Shown here: one piece after another, positions 1-48,354 of the stretch
How positions within the stretch are numbered: position 1 is the first letter of the stretch
How the letters are laid out: each line of letters opens with the position of its first letter
Source: a virus
Strand: one strand, 5' to 3'
Virus record (IMG/VR): IMGVR_UViG_3300031576_000075
Span: 1-48,354 of that record
Length of the DNA stretch: 48,354 nucleotides
Translations under genes and position numbers: made by a program
Notes under the pieces: model-generated
Database searches by the model: none
Told to the model about the DNA's origin: nothing
Seen by the model: the letters and a program-made list of their open reading frames with translations, nothing else

Positions 1-1
1 G

Positions 2-322
2 CCACAGTTCGCGATCTGGCTCCTGACTGAGGAATGCCCCAGTTCGGATGGGACCGTCGTCTGCCAGTTATACCAGCGCCGGCTCAATGGTGATGAGCCG
101 GAGAAACAAGAATGGAATGCGGTGGCGCGAGCAGCGGCGCGGGTGGCGGCGCGGGTGGCGGCAGCGGCGGCGAGGGATGCGGCGTCAGAGGTGGCGAGGG
201 AGGCGGCAGCAGCGGCGGCGAGGGATGCGGCGTCAGAGGTGGCGAGGGCGTCAGAGGTGATGAGGGCGTGTTATGGCCGACAGGCCCAGCATCTGCTGAG
301 CCTGCTGCAAGCATGCAGATGA
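2..322 (+). CDS. Ala/Arg-rich protein, 3' part (start lies outside window)
   Basis: The frame is open from the left edge to a TGA at 320-322, so only the C-terminal 106 residues are seen. The first ~40 residues look globular (PQFAIWLLTEECPSSDG). They are followed by an Ala/Arg/Glu-rich stretch built on repeats such as AAARDAASEVAR, which would form a long amphipathic helix, and a short leucine-rich tail (QHLLSLLQ). I do not recognise a family. A shorter start at the internal GTG (122) is possible but would discard the globular part. Function unknown. Confidence 0.55.
   Translation, partial: PQFAIWLLTEECPSSDGTVVCQLYQRRLNGDEPEKQEWNAVARAAARVAARVAAAAARDAASEVAREAAAAAARDAASEVARASEVMRACYGRQAQHLLSLLQACR
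161..248 (+). repeat. Direct repeat of 40 bp, period 48 bp
   Basis: Bases 161-200 recur at 209-248. The period of 48 bp is 16 codons, so the repeat keeps the Ala-rich frame open and lengthens its helix. Slippage or unequal recombination within the coding sequence is the likely origin. Confidence 0.7.
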
Positions 323-352
323 GCCGACCGTCGGTCTAGTGGAGGATCAGTC

Positions 353-547
353 ATGGAGCGAGCGATCCCAGTTCCTGAGCGACCGCGTGTCCGACGTGGA
401 TCTGTCACCTACGTCGTGGTCGCAGGCCCGACGCGGGTGCGAGAGTACGACGACTGGTACGCAGCCGAGGCCGCAGCGTCCGTGCTGCGGGAGCGAGGTC
501 GGCCGTGCCAGCTGCAGCGCTGGGTGATGATTGGAGATGCGACGTAA
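353..547 (+). CDS. Small hypothetical phage protein (64 aa)
   Basis: The ATG at 353 follows a GGAGG about 8 nt upstream. The protein has an Arg-rich N-terminus and a middle part (VTYVVVAGPTRVREYDDWY) like small phage proteins that predict a beta-strand pair and a helix. Its TAA overlaps the ATG of the next gene (TAATG), which suggests translational coupling. No family recognised. Confidence 0.6.
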   Translation: MERAIPVPERPRVRRGSVTYVVVAGPTRVREYDDWYAAEAAASVLRERGRPCQLQRWVMIGDAT

Positions 548-780
548 TGGCAAAGCGAAAGGCGAAAGCGACGCCGAGCGTGACCCATACGCCTGGGCCG
601 TGGGAACTCCAGGAGTCTCACATGCACGGACTGCAAGTCGTGGACACCACCGAAGGCTACACGGTGTGTCTGCTCTCTGTCTACGGCATGCGCCTCCGGC
701 CGGCTCTTGGCGAGGACGCGGCCAATGGTCGTCTGATCGCGACGGCCCACCACATTGCCGCGAACGAGTATCCCAATTAG
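547..780 (+). CDS. HTPGPW-motif phage protein (77 aa)
   Basis: I chose the ATG at 547, overlapping the preceding stop, over the in-frame GTG at 505. The protein has HTPGPWEL near its N-terminus and NGRLIATAHHIA near its C-terminus. This pairing is typical of a very common family of small phage proteins of unknown function (HTPGPW ... ANARLIAAAPE). No catalytic motif is visible. It sits in the early block. Confidence 0.75.
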   Translation: MAKRKAKATPSVTHTPGPWELQESHMHGLQVVDTTEGYTVCLLSVYGMRLRPALGEDAANGRLIATAHHIAANEYPN

Positions 781-898
781 ACCTCGTCCGTGGTAGCATC
801 GTGACAGTCTGTTCGCCCGGAAGCCCGCAAGCGGTGTAACAAAGTATAACCAAGATCTGGTTGCTAGATCGTGGCGCGCCAACAGGGGGATCGCTGAC

Positions 899-1360
899 AT
901 GACGGCCGTGAAAATCCTGAGGACGGTTGACATGGCGGCCGAACTGCGTCCGTCGTCTCCTCCTCCGAGGGTTGACAGGCCTCGTTACCCGTCCGCAAAA
1001 GTCGTCGAGGTGGCCCGCTGGTGGAGATCACGCGACGGGGCTGGCCTGTCCCTGAGGCCGAACGGGTCGGTATTTCGGAGGACATCCTGGGGTGAGCAGT
1101 GGTGCTTTGCGTGGGCGGCCCGGGACATCGACATCGACAAGGCCAGACTGATGGCGGCCCAGTGGCTGGGTTGCAGGCCCAAACTGTGCGAGAGGATCGA
1201 CAGGCAGTTGTTGCCGCGGTACAGGTCGCCCGAGATCGACACAAGACCTAGCGTGCGATCGCCGCCGGAGTACCAGGCGATACTGGAGGCGAGAGAGAAG
1301 GCCCATACCGAGCGGGTTGCCGCCGATCTGGAGAGGCTGGGGAAGTCCGGAGGTGGATGA
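899..1360 (+). CDS. Hypothetical protein (153 aa)
   Basis: The ATG at 899 follows an AGGGGGA purine stretch. The protein is basic, with Trp-rich parts (VARWWRSRDG, WCFAWAARDID) and a C-terminal helix rich in Glu/Arg (AILEAREKAHTERVAADLE). No family recognised. The frame after its TGA stays coding-like for another 54 codons (separate entry), so the annotated end may not be the ancestral one. Confidence 0.55.
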   Translation: MTAVKILRTVDMAAELRPSSPPPRVDRPRYPSAKVVEVARWWRSRDGAGLSLRPNGSVFRRTSWGEQWCFAWAARDIDIDKARLMAAQWLGCRPKLCERIDRQLLPRYRSPEIDTRPSVRSPPEYQAILEAREKAHTERVAADLERLGKSGGG

Positions 1361-1524
1361 GGATGGAGAGCGGGCGATTGGGAGCAGTTCCTGGAGGACG
1401 CGCGTGCTGGCCTGGTCGCGAACGTCCAGAGCGTGTCGGAAATCCACGGCGGCATCACGCTGTGGCTCGGAGGCAGCCCACAACCACGAGGTGATGACCG
1501 TGACACTGCGTATCTACGAAACTG
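1361..1524 (+). pseudogene. Coding-like segment directly behind a TGA, no start codon
   Basis: In the same frame as the preceding gene, the codons after its TGA have strongly GC-rich third positions and read like a real protein (DWEQFLEDARAGLVANVQ, then ITLWLGGSPQPRGDD), ending at TGA 1522-1524. No ATG, GTG, TTG, ATA or GTA lies at its beginning. It may be a C-terminal part cut off by a point mutation, a readthrough extension, or a small gene whose start was lost. The ATGs at 1357 and 1363 open a different, poorly coding frame. Confidence 0.35.
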
Positions 1525-1781
1525 ACGTTACGAGCTGCGCCGACAGACTCGCTTGCCTGGAGGCGGATCTGTCGGCGGTGAGGCGCCAGCGCGCCCGCCT
1601 GGAAGCCGAGCTGCGGCTGGAGCGGGCCCGGCGGCGCGAGATCGAGAGCCAGTATCGGAACACGCTTCAGGTCTATTCCAGCTTCCTGGACCTCGCGGAG
1701 ACCAGTCCCGGCGGATGCCTGGATCTCTGGGACCAAGTCGAGGAGTACACGCGCCAACGAGTCGAGGAGCTGGCGCCATGA
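1494..1781 (+). CDS. Coiled-coil hypothetical protein (95 aa)
   Basis: The ATG at 1494 follows CGAGGTG. From about residue 15 to 55 the protein is heptad-like and rich in Arg/Glu/Leu (LEADLSAVRRQRARLEAELR), so a coiled coil is likely. A short helical tail follows (WDQVEEYTRQRVEELAP). Function unknown; it sits in a run of overlapping small early genes. Confidence 0.55.
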   Translation: MTVTLRIYETDVTSCADRLACLEADLSAVRRQRARLEAELRLERARRREIESQYRNTLQVYSSFLDLAETSPGGCLDLWDQVEEYTRQRVEELAP

Positions 1782-1791
1782 GGGCTACGCT

Positions 1792-1965
1792 GTGCTCCTT
1801 GAGGAGGTAGACGACCTCTGGGACGCCATCACGTCCAACGATCTCGCGTCCGCCCGCAAGGAAGCCGTCCAGGTCGCGGCAGTGGCCTTGCGCTATATCG
1901 CGGAACTTCCAGGGACCAGAGAACTGACACGGGGGACAAGTCATGAGCCAGGCGCATCGCGATAA
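1792..1965 (+). CDS. Small EGYAVLLEE-type phage protein, possibly 5'-truncated
   Basis: This frame contains EGYAVLLEEVDDLWDAI, then ARKEAVQVAAVALRYI. The pattern is known from many phage proteins that resemble helical MazG-like pyrophosphohydrolases. Homologues, as I remember them, have more residues before HEGYAV. Here the upstream DNA belongs to the preceding gene in another frame, and the only canonical start (GTG 1792) lies inside the motif. An ATG at 1779 leads only to a 10-codon frame. A start lost to frameshift is likely. Confidence 0.45.
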   Translation: MLLEEVDDLWDAITSNDLASARKEAVQVAAVALRYIAELPGTRELTRGTSHEPGASR

Positions 1966-2239
1966 TCTCGCCACACTCCAAGTGCCCAGCCTGCGCGCCG
2001 AACTGCGGCATCATCTGTCGATGTATTTCGACTGCGACTACGAGCCGCACAGGCAAGAGCACTATCAAGCCATCCTGGAGGTCCGGGCCGAACTGGGGTT
2101 GCAACTGGGCCTCGAAGCCGACATCGCGTGCAAACAGGAACTGGCTGCGGTGAACGCGGAACGGCGCCAACGGGTCGAGGCCAACCGGGCGGCGATTGAT
2201 GCGCTGCCGAAGCCGAGACGGTCTACGGAGGTGACGTAA
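1943..2239 (+). CDS. Hypothetical helical protein (98 aa)
   Basis: ATG at 1943 after a GGGGGACAAG purine stretch. The protein is almost entirely helical, with many Arg, Glu and Leu residues (LRAELRHHLSMYFD, AAVNAERRQRVEANRAAID). No motif recognised. Its stop overlaps the next ATG (TAATG). Confidence 0.55.
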   Translation: MSQAHRDNLATLQVPSLRAELRHHLSMYFDCDYEPHRQEHYQAILEVRAELGLQLGLEADIACKQELAAVNAERRQRVEANRAAIDALPKPRRSTEVT

Positions 2240-2643
2240 TGGAGCCTTGGCGCAAAGTGTGGCGGGAAGGGTTTGCCCCCCAGCTGTCGACAGCGGGGTT
2301 GGAAGCGCTGCGACGGGCGCTGCTAGATGATGACCCACGGCTGGTCCAGGGGGTAACGACGACGCCGCCGCCGTTGCAATGCGTGCAGGACTGGCCGGTG
2401 GAGGCGGCCTGTGGGCTGAGCTACTGCGGATGGCAGGGCGATGGGCTGGAGACGGTGGCGGAGGTGGAGGAGTTCTTCGGCCAGGCTTGTTCTGAAGCCG
2501 ATCGCCTCCTTGGGGAGCCGGCTGCCTGCCGCTACTTCCCGGACACCTTCGACGGCTGGACCAGAGACGAAATGCGGAGAAACCTGCTTCCGGAGGTGGA
2601 CAGGGAATTGTGCCGTCGGGAACTGTCCAGGATGGTCTCGTGA
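2239..2643 (+). CDS. Hypothetical protein (134 aa)
   Basis: Starts at an ATG overlapping the preceding TAA. Acidic protein with several Cys and Trp residues and a motif AACGLSYCGWQGDGLETVAE; the C-terminus is helical. I see no recognised domain. Its TGA overlaps the GTG start of the next gene. Confidence 0.55.
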   Translation: MEPWRKVWREGFAPQLSTAGLEALRRALLDDDPRLVQGVTTTPPPLQCVQDWPVEAACGLSYCGWQGDGLETVAEVEEFFGQACSEADRLLGEPAACRYFPDTFDGWTRDEMRRNLLPEVDRELCRRELSRMVS

Positions 2644-3932
2644 ACGCGCTAACAATTGACGGTGTCGTCTACGATTGCGTCAGGGTCGGCAACGACACTT
2701 GGACTGTGGGGCACAGAGGCGGGGATCGAGCGCACACAGTGGAGCCCAAGAAGGGTGGCTGTACCTGTGCGGCGCGGATGTATTTCCGGCGACTGTGCAA
2801 GCACATTGTCGCCCTGAGGGAGTGGTTGGGGGCGCAAGGGGTGGAGAACATGAGCACGGCAATCGCGAAGATCGAAACGGTGGAATTCATGCCAGCGCTG
2901 ACCGTCGACGAAAGCCGCCGACGACATAACGCGCTGGTGCAATTCGTCCGGGAGCAGATGCAGCAGGACAAGGATTTCGGCATCATCCCAGGGTCTACCA
3001 AGCCTACTCTGCTGAAGCCAGGCGCGGAAAAGCTCATGACTCTGTTTGGTCTGCAGGTGGCCAACCCAGAGCTGGTAGTCAGAGTCGAGGACTGGACTGG
3101 TGCTGAACACGGAGGGGAGCCACTGTTCTACTACCTCGTGCGCCAACAACTCATCCGGCATGGAGAGGTCATCGCATCGCAGATGGGTTCCTGCAATTCG
3201 TGGGAGACCAAATACCGCTACCGTCAGGGCGAACGCAAATGCCCAGCGTGCGGCAAGCCTGCCATCATCCGAGGCAAGGAAGAATACGGCGGGGGGTGGA
3301 TTTGCTTCGCCAAAAAGGGCGGCTGCGGGGCAAAATTCCGCACGGGCGACCAGACTGTGGAATCACAGCAGGTCGGGCGCACAAAAAATCCGGACCCGGC
3401 CGACCAGGTTAACACCATCCTGAAGATGGCGGAAAAACGAGCCCTGATCGCAGCCTGCTTGGTAGCGGTGAATGCCTCCGAATTTTTCACCCAGGATCTG
3501 GAGGACATCACCACAATAGACGTCACCACTGATGTCGTCTCAAGTCAGCCGCCAGCCCACCGCAGCCAGCCAGCCCCGCCTGCCCGCCCGACGTCCAACT
3601 CTCGCCAGCCACCATCCGCCACCCCCATCGGCTCGTCACCAAACGGCGCCACCCCCATAGGTGACGACACACTGGCTGTGTCCATCCGACAGCGATTGGC
3701 GGACTACGACCGCAAGCAGGCCCAGGCTGGCGCGTGTCAGCCTGGCGACTTGGTCCGCGCCGTCCTCGCTGAGGCTGGCAAGCTGGGGCTCCCCTGCGGC
3801 AACATCGACGACCTTGTCCGCTGGCCAGTCGCCGCGCTCAACAACGTCGGAGACGCCGCCGCCAGTATCGTCGGGGCGTGGAAACTGGAGGACGCGGCCA
3901 GGGCGTCCGAGCAGCAGGAAGTCCCCTACTAG
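2640..3932 (+). CDS. SWIM zinc-finger phage protein, possibly DNA metabolism
   Basis: Starts at GTG 2640, overlapping the previous stop (GTGA). The N-terminal ~75 residues hold a SWIM-type finger (CTCAARMYFRRLCKH, i.e. CxC...CxH), which usually binds DNA or protein. The middle holds the phage signature DFGIIPGSTKPTLLKPGAEK, followed by a second cysteine cluster (CPACGKP ... CFAKKGGCG) like a zinc ribbon. The C-terminal third is Pro/Ser/Thr-rich and then helical. The signature family is common next to helicases and ParB-like genes in phages, but I cannot assign a reaction; a role in replication or recombination is inferred from context. Confidence 0.65.
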   Translation: MNALTIDGVVYDCVRVGNDTWTVGHRGGDRAHTVEPKKGGCTCAARMYFRRLCKHIVALREWLGAQGVENMSTAIAKIETVEFMPALTVDESRRRHNALVQFVREQMQQDKDFGIIPGSTKPTLLKPGAEKLMTLFGLQVANPELVVRVEDWTGAEHGGEPLFYYLVRQQLIRHGEVIASQMGSCNSWETKYRYRQGERKCPACGKPAIIRGKEEYGGGWICFAKKGGCGAKFRTGDQTVESQQVGRTKNPDPADQVNTILKMAEKRALIAACLVAVNASEFFTQDLEDITTIDVTTDVVSSQPPAHRSQPAPPARPTSNSRQPPSATPIGSSPNGATPIGDDTLAVSIRQRLADYDRKQAQAGACQPGDLVRAVLAEAGKLGLPCGNIDDLVRWPVAALNNVGDAAASIVGAWKLEDAARASEQQEVPY

Positions 3933-3953
3933 TAGCGTCGCAAGCCTGCGCAC

Positions 3954-4838
3954 ATGGCAAGGAGCATCATGAAGTTTCATCCCCTGGCAGAATCCTACCC
4001 CCTGATGCCTGACCACGAGCTACAGCTCTTGATCGAGGACATGCGGGCCCACGGCTACGACGCCCGCTTCCCCATCGTCATACATGAGGACGCCATCCTG
4101 GACGGTCGCAATCGCCAGCGCGCCGCCGACAAAGCGGGCGTGGTCCACGTGCCGGAAGTCGATCTGCCGCAGGATGTTGACCCCGTCATGTTCGTTCGCC
4201 GGGCCAACGAGCACCGCAGGCACCTGGACCAGGCATGGCTCCAGAAGCGGCGTGAGGAGCGGGTGAAGCGGGTAGCAGCTGGAACCCGAGAGGGGAAGAG
4301 CCTGCGGGTCATCGCGGAAGAGGAGAAGATCAGCGAAAAGCAGGTGCGAGAGGACCTGAAAAAGTCAGGTGCGGAGGGGTCCGCACCTGCGCCTCCCGAC
4401 GGCAAGGTCACAGGCAAGGACGGCAAGAAGCAGGCGGCCAAGAAGAAAGCCTTTGGCTCAGGTGCGGACCCCTCCGCACCTGAGCGGCAGGCTGGGGAGG
4501 ACGACACCGAGGAGGCCCACGCTCCTACGGATCGCAATGGCAAGCAGTTGCCTCTGCAGGCTGTGGCGGCGTTCCGGCAGGCCGGCGAGCTGACGGCCGC
4601 ATGCCGGGCCGTCGACGAACTGGTCCGCGAGACGGAGCGGCTGGGCAAGTCGCCGGTGGGGGCCCACCTACACTATCAGTCGGTACAAACGCACCTGAAA
4701 AACGCCAAGAACGGCTTGGTGGCCGCCAAGCCGGCGGTTGTCTGCCCTTACTGCCAGGGGCAGCGCAAGGGGTGCAAGGTGTGCCGAGGTCACGGATGGG
4801 TCACGTCGGGCAAGGCCAAGAATGCGCCAGCCAATTGA
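3954..4838 (+). CDS. ParB-like nuclease-domain protein with hairpin-encoded insert
   Basis: The N-terminal ~90 residues are a ParB/Srx-type domain: PLMPDHELQLLIEDM, then the hallmark ILDGRNRQRAA. A helix-turn-helix follows (about residues 112-138, LRVIAEEEKISEKQVREDLKK). Next is a low-complexity Lys-rich segment, bounded by two DNA hairpins and containing VTGKDGKKQAAKKK. The C-terminal half is helical and ends in a four-cysteine DnaJ-like zinc motif (CPYCQGQ...CKVCRGHG). Such proteins bind DNA and may act as regulators or partition-like adaptors. It lies directly before a helicase. A nearly identical tandem insert occurs on the opposite strand at the right window edge. Confidence 0.8.
   Translation: MARSIMKFHPLAESYPLMPDHELQLLIEDMRAHGYDARFPIVIHEDAILDGRNRQRAADKAGVVHVPEVDLPQDVDPVMFVRRANEHRRHLDQAWLQKRREERVKRVAAGTREGKSLRVIAEEEKISEKQVREDLKKSGAEGSAPAPPDGKVTGKDGKKQAAKKKAFGSGADPSAPERQAGEDDTEEAHAPTDRNGKQLPLQAVAAFRQAGELTAACRAVDELVRETERLGKSPVGAHLHYQSVQTHLKNAKNGLVAAKPAVVCPYCQGQRKGCKVCRGHGWVTSGKAKNAPAN
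4366..4485. repeat. Pair of inverted hairpins bounding the VTGKDG module
   Basis: Hairpin 1 (4366-4389) is CAGGTGCGGA, loop GGGG, TCCGCACCTG. Hairpin 2 (4456-4485) is a 13-bp stem ending in GGTGCGGA, loop CCCC, and its complement. The two cores are reverse complements of each other, so the whole 120 bp also forms a long inverted repeat. Both are translated in frame within the ParB-like gene (GAEGSAP and GADPSAP). The stem could form in DNA or RNA. Confidence 0.85.
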
Positions 4839-4879
4839 AGCCGTGAAGCGATCACCAAGGAGATGACACACAGAACGCT

Positions 4880-6517
4880 ATGCGGACACTACGAGACTAT
4901 CAATCTGGCTCCATTGACGCCGTCCGGCGAGAGTTCCGCAAGGTCGGCGCCACCGTGCTGGTACTGCCAACGGGCACCGGCAAGACAATCGTCATGGCCA
5001 AAATTGCCTCGGAGTGGCCGGGTGGCAACATCCTTCTCTTGGCACATCGCATCGAGCTGCTAGAGCAGGCGCAACGAAAGATCGGCGACGAGCTAGGCTA
5101 CATGCCCACCATTGAACAGTCTCAGCGCGGCATGGACATGGAGTGCATGTGGCAAGGCGGCGCGGTTCTGGTCGGCTCGGTGCAGACCATGTGCAACACC
5201 AAGCGGCTGGAGAAGTTCCAGGCATTCCCGTTCGACTTGATCATGGTGGACGAGTGCCATCATGCCACCAGCGCGTCCTACCGGAAAATCGTGGACTACT
5301 TCCGAGGGATAAATCCTAATTGCAAAGTTTTGGGCGTCACGGCAACGCCCAAGCGGGCGGACAATACAGCCCTTGGTCTGGTATTCGACTCCGTCGCCTA
5401 CGAAATGGAGATTTTCAATGCCATCGACCTGGGTTGGCTGGTGCCGATCGTTCAGGACTATGTGTTCGTCGATGAGGTGAACTTCGCAGCTGTTGGCACC
5501 AGCACCAACGAGGTAGGCGAGTCCGACCTGAAGGCGGCCGACCTGGAAGCCGTGTTGGTCGAGGAAGAGGCGTTGCACGCCATGGCGCAGCCGATCCTGG
5601 AGAAGGCTGGGCGGCGTCAGGGATTGGTTTTTACGGCTGGGGTGGCACATGCTCACATGCTTGCAGCCGTCCTCAATCGTTATCGGGAAGGATGCGCCCG
5701 CGCGATCGACGGCAAAACGCACAAGTCGGATCGACAGGAAGTCAACGACGCCTTCGCGGCGGGCACTCTGCAACTGCTCGTAAACTACGGCATTTATACG
5801 GAGGGATTTGACGCGCCGCCGGCCGCGTTCGTCGGCATGGCGCGGCCCACAAAATCCGTCGGGCTGTACACCCAGATGCTGGGACGAGTGTTGCGCCCCC
5901 TGGACGGCATAGTGGATGGACACCCTGGCCCCTGTGCTCGCCACGACTCCATCGCACAGAGCGACAAGGCCGATGCCCTCGTGCTCGACTTCGTGGGCAA
6001 CAGTCGCCACAAATTGATCTCGACCGTAGACATTCTCGGGGGCAACTACGACGTTGAAACGCGCGAGCTGGCCCGGCGCCGCATAGGCCGTCAGCCGAGC
6101 GACGTCATGGTCGAACTGCGCAGGGCTCAGGCGGAAATCGCGTTGCGCCGCGAGCAGGAGCGGCGCAAGCAAATCAAGGCGAAGGTCGGCTACCAGACCG
6201 AGCGCGTGGACCCATTTTCGCATGCTGGCCCATCGCCCGCTGGCTCAGGAGCGGTGCAAACGCGGGGCGGATCGTCCGACGCCCAGATTGCCCTGCTAGT
6301 CGGCCTGGGCGTCTCCTACGAGACAGCGGCCGGCTATGCAAAACGGCAGGCGTCTGCGGTAATTGACAAGCTGAAGACGACGCGCTGCACGAACAAGCAA
6401 CGTGCCATCCTGGATCGCTATGGCGAGCCCAGCGACGTCAATTTCGACCAGGCCAGGGAGATCATTGACGCCATCGCAGCCAACGGCTGGCGAGCCAGAG
6501 AGGAGGTTGCGACGTGA
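4880..6517 (+). CDS. DEAD/DEAH-type superfamily 2 helicase
   Basis: 545 aa. Walker A LPTGTGKTIV is near residue 30, the DECH Walker B box (MVDECHHATS) near residue 122, motif III GVTATPKRAD after that, and a helicase C domain with YTEGFDAP and the arginine-finger motif QMLGRVLRP. This order matches SSL2/RecG-like phage helicases that unwind DNA with ATP. The C-terminal ~130 residues carry a charged helix (EIALRREQERRKQIK) and a tail I do not recognise. The ATG at 4880 has only a weak SD; another ATG at 4863 is in a wrong frame. Its end overlaps the next gene. Confidence 0.9.
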   Translation: MRTLRDYQSGSIDAVRREFRKVGATVLVLPTGTGKTIVMAKIASEWPGGNILLLAHRIELLEQAQRKIGDELGYMPTIEQSQRGMDMECMWQGGAVLVGSVQTMCNTKRLEKFQAFPFDLIMVDECHHATSASYRKIVDYFRGINPNCKVLGVTATPKRADNTALGLVFDSVAYEMEIFNAIDLGWLVPIVQDYVFVDEVNFAAVGTSTNEVGESDLKAADLEAVLVEEEALHAMAQPILEKAGRRQGLVFTAGVAHAHMLAAVLNRYREGCARAIDGKTHKSDRQEVNDAFAAGTLQLLVNYGIYTEGFDAPPAAFVGMARPTKSVGLYTQMLGRVLRPLDGIVDGHPGPCARHDSIAQSDKADALVLDFVGNSRHKLISTVDILGGNYDVETRELARRRIGRQPSDVMVELRRAQAEIALRREQERRKQIKAKVGYQTERVDPFSHAGPSPAGSGAVQTRGGSSDAQIALLVGLGVSYETAAGYAKRQASAVIDKLKTTRCTNKQRAILDRYGEPSDVNFDQAREIIDAIAANGWRAREEVAT

Positions 6518-7071
6518 TCGACCTGATGACCCTGGACGAGTTGCTGGAAATCGTCGAGGAACGCGGCCTGTCGGTGACGCTGGGGCCGGACGGACAACCG
6601 CGACTGCGCGGGCCTAAAGAGGAGGCCACGCCGGCGTTAGTCGAGATGCTCCGTCTTTGCCGTGACGACATCATTGAGCGTCTGCGCCCTGCCCACGACA
6701 CGTACCAGGTGCAGGAGTGCCGGTGGCGTAACGGTCATGTCGGCACCCACTCCAACCCGGAGCAGGGTTGGCCCGTCGGCGCGGGCTGGTGGCGGCCCGT
6801 CGGCGAAACGAAATGGCAGCCAATCCCAGGGCGAGAGGTGTCCAGAGGCGAAATGGCGCCTGACGGGCCACTTCTGCCCGCGGAAGTCGCCTGGCCGATC
6901 CGGCCGGCTTCGCCAACGGAATTCGCCTGCCCGGAATTGGTGATCTGCGAAGTGGACCAGTTTGGCACCCAGGAGATTGTCACCGCCCAGCGCATCCAGG
7001 ACGATCTGGCACCGGGGACGATCCGATGGCAACGCAGTTGGGAGCACGCATGGCATGAGGTACAGCAATGA
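6514..7071 (+). CDS. TubC-docking-domain-like protein (185 aa)
   Basis: Starts at GTG 6514, overlapping the helicase stop. The first ~60 residues (LLEIVEERGLSVTLGPDGQPRLRGP, then ALVEMLRLCRDDIIERL) match the small TubC N-terminal docking fold, which is also common in phage and plasmid primase-like proteins. The rest is Trp/Pro-rich and unassigned. Its position behind the helicase suggests a protein-protein contact role in replication. That is inference. Confidence 0.6.
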   Translation: MIDLMTLDELLEIVEERGLSVTLGPDGQPRLRGPKEEATPALVEMLRLCRDDIIERLRPAHDTYQVQECRWRNGHVGTHSNPEQGWPVGAGWWRPVGETKWQPIPGREVSRGEMAPDGPLLPAEVAWPIRPASPTEFACPELVICEVDQFGTQEIVTAQRIQDDLAPGTIRWQRSWEHAWHEVQQ

Positions 7072-7430
7072 CCTGGAATCCGACCAACGGCAAAGCAGAC
7101 TATCCACGAGCCGTAGAGCAGGCACGGTTCATCATGGACGACGTGGTCGAGGGCGTTTGCCGGCAGTGGGGGTTGCCCGGAGGAGCCTTCGGCCGGGCCG
7201 TGGCCGAGGAACTCAAGGACGCCCTGGTCGCAGACCCGATCGCCCTGCGAATCCTGGCCAGAGGCATCGCCCGCGAACTCCGGCTCCTGGAGTTGGAGGG
7301 GAGCCTGCGGCGAAACGGATTTATGGTTCGTGTGGAAAACGGCAAGGCAACACTCCGAGGTGACCAGTCGCGGCTAACGCCCGAGATGCGGCTACAGGCG
7401 CAGGAATACCGCGAACTGGCGAGCGCGTGA
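7068..7430 (+). CDS. Hypothetical helical protein (120 aa)
   Basis: ATG at 7068 overlaps the preceding TGA (ATGA). The protein is helical, with a central Ala/Arg/Leu-rich region (AVAEELKDALVADPIALRILARGIARELRL). No motif recognised. It is the last gene of the run starting at helicase, before a long gene-free stretch. Confidence 0.55.
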   Translation: MTWNPTNGKADYPRAVEQARFIMDDVVEGVCRQWGLPGGAFGRAVAEELKDALVADPIALRILARGIARELRLLELEGSLRRNGFMVRVENGKATLRGDQSRLTPEMRLQAQEYRELASA

Positions 7431-7786
7431 AGCGTTTGCCGAGATAGCCCCAGGTTGGGCAACCCTCTGGCCACCGTAGGGGGTCTCTGCGGAGAACGGT
7501 GGTTGGCCCCTGGCAGACGGGCCGCGGAGTAGTCTGTCAGTTTCGGGGTGCAGGCCGGATTGGATGATCCGGTCATCCCGAAATCGCCCCGGTTCGCTGG
7601 GTAGGGTATCCGAAACACGGCCCGGCAACCGTCAGAGCGCTGGGTGAAACCGTAGGAGCGCTCGCAACCAAACTGCCTGCGGCGGTCGCGGCTCCCTCCA
7701 GGGACGTGCAGCGTCCGCACCGACTCCCCCCGGGGTCGGTGCGCTCACCGCTCTGGGAGTGCAGCGAGGGGGAAGGAGACTTCGAC
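7431..7786 (+). other. Gene-free 356-bp stretch with several hairpins
   Basis: I see no convincing gene here. The stretch can fold repeatedly: CCACCGT (7471) with ACGGTGG (7496), enclosed by CCAGG/CCTGG (7450/7509); TTTCGGG (7541) with CCCGAAA (7577) around CCGGAT/ATCCGG; GAGCGC (7635) with GCGCTC (7658); CACCGAC (7718) with GTCGGTG (7735). The last could be a terminator, but no T-run follows. A structured RNA, an origin or a regulatory leader for the gene at 7787 are all possible. Confidence 0.4.
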
Positions 7787-8119
7787 ATGCGTGCAACAAG
7801 AGAATCCGACGTTGTGACTGGATGTCTGGAATACCTCAGCTACAGAGGCATCCTGGCCTGGAGGAGCAACAACACGGGGATCTATGACCCAGTCAAGCAA
7901 CGCTTCCGGTCGTTCCGTGGCCTCAGGGGAGTCTCGGATATCCTTGGGGTGTTGCCACCAGAAGGACGGATGCTGGCTGTCGAGTGCAAGGCGCCGAAGG
8001 GCTGGCTGAGCCAGGAACAGGCTGTGTTTTTGGACCGAGTACTAGCAGCGGGTGGCCTGGCTCTGGTAATCCGCGACGTTGCGGACCTGGCCAGGGCAAT
8101 GGGCGAGGAGGGATATTGA
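7787..8119 (+). CDS. VRR-NUC-type nuclease (110 aa)
   Basis: ATG at 7787 follows GGAAGGAG. The sequence has the layout of the VRR-NUC endonuclease family: an N-terminal ESDVVTGCLEYL helix, WRSNNTGIYD, GLRGVSDILGVLP with the catalytic Asp, MLAVECKAPKGWLS with the E-x-K pair, and QAVFLDRVLAAGG. These are PD-(D/E)xK nucleases thought to cut branched DNA or act in recombination. The length is normal for a phage member. Confidence 0.85.
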   Translation: MRATRESDVVTGCLEYLSYRGILAWRSNNTGIYDPVKQRFRSFRGLRGVSDILGVLPPEGRMLAVECKAPKGWLSQEQAVFLDRVLAAGGLALVIRDVADLARAMGEEGY

Positions 8120-8120
8120 T

Positions 8121-8744
8121 ATGGCGACCACGACGAACCACGACGACCTCTACCATCGGCCTTTGAGCCAGGAAGAGATGGCACGGCCTCTGTGGACAAC
8201 GGGCCACGTAGCGAGGTTGTGCGGCGTGGCTCCACGAACCGTCAGCAAGTGGGTCGACGGGGGCAAGCTCAATGGCTACCGCATCCCTGGTTCCCAGGAT
8301 CGCCGAATCCAGCGAGAGGACCTTCTGCGGTTCCTGACGGACAACCACCTGCCTCAGGCGAAACTGTTTGAGGAGTTCAAAGAGTTTCACGTCCTGGTCC
8401 TTAGCACGGACCTAAACCTGGTCTTTGCGATTGACTCCAAACGGGAGCTTCGCAGGGGTTGTTATATCCACTGGGCAGACGACGCATTCGACGCCGGTCG
8501 TCTGATTCGGCGTGGCAAGCCTGACCTGGCCGTCCTGGACCTGTGGGGAGGACGGGCCCAGGGGTTGGCCGTGGCCAGCAAACTCCAGGGCATATGGCCT
8601 GATCTGTCCATGCTGCTTATCGTCAGTGAGGACGAAGGGGACGAAATGGAGATTGCGAAGTTTGGCTCCGTATGGCGGCGACCTTTCGATTTGCATCTAC
8701 TGTGCTCTCACATTCAGGGGATGCGACGGGTGGGGGGAGGCTGA
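8121..8744 (+). CDS. MerR/excisionase-like HTH protein with receiver-like domain
   Basis: The ATG at 8121 follows GAGGAGG. Residues ~25-75 form a helix-turn-helix of the BldC/excisionase type (VARLCGVAPRTVSKWVDGGK, then YRIPGSQDRRIQREDLLRFL). The second half resembles a receiver (CheY-like) fold: PDLAVLDLWGG at the usual phospho-Asp strand and LSMLLIVSEDEGDE after it. This gives a DNA-binding plus receiver-like layout seen in some phage and planctomycete regulators. Whether the receiver is phosphorylated cannot be told. Confidence 0.7.
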   Translation: MATTTNHDDLYHRPLSQEEMARPLWTTGHVARLCGVAPRTVSKWVDGGKLNGYRIPGSQDRRIQREDLLRFLTDNHLPQAKLFEEFKEFHVLVLSTDLNLVFAIDSKRELRRGCYIHWADDAFDAGRLIRRGKPDLAVLDLWGGRAQGLAVASKLQGIWPDLSMLLIVSEDEGDEMEIAKFGSVWRRPFDLHLLCSHIQGMRRVGGG

Positions 8745-8771
8745 TATGGCGACGGCCGGCGCTGAAGTGGC

Positions 8772-8936
8772 ATGGGAAAGGCTCAATCGGTCAACACCGC
8801 AAAGATCACGGAGGAGGCGGTTCGTGAAATCAGGACGGTCGGACGCCCACTGAAACAACATGTGCTCAAGTACGGAATCACAGAAACAATGGTTTCCCTC
8901 ATCATCAGAAGAAAGGCGTGGAAACATGTCCAGTGA
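8772..8936 (+). CDS. Small HTH protein (54 aa)
   Basis: Short frame, ATG 8772 to TGA 8936, overlapping the next gene start by 11 bp. The sequence reads TAKITEEAVREIRTVGRP, then YGITETMVSLIIRRKAWKHV. This matches small phage helix-turn-helix domains often found with HNH proteins (...IS.I..RKTWKHV). Likely a DNA-binding regulator. The SD is weak, so expression may depend on coupling with the gene upstream. Confidence 0.65.
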   Translation: MGKAQSVNTAKITEEAVREIRTVGRPLKQHVLKYGITETMVSLIIRRKAWKHVQ

Positions 8937-9777
8937 AAGGAGGACGCCACTTCGCGGGGTTCCGTCCCCGCTGAAGTGGCATATAGACGGCGGCAAGCAC
9001 TACTTGGCGTCAAAAATCGTGGACCTCATGCCCCCGCACACGCACTACGTCGAGCCGTACGCTGGTGGCCTGGCCGTGCTGCTGGCGAAGGACCCGGAGG
9101 GCGTGTCGGAGGTGGTCAACGACATCAACGGCGACCTCGTCAACTTCTGGAGACACCTACAAGATCCTGTGAGTTTGGAGTTGATGCGGCGGCGCTTGGA
9201 GGCTACGCCGTTCGCCCAGTCTGAATTCGTACGGGCCTGCGAGATGCTCAAGCCGCACGGCGACCGGCCAGGGACGCCGCTGGAGAATGCCTGTGCCTTC
9301 TTCGTCCACTGCCGTCAGTCCCTGGCCGGTCGCATGAAGGCGTTCGCCCCGACCAGCAAGAACCGCACGAGGCGCGGAATGAACGAACAGGTCAGCGCCT
9401 GGCTGACGGCGGTGGAGGGTTTGCCCGCCGTGCATGAGAGACTGAAACGCGTATTCGTTTTCAACCGGCCGGCTCTCGACGTGATCCGGGAACAGGACGG
9501 ACCTGGGACATGCTTTTACCTCGACCCTCCGTATCTGCACGAGATGCGCAATACGACGACGGAATACGGCGAGCACGAAATGAGCGAAGCGGACCATCAC
9601 GAATTGGTTGGTGGGCTCTGGAAGTTAAAGGCAAAGGTCATGCTCAGCGGCTACCAAAGTCGGCTGTACGACGATCATTTGAGCAGCTGGAACCGCCACG
9701 ATTTCAGCTTGCCCAACAACGCCGGCGGCGGCAAAACGAAGCGGCGCATGGTGGAATCCGTGTGGTGCAATTTCTAG
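8926..9777 (+). CDS. dam: DNA adenine methylase, D12 class
   Basis: I chose the ATG at 8926 because the protein normally starts just before LKWHxGGK. Visible motifs: HYVEPYAGGLAVLLAKDP (SAM-binding FxGxG-like), VNDINGDLVNFWRHL, and the catalytic DPPY in CFYLDPPYLHEM near residue 200. These define D12-class N6-adenine methyltransferases. At 283 aa its length is normal. Phages use such enzymes against host restriction or to mark their own DNA. A hairpin lies in the first codons (separate entry). Confidence 0.92.
   Translation: MSSERRTPLRGVPSPLKWHIDGGKHYLASKIVDLMPPHTHYVEPYAGGLAVLLAKDPEGVSEVVNDINGDLVNFWRHLQDPVSLELMRRRLEATPFAQSEFVRACEMLKPHGDRPGTPLENACAFFVHCRQSLAGRMKAFAPTSKNRTRRGMNEQVSAWLTAVEGLPAVHERLKRVFVFNRPALDVIREQDGPGTCFYLDPPYLHEMRNTTTEYGEHEMSEADHHELVGGLWKLKAKVMLSGYQSRLYDDHLSSWNRHDFSLPNNAGGGKTKRRMVESVWCNF
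8946..8980. promoter_or_regulatory. Hairpin in the first codons of the adenine methylase
   Basis: GCCACTTCGCGGGG, loop TTCCGT, then CCCCGC-T-GAAGTGGC. This is a 14-bp stem with a single bulged T, some 20 nt inside the reading frame. It could reduce translation of the methylase or be an operator. It lies in coding DNA, so part of the pairing could be chance. Confidence 0.4.
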
Positions 9778-9786
9778 GATCGCGTG

Positions 9787-9999
9787 ATGGACGAGGTTTA
9801 TTTGGAGGTGATCTCGCCTGCGGACGGCCGGCGCTGTCCGGTATGGATCGATGGTGGGAACGTGGTTGGGCAGTGCGGGCCAATCTCAACAGCGGTGCCC
9901 ATCTACGTCATGGGCCCGCCTGGTTGCATGGGCAAGACTGTTGTGCTCAAAATCCTGTACCGCCTTGGGTACAAAAAAGCAACAGTGGAGGAGATGTGA
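9787..9999 (+). CDS. Small hypothetical protein (70 aa)
   Basis: ATG 9787 (an in-frame GTG lies one codon upstream). The N-terminal half is beta-rich (VYLEVISPADGRRCPVWIDG). The C-terminal half contains MGPPGCMGKT, which looks like a degenerate P-loop but is not followed by an ATPase domain. Function unknown. Its TGA overlaps the next ATG. Confidence 0.5.
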   Translation: MDEVYLEVISPADGRRCPVWIDGGNVVGQCGPISTAVPIYVMGPPGCMGKTVVLKILYRLGYKKATVEEM

Positions 10000-10463
10000 T
10001 GGCTGAGCCTCAAAGCATGGCGAGCGTGAATGCCGTTTTGGACACGTTTGCTCCCGGCTGGACTTTGGATTGTCTCTCCCGACTCCACTGTAGTCCCTTG
10101 TGGCTGCGCGGTCCCGAAGACCGCGCATTGATTGTGCGATTGAACCGGGATCGGCTCTGGCTTGCCGGTGCAGGCCATCGCTTGGGAATGGGCGGGGTTA
10201 CCGAACAGGCTATCGTCCAGTTGGTACTCTGGTGTCGTGATCAACCGCGAGTTCCGATGGCGTGGTGGCTATACGCCTGTTCGGAAAAGATCGGCCTGGG
10301 CTCGTCCGAAACGATCCGATTGCTGAAGGCCAGCGACTACGGCGACCCGGCCCGAACCTGCTGCGTCCTGTGCGGAGCAGCCAACCCGACGGACTGGTGG
10401 TCGCTGGCAAAGGTTCTTGGCCCCTGCTGCTGGATGGGGCGGTGTAATGAGGTACGTTCATGA
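9999..10463 (+). CDS. Hypothetical protein (154 aa)
   Basis: ATG 9999 overlaps the previous stop (ATGTGATG). The protein is Trp/Cys-rich (LWLRGPEDRALIVRLNRDRL, and CCVLCGAANPTDWWSL near the C-terminus). A zinc site is possible. No family recognised. Its last codons overlap the thyX start. Confidence 0.5.
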   Translation: MAEPQSMASVNAVLDTFAPGWTLDCLSRLHCSPLWLRGPEDRALIVRLNRDRLWLAGAGHRLGMGGVTEQAIVQLVLWCRDQPRVPMAWWLYACSEKIGLGSSETIRLLKASDYGDPARTCCVLCGAANPTDWWSLAKVLGPCCWMGRCNEVRS

Positions 10464-12253
10464 GCGAACTGAAACTGATCTTCGCGCCCACGGTCTACCT
10501 GGTCGGTCGGACGTCGCCCCTGACGCCTGATCTGGACCGCTACGTCGAGAACTGCGGAGGCTCCGTGGAGTCCCTGCTCCGCCAAGCCGTGTCTGGCCCC
10601 GAGCTGCTCTGCGAGGTGGCTGGACGGACATGCTACCAGTCGTTCGCCAACTCTCGGCCTGGTGGCAACGCGGCCTACCTGGCCAACATCCTGGAGCACG
10701 GTCATGGAAGCATCGCCGAACACGCCGTGTACAGCTTCGTGTTCACGGGCGTCAGTCGGTCGCTCACCCACGAGTTGATCAGGCATCGCGCGGGCTGGTC
10801 TTATTGTCTGGCTGGAGACGTGTCTGTGTGGAGCGGCAGCAAGCTGAATGGCATCTACGACGGGATCAAGAAGCGATGGTCGATCCGGAAACTGTTCGAG
10901 TGGTCGAATGACCCCATTCGCAAGGGACGCCTGAAGCTAATCAAAGTGCGATGTTTCGACGGCGAATCCTTCGTTCAGGCTGGCGTTAAGTCCGTTGTCT
11001 GCTCTGGAATCAAGACGATCAAGAAGGTGACACTGGAGGACGGAAAGACAATTCGCTGCTCAGAGAATCACCTCTTTCTGACGCCGGATGGGTGGGAGCC
11101 GGCTCGTCAACTTCGTGCTGGCACGCCGCTCGCGACGAACGGTCTACCTGCGGTCAATCTTGACCGCGAGTGGCTGATGAGGCAATACCACGAGAACAAA
11201 AGGAGAATCAAAGACATCGCTCTGGAAGTCGGCTGCTCCCCACACACAGTTCGCAAATACATCAGCCTTTACGGGTTGCAAAAACCACTTGGCGCCTGGT
11301 CTATCGGCCAGTCGCCTCCCAACAAGGGGACAACCTGTCGCACGGGATACCACCACCCGGAGGCGACGAAGAAGATCTTGTCTGAGCAGAAGCGCGGGTC
11401 GAACGGTCCTTCCTGGAAAGGCGATAACGCATCTCAGCAAGCTGGGCGTTTGCGGGCTCAGCGCATGTATCCATCTCAGCCATGCGAGGCATGCGGAATG
11501 GAGGATGGCCATCGCCACCATAAGGACCGAAACACACTCAACAACAATCGGGACAACATCGAGTTCTTGTGCGGCCGCTGCCATAAACTTAGGCATATCA
11601 AGGAGGATGGACATTCGAGTTGGCTAACTGTAAAGTGGGTGCCGGTCAAGTCTATTGAATCCGATGGCGAGGAGATGACCTACGATCTGGAAGTTGACCA
11701 CCCGGCCCACAACTTTGTTGCTAATGGTTTCGTCACCCACAACTCCGAGCTTTCGCAACGGTTCGCTGACTGCTCGGACGTCGCGTTCGTGGTGCCGCCG
11801 GCAATGCTGGAAACTGTCCAGCGCTGGAAACACAACCAGATTGTGCCTGAGCAGTGCCTGGACCAATCATCTCAGGAGCAGATCCGCAAAGGCCAAAGAT
11901 GGATCGACGACCTCTGGCATCACCTGGGGAATTACGTCTACCTGTCGGGCGATTTGTCCCAACAGGCCCCCCCTGAGTTCTCCAGCACTGACCGTCGCAA
12001 GTTCGGCAGGCAGGCTGCCCGCAGCGTCCTGCCAGAATGCGCCGAGACGAAACTGTTCGCCACAGTCAATGCGCGAGCGTTGCGGCACTTCGTCGAACTT
12101 CGCGGCACCATGCACGCAGACGCGGAAATCCGTCGGCTGGCCGTGGCCGTGGTACGGATCATGCAGGCCGAGGCCCCTGGTCTGTTCGGCGACTACGTGA
12201 TCAGCGATACACAGGAAGAGCACGTCCTACCAACCAAGTGGAGGAAGGTGTAG
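10460..12253 (+). CDS. thyX: Flavin-dependent thymidylate synthase ThyX, intein-containing
   Basis: The extein is residues 1-115 plus 429-597. The N-part contains ILEHGHGSIAEHAVYSFVF and ELIRHRAGWSY. It continues after the intein with SELSQRF, together giving the ThyX signature RHR...S. ThyX makes dTMP from dUMP using FAD and methylene-tetrahydrofolate, and phages use it to supply thymidine for replication. The ATG at 10460 follows GAGGTACGTTC. The intein sits exactly in the active-site motif, where inteins usually insert. Without it the protein is 284 aa, slightly long for ThyX. Confidence 0.93.
   Translation: MSELKLIFAPTVYLVGRTSPLTPDLDRYVENCGGSVESLLRQAVSGPELLCEVAGRTCYQSFANSRPGGNAAYLANILEHGHGSIAEHAVYSFVFTGVSRSLTHELIRHRAGWSYCLAGDVSVWSGSKLNGIYDGIKKRWSIRKLFEWSNDPIRKGRLKLIKVRCFDGESFVQAGVKSVVCSGIKTIKKVTLEDGKTIRCSENHLFLTPDGWEPARQLRAGTPLATNGLPAVNLDREWLMRQYHENKRRIKDIALEVGCSPHTVRKYISLYGLQKPLGAWSIGQSPPNKGTTCRTGYHHPEATKKILSEQKRGSNGPSWKGDNASQQAGRLRAQRMYPSQPCEACGMEDGHRHHKDRNTLNNNRDNIEFLCGRCHKLRHIKEDGHSSWLTVKWVPVKSIESDGEEMTYDLEVDHPAHNFVANGFVTHNSELSQRFADCSDVAFVVPPAMLETVQRWKHNQIVPEQCLDQSSQEQIRKGQRWIDDLWHHLGNYVYLSGDLSQQAPPEFSSTDRRKFGRQAARSVLPECAETKLFATVNARALRHFVELRGTMHADAEIRRLAVAVVRIMQAEAPGLFGDYVISDTQEEHVLPTKWRKV
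10805..11743 (+). mobile_element. Intein with HNH homing endonuclease in ThyX
   Basis: A 313-residue in-frame insert starting with Cys (CLAGDVSVWSG) and ending with VANGFVTHN before Ser of the C-extein: Cys1, block B and a C-terminal His-Asn with +1 Ser. The central part has an HTH-like stretch (IKDIALEVGCSPHTVRKYI) and an HNH endonuclease core (CEACGMEDGHRHHKDRNTLN, then CGRCHKLRH). This is the layout of a self-splicing, mobile intein. Confidence 0.92.
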
Positions 12254-12255
12254 AC

Positions 12256-12528
12256 ATGAACGAGCGAGCAGACGAGTCGGCTATTCAGAAAGCCCTGACG
12301 CTGAACAATCAGATGTCAGCTCAGCTGTCCTATGTGGCTGACGAACTGATGCGACTGCACAAGCGGCTGAAAAAGTCCAATGCGTTCATCAGACAAATCG
12401 CCTGGAGAGTCAACCTGCACGACGAAAATCGATGGTCTGGTCCGGACGTCACGGCTAACGCGGCTGCGTTTTTTAACCTGACCATTGAACAGTTTACCTC
12501 TGAGCTGAGGAAGGATAGGGCCGTATGA
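12256..12528 (+). CDS. Hypothetical helical protein (90 aa)
   Basis: ATG 12256 after GGAAGGTG. Helical protein (NQMSAQLSYVADELMRLHKR) ending in FFNLTIEQFTSELRKDRAV. No family known to me. Its TGA overlaps the next ATG (ATGA). Confidence 0.55.
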   Translation: MNERADESAIQKALTLNNQMSAQLSYVADELMRLHKRLKKSNAFIRQIAWRVNLHDENRWSGPDVTANAAAFFNLTIEQFTSELRKDRAV

Positions 12529-12752
12529 AAACGACCTGGTATTTACACCTCTGTCCCGAGCACTGCTGGATCGGCGTCCAGCGCTCACAAGTGGTGATCG
12601 TGAGCACGCATCCCTGCGGGCGCCAAGACGTCCAGACAGGATCTGTCTGGATCGTGTGTCTGCTGCCGTGCCTGGCCGTGATCGTGACGCGAACCAGCCT
12701 GGTGCGAATGCCGTCTCTGAAGTACGATGTGCCCGAGCCGAGCGTGAACTGA
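12525..12752 (+). CDS. Small hypothetical protein (75 aa)
   Basis: ATG 12525 overlaps the preceding stop, and its TGA overlaps the methylase ATG. The N-terminus is Cys/His/Trp-rich (YLHLCPEHCWIGVQ). A hydrophobic stretch (SVWIVCLLPCLAVIV) could be a membrane segment. No family recognised. Confidence 0.5.
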   Translation: MKTTWYLHLCPEHCWIGVQRSQVVIVSTHPCGRQDVQTGSVWIVCLLPCLAVIVTRTSLVRMPSLKYDVPEPSVN

Positions 12753-14002
12753 TGGCCGCCTACTACAACGAACACGACCCGTTCGCGGCCGAGTGGTTGC
12801 GGAACCTGATCCAGGAGGGGCTGATTGCCCCAGGAGAAGTCGATGAGAGAGACATCCAGGACGTCCAAGCAAAAGACATCGCTGGATTTGAACGAGTGCA
12901 TCTCTTTGCCGGCATCGGGCTCTGGGACTACGCCATACGCCTTGCCGACTGGCCAGCCGGTCGATCTGTTTGGACAGGCAGTTGTCCCTGTCAGCCATTC
13001 TCGTCGGCGGGGAAAGGCAAAGGGGAAGAAGACGAACGACATCTCTGGCCCGTGTTCCTGGGGCTCGTCCGCGAGTGCCAGCCTGCAACGGTCTTTGGCG
13101 AGAATGTTAGTAGCAACCTTGGACGTCAATGGCTCGCCCGAGTACGATCTGACTTGGAAGCGCTGGGTTATGCGGTCGGGTGTGCCGATCTGCCGGCTGC
13201 GAGCCTTGGCTCGCCACACATCCGACAGAGATTATTCTGGGTGGCCAACCACCCGCAGCACGGACGGCGAGAAGGGGATTCGCACATCGGAGGTGGCGAT
13301 TGCGGAGTTCAAGCGGAAGGGGATCTCTTCGGATCTGCCCACCATTGCGGACCTGGCTGGCTGGCCGACGCCGGACGCGAACAGCTTCGGGACGAACGAC
13401 TGCCAGTGGCAGGAGCGTCGGGAGAAAATCAAGGCTCAAAGGATAAACGGAAACGGGTTCGGTTTGACTTTGGGGATGGCAGCGACACTAGCCAACTTAG
13501 CCCAGAACAACGAGCAATCATCGAACAGTGCGGATTCTGGCCGGGATGCGAGCGAACCTCTTCTGGAGGACATGCCGCCGACTGCCCAGGTCGAAAGCGG
13601 GTACACAAACTTGGCTGGCTGGCCGACCCCCATGTCAGGAAGTCCGACAACGGAGGAATACAACGAAGCGGGGAATACGGACAGCAGCCGGAAGGTGGTG
13701 GAGTTGGTTTCTGGTCCGACTTCGAGCTTGTGCTCTGTCGTGACGAAAAGGTCAGGCGTATCCCACGGCGTGTTAAACCCGGCTTTCAGTCTCTGGCTCA
13801 TGGGATTTCCGATGAGTTGGCTGGCCTGCTTCCCGATGACGCATTCCCGCTCTCGGCGAAGAAAATCCCCGGCCGCGCCGGGATGCTAAGGGGGATAGGA
13901 AATGCAATCGTTCCTGCTGTCGCAGCATTGTTCATCCGAGCCTTCCTTGAGGCCGAAGTCGAAGGTTTGCACGGGATGCAAACGCGACCTGCTTCTGGAT
14001 GA
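12752..14002 (+). CDS. DNA (cytosine-5) methyltransferase with altered 3' end
   Basis: The ATG at 12752 overlaps the previous stop. Motif I HLFAGIGLWD, catalytic motif IV GSCPCQPFSSAGKG, motif VI GENV, motif VIII IRQRLFWVAN and motif X GIGNAIVPAVA define a C5-cytosine methylase. The middle contains long stretches where the sequence is shaped by a second overlapping frame (GWLADA-type repeats). After motif X it runs on into an inserted HNH gene (EGLHGMQTRPASG). A second copy of its natural C-terminus lies at 14525-14611. Confidence 0.88.
   Translation: MAAYYNEHDPFAAEWLRNLIQEGLIAPGEVDERDIQDVQAKDIAGFERVHLFAGIGLWDYAIRLADWPAGRSVWTGSCPCQPFSSAGKGKGEEDERHLWPVFLGLVRECQPATVFGENVSSNLGRQWLARVRSDLEALGYAVGCADLPAASLGSPHIRQRLFWVANHPQHGRREGDSHIGGGDCGVQAEGDLFGSAHHCGPGWLADAGREQLRDERLPVAGASGENQGSKDKRKRVRFDFGDGSDTSQLSPEQRAIIEQCGFWPGCERTSSGGHAADCPGRKRVHKLGWLADPHVRKSDNGGIQRSGEYGQQPEGGGVGFWSDFELVLCRDEKVRRIPRRVKPGFQSLAHGISDELAGLLPDDAFPLSAKKIPGRAGMLRGIGNAIVPAVAALFIRAFLEAEVEGLHGMQTRPASG
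12843..13889 (+). CDS. Overlapping long frame inside the cytosine methylase gene
   Basis: A 348-residue frame shifted by +1 relative to the methylase (ATG 12843 to stop 13889). It contains CISLPASGSGTTPYALP, LFGQAVVPVSHSRRRG, DISGPCSWGSSASASLQRSL, DVNGSPEYDLTWKRWVM and repeated GWPTP. I recognise this as the pattern of a widespread phage protein that is itself found overlapping cytosine methylases. This supports true dual coding. Function unknown. Confidence 0.65.
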   Translation: MRETSRTSKQKTSLDLNECISLPASGSGTTPYALPTGQPVDLFGQAVVPVSHSRRRGKAKGKKTNDISGPCSWGSSASASLQRSLARMLVATLDVNGSPEYDLTWKRWVMRSGVPICRLRALARHTSDRDYSGWPTTRSTDGEKGIRTSEVAIAEFKRKGISSDLPTIADLAGWPTPDANSFGTNDCQWQERREKIKAQRINGNGFGLTLGMAATLANLAQNNEQSSNSADSGRDASEPLLEDMPPTAQVESGYTNLAGWPTPMSGSPTTEEYNEAGNTDSSRKVVELVSGPTSSLCSVVTKRSGVSHGVLNPAFSLWLMGFPMSWLACFPMTHSRSRRRKSPAAPGC

Positions 14003-14552
14003 TTTCTCAGCCCACAAGGGCGGAAAATACGGCAAGCATTCAAGGTGCAGGGGATGCGATTCCGCTTACCAAAAGGCCCACTTGAGCGACCCAAAGAATT
14101 ACAAGAGGCGGAAAGAGACACATGCGCGATGGCACAAGGAAAACAAGGATCGTTTGGCTGCTGTTCGAGCAGAGTCCTACCGCAATCGCCGGTCGCGTCA
14201 TCTTGCCTGGATGGCTGCGTGTCGCGCCAAGAAGAAAGGGATTCCGTACACGCTCACGGATGCTGACGTGGCCGAAATCCAGAAGCGTATCGACGCTGGA
14301 CGTTGCGAGATGACGGGAACGCCTTTCGACCTGTCCGGCAAGAAGACGTTCAACAGTCCCAGCATCGACAGGATTGACTCGACAGGCGGTTACACGATGG
14401 ACAACATCCGCATTGTCTGTCACGCGATGAACGCTGCAATGGGCACCTGGGGAGAGGGGCCGGTCTGGGAGATGTTCCAGAACTGGCTGATGGTCGCTCC
14501 CGCGCGAAAACGTCGCGGCCGAAAATGCTCCGTTGCATCGGCAACGCAATAG
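13902..14552 (+). CDS. HNH-type homing endonuclease inserted at the methylase 3' end
   Basis: 216 aa. An N-terminal zinc motif (CTGCKRDLLLDDFSAHK ... CRGCDSAYQKAH), a Lys/Arg-rich helical linker, then an endonuclease-like domain with CEMTGTPFDLSG, SIDRIDSTGGYTMDNIRIV and CHAMNAAMG. This resembles phage HNH/endonuclease VII-like homing enzymes. It starts inside the methylase's last codons in another frame and ends next to a duplicated methylase C-terminus. It is therefore probably a free-standing mobile gene that replaced the methylase 3' end. Confidence 0.8.
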   Translation: MQSFLLSQHCSSEPSLRPKSKVCTGCKRDLLLDDFSAHKGGKYGKHSRCRGCDSAYQKAHLSDPKNYKRRKETHARWHKENKDRLAAVRAESYRNRRSRHLAWMAACRAKKKGIPYTLTDADVAEIQKRIDAGRCEMTGTPFDLSGKKTFNSPSIDRIDSTGGYTMDNIRIVCHAMNAAMGTWGEGPVWEMFQNWLMVAPARKRRGRKCSVASATQ

Positions 14553-14611
14553 TTCCCCAGGTTGCGGCCGCGTTTGTGCGAGCGTTTTTGGAAGCAGAAG
14601 CAGAAACGTAA
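14525..14611 (+). pseudogene. Duplicate or left-over C-terminus of the cytosine methylase
   Basis: In the same frame as the methylase, this fragment reads MLRCIGNAIVPQVAAAFVRA plus a short acidic tail, ending at TAA 14609-14611. It closely matches MLRGIGNAIVPAVAALFIRA at the methylase's present end (about 13884 on). It is most likely the original C-terminal exon, left behind when the HNH element brought in its own copy. Confidence 0.75.
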
Positions 14612-14623
14612 GGAGGTCCGATC

Positions 14624-15012
14624 ATGTGTTTCATTTCCAACGCAGAGTGGTACGCTGAAATCTCTGAGAAGTTTACCTACACGGTCGAAAAACCAATCCG
14701 CGCCCTCAAGACGAGCGGACTGTCATTCGGCGATGTATCCACCGGGATGGTTTTTGCTCTGCCTTTGCCAGCACGCTGGGCATGCTGTTGGGAACGGTGG
14801 AAGTGGTGGAGTGTGTGCCGACAGAAACCTACTCAGACGCCCTGGCTCGCTCCCTATGGGACATTACGGGTGTCAAGCCGAGTTGCTTTCCTACGGGTCT
14901 TCAGCCGAGTTACTTCCGCGAATTGACCGCTCAGGAGCGAGCCTTCGGCGACTACAGCGCCCGCCGTTGGGCCTGGGTGACCCGTGATCCGCAGCGGTTT
15001 ACCAAAAAATGA
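14624..15012 (+). pseudogene. ASCH-like domain protein split by a frameshift
   Basis: The first frame starts at ATG 14624 after AAGGAGG and is good up to GMVFALPLPA (~14770). The continuation (LGMLLGTVEVVECVPTETYS, AQERAFGDYSARRWAWVTRD) lies in the -1 frame and ends at 15012. GTVEVVECVPT and FGDYS..RWAW are typical of ASCH-fold proteins, which bind or modify RNA/nucleobases. A one-base change or a recoding event near 14755-14780 separates the halves. It could also be a sequencing error. Confidence 0.6.
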
Positions 15013-15022
15013 GGAGAGATTC

Positions 15023-15328
15023 ATGATCTTCGCAGCCCTGCGTGAAGCCGCTGACCGGAACGAACTTATCCTTGTTGAGAATGGTTTGTGTCGTTTCCAT
15101 CTAAGACGCGGCGGCGATCTTGTGATCCGAGAAGTCATCGTGTTGCCATCGGCGCGAAGGCAAGGCATCGGCAGCAAGATTGTCCATTGGGTGTGCAAAA
15201 CACACCGAGGGATTGTGATTGCGAAGTGCCCAAAGGAATACGAATCGAATTCGTTCTGGGCAGCGCTCGGATTCTGCTTAGTCCGAGAGACAAAAGGAAT
15301 CAACGAATGGCAACTCGACCTGTCCTGA
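15023..15328 (+). CDS. Small GNAT-type acetyltransferase (101 aa)
   Basis: ATG 15023 after GAGGAGAG. The acetyl-CoA-binding loop is visible as VLPSARRQGIGSKIVHWVC, followed by AKCPKEYESNSFWAALGF and an ending typical of GNAT folds. Short but complete phage version; substrate unknown. It overlaps the next gene by 22 bp. Confidence 0.75.
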   Translation: MIFAALREAADRNELILVENGLCRFHLRRGGDLVIREVIVLPSARRQGIGSKIVHWVCKTHRGIVIAKCPKEYESNSFWAALGFCLVRETKGINEWQLDLS

Positions 15329-16008
15329 TCTACTGCGCGGATGGCAACCCAGCCTTCGCCCATGCTGCCGTCAAGGCTGGTTGGCTGTACGGTGCTCGCT
15401 TGCCGGCTACGGTATACCAGGAAGTGTATTTCGCGGATCAAGACTGGAAGAATCCCGATCGCGCCCGCTACATGGCGGCATTGGCCAAACACAGGCCGCA
15501 CATGGCCACCGTCCTGGACCTGGAGCGTGAGAAACAGTTTTTGGACGTGATCTCCTGGGCGGAAGAGGCCTCTTCCCACGTCCGCCAAGTGGTCATAACC
15601 CCCAAAGTCTTCGGAACCATCCCACGCATTCCTGATCGAATTGGAGAAACGGAAGTCATTCTTGGCTACTCCGTGCCAACAGCCTACGGCGGGACGCCAA
15701 TTCCGCTTTGGGAATTTGAACGGAGACCCATTCATCTTCTCGGCGGCAGTCCGCAAGCCCAGATGGAACTTGCAAGCTATCTGAACGTGGTTAGTGTCGA
15801 TGGAAACATGACCCATCAGCAAGCCCACCGCTGCCGCACCTGGCAACGTATTCGCGGAACGAAGGGCCATTGGGTTCAACTCTCCGAACTCGGCGACCAG
15901 AGAACAACCGGCGCTAATCTGGAAGCATTCCGGCTGTCTCTCAAGGAAATCAAATCCGCCTGGGAAAAACGGGTAGTGGGCCAGCAGTGTGTTGACCATC
16001 GTGCGTGA
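15307..16008 (+). CDS. DUF6610-like phage protein (233 aa)
   Basis: ATG 15307. Characteristic segments: VLIYCADGNPAFAHAAVKAG, YFADQDWKNPDRARYM, MATVLDLEREKQFLDVISW, VVITPKVFGTIPRIPDRIG, ILGYSVPTAYGGTPIPLWEF and HLLGGSPQAQ. I recall this combination from a phage family (DUF6610) of unknown function. The fold looks TIM-barrel-like in places (VITPK, LGYS, HLLGG strands). No catalytic assignment. Confidence 0.65.
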   Translation: MATRPVLIYCADGNPAFAHAAVKAGWLYGARLPATVYQEVYFADQDWKNPDRARYMAALAKHRPHMATVLDLEREKQFLDVISWAEEASSHVRQVVITPKVFGTIPRIPDRIGETEVILGYSVPTAYGGTPIPLWEFERRPIHLLGGSPQAQMELASYLNVVSVDGNMTHQQAHRCRTWQRIRGTKGHWVQLSELGDQRTTGANLEAFRLSLKEIKSAWEKRVVGQQCVDHRA

Positions 16009-16014
16009 GCGGTC

Positions 16015-16043
16015 TTGCAAGCCGTGCGCCTCGTGGCCATAAT
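16015..16043 (+). promoter_or_regulatory. Putative sigma70-type promoter, possibly leaderless
   Basis: TTGCAA (16015-16020), 17-bp spacer, CATAAT (16038-16043). Transcription would begin about 7 nt downstream, at or next to the ATG at 16050, so the mRNA may lack a leader. Confidence 0.4.
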
Positions 16044-16049
16044 GCCAGC

Positions 16050-16313
16050 ATGGCCAAGAAGCGAGCTAGAAAACGGCCCGATCCGGCCGTGATGGGCTTC
16101 GACATCATGCAGCGGGTTATCGCAGCCTCTGGTGACACGCCAGATGAGCCGGTGCGCGACTTGGGGGACAAAGACCCGGCCGCTGTCGCCCTGGGGCGCA
16201 AAGGCGGCCTGAAGGGCGGGCCGGCCAGGGCGAAGAAGCTCGGCAAGAAGAAACTGAGTGAGGCCGCGAGGAAGGCGACACAAGCGCGGTGGAAGGAAAC
16301 ACCGGAATCATGA
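16050..16313 (+). CDS. Basic protein with ALGRKGGLKGG repeat (87 aa)
   Basis: I chose the ATG at 16050. The C-terminal half (VALGRKGGLKGGPARAKKLG, then SEAARKATQARW) is a basic module known from many small bacterial proteins of unknown function, perhaps DNA-binding in a histone-H1-like way. It converges with the truncated ATPase gene on the opposite strand and overlaps it by 6 bp. Confidence 0.65.
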   Translation: MAKKRARKRPDPAVMGFDIMQRVIAASGDTPDEPVRDLGDKDPAAVALGRKGGLKGGPARAKKLGKKKLSEAARKATQARWKETPES

Positions 16314-16925
16314 GAAGAGGCTGTCAGGGTTAGCCGGCGCAGGCAAAGCGGGTGGTTGTAATCTTGGCGCCATCGCCTCAAAAAAGGTGAATCCGTCAGA
16401 GTATGGCCTTCCAACGATTGACGATAATCTGGCCAGTTTCTCTGGCAGGAAGGGCTGCTGGGCTGTCTCATGGTATTGGGGTTTCGCAATCCGAGAGTAC
16501 CCGATCTGGGCCGCCAGCGGTTGAATGCGTCTAAGGTCGATGTAAACGACCGGCCTTTCCTTCCGGTCCGGATTCCCGCGCCACCGGCCCGATGGTTTTC
16601 TAACGCGGACCGTCGTTGAGGTGCTGCCTTCACGAACAGAACCACGAATCGACGCATCCGTGATGGTTTCCCAGGGAGTATCTGGAAAGAAGTCGGAAGC
16701 GTAAAGAGGCTCCTCAGCCTTGTAAATGGATGCAACCGCCTGAAGGATGGTGCTCTTACCGACACCGTTCTCACCGACGATTGCGACAAAGGGGAAGTTG
16801 AAGTCGATACGCTGGCCACTCCAGCCGCGCGCCTTATTGATCTCGATCCATTCAAGCCGCTTTGGCCAGCTTCTTTCCGTCTCCCACTTGTTGGCCAGCT
16901 TCCGCATCTCTTTGCTCAGAGCCAT
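16308..16925 (-). pseudogene. Truncated AAA/ABC-type ATPase (N-terminal part)
   Basis: The only convincing complete - strand gene. ATG at 16925 after GGGGAGG. Residues ~20-60 match AAA_15/21-type ATPases: IEINKARGWSGQRIDF, then Walker A AIVGENGVGKSTILQAVASI. SDGFTFFEAM follows near residue 185, and then the sequence changes to a short unrelated tail (PRLQPPALPAPANPDSLFS). The Walker B/signature half is missing. It is probably a remnant of a host or defence-type ATPase, cut by recombination. Confidence 0.7.
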
Positions 16926-17131
16926 CTGTCGCACCTCCCCGGCTACAGTCGATGCCTCACGCCGCATTAGGCAGGCGCGAACCGTATTCAGCGCCGCGCG
17001 TCTCAGTAAATAACCAATATAGACTACTGCTTATTTCGTGGTTTGGCAAGCTGGATTCATGGTTTTGCGCCACTTTACCAGACAGCTCACGCATAATAGC
17101 ATTGTTGTGTTGATGAAACGCGAGGTGAACC

Positions 17132-17395
17132 ATGCAATGCCCGACGTGCGAGCAAGAGGGAAGGAAGTTCGTTCAACTTTGCCCACGAGCAAAGGAGAAA
17201 CGCATGATGACGAAACTGGAACGACAGCTGGCCAAAATCTCCAGCAAGTTGGAGAAGTCCGAGGCAAAGGTGGAATCGGCCAAAATCGCTATGGCTCACG
17301 TGAAAGACCAGTGGAGGGCGATAAAGGGCCAGCTTGCCGAGGCACGGCGGATCGTCAGACTCCCGGCGTCCCAACGGACACGGCCAGACATCTGA
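17132..17395 (+). CDS. Small coiled-coil protein with CxxC start (87 aa)
   Basis: ATG 17132 after GAGGTG. N-terminal MQCPTCEQEGRKFVQLC could bind zinc. The middle is a Lys/Glu heptad helix (LERQLAKISSKLEKSEAKVE). No family recognised. The DNA in front (16926-17131) is AT-richer than the rest of the window and may contain divergent promoters, but I cannot place them. Confidence 0.5.
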   Translation: MQCPTCEQEGRKFVQLCPRAKEKRMMTKLERQLAKISSKLEKSEAKVESAKIAMAHVKDQWRAIKGQLAEARRIVRLPASQRTRPDI

Positions 17396-17475
17396 ACGCA
17401 CAGTGCGGAATGACCAACGTGCTGCGGCCGTGGCGACTGGACAGAGCTAGCAGGGGGGTGGCGTACGATTCACAG

Positions 17476-17509
17476 CGGCCCGGTCCATCCTGTTGGGTGG
17501 ACCGGGCCG
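17476..17509 (+). terminator. Strong hairpin, likely terminator
   Basis: CGGCCCGGTCCA, 10-nt loop, TGGACCGGGCCG: a perfect 12-bp stem followed by a short T-run (TTT). It stands in the 217-bp stretch between the small coiled-coil gene and the integrase, where I see no gene. Confidence 0.65.
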
Positions 17510-17552
17510 TTTGCATGCGCTGGCATGTGGCCGGTAGGATGGCCGGCGAACT

Positions 17553-17578
17553 GTTCGCAGTTTCGCTCAAATGCGAAC
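17553..17578. promoter_or_regulatory. Inverted repeat upstream of the integrase
   Basis: GTTCGCA (17553-17559) and TGCGAAC (17572-17578) around a 12-nt spacer, 35 bp before the integrase ATG. Candidate recombinase arm site or operator; no attachment core could be identified. Confidence 0.35.
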
Positions 17579-17612
17579 TAAGGGTTTGCCCGAACGCTTG
17601 CCGTAACCGTCT

Positions 17613-18158
17613 ATGCCGAAACGCCTCCCGACCTTTTTGGCTGACCGTGAGCCGGAGGCCCTTTTGCGGGCTGCTTCGCGCGAGCGGGACCGACTCCTCC
17701 TCATGGTCGGACTGTACGTCGGCCTCCGAGTGGCCGAGTTGTGTGCCCTCCGGGTCGAGCACCTGGACTTCGCCCGGCGCACCTTGTTCGTGCGTGAGGG
17801 CAAGGGGAAGAAGGACCGCTGCCTGCCGATCCCTCGCTATCTGGTCGGGCCGTTGCGCGGCTGGGTCGGCGCTCGACAGGAAGGGTTCGTCTTTCCGTCC
17901 CCTCGTGGCGGCCGGCTGACTACTCGGGCTGTGCAGAAGCTGGTGAAGCGGTTAGCGATGAAAGCCGATCTGCGAGCAGCTGACGAACCCCGGCGCTGCA
18001 CGCCGCACAAACTTCGTCATGCGTTTGCCACGCGCATGCTCGAACGCGGGGCCGACATTATCACGGTCCGCGACGCGCTGGGTCATGCATCGGTGGCCAC
18101 TACCCAGATCTACTGTCACTCAACGCCGGAGCGCTTGCGTTCGGCAATGGAGGTTTGA
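17613..18158 (+). CDS. int: Tyrosine recombinase (integrase), short form
   Basis: 181 aa, essentially only the catalytic domain. The first Arg lies in VGLYVGLRVAELCALRVEHL, the H-x-x-R box is HKLRHAFATRMLERG, and the last part GHASVATTQIYCHSTPERL ends with the nucleophilic Tyr (QIY). The usual N-terminal arm/core-binding domain is reduced to about 15 residues, so it may be truncated or need a partner. It marks the element as temperate or formerly temperate. Confidence 0.85.
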   Translation: MPKRLPTFLADREPEALLRAASRERDRLLLMVGLYVGLRVAELCALRVEHLDFARRTLFVREGKGKKDRCLPIPRYLVGPLRGWVGARQEGFVFPSPRGGRLTTRAVQKLVKRLAMKADLRAADEPRRCTPHKLRHAFATRMLERGADIITVRDALGHASVATTQIYCHSTPERLRSAMEV

Positions 18159-18273
18159 TGACAACCAGCGTTTAAGTGAGAAGATCGGAATGGTAGAATG
18201 GCCAAGCCGCCGCAGCGCTGGTAACACCGCGACGGCTCTAACCGCAACCCTTGCTGTAAGAGGAGCAACGGTC

Positions 18274-19077
18274 ATGGCTGCAATCATTCCTAGCCCCACG
18301 GACTCCCGTTTTCAAGACCTGACCGGCAGGACGTTCGGGAGGCTTTGTGTTCTTGGCTACGCCGGCAGGCATGGGCACGGCCGCCACTTGTGGCGGTGTT
18401 CATGCAAATGCGGCGGGGAGAAGGTCATAGAGGGGAGGGCGTTGAAGGACGGGCGGACGGTTAGCTGCGGTTGTCGCATGAGGGAGACGCTCAACCGTCC
18501 TCGAATGCTTGATCTGGCTGGCCGGCGGTTCGGCCGTTGGCTGGTTATTTCCTTCGTGGGCCAGACTCGGGGAAAGAAATCTCTCTGGGAATGCCGGTGC
18601 GATTGTGGCACGGTGAGCATACTCTCCGGCAGCAGCTTGGTGGCCAACGGCACGAAGAGTTGCGGCTGCTTGGTCGGGGACGCGAACCGTGCCAGAGCCT
18701 GGAAGCACGGCGAAGATTACCAATCGGCCGAGTACCGTTCCTGGACCGGGATGAGGCAACGCTGCTACGACCTCAATTGTCTGGCATATCCGAACTACGG
18801 CGGCCGTGGCGTTACGGTATGCGAGCGATGGCTGGACTCCTACCCGAACTTCTTGGCGGACATGGGACGGAAGTCGTCGCCGCGACACAGTCTTGGTCGG
18901 ATTGACAACGACGGCCCATACGCGCCCGAGAACTGCCGCTGGGAGACGTCGAAGCAGCAGGCCCGCAATCGCCGTAGTAGCCGATTGCTGAGCTGCTGGG
19001 GCGAAAAGAAGACGATGGCCGAATGGGCGGAACAGCTCGGATTGCGGAGTTCCATCATTTGCAAGAGGCTGAAGTAA
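18274..19077 (+). CDS. HNH/AP2-type homing endonuclease-like protein (267 aa)
   Basis: ATG 18274 after AGAGGAGC. Two zinc-ribbon/AP2-like repeats (LTGRTFGRLCVLGYAG ... CSCKCGG ... VSCGC, and LAGRRFGRWLVISFVG ... CRCDCG ... KSCGCLVG). They are followed by an endonuclease part: EYRSWTGMRQRCYD, YPNYGGRGVTVCERWLDSY, GRIDNDGPYAPENCRWET. This layout is common in phage homing endonucleases. It is a free-standing mobile gene between the integrase and the ParB-like gene. Confidence 0.8.
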   Translation: MAAIIPSPTDSRFQDLTGRTFGRLCVLGYAGRHGHGRHLWRCSCKCGGEKVIEGRALKDGRTVSCGCRMRETLNRPRMLDLAGRRFGRWLVISFVGQTRGKKSLWECRCDCGTVSILSGSSLVANGTKSCGCLVGDANRARAWKHGEDYQSAEYRSWTGMRQRCYDLNCLAYPNYGGRGVTVCERWLDSYPNFLADMGRKSSPRHSLGRIDNDGPYAPENCRWETSKQQARNRRSSRLLSCWGEKKTMAEWAEQLGLRSSIICKRLK

Positions 19078-19109
19078 GGCCAGTCTGTTGAGCAAGCGTT
19101 GGGGGAACC

Positions 19110-19793
19110 ATGCGGAAAAAAGAGAGGTTGACTCCTGTTCCGAAACCGCGTCGCCGTCCCACGGCGACCAAGGGAGGGCAAACGGGCAAGTTAGAAAACC
19201 TGGAAACCAACCTGGACCTTTCCCATATTCATCCTGGCCTTCGCCCTCTCGCCATTTCCGTGAGTGAGCTAAACTTCGACCCGGAGAACGCCCGCCACCA
19301 TGATGAGAAGAATATCGAAGCCGTGGTCGGTAGCCTGGTGCAATTCGGCTATGACCAACCCCTGGTGGTACAGGCCGAAGGGATGATCGTTCGCAAGGGC
19401 AACTGCCGCTTGCAAGCTTCGCTCCAGCTGAATCACACCCACGTTCCTGCCTTGGTTGTTGATGAGAGTCGGGCCAGGGCGATTGCCCGGGCGCTCGCAG
19501 ACAACCGGTCAGCTGAACTGGGGTCGTGGAATGCGGACGTGCTGGACAGTCTACTGCGGGATGTTTGCACTAACGGGGATGCCCGTTTGGACGCCATGCT
19601 GTCCGACCTGGCCCGGCAGGAGAAGTTGATACCGGGGGAAGAGCCCAACCAGGGGCAACAGGCAGGGGATCAGACCGATCAACTCAAGGAGAAGTTTCAG
19701 ATTCTCATCACCTGCGAGACGGAGGAACAACAGGCGACGCTCCTGGAGCGGTTCACGGCCGAAGGGATCGAGTGCAAGAGTTTGATCGCATGA
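19110..19793 (+). CDS. ParB-like nuclease-domain protein (227 aa)
   Basis: ATG 19110. After a basic N-terminus comes a ParB/Srx fold: LRPLAISVSELNFDPENARH, IEAVVGSLVQFGYDQPLVV, IVRKGNCRLQASLQL (the GNxR box) and IARALADNRSAELGSW. Its TGA overlaps the start of the ATPase/GNAT gene (ATGA), so the two are translationally coupled. In phages, ParB-like proteins of this type often accompany DNA-modifying enzymes; here the partner suggests a base-modification module. Confidence 0.8.
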   Translation: MRKKERLTPVPKPRRRPTATKGGQTGKLENLETNLDLSHIHPGLRPLAISVSELNFDPENARHHDEKNIEAVVGSLVQFGYDQPLVVQAEGMIVRKGNCRLQASLQLNHTHVPALVVDESRARAIARALADNRSAELGSWNADVLDSLLRDVCTNGDARLDAMLSDLARQEKLIPGEEPNQGQQAGDQTDQLKEKFQILITCETEEQQATLLERFTAEGIECKSLIA

Positions 19794-20896
19794 AAACCAC
19801 CATCACCCGTTCCTGCGCGATTGTGTCGACGGCGCGCGTCAAGCAACTGTGTGGCCTCTTCGAGGTTTCGCCTACCGAGCGGACGGGAGAGACGTGGGAA
19901 GTTGACCTGCCTATCGAGGGGTTGGACTGGAACGTCGGGCTGATCGTCGGCCCGTCTGGGTCTGGCAAGAGCACCGTGGCCCAAGATTTGTTCGGCGACC
20001 ATCTCGTTCAGGGCTACGACTGGCCCGCGGACAAGGCTTTGGTCGACGGCTTCCCGGCAGGCATGGGCATCAAGGAGATCACCGGCTTGCTGTCCTCGGT
20101 CGGCTTCAGCAGCCCTCCCTCGTGGCTGCGGCCCTTTCGCGTTCTCAGCAACGGCGAGCAGTTCCGTGCCACCATCGCTCGCGCCTTGGCCGAGGAGCCC
20201 GACTTGGCTGTGGTGGACGAATTTACTTCGGTCATCGACAGGCAGGTGGCCCGAATCGGCTCGGCTGCGGTGGCGAAGGCCGTGCGGCGGCGGAAGCAGA
20301 AGTTCATTGCTGTTACATGCCACTACGATGTAGCGGACTGGTTATGTCCGGACTGGGTGTTGGAGATGCCGTCTGGGACCTTTACTCGGAGGTCGCTTCA
20401 ACGGCGACCTGCCATCGAACTGGAGGTCCGCCGCGTCCATTCGGACACTTGGAAACTGTTCTGCGCACATCACTATTTGAACACCAGCCTGCACAAAGCG
20501 GCGACGTGCTTCGTGGCGTTCGTGGGCGGAACTCCGGCGGCTTTTGCCTCGGTGCTTCCTTTCCCGCACCCAAAGCAGCCGGGTTGGCGCGAGCACCGCA
20601 CCGTCTGCCTGCCCGATTACCAGGGGGTGGGGGTCGGTAACGCACTCAGCGACTTCGTCGCGAGCCTGTTCAAAGCCCGGGGTGATTACCGGAGCACGAC
20701 CAGCAGTCCAGCCATGACGTGGCACCGCGCCAAATCGCCTGTATGGGAGATGATTCGGAAGCCGGAGTTGATGTGGGGGAGACATGAAGGCAAGCCTGCA
20801 ATGCGCCGAACCGCCAGCATCAATCGGCTGACAGCGGGCTTCCGCTACGTTGGCCCGGCTCGGCCAGATGACGCCCGTGGTTTTGGCGTCATCTGA
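19790..20896 (+). CDS. ABC-type ATPase fused to GNAT (Mom-like?) domain
   Basis: N-terminal half: Walker A LIVGPSGSGKSTVAQDLFG near residue 52, signature RVLSNGEQFRATIARALAEE, Walker B DLAVVDEFTSVID, switch His in AVTCHYD. C-terminal half (from ~residue 215): HHYLNTSLHKAATCFVAFVG, VCLPDYQGVGVGNALSDFVA (acetyl-CoA loop) and SSPAMTWHRAKSPVWEM, as in phage GNAT-superfamily proteins. Phage Mu Mom, which modifies adenine, belongs to the same superfamily. DNA or tRNA modification driven by a DNA-sensing ATPase is my inference. Confidence 0.78.
   Translation: MKTTITRSCAIVSTARVKQLCGLFEVSPTERTGETWEVDLPIEGLDWNVGLIVGPSGSGKSTVAQDLFGDHLVQGYDWPADKALVDGFPAGMGIKEITGLLSSVGFSSPPSWLRPFRVLSNGEQFRATIARALAEEPDLAVVDEFTSVIDRQVARIGSAAVAKAVRRRKQKFIAVTCHYDVADWLCPDWVLEMPSGTFTRRSLQRRPAIELEVRRVHSDTWKLFCAHHYLNTSLHKAATCFVAFVGGTPAAFASVLPFPHPKQPGWREHRTVCLPDYQGVGVGNALSDFVASLFKARGDYRSTTSSPAMTWHRAKSPVWEMIRKPELMWGRHEGKPAMRRTASINRLTAGFRYVGPARPDDARGFGVI
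20865..20895 (+). terminator. Hairpin across the stop of the ATPase/GNAT gene
   Basis: CAGATGACGCC, loop CGTGGTTTT, GGCGTCATCTG: a perfect 11-bp stem overlapping the stop codon. It may end or slow transcription before the terminase genes; no T-run follows. Confidence 0.45.
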
Positions 20897-20934
20897 GGTA
20901 GTCGCCAAAATAGTTTTGCCCCAGGAGATTGGCC

Positions 20935-21537
20935 TTGTCCGCCCCCGGCCCCAAGCGAAACCCGGTCGAACGTGAAAAGGACCTGGAGGAAACAGCACGC
21001 CTGTACCTCCAGGGCTGGACGCAACGGGCCATTGCCGGCCGCCTGGACGTGACGCGCCAGCAGATCGGCTACGATCTGAAGACGCTTCAGCAGCGCTGGC
21101 GGGAGTCCTCCCTACGCGACTTCGACGCACGCAAGGCCGAGGAGCTGGCCAAGGTCGACCGCCTGGAAGTGACGCACTGGTTGGCGTGGGAACGCTCGTG
21201 TCAGGACAGCGAGGTTCGCACGGTCAAGACGACCAAGGACGCCGACGGCGAACGCACCGAGGCGAGCAAGCGCGTAGAGGGCCAGGTTGGCGATCCGCGC
21301 TTCCTCGAAGGGGTGCAACGGTGCATTGAGCAGCGGTGCAAACTGTTGGGGCTCGTGGTGCAGAAGGTGGCCCCGACGAATCCCGATGGCACCAAGGAGT
21401 ATGGCGATAGAGATTCCGGTCCATCCCCCGAGCTTGTCCTCGCCCGCCTGGCCGCTGCCCTCGGCGGAGCACATGGCCCGGCTCAGCCCGGCAGCCCTGA
21501 AGCGATGGCAAGCAATGGGGGACGCAGTAGCCCTTGA
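20935..21537 (+). CDS. Terminase small subunit-like protein
   Basis: I prefer the TTG at 20935, six nt behind AGGAGA (another TTG lies at 20929). The N-terminal part has an HTH (YLQGWTQRAIAGRLDVTRQQ, then YDLKTLQQRWRESS), then helices (EELAKVDRLEVTHWLAWERS) and FLEGVQRCIEQRCKLLGLV. The order HTH plus oligomerising helices directly before the large subunit fits a small terminase, which recognises packaging DNA. It overlaps the large-subunit gene. Confidence 0.72.
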   Translation: MSAPGPKRNPVEREKDLEETARLYLQGWTQRAIAGRLDVTRQQIGYDLKTLQQRWRESSLRDFDARKAEELAKVDRLEVTHWLAWERSCQDSEVRTVKTTKDADGERTEASKRVEGQVGDPRFLEGVQRCIEQRCKLLGLVVQKVAPTNPDGTKEYGDRDSGPSPELVLARLAAALGGAHGPAQPGSPEAMASNGGRSSP

Positions 21538-23005
21538 AACGTTCGCCCGACGCTTCCTCGGCCACTACCTGACCCTGTCCCCCTCACCCCTGCATCGCTG
21601 GTTGTCGGAGGAACTCGGTATCCTGCCCTGGCGTCGGGGCACCATGCTGAACGTGCTGGCCCCACGCGGCGCGGCCAAAAGCACGTGGTTGAGCTTGGCC
21701 TTGCCCTTGTGGTGTGCGGTCGAGGGCATGGAGCCGTACATCGTCCTGACTGCGGACACGACCGATCAGGCCGGCAAATACCTGGACGCGGTCCGGGCCG
21801 AGCTGGAGGGGAACGAGGACCTGTGCAAGGCGTATCCGCACTCTGCGGGTGTTGGTCCGGTATGGCGTGGCGACCGGCTGCGACTGCCCAACGGGGCGCT
21901 GTTCGAGGCCCTGGGTACGGGCATGAAGATCCGTGGCCGGCGGAACCGGTCGGAACGCCCATCGCTGATCATCTGCGACGACCCGCAGAACACCGAGCAC
22001 ATGATCAGCGCGTTGCAGCGCGAACGGTCCTGGGAATGGCTGGTCAAGGACGTGCTCAACGCCGGCACTCCTGAAACCAACATCGTGGTGGCTGGCACGG
22101 CCTTGCACAGAGAGTGCATTGTCTGTCGGCTCCAGCATACGGCCGGTTGGCGGTCGCGGTCGTTCGCGGCTATCGTCTCCTGGCCGGACCGGATGGATCT
22201 GTGGAAGGAGTGGGAGGCGACCTACAACGACCACGAGAATCCAGAGCGGGAGGTTGCAGCCCGGGCCTACTACCAGGCCAACCGCGCCTCTATGGACGCG
22301 GGCTCAGCAGCGCTCTGGCCTGAGCGGGAGGACCTGTACAAGTTGATGTGCTTGCGGGCCACCATCGGCTCAGCAGCTTTCGCCAGCGAGAAGCAGGGAG
22401 ACCCGGTCAACCCGGACCTGTGCGAATGGGGCAATGACTACTTTGACTATCCGGGATTCTGGTTCGACCAGTGGCCCGAACGGCTTGCCATCAAGACGCT
22501 GGCCCTGGACCCGTCCAAGGGCAAGGATTCCAAGGTCGGCGACTACTCGGCGTACGTGCGCTACGGCCGTGATGGAGCGGGTTACGAGTACGTCGAGGCG
22601 GACGTGCGCCGGCGTGCCACGGATGCGATTGTGGCCGATGGCGTGGAGCATGTGCGGCAGTTCCAGCCTGACGGGTTCGCGGTCGAGACCAACACGTTCC
22701 AGGAGCTGTTTGTCACGGAGTTTCGCCGGGAGGGGCAACGGCTGCGGATCGACTTGCCCCTGTACGGCTTGGAGAACACGGTCAACAAGATCGTGCGGAT
22801 TCGCCGGCTGGGTCCGCCCCTGGCTCAGCGGAGACTGCGGTTCAAGGCCCGATCGCCGGGAACAGCGCTGTTGATCCAGCAATTGAGAGATTTCCCGGTG
22901 GCAGACTTCGATGACGCAGCCGATGCGCTAGAAATGTCTAGGCGGTTGGCGATAGAATTACACAACGCGAAGGTCGGTCCAGGGCCGAGCCGGTTGACGG
23001 CCTAA
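21473..23005 (+). CDS. terL: Terminase large subunit
   Basis: ATPase half: NVLAPRGAAKSTWLSLALPL (terminase-type Walker A) and SLIICDDPQN (Walker B). Nuclease half: IKTLALDPSKGKDSKVGDYS (first catalytic Asp), GFAVETNTFQELF and FPVADFDDAADALEM (final Asp cluster). It cuts and pumps phage DNA into the prohead. I chose ATG 21473 (after GCGGAG); ATG 21401 in the same frame is an alternative, but its SD would be only 1 nt away. A strong hairpin follows. Confidence 0.9.
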   Translation: MARLSPAALKRWQAMGDAVALETFARRFLGHYLTLSPSPLHRWLSEELGILPWRRGTMLNVLAPRGAAKSTWLSLALPLWCAVEGMEPYIVLTADTTDQAGKYLDAVRAELEGNEDLCKAYPHSAGVGPVWRGDRLRLPNGALFEALGTGMKIRGRRNRSERPSLIICDDPQNTEHMISALQRERSWEWLVKDVLNAGTPETNIVVAGTALHRECIVCRLQHTAGWRSRSFAAIVSWPDRMDLWKEWEATYNDHENPEREVAARAYYQANRASMDAGSAALWPEREDLYKLMCLRATIGSAAFASEKQGDPVNPDLCEWGNDYFDYPGFWFDQWPERLAIKTLALDPSKGKDSKVGDYSAYVRYGRDGAGYEYVEADVRRRATDAIVADGVEHVRQFQPDGFAVETNTFQELFVTEFRREGQRLRIDLPLYGLENTVNKIVRIRRLGPPLAQRRLRFKARSPGTALLIQQLRDFPVADFDDAADALEMSRRLAIELHNAKVGPGPSRLTA

Positions 23006-23009
23006 AAGC

Positions 23010-23049
23010 GGACAGGCGCGGACAGTCCGGTCCCTGTCCGCGCCTGTCC
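23010..23049 (+). terminator. 16-bp perfect hairpin between terminase and portal
   Basis: GGACAGGCGCGGACAG, loop TCCGGTCC, CTGTCCGCGCCTGTCC. It starts 4 nt after the terminase stop and lies 42 nt before the portal start. Without a T-run it may be an RNA processing or stability element rather than a classical terminator. Confidence 0.55.
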
Positions 23050-23090
23050 GGTCAGAATGACGGCGTGAGGAGTAGCGAGGGCACCATGAG

Positions 23091-26000
23091 ATAAGCGATA
23101 CACCTAACCCCTCCAGCGACGACACCCGCTCACGCCTGCGCGAGACCAGGGCTCAACTGCGCCTGGCCCAGGCCGAGTACCAACTTCGCCGGGTTGAGCA
23201 GTCGCGCAAACTCCTGGAAACCTACTACGGTGACGACTGGCTCAGTGGCATTGACGCTCGTGAGATCTTCCTGCGCCAGTCGCAGGGGCAGCAGAGCGTC
23301 TTCGCTTCGTTCGCCTCTCCTTCCGACCGCGCCGGTGGCCACAACTGGCCCCTGTGGCGCACCGAGCAGGACCTTGGCCGACTGCGCCAGCAAAGCCGCG
23401 TCCTGGTCGACACCAACTCCTATGCCGAAGGGCTGCTCGACAACCTCACCAACTACATCATCGGCAAGGGCTTCTCCTACAAGGCTGCCACCAAGGAGCA
23501 CACGCCTGATGCCGATCCAGAGCAAGCGGGCAAACAAGACCCGCAGCAGCTGAAGCAGTTGGTTGCAGCAGTACAGGACGTGGTTGATGGGTTCCTGAAG
23601 ACCAACCGATGGAACGGGGTCGCCAACCCCTTCGCGGACGTGGTGATTGCGGCCACCCGGGAGCAGGAGACGTTCCGTCGGGTCAAGCGCGATGGCGAAG
23701 CGTTCGTGCGATTGTTTTTTCTGGACAACGGCCTTACGCTGACGCGATGGATTGAGCCGGAGCAGGTCACCAACCCGCCGGGCGCGAGGCGTGAGGAGGG
23801 CTGGACCTACGGCATCCAGCATCCGATGGACCCGTACGAAGACGTCGAGCGTCGCCAGTCCTATTGGGTAGCCTACCAGGATCTGACCGTTCAGCACGGC
23901 CCTCACGTAGACACGGGGGAGCAGGTCGACGCGGACCAGGTGATACACATCCGCGACCGCAACACGGATGCGGCCGTGAAGAGGGGTAAACCGTTCTTCT
24001 CGTTCGACACGCTTGACGCTTTGCGCCGGGCCTCGAAGCTTCAACGCAACAACTCGCTGGGCGCCGCCATCCGGGCGGCAACAGCGGAAATCTGGAAGCA
24101 TGACACGGCGACCAAGGCTGAGCTGCAATCGTTCTCCGACAGCCAAGCCGACTTCCGTGTGGTCAGTCCCACCACGGGGCGCACGGAGAACGTCGAGCAC
24201 ACAACCCCGGGCACGATCCGTCGCATCCCCGCCGGCCAAGAGCCCGTGTTCATGCCCGAGAGCAGCGGCGCCAGCGAACACCTGGCGGTTGCTCAAGGCG
24301 ATCTGCGCCAGGCTGCCAGCGCCGCCTGTGCGCCGGAGTACATGGTCGGCAGCAACGCCGAGAACGCCGACTACAGCTCGACCAAAGAAGCCGGCGCCCC
24401 CTTCGTGCGCAAGGCCGAAAGTGAGCAGGAGCATTACAAGGCGGCGTTCCTGGCCGTGGTATGGCGAGCGGTGCGTTGGGCAGTGGAGTGCGGTCTACTC
24501 CCCCCGCAGGCATTGAAGCTGATTGAGATCCAGGTTGAGGCGCCTGCCGTGCTGCATCGCAACGAGCTGGAGAAGGCGCAAGGCGACCAGATCAAGGTGC
24601 AGGGCGGGTGGAAGAGCCAGCAAACCTGTGCGATGGAAGATGGGTTGGACTGGGAAACGGAAGCGGTCAATATCGAGGAGTACAAGGAGAGGTTCGGTCA
24701 ACAGGGGCCGCAATTGCCCATGCCCGGCGAAGAGGGCGAGGAGGGCGACGACCAGGGACAGGAAGGAGAGCCGGGGCCGGGGCAGGACGAAGGCCAGGAT
24801 CAAGGCCAGGGTGGAGAGGATCAGAATCAGGGGCAGGGGCAGGACGAAGAGCTTGACGACGATGACCTCGGCCCTCTTGAGGCGGTAGCGGAGAGTTGGC
24901 TCTACGAGGCCAAGGACGAATCGCAGAACTACTTCGTAAACCTGCTCGACGAAGGGGCGGTTGCAGTCCACGAAGCAGAGGGTGACCGCGAGCCCACCGC
25001 CGAGGATGATCCCGAGGCTGCCGCGGGGCTGATGGCCGACATTCTCTATGGCCTGTATGGCGATGCGGCCCTGGGGTTGCTCCAGGCTGAAGTCACGAAA
25101 GAAGTGCGGGAGGCCAAGGATTCTAGCGGCCACAACCACGATAACGATGGCAAGTTCACCAGTGGCGGGGGTGGGGACGCGAAGAAAGGTCGCAAGCCCG
25201 GAAAGTCGAAAGAACCGACGGACGAACCATCCGGCGGCGCCGCAGCGAAGGCGGCTGCGACGTCTGAGCCGTCCGCGGCGAAAGAGCCGCACGAGATGAC
25301 GCGAGAGGAATTCCGTGCGGCTCATCCGGTTCGGCGTGGCGATATGGAGGACTACGTCAAGTCTTACGTCGGCCAATACAAAAAAGGCAAGCCTGGAGTG
25401 AAGTTCGACTTACAGCGTCCCGATGGGAGTGGAGAGGCTGTCTACCGTGATAAGAGCGGCAAGCCGGTCGCTGTCGTCGCCTTTAACCCTTCCGCCGTTA
25501 CGGACATGGCCGTATTGCCGCAAGCCAGAGGCAAAGGCGCAGTCAGTCAGTTGCTTGACGTTATCAAAAAAGAAAAGGGCATTGTCGCCATCAAAGGCCC
25601 GTACACGGAAGCCGGTGCAGCCGTTGCTCATCGGCGCATCGTCAAGCAAGCTCTCGCTGCCGGTAAGCACGTACCATCCAAAGTCCTGGCCGACTACCCC
25701 AATCTTGTGGTCGACGGCGGAAAAGTCAACTCGAAGAACGCGGCTGCCGCCGGGGAGCCGGTGCGGGAATCCTTGCTCCTGGAGGCGTGGACCGAGATTG
25801 ACCACCCGCGCGGCAAGGGCGGCCGGTTCATCCCCAAGGGGTCCGCTCAGGCCGTAGCAGCCGCCAGGGACGCCATCGGCCGGGTCCTCAAGGGGGACAC
25901 CAGCGGGGCATCCGCCGAGAAGGTGTTGGAGCATCTCAACATCTTGACCGTGGCGCAACTGCAAGCGCTGCACAAGGAGCATGGCCAGAAGGCGCCCGGC

Positions 26001-26720
26001 CGACTGCGTCAGCAACTGGTGGACGGGATCAAGGCTCGACTGGAAGCGGGCAAGGCGCCCAAGGAGCCGGTGCCGGCACCCAAGCCCCCATCGCGACGGG
26101 AAGTTACGTCCAAGGTGTTCCGGGACAAGATCGCCAAGTCGCCGCACCTCTCGGAATCGCAGCGGCAAACCTACAGTGCTGCTGTCGACCGTGTCGTCAA
26201 GCGCATCCCGGAAAAGGCTCTGGAGCACATGGCCGGGCACGTGTCTCGCGTGAACTTTCACCAGTCCGCTGAGGCGTTGACCGGCGCCTTGGCGGACTTG
26301 AGTCCCAAGGTGCGAGAACTTCAGGCCAAGGGATACTTGGTCGGTGGTGCATACCAGGGGAGCCAAAAGAAGCTGCACCTGGATGGCCTTTTCAAGGGGC
26401 CCAAGACGTCGCCGGACTTGGTGGCTGGCAGCGATCATAGCATTCACGGCCCCTACGCTCACGAATTGACCCACGGCATCGACGGGCCATCGCACCGCTT
26501 CTCGCAGACGCCGGCATGGACGCAAGCGTGGGCTTCCGAGATTGGCCGATTGCATCAGGACGCGCCGGCAAGGCTGACCAGGTATGCCGAAACCAATCAC
26601 CATGAGGGTTTCGCTGAATTTGGTAGACTGATATACGGCAGTGACGCCAGCCCTGCGGTGATTGAGTCGCGTTTCCCAAAGTGCTCCAAAGTCTTCAAGG
26701 ATAACGGACTATGGCCGTAG
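23091..26720 (+). CDS. Portal protein with C-terminal enzyme-like domains, ATA start
   Basis: The frame opens after TAG 23073; the first codon that fits is ATA 23091, about 10 nt behind GAGG. No ATG, GTG or TTG occurs until ~23550, inside conserved portal sequence (YGDDWLSGIDAREIF, NYIIGKGFSYKA lie upstream). Portal core: VVDGFLKTNRWNG, REQETFRRVKRDGEAFVRLF, QVIHIRDRNTDAAVKRGKPF, ALRRASKLQRNNSLGAAIRA. After an acidic Gln/Gly linker come GKFTSGGGG and GGRFIPKGS spacers, a GNAT-like loop (MAVLPQARGKGAVSQLLDVI) and a zincin-like metallopeptidase motif (YAHELTHGID ... HHEGFAEF). About 1210 aa, far longer than ordinary portals. Confidence 0.85.
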   Translation: MSDTPNPSSDDTRSRLRETRAQLRLAQAEYQLRRVEQSRKLLETYYGDDWLSGIDAREIFLRQSQGQQSVFASFASPSDRAGGHNWPLWRTEQDLGRLRQQSRVLVDTNSYAEGLLDNLTNYIIGKGFSYKAATKEHTPDADPEQAGKQDPQQLKQLVAAVQDVVDGFLKTNRWNGVANPFADVVIAATREQETFRRVKRDGEAFVRLFFLDNGLTLTRWIEPEQVTNPPGARREEGWTYGIQHPMDPYEDVERRQSYWVAYQDLTVQHGPHVDTGEQVDADQVIHIRDRNTDAAVKRGKPFFSFDTLDALRRASKLQRNNSLGAAIRAATAEIWKHDTATKAELQSFSDSQADFRVVSPTTGRTENVEHTTPGTIRRIPAGQEPVFMPESSGASEHLAVAQGDLRQAASAACAPEYMVGSNAENADYSSTKEAGAPFVRKAESEQEHYKAAFLAVVWRAVRWAVECGLLPPQALKLIEIQVEAPAVLHRNELEKAQGDQIKVQGGWKSQQTCAMEDGLDWETEAVNIEEYKERFGQQGPQLPMPGEEGEEGDDQGQEGEPGPGQDEGQDQGQGGEDQNQGQGQDEELDDDDLGPLEAVAESWLYEAKDESQNYFVNLLDEGAVAVHEAEGDREPTAEDDPEAAAGLMADILYGLYGDAALGLLQAEVTKEVREAKDSSGHNHDNDGKFTSGGGGDAKKGRKPGKSKEPTDEPSGGAAAKAAATSEPSAAKEPHEMTREEFRAAHPVRRGDMEDYVKSYVGQYKKGKPGVKFDLQRPDGSGEAVYRDKSGKPVAVVAFNPSAVTDMAVLPQARGKGAVSQLLDVIKKEKGIVAIKGPYTEAGAAVAHRRIVKQALAAGKHVPSKVLADYPNLVVDGGKVNSKNAAAAGEPVRESLLLEAWTEIDHPRGKGGRFIPKGSAQAVAAARDAIGRVLKGDTSGASAEKVLEHLNILTVAQLQALHKEHGQKAPGRLRQQLVDGIKARLEAGKAPKEPVPAPKPPSRREVTSKVFRDKIAKSPHLSESQRQTYSAAVDRVVKRIPEKALEHMAGHVSRVNFHQSAEALTGALADLSPKVRELQAKGYLVGGAYQGSQKKLHLDGLFKGPKTSPDLVAGSDHSIHGPYAHELTHGIDGPSHRFSQTPAWTQAWASEIGRLHQDAPARLTRYAETNHHEGFAEFGRLIYGSDASPAVIESRFPKCSKVFKDNGLWP

Positions 26721-27560
26721 ACTACGCGCCGCTCCTGGACGAACTGTTCAACCACTCCGTAACCCTGGAGGATGGCACGCACGTCGACGGCTGGTTGCCC
26801 GACCACGGGCCCGCTGCGCTGCACGAGGCCAAGGACGCCACTGGGCACGAGCACAAGGGGGAGGGTCCGGGCGGCGGGCAGTTCACCAAAGGCTCGGGCG
26901 GCGGTGGCGCCACCAAAGGTGGAAGCAAGGGCAAGAAGGACGACAAACCCGCGGAAAAGGCCCAGGCCGGCACGAAGCAGGACAAGCCAAAAACGAACAA
27001 TAAGGTAGAGGGTTCGGTCCGGGCCGGCTCAGTAGTCGAGCCGGCCCGGACCGAACCCTCACCGCTGAGCGAGAAGGCAGCGAGGGCGAAAGCGGCTCAC
27101 CACATGGTTGACAAGGCCATCCAGCGCTACGCAGAGGAACACAACGAACCCAAGTTTGCTTCGGCCGTAAAGGGCCAATCGTACCCAAACGGCGAGGCAT
27201 TCTGATGTGGGGGTCAAGGAAAATGGCGTTCTCAAGCATGGAATCGAGTTGAAAACCTTGGTTTCAAACAAGGCCGGCAAGATTACGATGAAGCGGTCTG
27301 CACGCGAGCGCAAGGACAAGTGGGAGAAGGAGTCCGGTGGCACGTTTCACACCGTGGTTCTGGACGATCAGGGCGTGTACAACGCTCTGGGAGAAGGCAA
27401 ACACGATGAAAGCAAGCGCAAGATGTACTACCGCCGGGGACACGGAAGCTTTCGCGTGAACTCCATGCACCCTGTCAAGAGCATCAAGGAACTCCATGCG
27501 CTGATGCGCATGGGCGAGGATCAGTTGCCCACCGCTGCCCGGCGAGTGCCTTTCGAGTGA
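26711..27560 (+). pseudogene. Head-associated polyvalent protein split by a 1-nt frameshift
   Basis: ATG 26711 overlaps the portal end. The first frame (to TGA 27205) has the spacer GHEHKGEGPGGGQFTKGS, a Lys-rich linker with a large hairpin, and the start of a domain (AHHMVDKAIQRYAEEHNEP). The domain continues in the next frame from 27207 (GVKENGVLKHGIELKTLV, ITMKRSARERKDKWEKES, FHTVVLDDQGVYNALG) to 27560. Removing one T near 27202 would join them (GEAF-DVGVKENG). The domain resembles toxin/nuclease-like modules attached to phage head genes; exact family unknown. Confidence 0.55.
27008..27060. repeat. Perfect 23-bp inverted repeat inside coding sequence
   Basis: Left arm 27008-27030 (starts GAGGGTTCGGTCCGG), 7-nt loop AGTAGTC, right arm 27038-27060, its exact reverse complement. 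It lies in frame in a linker (encoding VRAGSVVEPARTEPS), so it was probably gained as a unit. Confidence 0.85.
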
Positions 27561-27567
27561 GGTGAGG

Positions 27568-27887
27568 ATGAGCGTCTATGTGGTGTTGGATGCCGAGGAG
27601 CCCGACCACCTGGCGAGCACTCAGGGATGGGGGGGGGCTTCGGGGCGTGGGCGGACAAACTGGACGAAGGGGCCTACGCGGAAATCGTCCGGCTCTGGGA
27701 ACACGGCCAGTGCGTCCAGTTGCACGCACTGGAGCGGCAACTGCGGACGGCCCTGCGTCGCGATCCGCCGCCGCACGATGACGTCCGCTCCACGTCGCAA
27801 TCCCTTCTGGACGTGCTGGCATCCCGGGGCGATGCCGAGTCGCTGCTGATTAGTAACGGGATGACGAAGGGCGACGAGAAGGAGTAG
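27568..27887 (+). CDS. Phage protein read across a G9 run (frameshift)
   Basis: ATG 27568 after GAGGTGAGG. The first frame (MSVYVVLDAEEPDHLAS) meets nine Gs at 27629-27637. Shifting by -1 there gives the continuation GFGAWADKLDEGAYAEIVRL, then ALERQLRTALRRDPP, ending at 27887. The joined protein matches a known small phage pattern (GW..F..WA..L). G GGG GGG is a possible slippery site; a sequencing error in the homopolymer is equally possible. Confidence 0.55.
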
Positions 27888-27890
27888 TCG

Positions 27891-28055
27891 ATGAGCGTGG
27901 ATGAACGTCAGCAGAAACTGGAAGAGTTGTGGAGGAAGTACGCCCGTGAAGCACGCGACTGTAACACGGACAAGGAGCAATTGCTCGACCAGTTCTGGCT
28001 GGACGTCGTGGAGCTGGAGAGTGGCCATCGTCGCGCGTTGGGTATCGTTCTCTAA
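27891..28055 (+). CDS. Small helical protein (54 aa)
   Basis: ATG 27891 after AAGGAG. Helical throughout (VDERQQKLEELWRKYAREAR, DQFWLDVVELESGHRRA). It has the same leader (GGAGTAGTCG before ATG) as the next small gene, as if one was copied from the other. Function unknown. Confidence 0.55.
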   Translation: MSVDERQQKLEELWRKYAREARDCNTDKEQLLDQFWLDVVELESGHRRALGIVL

Positions 28056-28068
28056 TGAGGAGTAGTCG

Positions 28069-28185
28069 ATGACGGAAACGATCATCAGTACGTGCCCTCT
28101 GTGCGGCTGCCCAATTTACGGGCAGACGGTTCGAGACACTACTGCTTCCTATCAGTACACCGATGGCAGGACCTACTTGCCCTAA
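28069..28185 (+). CDS. Tiny CxxCxC protein (38 aa)
   Basis: ATG 28069 after GAGGAGTAGTCG. Contains STCPLCGCPIYGQTVRD, a likely zinc knuckle lacking its second half, then YQYTDGRTYLP. No family recognised. Confidence 0.45.
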   Translation: MTETIISTCPLCGCPIYGQTVRDTTASYQYTDGRTYLP

Positions 28186-28188
28186 GGC

Positions 28189-28311
28189 GTGCTGCGAACA
28201 TGCCCCTGCCAGGTAGTTCTTCATCAGGGCTTACGCGATCTCATCGACGCCTTGGCGATGTTCAGCGCATGCCTGGGGACGGCAAGGACTGCACCTCCAA
28301 CGAATTCTTAG
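28189..28311 (+). CDS. Possible small frame (40 aa)
   Basis: GTG 28189 to TAG 28311, in the same frame as and right behind the previous tiny gene. Residues TCPCQVVLHQGLRDLIDALA look helical with two Cys. It might be the lost C-terminal half of the zinc-knuckle protein. Weak evidence. Confidence 0.25.
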   Translation: MLRTCPCQVVLHQGLRDLIDALAMFSACLGTARTAPPTNS

Positions 28312-28321
28312 AGGGTCAGCT

Positions 28322-28495
28322 ATGCTGATGCAGCAAATACCGAGAGAGACTTTTGCTTTCTTCTGGACAGCCGGGGGTGGTTGGGTCGACGCCACTGCGA
28401 TTAGGGCTCCCGATTCGATTCCAACTCCTGAGCGCCTGGAGGACAACGATGCCCAGCCGGATCATTGCGTCCCGGCTCGCCAGCCTGGGGCGTGA
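28322..28495 (+). CDS. Small hypothetical protein (57 aa)
   Basis: ATG 28322 after GAGGGTC. Reads MLMQQIPRETFAFFWTAGGG, then ATAIRAPDSIPTPERLEDND. It overlaps the head morphogenesis gene by 47 bp in another frame. Function unknown. Confidence 0.45.
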   Translation: MLMQQIPRETFAFFWTAGGGWVDATAIRAPDSIPTPERLEDNDAQPDHCVPARQPGA

Positions 28496-30290
28496 CCGGC
28501 AGGTAGACGCCTCCCTGCGAGCGGACGCCACCGTCGAAGCGGTCGACCGGGGCATCCGCCGCCTTTGGCGTGACGTGCTGGCCCTGTTGAAGCGGCGGCC
28601 TCACTACGTACTGGCTCACCGGGAGGCTCTGGCCCTGTTCCAGCGTCTACCCGTGGTCAGTCGACATGCTCTGGCGGGGGCTCTGGCCGGGGTGTACGTT
28701 TGGGGTAGGCGATCGGCACGGGGCAACCTGGTACGGACGCTGCCGCTGGAGCATCTGCGGGCAGCGGCAACGAGGAGGACGCATGGGCTTCGTGAGGCAC
28801 TGGCGATACGTGGCGGCATTTCTGGTGCTACTGACCTTCAACGCCGTTATGCTTGCCGGAGCGGCCGCGATGGTTTGTTGGATCGTGCGGAGCTTCTTCT
28901 AGAAGCTGGCGTCGTCGGCCTCTCCCCTGGCGCCGCTGGTCTCAACTCCTACGACTATGCCGGTTCCCTGCGCGGTGATAACCGAGACGAACTGAGCGAC
29001 GCCGAGCAGCGCCGACGCTTCACCGACCTGCTCTTCCCAGCGCCAGAGCAATCCGACGTTGCGCGACGCATGGAGAAGCTCGTCGGCCACCTGCGCATGC
29101 AAGGCCGTGCCGACTTGGTGCCTCCCGATCGCCTGGCCGGCGTGGTGGCCGCAGGTATGGCCGCGGGCAAGGACCCCAAGCAGATCGCCAAGGACCTCCT
29201 GCCCCTGGTCGATGACGTGCGGGCCTCAGCCGCTCGTGTTGCCCGCACCTGGTCGATTCACGTGGCCCACGAGGCCCAGATGGAGCAGCACGAGGCCCTC
29301 GGCGACCTCGTCGTTGGCTACCAGATCCACTCGGCACTGACCCAGCATACCCGAAGCTGGCATGCCCACCGCCACGGAACAGCCTACTACCGCGACCCAG
29401 CCAGAGGACAGAAGGGGTTTGCACAGATGCCGCGTCCGCCACTGGAGGCCGAAGATCCATCTGAGCGGCCCGCGGGGGCGCCGCGAGTCGCGTGGAACTG
29501 TTTGTGTCTGCTGGTCCCGATCCTTTCTCCATTGTCGCCAAGCGACCCCGTCATTCCCGTGCTGCGCGACAACGCCGCGGCGACGCTGCCGGTTCATGCC
29601 ACTTTCTCCGAACGCTTCGACGAATCGAGCGAGCGTTGGCGACGGGAAGCAGTTGGCGCCAGAGCCTACAGCGCGGTCAAGGGGTTGCTGGGACCCGACC
29701 AGGCGCCACGCTGGGAACACTTCGTTGACCCCAAGGGGGAACTGCTCGACGTCGACGAGTTGAAGGCCGAGACGGCCAAGGAGCGGACGGCCAGGGTGCA
29801 GCAGGTGCGACAGCAGATGCGGGCCAGCAAGGTCATCGTGCAACAGGTGGCTACCTACGGCTACGTTCCGCCGCCGGTCCCGTCGAGACGTCGAGGCGTG
29901 GTGATTGCCCGCGGGGAACCCCTGGGGACACCGCGGCCTCTGGACGTGCCACCGCTCGTCGCTCCGGCAGTCGAGCCGGTCGCTGATGAAGCGAATCATG
30001 ACCAGGACGTGCTGCGGGCCTTTGCAGCCACGCGGGGGCTGTCTGGCGTCCGCAACTTCGTCTCGCTGGTCGATCTGCGCCGTCAGGCCGGGCACCTGAG
30101 CCGGACCCAGTTCGATGCCGCCTTGCAGCGGCTGCGGCTGGAGGGCGTGCTGTCGTTGGCCTCTGCGGAGGGACGCGAAGGGATCAGTCCGGAGCAGCGT
30201 GCGGCGTCGATTCCCGAGGGGGACAGACTGCTGCTGTACGTGTCCTTGCGGCCGGGCGGGGAGGAGCGGTTGCGGCAGTTGTTTTACTGA
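28449..30290 (+). CDS. Phage head morphogenesis protein (Mu gpF/SPP1 gp7-like)
   Basis: ATG 28449 after TGGAGG. The central part has VRASAARVARTWSIHVAHEA, ALGDLVVGYQIHSALTQHTR and SWHAHRHGTAYYRDPARGQK, then PPLEAEDPSERP and RVAWNCLCLLVPIL. This is the usual layout of the minor head protein family (ADP-ribosyl-like fold with a zinc-binding tail). It normally follows the portal and helps head completion. Between 28783 and 28902 the codon use of this frame becomes poor, because a small membrane-protein frame overlaps there. Confidence 0.8.
   Translation: MPSRIIASRLASLGRDRQVDASLRADATVEAVDRGIRRLWRDVLALLKRRPHYVLAHREALALFQRLPVVSRHALAGALAGVYVWGRRSARGNLVRTLPLEHLRAAATRRTHGLREALAIRGGISGATDLQRRYACRSGRDGLLDRAELLLEAGVVGLSPGAAGLNSYDYAGSLRGDNRDELSDAEQRRRFTDLLFPAPEQSDVARRMEKLVGHLRMQGRADLVPPDRLAGVVAAGMAAGKDPKQIAKDLLPLVDDVRASAARVARTWSIHVAHEAQMEQHEALGDLVVGYQIHSALTQHTRSWHAHRHGTAYYRDPARGQKGFAQMPRPPLEAEDPSERPAGAPRVAWNCLCLLVPILSPLSPSDPVIPVLRDNAAATLPVHATFSERFDESSERWRREAVGARAYSAVKGLLGPDQAPRWEHFVDPKGELLDVDELKAETAKERTARVQQVRQQMRASKVIVQQVATYGYVPPPVPSRRRGVVIARGEPLGTPRPLDVPPLVAPAVEPVADEANHDQDVLRAFAATRGLSGVRNFVSLVDLRRQAGHLSRTQFDAALQRLRLEGVLSLASAEGREGISPEQRAASIPEGDRLLLYVSLRPGGEERLRQLFY
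28783..28902 (+). CDS. Nested single-membrane-span protein (39 aa)
   Basis: ATG 28783 directly behind GAGGAGG, wholly inside the head morphogenesis gene in another frame. It encodes a basic start (MGFVRHWRY) and one long hydrophobic helix (VAAFLVLLTFNAVMLAGAAA), then VCWIVRSFF and TAG. Third codon positions are GC-rich in this frame and poor in the host frame, so this frame is the one under selection here. Possibly a holin-like or signalling peptide. Confidence 0.6.
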   Translation: MGFVRHWRYVAAFLVLLTFNAVMLAGAAAMVCWIVRSFF

Positions 30291-30341
30291 CCGAAACTCA
30301 AATTTTGACCCCGGCCCACCGACTTGGTCACACTGGCTCGC

Positions 30342-31562
30342 ATGAGTCGACGGGACGCCTACACTTCTGGACGACTGACCCATCTCCGCGAGGACTACGC
30401 CTGTGGGTACGCACAACTACCCACAGGCGAGCTCCGTGTGGACCGCGACCAGGGCATCATCCGTGGCGTCAAAGTGGTTGGGCTCACCAGTCCCAACGGC
30501 CACGGCAGGCCGGGCGCCACCAGGGGCACGGCCTACACGGTGGAGGCCCTTCAGGCCGCGGCTCCGCTGTACCACGAAGTCGACGTCTACGTGAACCACC
30601 GGCCCCCTGAGCAGCGTGGCGGCCATCGACGCGCCGAACGCAAGGCCGAGGACAAACTTGGCATGCTCATCAATCCGCGCGTCGTCGAAGGCCAAGGGTT
30701 GTTCGCGGACCTGGTCCTTCTGAAATCGCATCCCATGTCGGAGCGACTGATGGAAGCCGCCGACCGCATGCCCAACGCCTACGGCCTGTCCCACGACGCC
30801 TACGGCGATGGCGACATTGTTGACGGTCGATTTGTCATTGACCGTATTCCCCAAGTAAATTCGGTCGACCTGGTTGCCCGCGGGGCGACCGTTCAGGGCC
30901 TGTTCGAGAGCGAGGGTTCCACGATAGCGAGCAAGACGTTCCGGCAGGTGCTGGAGGCGGCCAACCCCGCCGTAGCCAAGCCATTCCTCTGTCTCCTGGA
31001 GATGGATGGCGACTTCGGCGGCATGGACATGGGTATGAGCGGGGACGCCGAGGACGACACCGACCACAAGCCCGATCTGGTTACGGCCATCGGCAAGTTG
31101 GTCCAGTCGAAGGACCCCAAGGATCATGCCCTGGCCCAGAAGATCCTCAAAATGCTTCATCCTGAAGCCGATGGCGGCGATGCAGAGGCTCCCGATGATG
31201 AGGCGGGCGACGAAGACGAGGACGACGTAGACGACAAGCCGAAGAAAACCGAGGAAGGCCGTCGTGCCGCCAGCAAGCCGGACCCGGCTGTAACGCTGCT
31301 GCGCGAGGAGTTGACGGTGCGCGACCTGATCGAAGACGCCGGCCTCAAGTTCGCCAAGCCCGAAGCTCGCAAGGCGTTCATCCGCTCGCTGGTGCCGCTC
31401 CAGGAAGGCGACCGCAAGGCCCTGATTGAGGAGCGGCGGATCACGGGCTCGGCTGTGCAGCGCAACGCGCCACGGTCCAGTGGGCCGGGCGAAGCTCCAA
31501 CGACGAGCAAGCGCAAGCCCGTAACCGACGGCCAGAGTTTCGCTGCGGCCGTATTGCAGTAA
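30342..31562 (+). CDS. Prohead protease with C-terminal scaffold-like part
   Basis: I chose ATG 30342; TTG 30324 is an alternative, and neither has a clear SD. The N-terminal 200 residues fit the prohead protease fold: HEVDVYVNHRPPEQRGGHRR, KLGMLINPRVVEGQGLFADL, NAYGLSHDAYGDGDIV (Ser region) and VNSVDLVARGATV. The C-terminal half is very acidic and helical (DDEAGDEDEDDVDDKPKK), as in protease-scaffold fusions. It matures the capsid next to the major capsid gene. Its last residues FAAAVLQ recur just downstream. Confidence 0.8.
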   Translation: MSRRDAYTSGRLTHLREDYACGYAQLPTGELRVDRDQGIIRGVKVVGLTSPNGHGRPGATRGTAYTVEALQAAAPLYHEVDVYVNHRPPEQRGGHRRAERKAEDKLGMLINPRVVEGQGLFADLVLLKSHPMSERLMEAADRMPNAYGLSHDAYGDGDIVDGRFVIDRIPQVNSVDLVARGATVQGLFESEGSTIASKTFRQVLEAANPAVAKPFLCLLEMDGDFGGMDMGMSGDAEDDTDHKPDLVTAIGKLVQSKDPKDHALAQKILKMLHPEADGGDAEAPDDEAGDEDEDDVDDKPKKTEEGRRAASKPDPAVTLLREELTVRDLIEDAGLKFAKPEARKAFIRSLVPLQEGDRKALIEERRITGSAVQRNAPRSSGPGEAPTTSKRKPVTDGQSFAAAVLQ

Positions 31563-31637
31563 CCCGTCTGGCGATTCAGGTGAAAACCCCTTTTCACCTG
31601 ACGATCAGCGTTTTGCCGCGACCTTATTGCAGTAACC
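31553..31637 (+). repeat. Duplicated gene end with an internal hairpin
   Basis: ATTGCAGTAACC at 31553-31564 recurs at 31626-31637. Between them is the perfect hairpin TCAGGTGAAAA-CCCC-TTTTCACCTGA (31576-31601). The intervening frame 31564-31635 encodes ENPFSPDDQRFAATLLQ and a stop, a diverged second copy of the protease ending (KPVTDGQSFAAAVLQ). It looks like a tandem duplication or an insertion carrying a spare C-terminus. Confidence 0.7.
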
Positions 31638-31668
31638 GCACCGAGTTGACACCCACGAGCCACCCGAC

Positions 31669-31686
31669 GGGGAGGACCCACCGATA
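31669..31686 (+). promoter_or_regulatory. SD plus ATA start of the presumed decoration gene
   Basis: GGGGAGG (31669-31675), 8-nt spacer, ATA CGA. The ribosome-binding site decides the start, because no canonical start codon exists in the preceding 48 nt of this open frame. Confidence 0.75.
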
Positions 31687-32397
31687 CGACTGCTGAACGC
31701 TTCTTCGCGACTCCTGAACCTGCGCAACAACTTCGAGATTGTGGACGACTTCGACTGGTATATCTCGCCCCACCGCTGGACCAATATGACCACCGGTGTC
31801 TCCACGGCCTTCGCCCAGTCGGACGCCGAGCACGGAGTCATCCAGGGCGCCACCCCGGCCACGGACAACATTGACGTGATGGTGCGGTCCACCAACGAAG
31901 TGGCCTTGTTTCAGGCCGATTGCACGATGGTGTTTGAATCGCGCATCCAGTTCACCGAGATCAATGTCGATGACGCCAACGTGGCCGTAGGTTTGGCCGA
32001 CGCTGCCGGCGCTAACCTGCTTTCCAACGATGGCGGGGGCGACAACATCAACAGCTCGGGCGCCTTGATCTTCAAGGTAGACGGAGAAACCGTCTGGCGT
32101 TGTGCCTGCGAGATCAACGGCACGATTAAAGAAACCCAGTCGGTCCAGACGGCCGGCGGCGCCTCCTATCAGAACCTACGCATCGAAGTGCGAGCGGTCG
32201 ATGGCACCAACGTCGAGATCTGTTACTTCCTGGATGGCAAAGCCCTGACCGACAGCAACAATCTGCCCATCAAGCACACGATCGCTTACGCCAGCGCGAC
32301 GGAAATGCGTGTCGTGGCTGGTTACCTCAAGGCCGGCGGCGCCAACATCGAGACGCTGAACATCGACAGCGTCTTCTTCCAGGCGGGCCGCGTCTAA
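31684..32397 (+). CDS. Virion-associated protein, ATA start (237 aa)
   Basis: The frame opens after TAA 31633; the 16 codons up to 31684 contain no ATG/GTG/TTG. ATA 31684 stands 8 nt behind GGGGAGG. The first canonical start (GTG 31741) has no SD and would cut off the first 19 residues. The protein is beta-rich (FQADCTMVFESRIQFTEINV, SSGALIFKVDGETVWRCACE, EVRAVDGTNVEICYFLDGK), resembling concanavalin-like or decoration proteins. It lies between protease and major capsid, the usual place for a decoration protein. Exact family unknown. Confidence 0.78.
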   Translation: MRLLNASSRLLNLRNNFEIVDDFDWYISPHRWTNMTTGVSTAFAQSDAEHGVIQGATPATDNIDVMVRSTNEVALFQADCTMVFESRIQFTEINVDDANVAVGLADAAGANLLSNDGGGDNINSSGALIFKVDGETVWRCACEINGTIKETQSVQTAGGASYQNLRIEVRAVDGTNVEICYFLDGKALTDSNNLPIKHTIAYASATEMRVVAGYLKAGGANIETLNIDSVFFQAGRV

Positions 32398-32457
32398 CGG
32401 TCAGCGGGATGACGAACACACTCCGCCCTACTGGGTGGTCAACAGAGGGAGAATACG

Positions 32458-33672
32458 ATACCCGGCACGCGCTGCATCAACTACCGCGAGATCAAGCACC
32501 TGGTCGAGTCCCTCGGAGCGGACGACGCCTACCGTCACCTGTCCGAGGCGCTGGAATCCAAGGCCCTGCGAGCTGAGGACTTCACCCTGCGAGAGTGCGC
32601 CGAAGCGTTCATGGGTCGGGAGTGGGTCGACAATCTCCACCCCAAGCGCGGCCGCTACTACAGCGGGGCCCTGCTCGAAGCCGATGGGTCCGCAGTCGCC
32701 TTCAGCCAGTTTTCCAACATAACAGGCCAAATTTTCTTCTCGATGGTCAAGGATGGCTTCGACCAGGAAGTGCAACCCTTCTCCCAGCTGATTCCCACGA
32801 AACCGACTCAGATTCTCGGAATGGAAAAAATCCCGGGGATTTCCGAGGTTGGAGATGAATTCAGCGTCATCGGCGAAGGGATGGAATATCCGAACTTCGG
32901 CGTGTCCGAGGACTACGTCGAGATCGCCAGCAAGGAAAAACGCGGCGGAACCGTTCCGGTCACGAAAGAGGCCATCTACGCGGACAAGACGTCCGACCTG
33001 CTTCCCAAGTGTCGCGGACTCGGCAAGTGGCTGAAAATCAACAAGGAAAAGCGGCTCATTGACGTCCTCATTGACGAGAACGCCGGAGCCAAGTCGGCCG
33101 CGCTCGGAGGTCACAGACTGCACTGGAAGGGGACCAGTTACGCCACCTACCAGGCAACGACTCCCTGGGACAACGTGACCACGAGTAATGCCCTGGTCGA
33201 CGAAAGCGACCTGGAACAGGCATGGCTGACGCTGGTGGGGATCACTGACCCCTACACGGGCGAGCCCATCCCACAGACGCCGACACACATCATCGTCACG
33301 CCGCAGAACGTCATGACCGCCTACCGCATTCTCCGCGCTATCCAGGTGCGGACGCACGCGGGCGGCTATCCGACCTCTGGCAATCCGATGGAGACGACTT
33401 CCCCTTCGGCCCTGGACGTGATCGGACTGCAAAACCTCAAGGTGGTCACGAGTCAGCTCCTGGCCGCTCGGGCTGCGACGGATACCGACTGGTGGATGGG
33501 CTCGCCGGCCAAGGCGTTCGCTTACTTCAGCTGCTGGGACGTTACTACGGAGGAAGCCCCTCCGAATAGTAGGGAAGCGTTCCATCGCGATATCATCTTC
33601 CAGTTCAAGGCTTCCGAGATGGGTGTCGCTGGGACGCTGGAGCCCCGCGTCATGAATGAAAGTCGTGCGTAG
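32458..33672 (+). CDS. Major capsid protein, ATA start
   Basis: 405 aa starting ATA 32458, 7 nt behind GAGGGA. The first ATG (32611) would remove 51 residues that clearly belong to the protein (HLVESLGADDAYRHLSEALE). Core segments: QIFFSMVKDGFDQEVQPFSQ, GISEVGDEFSVIGEGMEYPN, GVSEDYVEIASKEKRGGTVP, THIIVTPQNVMTAYRILRAI, LQNLKVVTSQLLAARA and FHRDIIFQFKASEMGVAGTL. Length, position behind protease and the C-terminal fold fit a HK97-like capsid protein. A short piece of it is duplicated in the next gene. Confidence 0.85.
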   Translation: MPGTRCINYREIKHLVESLGADDAYRHLSEALESKALRAEDFTLRECAEAFMGREWVDNLHPKRGRYYSGALLEADGSAVAFSQFSNITGQIFFSMVKDGFDQEVQPFSQLIPTKPTQILGMEKIPGISEVGDEFSVIGEGMEYPNFGVSEDYVEIASKEKRGGTVPVTKEAIYADKTSDLLPKCRGLGKWLKINKEKRLIDVLIDENAGAKSAALGGHRLHWKGTSYATYQATTPWDNVTTSNALVDESDLEQAWLTLVGITDPYTGEPIPQTPTHIIVTPQNVMTAYRILRAIQVRTHAGGYPTSGNPMETTSPSALDVIGLQNLKVVTSQLLAARAATDTDWWMGSPAKAFAYFSCWDVTTEEAPPNSREAFHRDIIFQFKASEMGVAGTLEPRVMNESRA

Positions 33673-33680
33673 GCCGGCGA

Positions 33681-33899
33681 ATGGAGCAGAGCATGGATGG
33701 CATCGTCGACACGTCCGGGGGCGACCCTGGGCGGGAAGACCTTAACATCACTAGTCGGATTCTCTACTCGATGGTCAAGCAGGACTTCGGCCAGGAGATG
33801 AATACGTTCTCCCAGATGATCCCCACGAAGCCAACTCAGATGCGAGCCGACGATCTGAACAACCTCGATTTTGACGCCACGCTTACACCGTTGGACTGA
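33681..33899 (+). CDS. Small protein with duplicated capsid segment (72 aa)
   Basis: ATG 33681. Residues SRILYSMVKQDFGQEMNTFS and QMIPTKPTQM match the major capsid segment QIFFSMVKDGFDQEVQPFSQ ... LIPTKPTQI, at DNA level too. The ends are unrelated. Probably the remnant of a partial capsid-gene duplication; whether it is expressed is unknown. Confidence 0.6.
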   Translation: MEQSMDGIVDTSGGDPGREDLNITSRILYSMVKQDFGQEMNTFSQMIPTKPTQMRADDLNNLDFDATLTPLD

Positions 33900-33906
33900 G
33901 GAACGC

Positions 33907-34344
33907 ATGAGCCGAGACAACGATCCACGCCGTCCGCAAGGAGGCCCGAACGTGGCCCCGCCGCAGCAGTCGGACGACTTCGCTTCCGTCAGCAACAAGC
34001 CCACCGAATGGGTTGTGACGGTTCGCCACAGCCCATTCCTGCTCAAGGGTGCCACGGTCGAAGCCGCTTCTCCCGACGAGGCGAAGCGACGATTCCTGGA
34101 ACTAACCAAGCAGAGGTCTGAGGAAAAGGCCGGCAAGCAGCGAGGGCCAGAGCGCGACAAAGACGCCCAGCGCGTCCGCGACTCCCACGCCGAGGCGCTC
34201 AATCGTCAGCGTGACCTGGAGTGGACCGTCAGGCCGGCGGCCGAAGTGAAAGCCGAACTGGACGCCATCAAAGCAGCCCAGACGGGCGCCGCAACCCGCT
34301 TCGATGCGGCGGTCCAGGTCTTGGCAACCGCGGCCAAGCAGTAG
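33907..34344 (+). CDS. Hypothetical protein behind capsid gene (145 aa)
   Basis: ATG 33907 after GAGGAAC. N-terminal disordered stretch, a small globular part (PTEWVVTVRHSPFLLKGATV, EAASPDEAKRRFLELTKQR) and a long charged helix. The middle resembles short domains that place a beta hairpin on phage proteins. Function unknown. Confidence 0.55.
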   Translation: MSRDNDPRRPQGGPNVAPPQQSDDFASVSNKPTEWVVTVRHSPFLLKGATVEAASPDEAKRRFLELTKQRSEEKAGKQRGPERDKDAQRVRDSHAEALNRQRDLEWTVRPAAEVKAELDAIKAAQTGAATRFDAAVQVLATAAKQ

Positions 34345-34353
34345 GGAACGCGC

Positions 34354-34719
34354 ATGAAAACAGGACGACCGATTCAGGTGTTGGCTTCCGCGGCCCGAAC
34401 CGCAGCCATCAACAGCGACGACTTGCCCAGCTACGGCCACCGTGGCTTGCACCTGGTTGTCGACGTGACGGCCTACACTGCGGGCTCGATCACGCTCACC
34501 ATCCAGGGCAAGGACTCGGTCAGCGCCGTGTACTACACCCTCCTGGCGTCGGCTGCTCTGGCGGCGACAGGGACCACGGTCCTGAAGATCTATCCGGGCA
34601 TCCCCGTGATTGCAAACGGTGTTGCCAACGATGTGATGCCAGACACCTGGCGCGTGAGTGTTGCGGTAGGTGGCTCGCAGTCCATCACCTATAGCGTCGC
34701 GGCCTACCTCGTACCCTGA
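34354..34719 (+). CDS. Beta-rich virion-type protein (121 aa)
   Basis: ATG 34354. Beta-strand pattern: LHLVVDVTAYTAGSITLTIQ, KDSVSAVYYTLLASAALAAT, DTWRVSVAVGGSQSITYSVA. This resembles small phage proteins found behind the capsid gene, often annotated as head fibre or decoration proteins. Canonical ATG start, unlike its ATA-starting neighbours. Confidence 0.6.
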   Translation: MKTGRPIQVLASAARTAAINSDDLPSYGHRGLHLVVDVTAYTAGSITLTIQGKDSVSAVYYTLLASAALAATGTTVLKIYPGIPVIANGVANDVMPDTWRVSVAVGGSQSITYSVAAYLVP

Positions 34720-34732
34720 GTAACGAACCGAC

Positions 34733-35725
34733 ATGCCCAACGACTTCAACATTCTGGACGGCAGCGAGGACACCGGCACTGTGGCCGGGCAGCTCCAGGG
34801 CAACGTGGCCCACGACGCGGCCGACGTGGGCAATCCGACTGCCATCGGCGGCTACGCCAGTGCTGCGGCTCCTACGGATGTTTCTGCTGACGCAGATCGG
34901 GTCCGAGCCTGGTTCCTGCGCAACGGCAGTCAAACCGTCACGGTGACTGCGGCGGGCGCTCTTGTCAGCGGTGATGCCACCAATGGACTGGACGTGGACG
35001 TAACCCGCGTCATCCCGGGCACTGCGGCAACGGCGCTGGGGAAAGCTGAGGATGCCGTGCATGCCTCGGGGGACACCGGGGTTATGATTCTGGCGGTTCG
35101 CCGGGACACTGTTACCAGTCTGGTAGGCACAGACGGCGACTATGCTCCCGTGCAGGTTGACGCCGTAGGAAACCTGCGCTGCGTGCTGGATTCATACAGC
35201 ACGCTGGTTGGAATACAAGGATCAACAGCTCATGACGCCGTTGACGCCGGGAATCCAACCAAGCTAGGCGGAAAAGTCACGGTTGGCGTCCCTACAGGGG
35301 TAGCGAGCGCGGACAGGGTAGACGCCTATTTTGACCCGCAGGGCCGTTTGGTAACCGCTGGAGGGGCTGGTTTCGCCATCCAGCACGAGCCCGCCGCCAA
35401 CGTCCAGGGCACCATCACCCGCGCCGCAGCCGGTGCGGGGATCAAGAACGTCTGTACGAGCGTTACTGCCGCCATGAGCGCCACGGGCGTTGCCACGGCT
35501 GCTCAGGTGTTCGTGCGAGTGCGTGATGGCACCACTGGCGCCGGCACAATCCTCTGGACATGCACGCTAGCAGTCTCTGCTACGGCCGGCACCACGGACA
35601 AGGTGTCACTGGGCGGTCTGTGGATAGAAGGCACGGCTAATACGGCCATGACGCTGGAATTCTCGGCAGCCGGCGGCGCCAACACCATCCAGAGCGTCAG
35701 TTTGACGGGCACGACAGCTGGCTAG
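34733..35725 (+). CDS. Virion protein with internal repeat (330 aa)
   Basis: ATG 34733. Two related units: NVAHDAADVGNPTAIGGYAS ... DADRVRAWFLRNG and STAHDAVDAGNPTKLGGKVT ... SADRVDAYFDPQG. These recall repeat units in phage head or tail fibre proteins. The C-terminal third is a beta-rich domain (AAQVFVRVRDGTTGAGTILW, TAMTLEFSAAGGANTIQSVS). Probably a surface or fibre protein. Confidence 0.65.
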   Translation: MPNDFNILDGSEDTGTVAGQLQGNVAHDAADVGNPTAIGGYASAAAPTDVSADADRVRAWFLRNGSQTVTVTAAGALVSGDATNGLDVDVTRVIPGTAATALGKAEDAVHASGDTGVMILAVRRDTVTSLVGTDGDYAPVQVDAVGNLRCVLDSYSTLVGIQGSTAHDAVDAGNPTKLGGKVTVGVPTGVASADRVDAYFDPQGRLVTAGGAGFAIQHEPAANVQGTITRAAAGAGIKNVCTSVTAAMSATGVATAAQVFVRVRDGTTGAGTILWTCTLAVSATAGTTDKVSLGGLWIEGTANTAMTLEFSAAGGANTIQSVSLTGTTAG

Positions 35726-35769
35726 TACCCTGTGACGAACATGAAGCATGAAAGCTGGAGGTGTCGCCG

Positions 35770-36133
35770 ATAGCAAGAGATCTGACCCTGGCTGATGGAC
35801 AGCTTGGCACCACCGCCGCAACGCTGATTGCAGGCACCAGTGTGCCCGCAGGTTTCGTAGCCGTCCTGTTCAGCAACATCACCGCGCTAGACCAAACGGT
35901 AGTCCTGACGTTTCAGCGATCGGGCGGCACCGCTCGCCGCCGGGACCCTGTTTCGCGATCTGGAGACCGGCGAAGAGTGGTACTACGACGGTGCTGGCTG
36001 GAAGCGGATCGCCACGGGCCATGCTCTGATCGCAGCCGAGATGGCTGCAACACGTGAAACCATGGAGCAGGGCCAGCAGCAGATGCTGGTCCTGCTCGAA
36101 GAAATGCGTGATCTGCTGCTGCGCATTGCGTAG
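35770..36133 (+). CDS. Virion protein, ATA start, frameshift in the middle
   Basis: ATA 35770 lies 6 nt behind GGAGGTG. The in-frame GTG 35761 overlaps that SD and has none of its own. The first frame reads ARDLTLADGQLGTTAATLIA, FVAVLFSNITALDQTVVLTF. From ~35930 the coding signal moves to the +1 frame (GTLFRDLETGEEWYYDGAGW, EMAATRETMEQGQQQ, ending MRDLLLRIA, stop 36133), which has no start of its own after the TGA at 35906. Either two gene pieces were fused by deletion or a base was lost. Confidence 0.6.
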
Positions 36134-36140
36134 ACGTCGA

Positions 36141-36156
36141 AGGAGGCTAACCGGTA
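36141..36156 (+). promoter_or_regulatory. SD AGGAGG and GTA start
   Basis: AGGAGG (36141-36146), 7 nt, GTA (36154). A TAA in the same frame at 36148-36150 leaves only CCG before GTA, so translation in this frame cannot start further upstream. Confidence 0.75.
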
Positions 36157-36372
36157 GCGACCCGCATTCAGAATCTCGACGTAGCTCTCGACCAAGTGGC
36201 CAAGCAGTTGCGCGATTTGACGCTCAATCCCAAGCCGGATTACAGTGTGGACGGCAAGCAGTACAGCTGGTCGGCCCACTACCGCACCTTGCTGGAGATG
36301 CAGAAGACGCTACGCCAGGCTCGCCAGATGGAAGACGGCGCCTTCGAGGTCCGATCCCGAGGGACCGTCTAA
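36154..36372 (+). CDS. Small head/tail-region protein, GTA start (72 aa)
   Basis: GTA 36154 is preceded by TAA CCG in frame and by AGGAGG at 7-nt distance. The protein is natural from its first residues (ATRIQNLDVALDQVAKQLRD, YSWSAHYRTLLEMQKTLRQA) and ends EDGAFEVRSRGTV. The next canonical codon (GTG ~36196) lacks an SD and would remove 14 residues. Helical; likely a connector-region helper. GTA is the codon a UAU-anticodon initiator would read with the same first-position wobble by which fMet-tRNA reads GUG. Confidence 0.75.
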   Translation, partial: VATRIQNLDVALDQVAKQLRDLTLNPKPDYSVDGKQYSWSAHYRTLLEMQKTLRQARQMEDGAFEVRSRGTV

Positions 36373-36384
36373 GAGGATACCCGC

Positions 36385-36615
36385 ATGAACATCGAAGTGG
36401 TTGCCAAGATCGAGGTGTTTCAGGGCCAAGATGGCGAGATCTATGTATCGGGGCCCCTGGATGGACCCATTGGCAAGAGCCTGTGTACGGGCATGCTGGA
36501 GCGGGCCATCCGCAAGGTGGAAGCCCATCAGTCGAAGACGTCGGGACTTGTCGTGGCCCAGGGATCGATTCCGCCTGCGCCTGTGAATGGGACCAATCGC
36601 GTGCGTCAGGGATGA
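36385..36615 (+). CDS. Hypothetical protein before tRNA (76 aa)
   Basis: ATG 36385 after AAGAGGAT. Beta-hairpin-like N-terminus (IEVVAKIEVFQGQDGEIYVS) and helix (MLERAIRKVEAHQ). Unknown function. The tRNA gene begins 10 nt after its stop. Confidence 0.55.
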   Translation: MNIEVVAKIEVFQGQDGEIYVSGPLDGPIGKSLCTGMLERAIRKVEAHQSKTSGLVVAQGSIPPAPVNGTNRVRQG

Positions 36616-36625
36616 CGCAACCGAA

Positions 36626-36697
36626 ACCAGGGTAGAGCAGAGGCAGCTTGCCAGTTTTATATGCTGGAGGTCGCAGGTTCGATTCCTGCCCCTGGCA
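36626..36697 (+). tRNA. Initiator-like tRNA with anticodon UAU (reads AUA)
   Basis: Cloverleaf by eye. Acceptor ACCAGGG (36626-36632) with CCCTGGC (36690-36696): six pairs and an A1.C72 mismatch. D-stem GAGC/GCTT gives A11:U24. Anticodon stem CCAGT/GCTGG, loop TTTATAT with anticodon TAT (36658-36660). Variable loop AGGTC. T-arm GCAGG-TTCGATT-CCTGC, discriminator A, no encoded CCA. An unpaired 1:72, A11:U24, the GAGCAG..GG.AGCT pattern and AGGTC variable loop are as in bacterial tRNA-fMet; elongators normally have Y11:R24. One hallmark is missing: the three G:C pairs of the anticodon stem are reduced to one (30:40). Confidence 0.88.
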
Positions 36698-36727
36698 CTC
36701 TGATGAACGAACCGAAACCCAAGCAGC

Positions 36728-36741
36728 GGAGGTGATCGATA
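36728..36741 (+). promoter_or_regulatory. Extended SD GGAGGTGAT and ATA start
   Basis: GGAGGTGAT is fully complementary to the usual 3' end of 16S rRNA. It is followed by CG and ATA (36739). The TGA inside the SD (36733) is in frame with the ATA, so the frame cannot start upstream. It lies 31 nt behind the tRNA. The same arrangement occurs at 43408-43420. Confidence 0.8.
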
Positions 36742-37197
36742 CGCGGACGACGCTATACGGTAGCAGGGATTCAAACGGCGGTGGCAGCCAGTCCTGGCAA
36801 GAGCATGCTGGGTATTACCAGTACCACCGCCATCCGGCCACAAATCTACTACATCGGTATTGGCTGCCACGACACACCCGCTGACAACTCCCTTCAGTGG
36901 TTTATTCAGCGCAGCACGGCTGCTGGAACGAATACAGCGGTGACGCCCGTAGCGCAAGATCCGGGGGATCCAGTTTCGACGGCCGGCGGAACCAGTAATC
37001 ACACCGTCGAACCAACTTATACTTCCGCAACGGTCCTCTGGCGCATGCCCCTCAACCAGCGTGCCAGTCACAGTCTGTATCTGGAGCCCGATAGTGCCTT
37101 GGTCGCCCCAGCCACGGCAAACAACGGCCTAGGGCTTTACGTGATTCACGCCAGCTTCGTAGGTGCCGTTTCTGGCACTCTCTTCTTCCAGGAGTGA
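36739..37197 (+). CDS. Virion protein, ATA start (152 aa)
   Basis: ATA 36739, six nt behind GGAGG; the frame reads TGA TCG ATA, so only ATA is available. The residues before the first canonical codon (GTG 36781) are typical of the family (GRRYTVAGIQTAV). The rest is beta-rich: GITSTTAIRPQIYYIGIGC, SLQWFIQRSTAAGTNTAVTP, WRMPLNQRASHSLYLEPDSA, YVIHASFVGAVSGTLFFQE. It resembles small phage head/tail structural proteins. First gene after the tRNA. Confidence 0.78.
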   Translation: MRGRRYTVAGIQTAVAASPGKSMLGITSTTAIRPQIYYIGIGCHDTPADNSLQWFIQRSTAAGTNTAVTPVAQDPGDPVSTAGGTSNHTVEPTYTSATVLWRMPLNQRASHSLYLEPDSALVAPATANNGLGLYVIHASFVGAVSGTLFFQE

Positions 37198-37200
37198 TTA

Positions 37201-37632
37201 GTGCCAGCGGAATTTTGCGGAACGTGTCGACGATGCTTGCGCTGGAATGAAAGCCAAGACGTGGTTTACATCCAAGGCGTGGGCATGAGTTTGGCCTGTG
37301 CAAGCTGCCAAGCCAAAGAGGCTGGCCTGCCGTCGCCTCAACCCCGCATCTACCCCGTCGGTACACCCGTGCCCCGCCACCGGCACGGCGACGGGGACAT
37401 GCCCATCTGCGGCATGTGTCGCAAGGCTCTGTTTCAGAACGAATCCTGCGAGGCTATTCGCTTGCGCCACGAATTCCTGACCGATGAGGACGGACTGGCA
37501 CCAGGTGCTTACATGGCTTGTCGAGATTGCGTTGCCCGATTCCGAGGACGTCTCGCAGCTTACCTCCGCGCAGCGAACATCATAAAACCTGATGTCCCCG
37601 ACGAAGCCGTGGCTTGGAGTTTGCTTCTATGA
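37201..37632 (+). CDS. Zinc-finger-like protein (143 aa)
   Basis: GTG 37201 after AGGAG. Two CxxC-type sites: FCGTCRRCLRWNES ... LACASCQAKEAG and ICGMCRKALFQNESC ... MACRDCVARF. Probably zinc binding. It overlaps the next gene by 4 nt (ATGA). Unknown role within the tail region. Confidence 0.6.
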   Translation: MPAEFCGTCRRCLRWNESQDVVYIQGVGMSLACASCQAKEAGLPSPQPRIYPVGTPVPRHRHGDGDMPICGMCRKALFQNESCEAIRLRHEFLTDEDGLAPGAYMACRDCVARFRGRLAAYLRAANIIKPDVPDEAVAWSLLL

Positions 37633-37982
37633 TCCCCGTCCATCCCTTCGTCGGCGCCCGTCGCGCTGCTCCCGCTGGCCAGTTGGCTGGGGTGCTTGTC
37701 AGCACCCCAGCCGATGGTGGCAAGGAAGTCCAGACTGACATGGTTTGCTGCTGCCACTGTCAGCATACGTGGGCCTGGGTTGCCGGCTCGGGCCGTTGGC
37801 GGGGGAGTTGTCGCGACTGCGGCGGACTCACCTGCGGACCTGGGTGTCCTGTTCAGGGGTGCATTCCTGCACTGCAACTGATCGAGAACCTGGAAGCAGG
37901 CATGCTCTTTGATGACGCCTGTCGATACCGATCCATCAAGATCAGCGTTCCGGGCTCGCTCACCGAGGTGATTACTGTGTAG
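37629..37982 (+). CDS. Cys-rich protein (117 aa)
   Basis: ATG 37629 overlaps the previous stop. Middle part VCCCHCQHTWAWVAGSGRWR, then GSCRDCGGLTCGPGCPVQGC is a likely zinc-binding domain. The C-terminus IPALQLIENLEAGM is helical. Some phage small proteins before tail genes look like this; no function assigned. Confidence 0.6.
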   Translation: MIPVHPFVGARRAAPAGQLAGVLVSTPADGGKEVQTDMVCCCHCQHTWAWVAGSGRWRGSCRDCGGLTCGPGCPVQGCIPALQLIENLEAGMLFDDACRYRSIKISVPGSLTEVITV

Positions 37983-37997
37983 AAAAGCGGGACCTTT

Positions 37998-40295
37998 ATG
38001 CCCCTGTCCGCAGATGGCTGGTTCGATGCTGTCGAAGCCGTAACGCCGACACGCCGTCGCCGTGTTCCGGGCGCCGTCGCCATGGCGCATAACGAATCCA
38101 TCACCATGTACAGCGGCGACCCGTGGGCTCCCGGGTCTGTTGGTTACCTTTCTCCGTCCTGCCCACCGCGGGCTCGCGGCCATCTAAACGGGCATCGCTT
38201 CTCCCCTCCTTTCCACGTACCCGTCGCCGTGCCACGGACAGCATGGAGTCTACTGCCTGCCCCCGTCGCCGCCTCCAGTGGCAATGCGGCTGGCGGCTCC
38301 CTGGCGGTGACCACCTACTACTATGTCGTCACCGCTTACACGACAGCTGGCGAAACAACGGCCAGCAACGAAATTATCGCCACGACTACCCCAGGCAACC
38401 AGACCACGGGCCTGACCTGGAATGCGCTCACGGGCGCGACCGGCTATCGCGTCTACCGCGGCACGTCAAGCGGCAACAACAATACCCTGGTCGCGCTGGC
38501 GCCATCGAACAGCTATAGCGACGATGGGTCCGTTACAGTCGGCAGCGTCTCGCCACCGACCACCAATACCGCGGGCGTGGCCACCGATTGGGAGTTGCCA
38601 ACAGCCAACTGGCTTGTACAGCCGCCTCCGTCGCCGCGCGTGTGGATGTACAGTCGCCCCACCCAGGCAATGCTTGACTTGAGTTTTTTCGGGGACGTGG
38701 TGCTGCCCCTCAAGCCACCCACGCCTCCTCCTCCCCGTGTAGGTCACTGGCCCCGATCGCATGCCACACATGGCGACGTACAGGCAGACGAGGTCTATTC
38801 GGATGCCGTGGTTGGTGCCAACGGAGCGATTACAGAGGGCGAAACGGCTATCGTCCACGGCGGCGTAATTGCGGCATCAAACCGTTTCCCGTCCCGGCGA
38901 GACGGGTCGGAGTTGCCGCCTGTCTACTCGACCCAGGAGCCCTCTTTCCCGCTGTATCAGTGGTCGAATTGGCATGGGCCACGAACGCCCAACTCGGTTC
39001 GCGATCCGCGGACGACTACCGATGCACACTCCCTATTCATTCTGCTAGACCTGCCCACTTACGCGTTGTGGGAGCCTCCTCATATTCCGCCCCACCGGGC
39101 CGTGTTTGTTGTTCGTCCCAATCAGGAGCCATCTTTCGGGGCCGGCTACTACGCACTGCACATGGCTTGGGATGTGGCGTCGTTCCGTCCGCCGCGTCTG
39201 TCGCATGTCACGCAACCAGTCACGACCGACGTATTCTGTCCAGCTGCTGCCATCCCTGTCACTGCCTGGTCCTTACTTCCGGCGCCTGGGGGGTTGGCCG
39301 CCGTCTTGACTGCGGGCGGATCACTCACGGTGGCTCAAGCCTACTACTACGTCGTCACCACTCGGACGGTCGCCGGCGAGAGTACGGCCAGCAGTGAAGT
39401 CAGCGCTACGCCGACCCTCGGAAATCAAACGGTCAATCTGACCTGGACCGCTGTTCCTTATGCCACGGACTACCGCGTTTATCGGGGCACATCGCCGGGC
39501 GCCAATACCACACTCATCGCGCAGGTCACGACAGCCAGTCACAGCGACACTGGCGCGGCCACGATTGCGGCGCAGTCCCCTCCGTCAACAAACACGGCGG
39601 GCGTCAACACCAACTGGGAGCTGAACGCCCACGCCTGGGGTGTGCAGCAGCCGCGCCATCCGTGGAAGGCCCTTTGGCCCGTGCGCCGGCATCGTGACGC
39701 CCTGCCGCCTGACACCGATCCGCTCCAGCATTTGCCAGGATCGTTTCTCCGTGACGTGCCTCCCCAGGTGCCGCCCGTGCGGCAGGCACAATACTTCGCG
39801 ACCGTGGGCCGGGCTACCGACCCTGCCAAACTTCCAGAGTCTGACGACTCGGTGCTCATCGCCTGGGCAGGTCCGCCCCTGGTGCCGGCTTGGCGAGGCC
39901 ATGCGGGCCGCCCCGTGCCGCCAGCTACCCAGCGGGACGTCTGGTTTGATACGCTCCGTGTCGATGAGTTTATGTCCTGGAACGTGCCGCACCGGCCGGC
40001 GCCGCTTCAGGCCCCCACGGGGCGCGTGGAGCCCTACTCGTTTGCGTCCTGGACGCCAACGGGCGAAAGCTTCGGATGGTACGTTCCGTTTCCGGCCCGC
40101 GCGTCGGCGATCTGGTCGGGCAGCGGACTGATCGCAGCAGCCACCGCAATAGCATCCATGCAGGGCGGCAGTAGCGATGGCGATCCCCCGTGGTATAGTT
40201 CGGGGGCAACCATCATCGTCGTGGGCCCCTTCGTGGTGGACATGGCAGCGATCTGGTGTGCCGGCGCTGTGCAAGGCGACATCCTTGGGGAGTGA
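37998..40295 (+). CDS. Tail or fibre protein with two FnIII-like domains
   Basis: 765 aa, ATG 37998, weak SD. Two fibronectin-III-like units: YYYVVTAYTTAGETTASNEI ... GLTWNALTGATGYRVYRGTS and YYYVVTTRTVAGESTASSEV ... NLTWTAVPYATDYRVYRGTS. Between and behind them are Pro/Trp-rich stretches (WHGPRTPNSVRDPRTTTD, AQYFATVGRATDP). The C-terminus has two hydrophobic segments (AAATAIASM, GATIIVVGPFVVDMAAIW). Probably exposed on the virion and binding carbohydrate or host surface. Confidence 0.7.
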   Translation: MPLSADGWFDAVEAVTPTRRRRVPGAVAMAHNESITMYSGDPWAPGSVGYLSPSCPPRARGHLNGHRFSPPFHVPVAVPRTAWSLLPAPVAASSGNAAGGSLAVTTYYYVVTAYTTAGETTASNEIIATTTPGNQTTGLTWNALTGATGYRVYRGTSSGNNNTLVALAPSNSYSDDGSVTVGSVSPPTTNTAGVATDWELPTANWLVQPPPSPRVWMYSRPTQAMLDLSFFGDVVLPLKPPTPPPPRVGHWPRSHATHGDVQADEVYSDAVVGANGAITEGETAIVHGGVIAASNRFPSRRDGSELPPVYSTQEPSFPLYQWSNWHGPRTPNSVRDPRTTTDAHSLFILLDLPTYALWEPPHIPPHRAVFVVRPNQEPSFGAGYYALHMAWDVASFRPPRLSHVTQPVTTDVFCPAAAIPVTAWSLLPAPGGLAAVLTAGGSLTVAQAYYYVVTTRTVAGESTASSEVSATPTLGNQTVNLTWTAVPYATDYRVYRGTSPGANTTLIAQVTTASHSDTGAATIAAQSPPSTNTAGVNTNWELNAHAWGVQQPRHPWKALWPVRRHRDALPPDTDPLQHLPGSFLRDVPPQVPPVRQAQYFATVGRATDPAKLPESDDSVLIAWAGPPLVPAWRGHAGRPVPPATQRDVWFDTLRVDEFMSWNVPHRPAPLQAPTGRVEPYSFASWTPTGESFGWYVPFPARASAIWSGSGLIAAATAIASMQGGSSDGDPPWYSSGATIIVVGPFVVDMAAIWCAGAVQGDILGE

Positions 40296-40298
40296 TCC

Positions 40299-40394
40299 AT
40301 AGCCATCGGCATCGTCACAGGGGTGGTCGTCTCGCTCAGCGCGGTCAGCGAATGGGGGTTCCCAAAGCTTTCTCGACCGACCATCCGCGCTTGA
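40299..40394 (+). CDS. Truncated paralogue of the next ATA gene (31 aa)
   Basis: ATA 40299, 6 nt behind GGGGAG, one codon after the preceding gene's TGA. Reads (start)-AIGIVTGVVVSLSAVSEW and ends at TGA 40394. Its first ~14 codons match those of 40535 on, with many synonymous differences (ATCGGCATC against ATTGGAATT). Two independent copies thus keep ATA at the same place. The copy is truncated. Confidence 0.6.
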   Translation: MAIGIVTGVVVSLSAVSEWGFPKLSRPTIRA

Positions 40395-40467
40395 GTCGCA
40401 TCAGAAGCGTGCATCCTTTCATTCCTTTCAGGACCGCACGTTCCTCCACCAAGGGACGTTGCGGTTA

Positions 40468-40502
40468 GAGTCGTGCGGGTGTTGTCAGCGCCCGCACGAC
40501 TC
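40468..40502 (+). terminator. Strong hairpin between the two paralogues
   Basis: GAGTCGTGCGGG, 11-nt loop, CCCGCACGACTC; followed by GTGGTATTATAGG. Likely a terminator or mRNA stability element. TATTAT (40507) might serve as a -10 box, but no -35 is visible outside the hairpin. Confidence 0.55.
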
Positions 40503-40534
40503 GTGGTATTATAGGCCGCCGGAGGGTCGACGCG

Positions 40535-40963
40535 ATAGCAATTGGAATTGTCACTGGTGTCGTTGTTAGCCATTCGGCAATTTCATTATTTGCCAGAATC
40601 CGCGGTGCCGGCGGGGCGTACATAACCCAGGCGTCGATATCGACCATCGCCTACGCGGTCCGGGACCTCACCAACGGGACCACGGACAGCACTGGCACGT
40701 TCACGATTTCCACCACCGTTTTCAACGACCTTCAGACGACCGACCTTCGCTGGACCAAGGACGCCGTCGGCTACAACTTCCTGGCCACGATTGCCGCAGG
40801 AGGCTTTGATCGCTTCACCGTCGCGGACGCCAACGCGCCCGTTTCGCACAAGGTAACGTCGCATCGCTATCAAGTCTCGGTGCGATTCACCCCCACCGCT
40901 GGTGCCAGCAGTGCCTTTGTGATCCCCTTCCAGTTCAGCCCGATCCCCACATGGACCGCCTAG
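40535..40963 (+). CDS. Virion protein, ATA start, no canonical start in frame (142 aa)
   Basis: ATA 40535, 8 nt behind GGAGGG. The reading frame has no usable ATG/GTG/TTG over most of its length and is therefore easily missed by gene finders. It reads AIGIVTGVVVSHSAISLFAR, ISTIAYAVRDLTNGTTDSTG, ISTTVFNDLQTTDLRWTKDA, YNFLATIAAGGFDRFTVADA, HKVTSHRYQVSVRFTPTAGA and ends FSPIPTWTA at TAG 40963. Beta-rich, typical of small tail or connector proteins. Codon use is the strongly GC3-biased pattern of its neighbours. Confidence 0.82.
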   Translation: MAIGIVTGVVVSHSAISLFARIRGAGGAYITQASISTIAYAVRDLTNGTTDSTGTFTISTTVFNDLQTTDLRWTKDAVGYNFLATIAAGGFDRFTVADANAPVSHKVTSHRYQVSVRFTPTAGASSAFVIPFQFSPIPTWTA

Positions 40964-40972
40964 GAACTGCTC

Positions 40973-41680
40973 ATGCTCGACATAACCAAGACCTGTGAAC
41001 ACGATTGGCTGTGCTGGGACGGCCTGGAGACGGCCACCTATCGCTCCGTGCGCACCAGCGGCACGATGGTTGAGTACGTCGTGGACGCTGCTCTCCGGCG
41101 GGCCCCGACGCGGCGTGAGCTGGCTGCCTCCAATGGCGTCTACCAGGCCACGGATACGGTGTGGCTCATCCCACGGGTGGTTCTTGATGGAGCCCTGTCC
41201 GCCGAAGGTCAGCGTCCCAAGCCGCGCGACACCATCACGCCCAGCGAAGGCGGCGAGTGGACGGCTCTCGAAGTTGCCGAAGAAGTCGATCGCACCATCT
41301 ATCGGTTCACGACGCGAAACTTGGTCATCCATCTTGACCTGTTCGACGCCATCGACATCGAACGCGCCGGCGTCGTCTACAACAACGCCGGCATCCCAGA
41401 CAAGCAGTTCCCCCCAGAAGGCGGCGGCCGCGTTCTGTACTCTGCCCTGCCCTGCCGCGTGCAGAAGGACGAGGAGCGTATTGCCGACGAACGACTCTTG
41501 CGCGGCGAAGAGGTGCCGTACACGATCTTTCTGTCCCGCCAGGTGGTCATCGACGCGGCCGAGGATCGGGTGAAGTGGACCGACGGCAGCACCGTGCGTT
41601 ACCTCGATATCGTGCGGCTGGTCATGCCAGATAGACTAGATGAATTGCCCCGATTGGAATGCGTGCTCCGGGTGGCGTAG
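40973..41680 (+). CDS. Head-tail region protein (235 aa)
   Basis: ATG 40973. Beta/alpha mix: WDGLETATYRSVRTSGTMVE, YVVDAALRRAPTRRELAASN, DTVWLIPRVVLDGALSAEGQ and a C-terminal VKWTDGSTVRYLDIVRLVMP. Its position before a gp10-like gene suggests a head-tail connector or neck protein. No firm family. Confidence 0.6.
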   Translation: MLDITKTCEHDWLCWDGLETATYRSVRTSGTMVEYVVDAALRRAPTRRELAASNGVYQATDTVWLIPRVVLDGALSAEGQRPKPRDTITPSEGGEWTALEVAEEVDRTIYRFTTRNLVIHLDLFDAIDIERAGVVYNNAGIPDKQFPPEGGGRVLYSALPCRVQKDEERIADERLLRGEEVPYTIFLSRQVVIDAAEDRVKWTDGSTVRYLDIVRLVMPDRLDELPRLECVLRVA

Positions 41681-41690
41681 GGGGTGGGCG

Positions 41691-41867
41691 ATGATGCGCA
41701 GCACGTCAACTGTAAAGGGGGTTACAGTTGAGCCCGCAGACGGTAGGGTGACGGGCAAGGACGGCAGGACGAGGGGGCCGAGGAAGAAGAAGGTGCCATC
41801 TGGAGGCTCAACTGTAACCCCCTTTACAGTTGAGCGGCAGAAGGTGGCGCAGGAGGCCAAGCGATGA
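41691..41867 (+). CDS. Free-standing hairpin/VTGKDG module (58 aa)
   Basis: ATG 41691 (or 41694). The protein is nothing but the module also found in the ParB-like gene: TVKGVTVEPADGRVTGKDGR, then RKKKVPSGG, TVTPFTVERQK, aligned with EGSAPAPPDGKVTGKDGK ... KKKAFGSG ... SAPERQ. It lies between two copies of GCGATGATGCGC (41688-41699 and 41861-41872), the second being the start of the gp10-like gene. It thus looks like an insertion at that gene's 5' end, and it overlaps that gene by 4 nt. Confidence 0.65.
   Translation: MMRSTSTVKGVTVEPADGRVTGKDGRTRGPRKKKVPSGGSTVTPFTVERQKVAQEAKR
41706..41835. repeat. Second pair of inverted hairpins
   Basis: Hairpin 1 (41706-41731): TCAACTGTAA, loop AGGGGG, TTACAGTTGA. 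Hairpin 2 (41806-41835): GCTCAACTGTAA, loop CCCCCT, TTACAGTTGAGC. The stems match each other but not those at 4.4 kb. The G/C loop and the right flank TGAGCGGCAG are the same in both places. Confidence 0.85.
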
Positions 41868-42256
41868 TGCGCGGCAGCTTCAAATGGGATGGCGAGCGTG
41901 CCTATCAGGAGGTCCTGGACGCTGGCTGGGACGGCATCCGCCAGGCCACCGTGTTTCTGTGGCAGCAGTGCCAGTCGGCCATCAACACCCCCAGCTCCAG
42001 GCCCTACAGCGAGCCCACGCCGCCCGGCAACCGCGTCCCTGGCGAGCCACCACGGAAGCGCACCGGCTGGTTCCAGGCAAATGTCCTTTACACGCTGGAT
42101 CGTGCAGCGCTTACCGGTCGTGTCGGGCTCGGCCTGGGCGCTCGGTATGGTCTTTTTCTGGAGCTGGGCACGCGCCGGATGCTGGCCCGGCCCTGGCTCC
42201 TGGCAACGCTGAAGAAGGTTTGGGCGCAGCTTCAGGCCCTTGCTGGGAGGCCGTAA
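41864..42256 (+). CDS. HK97 gp10-like tail-completion/neck protein
   Basis: ATG 41864. The pattern RAYQEVLDAGWDGIRQATVF, TPSSRPYSEPTPPGNRVPGE, TGWFQANVLYTLDRAAL, GLGLGARYGLFLELGTRRML, ARPWLLATLKK fits HK97 gp10-type proteins (the YGLFLE.GT...ARPfl signature). These join head and tail. Length 130 aa is normal. Confidence 0.78.
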   Translation: MMRGSFKWDGERAYQEVLDAGWDGIRQATVFLWQQCQSAINTPSSRPYSEPTPPGNRVPGEPPRKRTGWFQANVLYTLDRAALTGRVGLGLGARYGLFLELGTRRMLARPWLLATLKKVWAQLQALAGRP

Positions 42257-42259
42257 TCC

Positions 42260-42697
42260 ATAGCGGATCCAGTCGACCATGACACCATGGCCGCAGTCCG
42301 AGCCCTCTGGCTGGCCACGCCTGCGCTCATGATGCTCCTGGGCGAGCCACATGCTGGCCGGCTCAAGAGCGGGCAAACCAGCATCTATGCGCATCTCAAA
42401 TGCGAATTGGACCGTCGGGAGTTGTTCGGCACGGGCTTGGCCTGGTCCGATCGTCGTCGAGTAACGCTCAGCATCGTCGGCACTGAAGACGAAGTCCGGA
42501 CGGCCCTAGGCGCAGTCCACGAGGTCTTCAACCTCCGCACCACGTTAACCTACCCGTCCGGGTCGCGCTTTCTCAGCTGGTGGCCGGAGTTTAGCGACCG
42601 ACTGTTCCAGGACGAAACGACACGGCGCGGCGAAGACATCTGGGTCGGCGAGTGCGTCGGCATCGTCTGGTCAGTACGCCCTACACCAGGCGCGTAG
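42260..42697 (+). CDS. Tail terminator-like protein, ATA start
   Basis: ATA 42260 lies 9 nt behind GGGAGG; an in-frame TAA stands two codons before. An ATG at 42287 exists but has no SD and would drop nine residues (ADPVDHDTM). I prefer ATA because of the shared context. The protein (AAVRALWLATPALMMLLGEP, KSGQTSIYAHLKCELDRREL, YPSGSRFLSWWPEFSDRLFQ) has the place and size of a tail-completion or tail-terminator protein. Confidence 0.65.
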   Translation: MADPVDHDTMAAVRALWLATPALMMLLGEPHAGRLKSGQTSIYAHLKCELDRRELFGTGLAWSDRRRVTLSIVGTEDEVRTALGAVHEVFNLRTTLTYPSGSRFLSWWPEFSDRLFQDETTRRGEDIWVGECVGIVWSVRPTPGA

Positions 42698-42783
42698 TCC
42701 TGGAGCCGAGCAGTCTGCCCTGGACCCAATCCTAGTCATGATGACGGTTGTTGGCGACCAGGGGGTAGGGGTAGATTGGGGCA

Positions 42784-42966
42784 ATGGACGGACACGACGC
42801 GGAACATCCCCTGGCGATGAAGGCGGAGTGGCGGGAACAGTGTGGGACCCGATTGCTCATTGGCCACTGCCCGCAGTGTCGCTATCGACACGCGACGGTA
42901 GAAACGCTGCTGTGGTGTCAGTGCGGGGCATGGATTCAACTCGAACCAGAAGTGGGTGATCGATAG
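42784..42966 (+). CDS. Small zinc-ribbon-like protein (60 aa)
   Basis: ATG 42784. Contains IGHCPQCRYRHATVETLLWC and QCGAWIQLEPEVGDR: a CxxC...CxC finger. Its TAG overlaps the ATA of the next gene (ATAG). A competing frame from 42738 looks unnatural. Confidence 0.6.
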   Translation: MDGHDAEHPLAMKAEWREQCGTRLLIGHCPQCRYRHATVETLLWCQCGAWIQLEPEVGDR

Positions 42967-43394
42967 CGCTTGACAACTACCAGCCAGGGCATACGCTGCC
43001 CGTCAATTTCTTCCTGAACGCGACCGGCCAGGCCTACATCCTAAACGTCAAAGGCTTCGACTTGGAGGATGGCGGCAACCTCATCGAGGTAACCAACACG
43101 CGCCACGCAGGCCGTACTGCCCACTTGGCTGGCCGGGCCATGATGAAGGGCCAATGCACGTTGTCGTTCGACCTTGACAGTAAGCCGTACCTTGCCACCC
43201 CGAACATCCGCTTTGGAACCCGAGGCGTCTTTCGCATGTTCACGAGCCGGCTGGGGACGTCTTACATTGATGTCCCCGCTTCCATCGCTAGCGTGTCCTA
43301 CCGCAGCGCGGTAGAGAGCGAGCTTCAGTGGACCGTGTCGTGGGTGGAAAACGTAGTCCAGGCGACCGGCCTCGTCGACGTCGCCTACGTGTAA
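42963..43394 (+). CDS. Major tail-type protein, ATA start (143 aa)
   Basis: ATA 42963; in frame the DNA reads TGA TCG ATA, so no upstream start is possible, and the first canonical start (TTG 43062) would cut 33 residues (ALDNYQPGHTLPVNFFLN, YILNVKGFDLEDG). The protein is beta-rich: NTRHAGRTAHLAGRAMMKG, FDLDSKPYLATPNIRFGTRG, SVSYRSAVESELQWTVSWVE. It is placed before the tail-assembly chaperones, the usual spot for the tail tube protein. Its start overlaps the stop of the previous gene as ATAG. Confidence 0.72.
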   Translation: MALDNYQPGHTLPVNFFLNATGQAYILNVKGFDLEDGGNLIEVTNTRHAGRTAHLAGRAMMKGQCTLSFDLDSKPYLATPNIRFGTRGVFRMFTSRLGTSYIDVPASIASVSYRSAVESELQWTVSWVENVVQATGLVDVAYV

Positions 43395-43407
43395 CAGCAT
43401 TGCAAGG

Positions 43408-43420
43408 GAGGTGATCGGTA
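43408..43420 (+). promoter_or_regulatory. Extended SD GGAGGTGAT and GTA start
   Basis: GGAGGTGAT (43408-43416 region), CG, GTA (43418). As at 36728, the TGA within the SD is in frame and rules out an upstream start. Together the two sites differ only in ATA against GTA. Confidence 0.75.
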
Positions 43421-43861
43421 CTCAAGCTCGGAAAAGTCAGCGAAGTACAAGCGCTGGGGCGCATGTGGAAAGTCAGTCGGCTGGAACTGCGATTGGTCCG
43501 GGAATTACGCGACTGGATCGAAGTCAAGGTCAAACGCAAGCTTGAACGCATCGGCCGTTTCTTCGACCGGCTTACGTCGGAAGATCAACTAGCACATCTG
43601 CGATGGGAGTCCTCCATAGCCGACCAGATGGATTCCTTTTCAATCGGCTGCCCGTTGGCTCGCGAATACCTGGCCACGGAGGAAGGCATGGCCTATTTCG
43701 GTCGGCTTATGCTCACAGAACACCACCCGGACATCTCCGAGGATCAGGCTTTCGCCGTGTGGATGGAGCTGGCTGAGTCAGGCCGCTCCGACCAGGTTCT
43801 GGCCGACGCCCAGGGCCGATTGCCCGGCCAGGGAAAAGTCGGGGCCCCGGAGGCGAGTTGA
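43418..43861 (+). CDS. Tail-assembly chaperone G-like protein, GTA start (147 aa)
   Basis: GTA 43418 after an extended SD; frame reads TGA TCG GTA. ATG 43463 has only a weak SD and would drop 15 residues (LKLGKVSEVQALGR) that belong to the conserved start. Body: LELRLVRELRDWIEVKVKRK, FFDRLTSEDQLAHLRWESSI, MAYFGRLMLTEHHPDISEDQ. Place before the tape-measure gene and a slippery GGGAAAA near its end identify it as the lambda G-like chaperone; a -1 shift yields the longer GT-like form. Confidence 0.78.
   Translation, partial: VLKLGKVSEVQALGRMWKVSRLELRLVRELRDWIEVKVKRKLERIGRFFDRLTSEDQLAHLRWESSIADQMDSFSIGCPLAREYLATEEGMAYFGRLMLTEHHPDISEDQAFAVWMELAESGRSDQVLADAQGRLPGQGKVGAPEAS
43831..43837 (+). promoter_or_regulatory. 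Slippery site GGGAAAA for -1 frameshifting
   Basis: In the frame of the chaperone the codons are CAG GGA AAA, i.e. G GGA AAA, a canonical X XXY YYZ heptamer similar to lambda's GGGAAAG. A -1 shift leads without a stop into the next frame (SRGPGGELTGPPG). Confidence 0.75.
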
Positions 43862-44130
43862 CCGGGCCTCCGGGGCACGTCGACTGGGTTCAGGTGTATC
43901 GCATCTTGTTGCACGGCGAGGGCCGTAAATTCAGCTTCTCTGAAATCGAGCACATGACAGCCGCGGAGGCAACCCTGGCCCTGGATCGCGACCTGGAAAA
44001 GAAGCGGCCTTCGTCGGGATCCACTGTTCTGGGCCAGTCGGGCGGCATGGATTTGCAGGAGTACGCCGACTGGTGGAGGTCCCAGTCGCCCAGGCAACGA
44101 CTCGAGCGCGTGCGGGAAAGATGGTGGTGA
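43858..44130 (+). CDS. Tail-assembly chaperone T-like extension (90 aa)
   Basis: Open in the -1 frame; the only canonical start is TTG 43858, overlapping the chaperone stop (TTGA) and preceded by GGAGG. More probably it is translated as the C-terminal part of a G-T fusion through the slippery site at 43831. Reads HVDWVQVYRILLHGEGRKFS, IEHMTAAEATLALDRDLEKK, MDLQEYADWWRSQSPRQRLE. It is directly followed by tape measure. Confidence 0.7.
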   Translation: MTGPPGHVDWVQVYRILLHGEGRKFSFSEIEHMTAAEATLALDRDLEKKRPSSGSTVLGQSGGMDLQEYADWWRSQSPRQRLERVRERWW

Positions 44131-44131
44131 C

Positions 44132-45598
44132 ATGGCCTTTAGCGCCAAGTTGGCCGAGTTGTTTGTCGAGTTCGTGGCCAAGGGACAAAACGACGTCAAA
44201 AAGGCGTTTGACGAACTTCGTGAAAAACTGGAAGGCGCCCAGGTGGCCGCCGACATTCTGGGCGGAGCCATCCAGTCCCGTCTCAATAATGCTGTTAATG
44301 TCTTGCAGCGTTCCATGGCGCAGCAGCTCGTTCCAGCCATTGAGGCCGCCATCGCATCCACCATTAAGCAGATTGCCGCTGTTCGCGGCATCAGCGAGGC
44401 TCACGCCCGACATTTGGTGCTGGTCGAAGAGGCCAGCGCCAAACAAGCGAAACTGATCGAAGAGGCCACCAGGAGAGTACAAGCCTATGGTCGCACAGCC
44501 ACCGATGCTCTCGGAAGACTGGCGACCGGGGCCTGGCAAACTCTCAACCATACCATCGGCAATTTCGTTCGTCAGGGGGTGGGAGCTTCGGCCATCGGCC
44601 AAGTGCTGAGCTTTCATATGGAAGCCCTGAGTCGTACCATTGCTGGCCTCTTCGGGCCGGAAATTCGCAAACTCGTGGACTTGGTGCGCAACCTGACGCG
44701 ATGGATCAACCAGTTGAGTGACGCTCAGCGCGACAGTCTGTCGCGCTGGATTCAGGGCGCCGCCGTCTTTGCTTTGGTCGGCGTATTGCTCCCGCGCCTG
44801 TACGCCACCTTTATCCTGGTCGTCACGGCTGTCAAGGCCGTCTCCGGATCGTTTCTTGGGTTGGCGGTGTCCATGGCTGGCTTGCTGCCGTTGCTGGGCC
44901 TGGCCATCGCTGCCTTTGCCGGCATGATGGCGGGGTCCGAGTCTGGCCGGGCTAGTCTGGCACCGCTAGGGCAGGCTTTTGCAAGTCTTGCAACAGCCGT
45001 GGGGAAACTGCTCACGGCTCTGGCCCCCATTGCGGAAGTAATCGCCAAGGCCATGACGCCTGCTGTGGAAGCCTTGGCCGGGGCGATTTCTTGGCTGTCC
45101 GGCCTGATCAACGAAAACACGCTCAAATGGGGAGCAGCGATTGGGGCTTTCGTGCTGTTTCTGGTTTACGTGCCTCGCATCGTGGCCGGCTTCACGGCAA
45201 TCATCGTCAAAGTGTGGGCCCTGGTCACTGCCCTGATCGCTCAGAACGCCGTTGCCAGCAGTGGAGCATCCTTGCTTCGCGACCTGGCCCTGGTCGCGCT
45301 GGCCGTCGGTGCGGGAGCCGCAGCCTACAACGCGACCGACAAGGCCCTGGCGGGCGAGAAGCAGGCTGGAGGCAAAGCCAAGCCCCATCGCGGCCCCGAG
45401 GCTCCCCGGGTGACAGGGTTTGAGCAATTGGAGGCGGCCTGGGACAGGGTGGCTCTGGCTTCGATGAAGGCAACGGCTGGCGGAGTTGGCAAGACTGTCG
45501 AGGAACAGCAACTGGACGAACTGCGCCGCATCGACCAGAACTTGGGCCGTGTCGAGCAGGCCGTGCGCGAAAAAGGTCCGAGTATAAAGGAACGATAG
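44132..45598 (+). CDS. Tape measure protein, short (488 aa)
   Basis: ATG 44132. Helical N-terminal half (KLAELFVEFVAKGQNDVKKA, LGGAIQSRLNNAVNVLQRSM), hydrophobic middle with several membrane-like segments (GLAVSMAGLLPLLGLAIAAF, LKWGAAIGAFVLFLVYVPRI, DLALVALAVGAGAAAYNATD) and a charged tail. Its place after the G/T chaperones fits tape measure. At 488 aa the tail would be short. Confidence 0.72.
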   Translation: MAFSAKLAELFVEFVAKGQNDVKKAFDELREKLEGAQVAADILGGAIQSRLNNAVNVLQRSMAQQLVPAIEAAIASTIKQIAAVRGISEAHARHLVLVEEASAKQAKLIEEATRRVQAYGRTATDALGRLATGAWQTLNHTIGNFVRQGVGASAIGQVLSFHMEALSRTIAGLFGPEIRKLVDLVRNLTRWINQLSDAQRDSLSRWIQGAAVFALVGVLLPRLYATFILVVTAVKAVSGSFLGLAVSMAGLLPLLGLAIAAFAGMMAGSESGRASLAPLGQAFASLATAVGKLLTALAPIAEVIAKAMTPAVEALAGAISWLSGLINENTLKWGAAIGAFVLFLVYVPRIVAGFTAIIVKVWALVTALIAQNAVASSGASLLRDLALVALAVGAGAAAYNATDKALAGEKQAGGKAKPHRGPEAPRVTGFEQLEAAWDRVALASMKATAGGVGKTVEEQQLDELRRIDQNLGRVEQAVREKGPSIKER

Positions 45599-45599
45599 C

Positions 45600-46886
45600 A
45601 TAGCCGATATCATCACCACCATCCCGCCGGATTCGCCGCCAGGGTCCGGTGGCGTACTCAATCAAAGCGGCATTGGTGGCAACGTCGCCAAGCTGGCGGC
45701 TCGCCCCCAGGGTTGGTACGAGGCCGATGGCTACGAAGAGGATTTCGCCGAAGAGGATGGCGGGCATTGCGTACGCTACTTCCGTGGCCCGTTTACGGGC
45801 CGTCACCAATGGCGTGAGTGGGTCCTGGGTTACTCGACCACGGTGAGTGTTTCGGGACGACCCTTCCTGACCCGCTCGATACCGATGCAGCATCCGGAGC
45901 TGTACTGGCTCTACGCGACATCGGTGAGCTTCACAGGCCAGGGAGCTATTGCTCCCTGGCCTGTCCGGTTACGCGATGGCGATGGCGGGGCCCTGGGGGT
46001 GTTTGATGAGTCGATCGTCTATTTCGACCGAAGTAGTTTTGGAGACAGCCAAACCTGTCTGGCCAAGGTCGAGTACAAGGCGCTGACGTACGAGGTGCGC
46101 ACCGATCGGGAAGTCCTGTCCGGCCTGCCAGGCAGCACGCTAGAGCTGAATCGGTACGTGACGCGGGAGAAGACTTACAACGCCCGGGCCCTGCCGATCC
46201 CCAGAGGGCATCTGAAGTACATTGAGGCCCCGTGGGTAGGCGAGCCGGTTCCAGAAACCGGCTTGCAACTAATTATGCCCACAGCATCCATGAAATACGT
46301 CTGGCATGACGTGCCGGACGAGCCGCGCGTGGCAATTCTTGCGTGCGTGGGCAAGGTGAATGACGCGGTGTTCGACGGCGCCAAGGGATGGCCTGAGTAC
46401 GCCGCAGAAACGCTGCTGTGCTTGCCTCCGGAAACGAAGCGCTACCGTACACCAGTCGGCCGGATCGCCTGGCGCGTTACGTACAACTTTCTGTATCAGC
46501 CTGAAACGTGGAACCGATTCCCGACTGCTTCCGGAGCCTTTGCCACGGTCCGCTGGTTCTCCAGCAGAGGACTGACGTCTGGCTCTCTAACTGGTAGCGT
46601 CAGTGGCTCCCTTTCCGGCCTGCTCGACGGTTCTTCGATCAGTGGCACGTTCTCTGGCACTGTGAACGGCACGTTTACAGGCACCGACGACGGCCAAGGT
46701 ACGCTCACCGGGACGTTTGAAGGCTCAATCTCCGGCACACTCACCGACGGGTCAGGCAGTCGCTCTGTCAGCGGCAATTTCGTCGGCAGCATGACGGTTC
46801 GTCGTAGTCGTGATGGTGAGCGCGTCTACAAAACTACGAATTTCAACCTCCTGTTCACACCGCCCGACCCCATACGCTACCAATAG
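45600..46886 (+). CDS. Tail protein, ATA start (428 aa)
   Basis: ATA 45600, 8 nt behind AAAGGA; in frame TAA lies five codons upstream and no canonical start until GTG 45843, which would lose 81 residues (ADIITTIPPDSPPGSGGV, NVAKLAARPQGWYEADGYEE, HQWREWVLGYSTTVSV). The body (YFDRSSFGDSQTCLAKVEYK, YVTREKTYNARALPIPRGHL, MKYVWHDVPDEPRVAILACV) looks like a distal-tail/baseplate protein. The C-terminal ~75 residues are a Gly/Ser/Thr repeat (SGTFSGTVNGTFTGTDDG). Confidence 0.75.
   Translation: MADIITTIPPDSPPGSGGVLNQSGIGGNVAKLAARPQGWYEADGYEEDFAEEDGGHCVRYFRGPFTGRHQWREWVLGYSTTVSVSGRPFLTRSIPMQHPELYWLYATSVSFTGQGAIAPWPVRLRDGDGGALGVFDESIVYFDRSSFGDSQTCLAKVEYKALTYEVRTDREVLSGLPGSTLELNRYVTREKTYNARALPIPRGHLKYIEAPWVGEPVPETGLQLIMPTASMKYVWHDVPDEPRVAILACVGKVNDAVFDGAKGWPEYAAETLLCLPPETKRYRTPVGRIAWRVTYNFLYQPETWNRFPTASGAFATVRWFSSRGLTSGSLTGSVSGSLSGLLDGSSISGTFSGTVNGTFTGTDDGQGTLTGTFEGSISGTLTDGSGSRSVSGNFVGSMTVRRSRDGERVYKTTNFNLLFTPPDPIRYQ
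45933..45964. repeat. Perfect 14-bp hairpin inside the tail gene
   Basis: ACAGGCCAGGGAGC, loop TATT, GCTCCCTGGCCTGT, encoding TGQGAIAPWPV. Comparable to the other in-frame hairpins, but without their G/C loop. Confidence 0.75.
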
Positions 46887-46906
46887 ACCAGTAGCAAGAG
46901 TGCCAG

Positions 46907-47605
46907 ATATCCGAGCCCACTCTCCCTGAATTAGGCAAGTCCTTCGCCACAGACAAAGCGACCGATCACGGTTATCTGCCGCTCTACGAGCGCTTTCTGG
47001 GCCCCCGGCGTCACTGCCCGATCCGCCTGCTGGAAATCGGTGTCTACCGGGGCGAATCGCTGCGTCTGTGGCGGACCTACTTTCCCCAGGGGCGGATTTA
47101 CGGTCTGGATAGCGACCCGGGCTGCGCACAGCACGAAGAAGAACGAATCAAGATCACCATCGGCGACCAGAACGACCTGGTCTTGCTGGCGCGCATTGCG
47201 ACGGAGGCGGGCCCCTTCGACGTCGTGATTGACGACGGCGGGCACTTGTGGGGGCAGCAACTGGTGTCCCTTATCCACCTCTGGCCTGCTGTGGCCCCGG
47301 GCGGCCTGTACGTAGTCGAGGACCTGCACACCAGCTACCACGAGACGTACCGAGCGGGCGAGACGCGAACTACAGACTGGCTCAAGGGGCTGGTCGACGC
47401 CGTCAACCTGAGAGGACGATCGTTTTACGGTGACCGTGTACGGGACCCGAACTTCGCGGCCCTGGCGCCGCAGCTGGACGAATGGGAACGCACGGTTTTC
47501 GGGGTGCATTTCTTTAAGAGCATCGCGTTCGTGGAGAAGCAGACGGTCGAGCTTGGAGCAGGGCTGTCGTTGGCAACCGGCAACGCCGTCGCGGATTTTG
47601 CTTGA
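46907..47605 (+). CDS. Class I SAM methyltransferase, ATA start (232 aa)
   Basis: ATA 46907 behind CAAGAG. The first canonical start (TTG ~47183) lies beyond motif I, so it cannot be right. Visible: FATDKATDHGYLPLYERFLG, motif I LLEIGVYRGESLRLWR, FPQGRIYGLDSD, motif II/III PFDVVIDDGGHLWGQQLVSL, APGGLYVVEDLHTSYHE. This matches the family of sugar/macrocin O-methyltransferases (TylE/CmcI-like). In a tail locus it might modify host or virion glycans; substrate unknown. Confidence 0.85.
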   Translation: MSEPTLPELGKSFATDKATDHGYLPLYERFLGPRRHCPIRLLEIGVYRGESLRLWRTYFPQGRIYGLDSDPGCAQHEEERIKITIGDQNDLVLLARIATEAGPFDVVIDDGGHLWGQQLVSLIHLWPAVAPGGLYVVEDLHTSYHETYRAGETRTTDWLKGLVDAVNLRGRSFYGDRVRDPNFAALAPQLDEWERTVFGVHFFKSIAFVEKQTVELGAGLSLATGNAVADFA

Positions 47606-47629
47606 CGCTTTCCGTCAAACCCGCACAAT
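47602..47629 (+). promoter_or_regulatory. Putative sigma70-type promoter
   Basis: TTGACG (47602-47607), 16-bp spacer, CACAAT (47624-47629), 40 bp before the ATG at 47670. Would give the last + strand gene its own transcript. Confidence 0.45.
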
Positions 47630-47669
47630 GGATCTTGGTCCCGACCGAATGACCTTGTGGAGGTGGTCC

Positions 47670-48071
47670 ATGACCGAGATGAGTCGCACGGGCCTGGCGG
47701 CCCTGGCAATCAGTCTGTCCCTGTACACAGTTGCAGGAGGGGCGCTGTTTCTGCTGACGGAGTCCAGGCCGGCATCTCCGGCTAGAGGTGCGATTCAGAC
47801 AAAGAGTGCTCAGCAGCAGCCGGTTGCGCCCAAAGAAGAAGGCCATGATGACCCTTATTCCCCCGACTGCGACATCATCCGCAAGTGGCTGAAACGGCAC
47901 GAGGGTGATGTCAAGGTGCTTTCCTGGGGCAAGCGAACCGTGGTTCGAGACCTTCACCTCGGCGGGCAAGCCAGGCTAGACGCGCGCTGGCGTCGCGGTT
48001 CACATACCAAGACAGGCCATTTCACCATCGGATCGTACGACACCGTCGAAAACGTCGTCATCTCGGACTAG
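47670..48071 (+). CDS. Membrane-anchored hypothetical protein (133 aa)
   Basis: ATG 47670 after GGAGGTGG. N-terminal hydrophobic helix (GLAALAISLSLYTVAGGALF) serves as signal anchor; a disordered linker and a small globular domain follow (CDIIRKWLKRHEGDVKVLSW, GQARLDARWRRGSHTKTGHF). It may act at the host envelope or be a lysogenic-conversion gene. Its ATG start and own promoter set it apart from the ATA-using genes. Confidence 0.6.
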   Translation: MTEMSRTGLAALAISLSLYTVAGGALFLLTESRPASPARGAIQTKSAQQQPVAPKEEGHDDPYSPDCDIIRKWLKRHEGDVKVLSWGKRTVVRDLHLGGQARLDARWRRGSHTKTGHFTIGSYDTVENVVISD

Positions 48072-48079
48072 TGCCCCGT

Positions 48080-48354
48080 TCATTCGCCCCCGCCCGTCCG
48101 GGGGTCGGCCCGCGTCGTTCTGCCATTCTGCCCCGTGACCTTGCTGTCGGGAGGCTCAGGTGCGGACCCCTCCGCACCTGAGCCAAAGGCTTTCTTCTTG
48201 GCCGCCTGCTTCTTGCCGTCCTTGCCTGTGACCTTGCTGTCGGGAGGCTCAGGTGCGGACCCCTCCGCACCTGAGCCAAAGGCTTTCTTCTTGGCCGCCT
48301 GCTTCTTGCCGTCCTTGCCTGTGACCTTGCTGTCGGGAGGCTCAGGTGCGGACC
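48080..48354 (-). CDS. ParB-like paralogue, C-terminal end only (5' part outside window)
   Basis: On the - strand a frame is open from the right edge to TGA at 48082-48080. It reads SAPEPPDSKVTGKDGKKQAA, then KKKAFGSGAEG, twice, and finishes KVTGQNGRTTRADPRTGGGE. The 31-residue unit is that of the ParB-like protein at 4.4 kb, with only a few base differences, but repeated in tandem. No start codon is needed inside the window because the gene begins beyond it. Function is inferred only from the shared module. Confidence 0.65.
   Translation of the reverse strand, partial: SAPEPPDSKVTGKDGKKQAAKKKAFGSGAEGSAPEPPDSKVTGKDGKKQAAKKKAFGSGAEGSAPEPPDSKVTGQNGRTTRADPRTGGGE
48135..48354. repeat. Tandem 93-bp repeat containing the 4.4-kb hairpin
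   Basis: The hairpin AGGTGCGGA-CCCC-TCCGCACCT starts at 48158, 48251 and 48344 (cut by the window edge), giving a 93-bp period. Units are identical where they can be compared. They are inverted relative to the copy at 4366-4485. The number of units beyond the edge is unknown. Confidence 0.9.

Follow-up and report, generated by a model that had tools for sequence, protein, structure and literature searches.

Why should a gene for a DNA-binding protein carry two matching, inverted hairpins in its own coding sequence? The question arises in virus record IMGVR_UViG_3300031576_000075, whose 48,354 bases, here called the window, include terminase, portal and tape-measure genes as well as a ParB-like gene that reads in frame through both hairpins. 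The original prediction offered three options for them: sites bound by the encoded protein, sites of recombination, or remnants of a mobile palindromic element.

Two in-frame hairpins in a ParB-like gene

The features of the gene are the following (coordinates, strand, description, basis).
3954..4838, plus strand: ParB-like gene, 294 aa (ORF; phrog_21315; six-homologue profile; AlphaFold model)
4299..4358, plus strand: HTH codons, SLRVIAEEEKISEKQVREDL (alignment with homologues; model helices)
4332-4358, plus strand: proposed recognition helix, SEKQVREDL (alignment with homologues; model helices)
4365..4390, plus strand: H1 (site 1), TCAGGTGCGGA-GGGG-TCCGCACCTGc (dyad search, chance test)
4407..4427, plus strand: VTGKDGK motif, a member of the TGxDGKxYPA linker motif that lies 3' of the site in homologues
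4458-4483, or 4456..4485 with full arms, plus strand: H2 (site 2), TCAGGTGCGGA-CCCC-TCCGCACCTGA (dyad search)

The encoded protein matches phrog_21315 (E=7.6e-11), a family common to its homologues in L010 and L011. A profile built from this protein and five homologues matches ParB/Spo0J/Noc/KorB structures in the PDB (7o0n, 1vz0, 6t1f ParB; 8qa8 KorB), with a best E of 1.3e-8 against ParB-type entries. By this six-sequence profile the protein has a predicted ParB N-terminal domain and is classed as ParB-like; taken alone it does not match Pfam ParB_N, for which L011 gives a sub-threshold match. Its layout comprises a ParB/Srx-type N domain, an HTH, a disordered linker whose codons hold both sites, and a C-terminal part. 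The HTH after the N domain is seen both in the alignment and in AlphaFold helices 117-124 and 128-138. The AlphaFold model, poor as a whole (pLDDT 56), is confident in the HTH (pLDDT 82-88); the linker falls below 50 and is probably disordered exactly over the codons that hold H1 and H2. No close relatives of the whole protein were found in viral contigs, and phage records gave five weak matches. No ParA was found among the scanned window genes, which are part of the gene content of an incomplete contig. Elsewhere in the window (10460-12253), an intein with an HTH-like segment splits the gene for ThyX, the flavin-dependent thymidylate synthase.

H1 contains a 24-bp dyad, CAGGTGCGGA-GGGG-TCCGCACCTG, at 4366-4389, which begins 7 nt past the HTH codons. 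H2 has the same stem, a CCCC centre and perfect 13-bp arms across 4456-4485. The two form 29-nt inverted repeats, 97% complementary and 61 nt apart, and are translated as SGAEGSAP ... SGADPSAP. With up to three mismatches allowed, GGTGCGGANNNNTCCGCACC has four matches in the window, all of them perfect, against 0.65 expected; this number was reached in 0 of 100 dinucleotide shuffles of the window. The exact GGTGCGGA/TCCGCACC stem likewise occurs four times, as H1, H2 and two sites in a contig-end array. Both hairpins in the gene are genuine and far above chance, and the predicted common stem core, G4/C4 loops and translation of both are confirmed.

H2 is the reverse complement of H1, loop included, as snap-back copying would give, and the copies are homogenised. 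Both observations would suit a neutral origin, in which palindromes arise perfect and in copies through template switching or gene conversion and the site itself has no function. Such an origin leaves unexplained the fixed position after the HTH, the link to the recognition helix and the copy upstream of parA, all described below, and we regard it as very unlikely. Even so, either process may be what holds the arms symmetric.

The dyad behind the HTH across the family

Among the results of a search with the stem were unrelated genes from phages and MAGs (L010, L011, L026, L079) with the same dyad between the HTH and TGxDGKxYPA, and homologues found by protein rather than by stem carry a dyad in the same place with the stems AGGTGTCCAAATTGGACACCT, AGGTGTCCCAGTGGGACACCT, TGGTGGGGAAATTCCCCACCA and GTAACTGGGGAAATTCCCCAGTTAC. 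For a set not chosen by stem, genes were gathered via TGxDGKxYP and VGxDGKxYPA codons. Exact arms of at least 9 bp within 84 nt 3' of the HTH were present in 28 of the 51 HTH-positive genes of this set, compared with 2/64 genes that have the GxDGKxYP motif without an HTH and 68 of 9213 (0.7%) random 90-nt windows from the same contigs. A looser test (10-bp arms, up to two mismatches) found a dyad in 57/61 HTH genes, against a chance rate that we estimate at about 9% per gene; these dyads measure 23-25 bp and start -5 to +22 nt relative to the HTH end. The usual form is 5'-CAGGT-N5-(3-4)-N5'-ACCTG-3', with outer arms TATCT...AGATA on cyanobacterial, Chloroflexota and Rhodovastum plasmids and CAGGT...ACCTG in most others. 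From these comparisons, H1 and H2 appear to be two instances of a family-wide feature. VTGKDG(K), which had been proposed as the core of an element, turns out to be a neighbouring linker motif: TGxDGKxYPA stands after the site in most members.

The dyad is weak or absent in a few HTH members (L118, L295, L272, L275), and none was found after the HTH in three plasmid-borne Streptomyces StrR-like genes or in the ParB of Leptospira phage LE1 (NC_048892.1, L341). The LE1 gene order resembles that of the window, with a ParB-like gene followed by a DEAD/DEAH helicase; a weak LE1 dyad close to the C-terminus encodes VTIDKNGN. Profile searches of bacterial chromosomes were positive in 2/385, 0/177 and 0/391 genomes, and the TGxDGKxYP pattern in 2/385 (neither locus HTH-like) and 0/394. 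With chromosomal searches almost empty, members therefore reside on phages and plasmids for the most part. As a useful negative control, the pattern in its DGR version returned only unrelated genes without HTH dyads. Most bacterial matches to the bare stem were set aside; they lay outside such genes, and many had terminator-like flanks.

The dyad is used in all three reading frames (13/40/4), and the encoded peptide therefore differs between members, with SGAECSAPE, QVFKTENL and GQVVNTSQP among the versions. The 36 arm mismatches comprise 5 G.U and 31 other pairs, which is about chance level and thus disfavours RNA wobble pairing. The use of three frames and the lack of a G.U excess together indicate that DNA dyad symmetry is conserved, rather than a peptide or RNA pairing. 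Strong stems within a transcribed gene could nevertheless act as mRNA hairpins in translation, mRNA stability or termination, with RNA pairing under selection, and their position between domains could suit pausing. We consider this highly improbable: besides the G.U count, the core of the site tracks a DNA-recognition helix, a second copy upstream of parA is non-coding, and the T-run of a terminator is missing. The window sequence has no T-run after the stem and the family mismatches give no sign of selection for G.U pairing; judged by these two features, the hairpins do not qualify as intrinsic terminators or RNA hairpin elements.

Translated palindromes within coding sequence are also a property of Rickettsia palindromic elements and REP-like repeats, and the hairpins might accordingly mark an in-frame insertion whose unit is the TGxDGK module with its inverted hairpins. 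The window has three places with such a module, two with inverted 26-bp ends around the VTGKDGK linker and one tandem; sites are duplicated in L150, where two identical copies flank TGxDGKxYP, and palindromes are clustered in L112 and L073. No common body inserted at unrelated places was found among the homologues, which share the position of the dyad and not its sequence: the place after the HTH is constant, the stems are unrelated, and the sequence is tied to helix residues, a covariation unexpected for an inserting element. A mobile element is very unlikely. Independent variation of the two stems, which would have spoken against the original prediction, was not found; the arms change together.

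Site core, recognition helix and a putative cognate site

Half-sites were aligned by hand with the outer arm CAGGT/TATCT as anchor, and the inner five bases were compared with the contact residues of helix 3. When helix 2 was controlled for, similarity of the inner core was correlated with that of helix 3 (partial Mantel r=0.35, p=2e-4, n=40; without stem-found members r=0.23, p=2e-4, n=35), and helix 2 retained a smaller partial correlation (r=0.10 for all members, 0.19 in the unascertained set); these values control for shared ancestry in part only, as related genes are not fully independent. Acidic residues contact cytosine in DNA recognition. Here, genes whose second helix-3 residue is acidic had C at site position 7 without exception (19/19), compared with 2/36 otherwise (p=7e-13); with His, Lys or Arg as that residue, G7 was present in 13 of 22 cases, compared with 1 of 33. 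In later-collected genes, aligned once the rule had already been noticed, the acidic-residue rule held in 7/7 against 0/8 (p=1.6e-4), and cores predicted for this later set from the first set agreed at 3.2/5 bases, against 1.85 by chance (p=5e-4).

Individual cases follow the same pattern. With an identical helix 2 (SYRRIAKVL), the helix-3 variants SHMT, PKST and DEGT are paired with the cores GTAAC, GTCCG and GCGGA, respectively. The pair DHKTV and GGGGA recurs in Leptospira plasmids as well as in a phage and a plasmid of Agrobacterium, and SVGT is found with TTTTCA in both L156 and L235, whose outer arms differ. The core TGCGGA occurs with DEGTV in the Rhodovastum plasmid and with DEGTI in a phage, again with differing outer flanks. 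By these comparisons, the variable core tracks the recognition helix of the encoded protein. Jalal et al. (2020; PMC7383237) assign specificity in ParB/Noc to residues of the recognition helix.

Second copies of the site were found in several relatives. Two Leptospira plasmids, p2 of L. noguchii and pLiSL23 of L. interrogans, each have exactly two copies of the 17-bp dyad CTGGGGAAATTCCCCAG, one inside the parB-like gene of a parA-parB operon and the other some 100 bp upstream of parA; the outer flanks of the two copies differ. A plasmid of A. salinitolerans (Agrobacterium), in which ParA is encoded as a separate gene, has a second near-copy 10 kb away inside a ParA-family gene. The site is confined to its own gene in the Rhodovastum plasmid, in four large plasmids and in three phage records.

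We hypothesize that each palindrome serves the encoded protein as its cognate parS/operator-type site, a putative assignment that we hold to be very probable. The position after the HTH, a dyad kept while its sequence changes, a core that tracks the helix and the copy upstream of parA lend strong support to the first of the three options originally offered; the mobile-element option finds no common body, and recombination or template switching may still be the way in which copies arise and stay symmetric. From the sequence patterns, we infer binding, its dimer mode and a regulatory or partition outcome as follows. The ParB/StrR-like HTH protein would dimerise and recognise the hairpins as double-stranded DNA dyads. 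Its recognition helix would read the inner half-arm (GCGGA in the window gene), and more conserved contacts would likely read the outer half-arm (CAGGT in the window gene; TATCT or CAACT elsewhere). The site would be placed in disordered-linker codons right after the HTH codons, where residue changes should cost little, so that HTH and site would stay linked and could change together. The protein would load on its own gene and, in the window phage, on the contig-end array. Loading on its own gene would lead to autoregulation; for the window phage, a nucleation site (parS) and a pure autoregulator are equally probable. With a linked ParA, as in the plasmid relatives, the site would act as a parS centromere.

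Further, HTH codons and neighbouring site might together form one exchangeable specificity cassette of about 100 bp, in which recombination or paired mutation would swap helix and cognate site together in phages and plasmids and give each replicon a private ParB-site pair. We advance this tentatively, judging it nearly as probable as its opposite. If true, such private pairs would amount to an incompatibility or superinfection identity. The arrangement suggests how a phage or plasmid ParB changes specificity yet keeps its site, both being in one short stretch of DNA. For HTH proteins, recognition codes are difficult to establish, since a protein and its site are as a rule found apart. Here, the gene appears to state its own site a few bases past the helix, and protein-site pairs could therefore be collected by sequence alone and tested directly; if this holds, the recognition code of an HTH family would be readable from thousands of genomes without experiments.

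The closest known counterpart is the ParB-parS system (Spo0J/Noc, KorB, plasmid parABS), with which the family shares the ParB N domain and HTH by profile (PDB E ~1e-8), a dyad site of about 16-24 bp and, in the Leptospira relatives, sites both upstream of parA and inside parB. B. subtilis has a parS inside spo0J, and a site within a parB gene is thus already known in principle. The present family differs in that its site is hypervariable and, in nearly all members, immediately follows the HTH codons, and in that most phage members have no ParA adjoining the gene. The ParB-HTH part is fused to a DNA methyltransferase in L011, L119 and L306; L308 joins these three as a member with a DNA methyltransferase fusion or annotation, and the embedded site could bear on methylation control in this group.

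StrR, whose name several homologues carry in their annotation, binds a palindromic operator. The StrR-type regulators have the same domain order as seen here, a ParB-like N domain followed by an HTH (PMC10886168). The family departs from them in the three Streptomyces genes without a post-HTH dyad, and in phage members that do not lie beside biosynthetic clusters. In BstA-aba prophage self-immunity, a DNA element is likewise tied to the locus encoding its DNA-binding partner; protein family and element are different there, and no sign of a defence role was seen here. No description of such embedded sites was found in the papers searched, and the terms 'palindrom' and 'inverted repeat' are absent from the text of a 2025 ParB-fold survey (PMC12704722). 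The systematic placement of the site beside the HTH, with specificity readable from sequence, appears to be new.

Further sites in the window and clustered dyads elsewhere

The original prediction counted two copies of the site. H1 and H2 stand, and an array at 48080-48354, a module at 41706-41835 and a site at 31576-31601 had been missed.
31576..31601, no strand: single dyad with a third core (CAGGTGAAAA), TCAGGTGAAAA-CCCC-TTTTCACCTGA (dyad search)
41691..41867, plus strand: small ORF, 58 aa, reading site - VTGKDGR linker - inverted site (ORF, dyad search)
41706..41731, plus strand: core-GTAA site, TCAACTGTAA-AGGGGG-TTACAGTTGA (dyad search)
41806..41835, plus strand: its inverted partner, GCTCAACTGTAA-CCCCCT-TTACAGTTGAGC (dyad search)
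48080..48354, minus strand: 3' part of a second gene, truncated by the contig end, in 93-bp tandem units (repeat search, translation)
48153..48184, minus strand: array site, perfect 14-bp arms (dyad search)
48246..48277, minus strand: array site, perfect 14-bp arms (dyad search)

Each 93-bp unit at the contig end encodes SGAEGSAPEPPDSKVTGKDGKKQAAKKKAFG and holds a GGTGCGGA-GGGG-TCCGCACC site; a third copy is cut at 48343-48354, and the number of repeats may be mis-assembled. An assembly artefact in the form of a mirrored copy was considered and rejected, since the array copy differs from H1/H2 (95% identity). The module at 41706-41835 has the layout of the ParB-like gene with a different stem (TCAACTGTAA); its 58-aa ORF overlaps the start of the next gene and has no HTH. 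The dyad at 31576-31601 sits 14 nt past the stop of gene 30324-31562, between 38-nt direct repeats (82%) at 31527-31564 and 31600-31637. The repeated stretch around this dyad, TCAGGTGAAAACCCCTTTTCACCTGA, contains the stop codon of the gene, and the dyad looks as if brought in by duplication of the gene's 3' end.

The contig yielded no HTH that would match the cores GTAA (41706-41835) or GAAAA (31576-31601); in L163, SHMT-type helices have a site similar to the GTAA core. Despite their three cores, the window dyads (4366-4485, 31576-31601, 41706-41835, 48153-48277) all have a G4/C4 or longer centre, compared with mostly AAAT or AAT in relatives. The inverted and tandem modules of the window show site multiplication by local copying, which may also hold the arms symmetric.

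Clustered dyads were also observed at two loci outside the window. A region of the Kytococcus aerolatus chromosome (L112, 5300-5900) contains 4-5 dyads of 22-34 bp, two of which share identical downstream flanks (CATCGCGGAGGTCTGAGTCGCAGGGC) and differ in their cores (GGGACAAATGTCCC, GCGGAAAGTTCCGC). In a Dethiobacter MAG (L073, 1900-2730), several dyads with different cores are clustered beside HTH-like remnants (GEKTVRRAAEFAKF).

Follow-up and report, generated by a model that had tools for sequence, protein, structure and literature searches.

Phage stop-codon recoding with suppressor tRNAs was reportedly described by Borges in 2022. In the system presented in the available text of PMC10879173, a phage tRNA and recoded structural genes likewise occur together and are proposed to gate late translation, but the recoded codon is a stop codon and the tRNA an elongation suppressor, whereas the phage locus analyzed here combines a recoded start codon with an initiator-like tRNA. 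As in late-gene recoding, the recoded codon is confined to the late genes, and a cognate phage tRNA is present in the same genome.

Initiation at non-AUG codons with a matching tRNA has been engineered in Escherichia coli. According to the accessible part of PMC2268962, anticodon-mutant initiator tRNAs are functional in that organism; those decoding UAG or GUC keep the same initiator body with a changed anticodon that matches the non-AUG start of a reporter, and mutants without the three G-C pairs have far lower activity. Those initiators are laboratory-made and read other codons, whereas the tRNA described here is natural and phage-borne, is accompanied by roughly a dozen recoded genes, and is devoid of the three G-C pairs. 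In Staphylococcus aureus, the available sections of PMC13009471 describe AUA and AUU starts in infC, ccpN, citZ, and cvfC1, with AUA placed behind a Shine-Dalgarno site (SD) as in our locus. These attenuating starts concern single genes with no cognate tRNA, and AUA read by the ordinary initiator reaches approximately 10%, and at most 30%, of the expression obtained from AUG. In vitro, as reported in the accessible part of PMC10158994, a UAU initiator tRNA gave 39.1% full-length product on AUA, ranking above the AUG/CAU pair, and also accepted AUG via wobble, and IF3 demanded a Watson-Crick pair at the first codon base. The available portions of the open-licence PMC literature yielded no natural initiator tRNA whose anticodon differs from CAU and no phage ATA starts.

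The locus lies in a 48.4-kb record of an uncultured virus (IMGVR_UViG_3300031576_000075), with a GC content of 56 to 65% across 2-kb windows. The whole stretch of 48,354 nucleotides was analyzed and is called the window below. Its first half is devoted to DNA metabolism, with genes for a helicase, methyltransferases, a thymidylate synthase, and an integrase, and it is followed by terminase, portal, MuF-like, capsid, neck, and tape-measure genes. A lysogenic or temperate lifestyle is conceivable given the integrase gene at 17613. Comparisons are based on this genome and on the sole relative found, contig L056. The features are the following, with NTG standing for ATG, GTG, or TTG.

17613..18158, plus strand: tyrosine recombinase (Pfam domain PF00589)
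21407..23005, plus strand: terminase large subunit (TerL); ATA at the best SD spacing, NTG alternatives exist
23091..26720, plus strand: portal; ATA start, next NTG at 23559 (+156 codons)
28449..30290, plus strand: MuF-like head morphogenesis protein; ordinary ATG, also ATG in L056
31684..32397, plus strand: head-region gene with no assigned function; ATA behind GGGGAGGA, ATG in the L056 orthologue
32458..33672, plus strand: major capsid protein (MCP; PF25209); ATA start, first NTG 51 codons on
35770..36057, plus strand: small gene; ATA start, a weaker case with a GTG at 35761 inside its own SD; its reading frame is seemingly broken near 35940
36154..36372, plus strand: small gene; GTA start, SD AAGGAGG
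36626..36698, plus strand: initiator-like tRNA with anticodon UAU, sole tRNA gene of the window
36739..37197, plus strand: gene immediately 3' of the tRNA; ATA start behind GGAGGTGATCG
40299..40394, plus strand: 31-codon partial duplicate of the 5' end of the gene at 40535; SD and ATA present
40535..40963, plus strand: gene with no assigned function; ATA start, NTG-free for 115 of 142 codons
42260..42697, plus strand: gene behind a neck-type gene, no assigned function; ATA start
42963..43394, plus strand: gene labeled tail tube solely from its position; ATA start with a weak SD score
43418..43861, plus strand: gene labeled chaperone solely from its position; GTA start behind AGGGAGGTGATCG
44132..45598, plus strand: tape measure protein; ordinary ATG inside the block, a counter-example
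45600..46886, plus strand: gene 3' of the tape measure, no assigned function; ATA start, NTG-free for 81 codons
46907..47605, plus strand: methyltransferase (PF13578, phrog_21658); ATA start, first NTG 92 codons on

The ATA and GTA starts of the late block are real and go beyond chance. Curation of the packaging, head, and tail block gave 13 genes with a start other than ATG, GTG, or TTG (11 ATA and 2 GTA), usually behind a good SD. In 12 of the 13, the exception being 35770, the frame is free of NTG from the preceding stop codon up to the ATA or GTA; the following NTG lies 8 to 156 codons further on and in most cases scores poorly for an SD. The TerL gene is an ambiguous fourteenth ATA case because NTGs are located upstream of its ATA. 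Approximately half of the virus-particle genes thus appear to begin with ATA (twice with GTA), and late genes starting with ATG, GTG, or TTG are roughly as numerous.

We then counted ATA/GTA-only starts automatically under strict rules, leaving out ORFs that run off the contig start, genes under the coding-score cut-off, and contigs L013/L023 and L015. They amounted to 9 of 31 genes in the late part (20901-48354) and 0 of 27 in the early part (1-20900) (Fisher P = 0.002), which bears out the earlier claim, made in a sequence-only reading of this DNA, that only the morphogenesis side has such starts. The controls, 17 loci of which 14 came from viruses carrying UAU initiator-like tRNAs and 3 from named phages, gave 2 of 395, a total in which a few genes are counted twice because some control pieces overlap (P = 9e-10 versus the late part). 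That reading had also described the recoded genes as virion genes, including portal, capsid, tail tube, chaperone, and baseplate, in a block spanning 31684-47605. The portal and capsid identities held; neither PHROGs nor Pfam backed those of the tail tube, chaperone, and baseplate, the gene at 46907 codes for a methyltransferase and not for a virion protein, and the portal gene, at 23.1 kb, lies outside that span. Structure predictions of the 42963 and 45600 products, made without alignments, had mean pLDDT values of 31 and 35 and were set aside as uninformative, which leaves the tail tube and baseplate labels positional.

We also looked at the triplets located 4 to 10 nt past SD cores irrespective of gene calls. 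Between 31601 and 47700, ATA showed the strongest enrichment among all 64 triplets (13 observed versus 3.1 expected; P = 2e-5, uncorrected). Over the larger segment 20901-47700, CTA came first (32 versus 15.1) and ATA second (17 versus 5.9), and the value for ATA in 1-20900 was not significant (10 versus 5.8). GTA was not enriched after SD cores in this test. An SD analysis over all codons proved too noisy and was not used. The codon following the ATA or GTA start was GCN in 7 of 13 genes compared with 12.1% of internal codons (P = 3e-4), and in 6 of 12 when the 40299 duplicate was removed (P = 0.0015); internal ATA or GTA codons were followed by GCN in 10 of 68 cases.

In the portal and the methyltransferase, protein homology sets in before the first NTG. 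Pfam and PHROGs matches of the portal begin at residues 91-92, and its homology to L056 earlier still, with the first NTG at residue 157; for the methyltransferase, the PHROGs match begins at residue 5 and the first NTG is residue 93. L056 and the window have six genes in common, arranged in identical order (TerL, portal, MuF, 30309, 31684, and MCP). Its portal, 31684-like, and MCP genes start with ATG, and in alignments of the N termini these ATGs fall within 3, 1, and 3 residues, respectively, of the ATAs of the window, the MCP ATG being 3 codons closer to a conserved INY. The strict count of ATA/GTA-only starts in L056 was 0 of 15. That contig stops 0.29 kb past the MCP gene, short of the expected tRNA position. 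Relatives were found neither by MCP and TerL scans of viral contigs nor by tblastn against phages with the MCP and portal of the window and of L056; the TerL search returned only matches with less than 60% identity (approximately 36% for the best listed), and the portal had no match among plasmids.

The sequence-only reading had pointed out that a tRNA gene is embedded in the same gene run, and we found it at 36626-36698, inside the late run. An open 1-72 end and an A11:U24 pair, in place of pyrimidine 11:purine 24, are marks of initiator tRNAs. This tRNA has an A1.C72 mismatch, A11:U24, and A37, with no CCA encoded, and its base 1 was unpaired in an RNA fold. A:U at 11:24 was present in 18 of 63 parsed tRNAs, the others having mostly C:G or U:A; the carriers are mostly CAU initiators and the UAU set, the latter retrieved by that very motif. 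The anticodon stem, AGU/GCU at 29-31/39-41, is without three consecutive G-C pairs, and a GGG/CCC stem was found in only 3 of 7 parsed phage CAU initiators. ARAGORN and Rfam class the gene as tRNA-Ile and tRNA, respectively. BLAST against phage records gave many weak matches, and the eight of the best listed matches that were inspected (L031-L038) were all tRNA-Met(CAU). These phage initiators are the closest in sequence and resemble the window tRNA in their D-stem and open or weak 1-72 end, but their anticodon is CAU and not UAU; the genome of L034 (scanned as L055), the only one of theirs that was scanned, had 0 of 68 ATA/GTA-only starts. Judged by these marks, the tRNA is initiator-derived, not classed as a canonical tRNA-fMet; it probably acts like an initiator and most likely initiates at AUA.

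The possibility that it is an elongator tRNA-Ile(UAU) supplying internal ATA codons was rejected, as genes contain few internal ATA codons (16 of 6861 late codons, 2.3 per thousand; 10 of 3503 early codons, 2.9 per thousand) and the tRNA therefore serves no codon-supply need.

Patterned scans of IMG/VR, which may omit records very close to the window, found ten contigs with a UAU tRNA according to ARAGORN and an initiator-like D-arm (L002, L011, L012, L013, L030, L046, L047, L048, L051, and L052). Identical tRNA sequences were seen within two pairs among the UAU-tRNA contigs. L044, L045, L049, and L050 were excluded for want of a UAU tRNA by ARAGORN. A GTDB scan gave six matches, four of them UAU tRNAs (L024 from Arthrobacter, L027 from a cyanobacterium, L028 from Arsenophonus, and L029 from Roseobacter), and two, L025 and L026, with no tRNA. 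The ten viral tRNAs share the anticodon and the initiator-type D-stem of the window tRNA, and the scans made showed no sign of kinship between their contigs and the window phage. In those UAU-tRNA viral contigs that were scanned for starts, two ATA/GTA-only candidates appeared among 222 genes, and no convincing ATA starts in the ten. Thus, the tRNA alone does not imply recoded starts. A general rule by which a UAU initiator goes with ATA starts was rejected, as the other viral contigs keep ATG. Within the data examined, the pairing of the tRNA with ATA starts is unique to the window.

Taken as a whole, initiation by a UAU initiator-derived tRNA at the AUA starts of the late genes is the explanation that we consider probable. 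The anticodon of an initiator-derived phage tRNA would have changed from CAU to UAU, and a set of head and tail genes in this phage lineage would have changed from ATG to ATA, or twice to GTA. During late expression, the tRNA would probably be processed out of the late transcript, charged with Met or Ile, and, because its pair 1-72 is open, formylated. It would be set in the P site on AUA, and efficient production of the proteins with ATA starts would occur only in the presence of the phage tRNA. It is plausible that AUA is a start for this tRNA, and AUG as well; as UAU reads AUG by wobble, the tRNA is not exclusive to AUA. Reading of GUA is doubtful because GTA was not enriched in the gene-free test and IF3 demands a Watson-Crick pair at the first base. 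The phage tRNA could raise the expression of ATA-start genes several-fold.

A serious rival, because the ten UAU-tRNA viral contigs keep ATG starts, is a neutral ratchet in which a UAU initiator reading both AUG and AUA was acquired first and ATG then drifted to ATA only in genes whose expression coincides with the presence of the tRNA, making the phage dependent on the tRNA with no regulatory gain. UAU initiator-like tRNAs in other phages with ATG starts may represent the first step, AUG/UAU and AUA/UAU both function in vitro (PMC10158994, accessible part), the late genes mix ATA and ATG, and late confinement would be expected without selection. However, the shift took roughly half of the late genes to a codon that this genome otherwise uses very seldom, and drift to GTG would have been equally easy. 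We give this course of events a real, if minority, chance.

It is unlikely that the ATA codons are ordinary weak starts, read poorly by the host fMet-tRNA so as to damp the virion genes in the manner of infC or ccpN, next to an unrelated AUA elongator tRNA. AUA starts with an ordinary initiator do exist, at the S. aureus levels given above, and the tRNA-Ile and tRNA classes assigned by ARAGORN and Rfam would fit an elongator. Yet there would be little point in damping the major capsid and portal genes, the tRNA has an initiator-type D-stem and 1-72 end, internal ATA is rare, and the cases in the available text of PMC13009471 are single genes and not a block.

Escape from host defence, with an altered anticodon loop that lets initiation survive VapC-type nucleases cutting the host initiator tRNA, appears quite improbable to us. 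Phage tRNAs are reported to dodge anticodon nucleases through loop changes (PMC10264068), initiator tRNA is cut by VapC (PMC10264068 and PMC12482277), each in the part available, and such a role would cover the UAU initiators of phages that have no ATA starts. Nevertheless, it does not require ATA starts, as UAU can read AUG (PMC10158994, accessible part), and phages generally avoid encoding tRNA-fMet under VapC threat according to the accessible text of PMC10264068. That the starts are an artefact of misassigned frames, overlooked NTG starts, or faulty assembly is very improbable: several of the genes are small, with functions partly unassigned, and 35770 looks frame-broken, but homology upstream of the first NTG, orthologue N termini, and SD statistics largely refute it.

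If the initiator-derived tRNA does start the late proteins, its regulatory benefit has to be considered. The sequence-only reading had proposed a switch by which virion proteins are made only after the tRNA has accumulated, or are blocked in lysogens. Such a timed late switch is partly supported: late confinement, the position of the tRNA in the run, and its initiator marks are in line with it, but a time delay is conjectural. The search for a tRNA promoter gave 4 candidates versus 2.9 expected, which is chance level, and because no promoter of its own could be recognized for the tRNA within the late run, it probably shares a transcript with the mRNAs. This argues for coupling rather than a timer, and a timing role of the tRNA is a guess. 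Furthermore, the tape measure, MuF-like, and neck (41864) genes keep ATG, and therefore not the whole virion set would be gated. As AUA is leaky with an ordinary initiator (in S. aureus, approximately 10% and at most 30% of the AUG level; PMC13009471, available text), a tight block in the absence of the phage tRNA is not expected and a complete one is unlikely. Together with late confinement and the embedded tRNA, the integrase fits gating of the virion genes. As for the purpose of the system, late or lysis-coupled gating or feed-forward comes close to an even chance in our judgment without reaching it, and there is a small chance that the purpose is something other than gating, a neutral ratchet, or nuclease escape.

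Where gene callers accept only ATG, GTG, and TTG, the predicted capsid, portal, and methyltransferase proteins of such phages come out too short. The known recoding of stop codons in phages would, if the pairing of an initiator-like tRNA with recoded starts is true, be extended to initiation. The matched pair of tRNA and start codon might then account for the presence of initiator tRNAs in some phages, and it would constitute a natural orthogonal initiation part. Tentatively, we picture tRNA-UAU with AUA/GUA as a second initiation channel beside the CAU/AUG channel of the host; it would hold the capsid, portal, and tail genes and might block efficient virion synthesis in a lysogen, satellite, or rival phage without the tRNA. 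Virion production would in that case be tied to a tRNA that the host may not supply.

Initiator-like UAU tRNAs were found together with ordinary ATG starts in 10 further viral contigs, all from the patterned tRNA scans of IMG/VR and listed here.

Contigs with an initiator-like UAU tRNA and ordinary ATG starts: L002, L011, L012, L013, L030, L046, L047, L048, L051, L052

A UAU tRNA was also present in a cellular contig of an Arsenophonus endosymbiont (L028, 4492-4568), with a GGG/CCC anticodon stem and a C:A pair at 1-72. It resembles a normal initiator except that one anticodon base is changed. In G001, two Rfam tRNA matches of approximately 120 nt each (8637-8763 and 8772-8892) were not called by ARAGORN; they are perhaps tRNAs with insertions.

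In the wider late block of the window (20901-47700), CTA was also in excess after Shine-Dalgarno cores, with 32 occurrences observed versus 15.1 expected. Part of the major capsid protein is repeated in a short gene with an ATG start (33660-33899), and a gene start is partly duplicated (40299-40394 and 40535-40600), the copy containing a Shine-Dalgarno sequence and an ATA start. Two overlapping frames at 35770-36133 resemble a single gene interrupted near 35940, and the break looks like a frameshift or an assembly error.

The contig ends in an exact tandem repeat of a 93-bp unit (48135-48354, 2.4 copies), either a terminal repeat or an assembly edge. A thymidylate synthase family protein is encoded at 10460-12253, its two matching parts separated by an HNH endonuclease segment that is possibly an intein.

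Follow-up and report, generated by a model that had tools for sequence, protein, structure and literature searches.

Phages with recoded stop codons carry suppressor tRNAs. Like the phage analysed here, they combine a tRNA of their own with a matched change in their own genes, but it is the stop codon that they alter, whereas this phage appears to alter the start signal. Translation in Escherichia coli can be started at UAG and GUC by engineered initiator tRNAs bearing the anticodons CUA and GAC, which are formylated after charging with Gln or Val (PMC2268962). These molecules (U35A36 for UAG, G34C36 for GUC; PMC2268962) likewise join an initiator body to a changed anticodon matched to the start codon; they are laboratory constructs, whereas the tRNA described below is natural and is paired with ~13 genes of the same phage. 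AUA itself is the start codon of Staphylococcus aureus infC, ccpN and citZ, where it lies behind a strong Shine–Dalgarno (SD) sequence as in our phage, and the AUA and AUU sites tested in S. aureus give ~10–30% of the output of AUG (PMC13009471). Unlike our phage, S. aureus uses these AUA starts on single genes whose output is lowered, and the account of them mentions no dedicated initiator tRNA (PMC13009471).

Full-text searches of the open-licence literature on initiator tRNAs, AUA starts and phages turned up no account of a natural initiator whose anticodon is other than CAU. To our knowledge, no such natural initiator paired with start codons of its own has been reported; the components of the system are of known kinds. 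We found and know of no earlier description of a virus that uses a second initiator tRNA to alter its start codons. If the reading proposed below is true, engineered orthogonal initiator tRNAs have a forerunner in nature, and the dependence of initiator identity on the anticodon, position 1:72 and the triple G:C becomes testable, as does the first amino acid of natural proteins. Gene finders that assume NTG starts would then miss or truncate genes of this type, including those for portal and capsid.

An initiator-like tRNA with anticodon UAU

The window (the whole 48,354-base virus record) contains a single tRNA gene:

36626–36697, + strand, initiator-like tRNA; U34 A35 U36 at 36658–36660, fits tRNA models

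ARAGORN, run on the whole window, assigns it the anticodon UAU and places its end at 36698, and Rfam RF00005 matches positions 36626–36697 over the full model with 58.9 bits (E = 2.7e-10). These calls bear out the initial annotation, which had described a well-folding tRNA with this anticodon; folding by free energy alone yields another D-arm (z −1.8), and the cloverleaf depends on the tRNA models. The parsed molecule is ACCAGGG UA GAGC AGAGGCA GCUU G CCAGU UUUAUAU GCUGG AGGUC GCAGG UUCGAUU CCUGC CCCUGGC A.

The initiator determinants considered here (1:72, 11:24, 2:71, 3:70 and the G:C pairs) are those in PMC11231383. Position 1:72 is A1.C72, with no Watson–Crick pair, and the D-stem contains A11:U24, the purine 11:pyrimidine 24 arrangement of initiators; since A11:U24 also occurs in two of the phage elongators compared, it is not unique to them. 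The D-arm (GAGC..GCUU then G) and the variable loop (AGGUC) are of the initiator type. Each of these features had been noted in the initial annotation, as had the loss of the triple G:C, which is evident in an anticodon stem that has A29:U41, G30:C40 and U31.G39 where three G:C pairs at 29–31:39–41 are expected. Among the formylation determinants G2:C71, C3:G70 and A73, the latter two are retained and the first is replaced by C2:G71.

Bacterial tRNA-fMet (CAU) thus shares with the window tRNA the unpaired 1:72, A11:U24, a D-arm of the form GAGCAG..GGNAGCU then G, AGGUC, G30:C40 and A73. The window tRNA differs in its anticodon, which is UAU and not CAU, in C2:G71, A4:U69, A29:U41 and U31.G39, in having no encoded CCA, and in a D-loop two bases shorter than in the model. 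An elongator tRNA-Ile(UAU) combines UAU with a paired 1:72 and Y11:R24; the window tRNA matches it in the anticodon but not in the body.

Bacterial tRNA-fMet genes were gathered from 60 genomes of Pseudomonadota (the phylum of Arsenophonus), and a covariance model made from 17 of them was run on ten sources. With this initiator model the window tRNA obtains 60.4 bits, other initiator-like tRNAs score 65.5–95, and the elongators scored reach at most 46.8. The initiator score minus the generic score is +1.5 for the window tRNA and +13 to +28 for the other initiator-like tRNAs, and is negative for the elongators compared. By these two measures the window tRNA is initiator-like, yet the most diverged of the set. 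The initial annotation had accepted that a covariance-model score could overturn its assignment; the scores obtained favour an initiator.

The combination of A29:U41 with G30:C40 and G31:C39 is common among the collected bacterial tRNA-fMet, and the unusual pair in the anticodon stem of the window tRNA is U31.G39, with G30:C40 retained. Concern about the lost triple G:C therefore seems fair but not fatal, as A29:U41 is already present in alphaproteobacterial-type tRNA-fMet. Judged by its sequence, the tRNA is real and initiator-like.

Three phage tRNAs annotated merely as tRNA-Met(CAU) also score as initiators, with 65.5–75.2 bits (L002 1347–1422, L059 1991–2065 and L060 29595–29671), and phages may carry initiator tRNAs more often than their annotation indicates. 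The window tRNA gene is flanked by an 18-nt direct repeat (36611–36628, GATGACGCAACCGAAACC; 36702–36719, GATGAACGAACCGAAACC; 83%), an arrangement suggestive of its insertion through duplication or recombination.

Candidate AUA and GUA start sites in the structural region

The start codons of the phage's own genes provide evidence beyond that of the initial annotation, including at the gene just downstream of the tRNA. In our gene list, which is an uncurated prediction of this analysis, 13 candidate starts are not NTG (11 AUA and two GUA). All lie between 23.1 and 46.9 kb, in the structural region, and most follow a strong SD:

23091–26720, + strand, portal protein gene; ATA start, modest SD (GAGG, 9–10 nt)
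31684–32397, + strand, AUA-start gene; gggaggacccaccgATA, first NTG at codon 20
32458–33672, + strand, probable major capsid protein gene; AUA start, gagggagaatacgATA, first NTG at codon 52
35770–36057, + strand, AUA-start gene; SD GGAGG, in-frame GTG 35761 falls within the SD
36154–36372, + strand, GUA-start gene; aaggaggctaaccgGTA, in-frame stop one codon upstream, first NTG at codon 15
36739–37197, + strand, gene adjoining the tRNA; AUA start, perfect SD GGAGGTGATC, protein IRGRRYTVAG...
40299–40394, + strand, short AUA-start ORF; IAIGIVTGVVVS..., paralogue of the start of the 40535 gene
40535–40963, + strand, AUA-start gene; ggagggtcgacgcgATA, IAIGIVTGVVVS..., first NTG at codon 116
42260–42697, + strand, AUA-start gene; gggaggccgtaatccATA, stop one codon upstream, in-frame ATG at codon 10
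42963–43394, + strand, AUA-start gene; agtgggtgatcgATA, stop one codon upstream, first NTG at codon 34
43418–43861, + strand, GUA-start gene; gggaggtgatcgGTA, SD −16.4 (strongest of the set), first NTG at codon 16
45600–46886, + strand, AUA-start gene; aaaggaacgatagcATA, SD −5.6, first NTG at codon 82, coding signal from 45603
46907–47605, + strand, methyltransferase gene; ATA start, weak SD (−2.5), first NTG (codon 93) within the domain

At most of these sites ATG, GTG and TTG are absent from the frame for 14–156 codons. The left half of the window, which encodes the helicase, methylases, thymidylate synthase and integrase, contains none of the 13. The ATA at 36739 is in frame, and a stop lies one codon upstream of it. 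In the portal gene, the ATA at 23091 is the only ATA, GTA, TTA, ATG, GTG or TTG before TTG 23559 (codon 157), and portal homology begins at 23361, 66 residues ahead of that first NTG. The SDs at 23091, 45600 and 46907 are weak or modest, yet these sites seem to be the only plausible starts of their genes.

Homology points the same way as the start-agnostic gene finding and the codon-2 Ala excess described below. The 36739 gene has 35 homologues in IMG/VR (some of them near-duplicates), all with ATG at the matching N-terminus, beside a conserved motif. A homologue in MW202566, which has no tRNA, is 44% identical and starts ATG-GRRY where the window has ATA-R-GRRY. Annotated starts of methyltransferase homologues fall within 2–3 codons of the ATA at 46907, and the paralogues at 40299 and 40535 both encode IAIGIVTGVVVS, retaining the ATA although most of their third positions differ. 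The sequence itself shows the tRNA, the start sites and their SDs, the restriction of these sites to the right half, and the ATG that homologues have at the matching place.

The frame at 35770–36057 seems to continue, as phage-protein-like sequence, in another frame at 35909–36133 that has no start codon of its own, and a programmed frameshift or an indel is possible within 35770–36133. Minus-strand ORFs at 40586–42505 that resemble genes lacking NTG were rejected as antisense shadows.

Statistical support for the non-canonical starts

In every ORF of 60 codons or more, each codon lying after the in-frame stop and ahead of the first NTG was examined for a preceding strong SD. A strong SD precedes ATA in 6 of 17 cases, against a background of 204/3942 (5.2%; P = 1.4e-4), and among codons seen three or more times ATA ranks first, ahead of ATG (8/54). 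The corresponding counts in the window are 3/25 for GTA, 2/31 for ATT and 2/46 for ATC, and TTA has no SD support (0/12). On the minus strand of the window no ATA has a strong SD (0/16), and the coding (plus) strands of control phages contain almost none (RcapMu, 0/14; DMS3, 0/9; Rhizobium phage, 0/27; MW202566, 1/15).

A start-agnostic hidden Markov model places the beginning of coding at least 10 codons ahead of the first NTG in 11 of 52 window genes, compared with 7 of 224 in single-strand comparison runs from which the Rhizobium phage minus strand and the G005 plus strand were left out, having converged largely on antisense ORFs (P = 4.5e-5). Ten of the 11 early-coding window genes have ATA or GTA near the predicted start; the model misses the 36739 gene. 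Codon 2 encodes Ala, as in many bacterial proteins, at seven of the 13 candidate starts, a list itself picked partly by SD, against 10.8% expected (P = 1.7e-4), and only 3 of 24 internal ATA codons are followed by Ala. The codon-2 and SD tests are mutually independent. Within predicted genes AUA is rare (28 of 12,625 codons; 6% of Ile codons, with early and late genes alike), and it is enriched at starts. From sequence, the AUA and GUA start sites of this phage are very well supported.

A proposed second start-codon set

The initial annotation had read the molecule as an initiator-like tRNA for AUA, and both the covariance test and the AUA or GUA codons at ~13 gene starts of the same phage favour that reading. 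The phage appears to run a second, private start-codon set, and we consider it probable that a dedicated phage initiator tRNA (UAU) directs initiation at AUA and GUA on late genes. GUA occurs beside AUA with no excess of AUU or AUC, which fits a UAU anticodon and not relaxed use of the host tRNA-fMet.

From these features we infer how the tRNA would be charged, formylated and used for initiation, and what regulatory purpose it might have. The tRNA would be cut from the late transcript, given its CCA by the host and charged with Ile or Met. UAU together with A37 suggests Ile; the initiator body is compatible with Met. The open 1:72 and A11:U24 would allow at least partial formylation, and IF2 would then bring the charged tRNA to the P-site, where it would pair with AUA or GUA 5–9 nt past a strong and often extended SD. 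A set of late, structural-region genes would thereby start at AUA, with GUA read by first-position wobble as ordinary tRNA-fMet (CAU) reads GUG, and early genes would retain ATG, GTG and TTG and be served by the host initiator. C34U is expected to weaken recognition by MetRS. This change and the departures from known initiators at C2:G71, A4:U69, A29:U41 and U31.G39 make charging and formylation of the window tRNA uncertain. Pfam scans of 20 further window proteins identified no initiation factor, formyltransferase, aminoacyl-tRNA synthetase or lysidine synthase. It is possible, if doubtful, that late AUA and GUA genes are efficiently translated only after the UAU tRNA has been made, which would constitute an orthogonal start code, a translational early-to-late switch and a source of proteins with N-terminal formyl-isoleucine in place of formyl-methionine.

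The AUA starts could also be real but read by the host tRNA-fMet (CAU) as weak, near-cognate starts that dampen expression, with the UAU tRNA otherwise employed. Several SDs in the window are extended, and very strong or extended SDs also accompany the non-canonical sites of S. aureus, including the AUA starts of infC, ccpN and citZ (PMC13009471). Near-cognate starts of this kind would be expected on an isolated attenuated gene, with AUU and AUC serving equally well and GUA excluded; the window instead has ~13 sites, two of them GUA (36154 and 43418), a codon that mismatches CAU twice. AUU (2/31) and AUC (2/46) have no SD excess although they are equally near-cognate to CAU, control phages lacking a UAU tRNA have almost no such starts, and portal, capsid and other structural genes require high output. 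We regard decoding by the host initiator as unlikely, and favour the phage tRNA as the reader because GUA is used, AUU and AUC are not favoured, and the portal and capsid genes are among those concerned.

The tRNA could instead be a spare initiator able to read AUG through U34.G wobble and to withstand VapC and other anticodon-loop nucleases, the AUA starts being coincidental. Such a role would agree with the view that anticodon-loop changes in phage tRNAs evade tRNA-targeting host defences and with the attack of VapC on tRNA-fMet (PMC10264068), as well as with the UAU initiator-like tRNAs of phages lacking AUA starts. It leaves the AUA and GUA starts and the 35 homologues with ATG at the same position unexplained, and is very improbable. 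Still less credible is an ordinary elongator tRNA-Ile(UAU) for AUA codons: ARAGORN calls the tRNA Ile and the predicted genes do contain 28 AUA codons, but the initiator features, the initiator-model score and the concentration of this rare codon at starts all point away from it. An assembly or base-calling artefact, or mispredicted starts, in what is a single metagenomic record with genes predicted in this analysis, can practically be dismissed given the many independent sites with SD, codon-2 Ala and homology, and coding frames that stay open through them.

Relatives and probable origin of the tRNA

The closest DNA relatives of the window tRNA are phage tRNA-Met(CAU) genes that share its A11:U24 D-arm. 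Those of Rhizobium phage RHph_TM3_3_3 and Erwinia phage phiEa21-4 are ~83–85% identical to it over 53–59 nt; both are initiator-like, with A11:U24 and a near-identical anticodon-stem sequence, but have the anticodon CAU in place of UAU. The plus strand of the Rhizobium phage, unlike the window, has no AUA-start enrichment. With such relatives, the window tRNA would most simply derive from a phage initiator whose anticodon changed from CAU to UAU.

The initiator-UAU pattern has an expectation of 0 in shuffled sequences and occurs in one of 398 Pseudomonadota genomes and in only four other IMG/VR records, which argues against chance. These four represent three viruses, as two of the records look like the same virus (L004 2341–2414, L018 3772–3845, L019 4204–4280 and L020 3022–3098; two have C1.U72). 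A search of IMG/VR for the initiator pattern with GAU or AAU as anticodon gave no match. No excess of AUA starts was detected in the other phages with UAU initiator-like tRNAs in which it was tested (G005, G001 and L019); the tRNA alone thus does not imply start recoding, and in phages lacking AUA starts it may serve another role, e.g. resisting anticodon nucleases (PMC10264068). Exact-peptide scans (capsid and TerL) and the strict tRNA pattern identified no close relative of the window phage in IMG/VR, where near-identical records may have been hidden from the scans, and its capsid and portal proteins have no tblastn match in INPHARED. The sequence evidence comes from a single virus record, and these searches gave no near relative in which the tRNA and the AUA starts could be seen to be inherited together.

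The single Pseudomonadota case is the Arsenophonus endosymbiont of Aleurodicus floccissimus, which has a near-perfect tRNA-fMet with UAU (L007 4492–4568) in addition to a normal CAU copy. UAU initiator-like tRNAs are also present on contigs binned as Kapaibacterium and a cyanobacterium (L005 6067–6136 and L006 753–826).

Other features of the window

The gene at 10460–12253 matches thymidylate synthase at both ends, with an HNH endonuclease region between them (residues ~229–386) that looks like an intein-type insertion. The intergenic segment at 41707–41837 contains a palindromic stretch around CAACTGTAAAGGGGGTTACAGTTGAG, which is present twice in inverted orientation.
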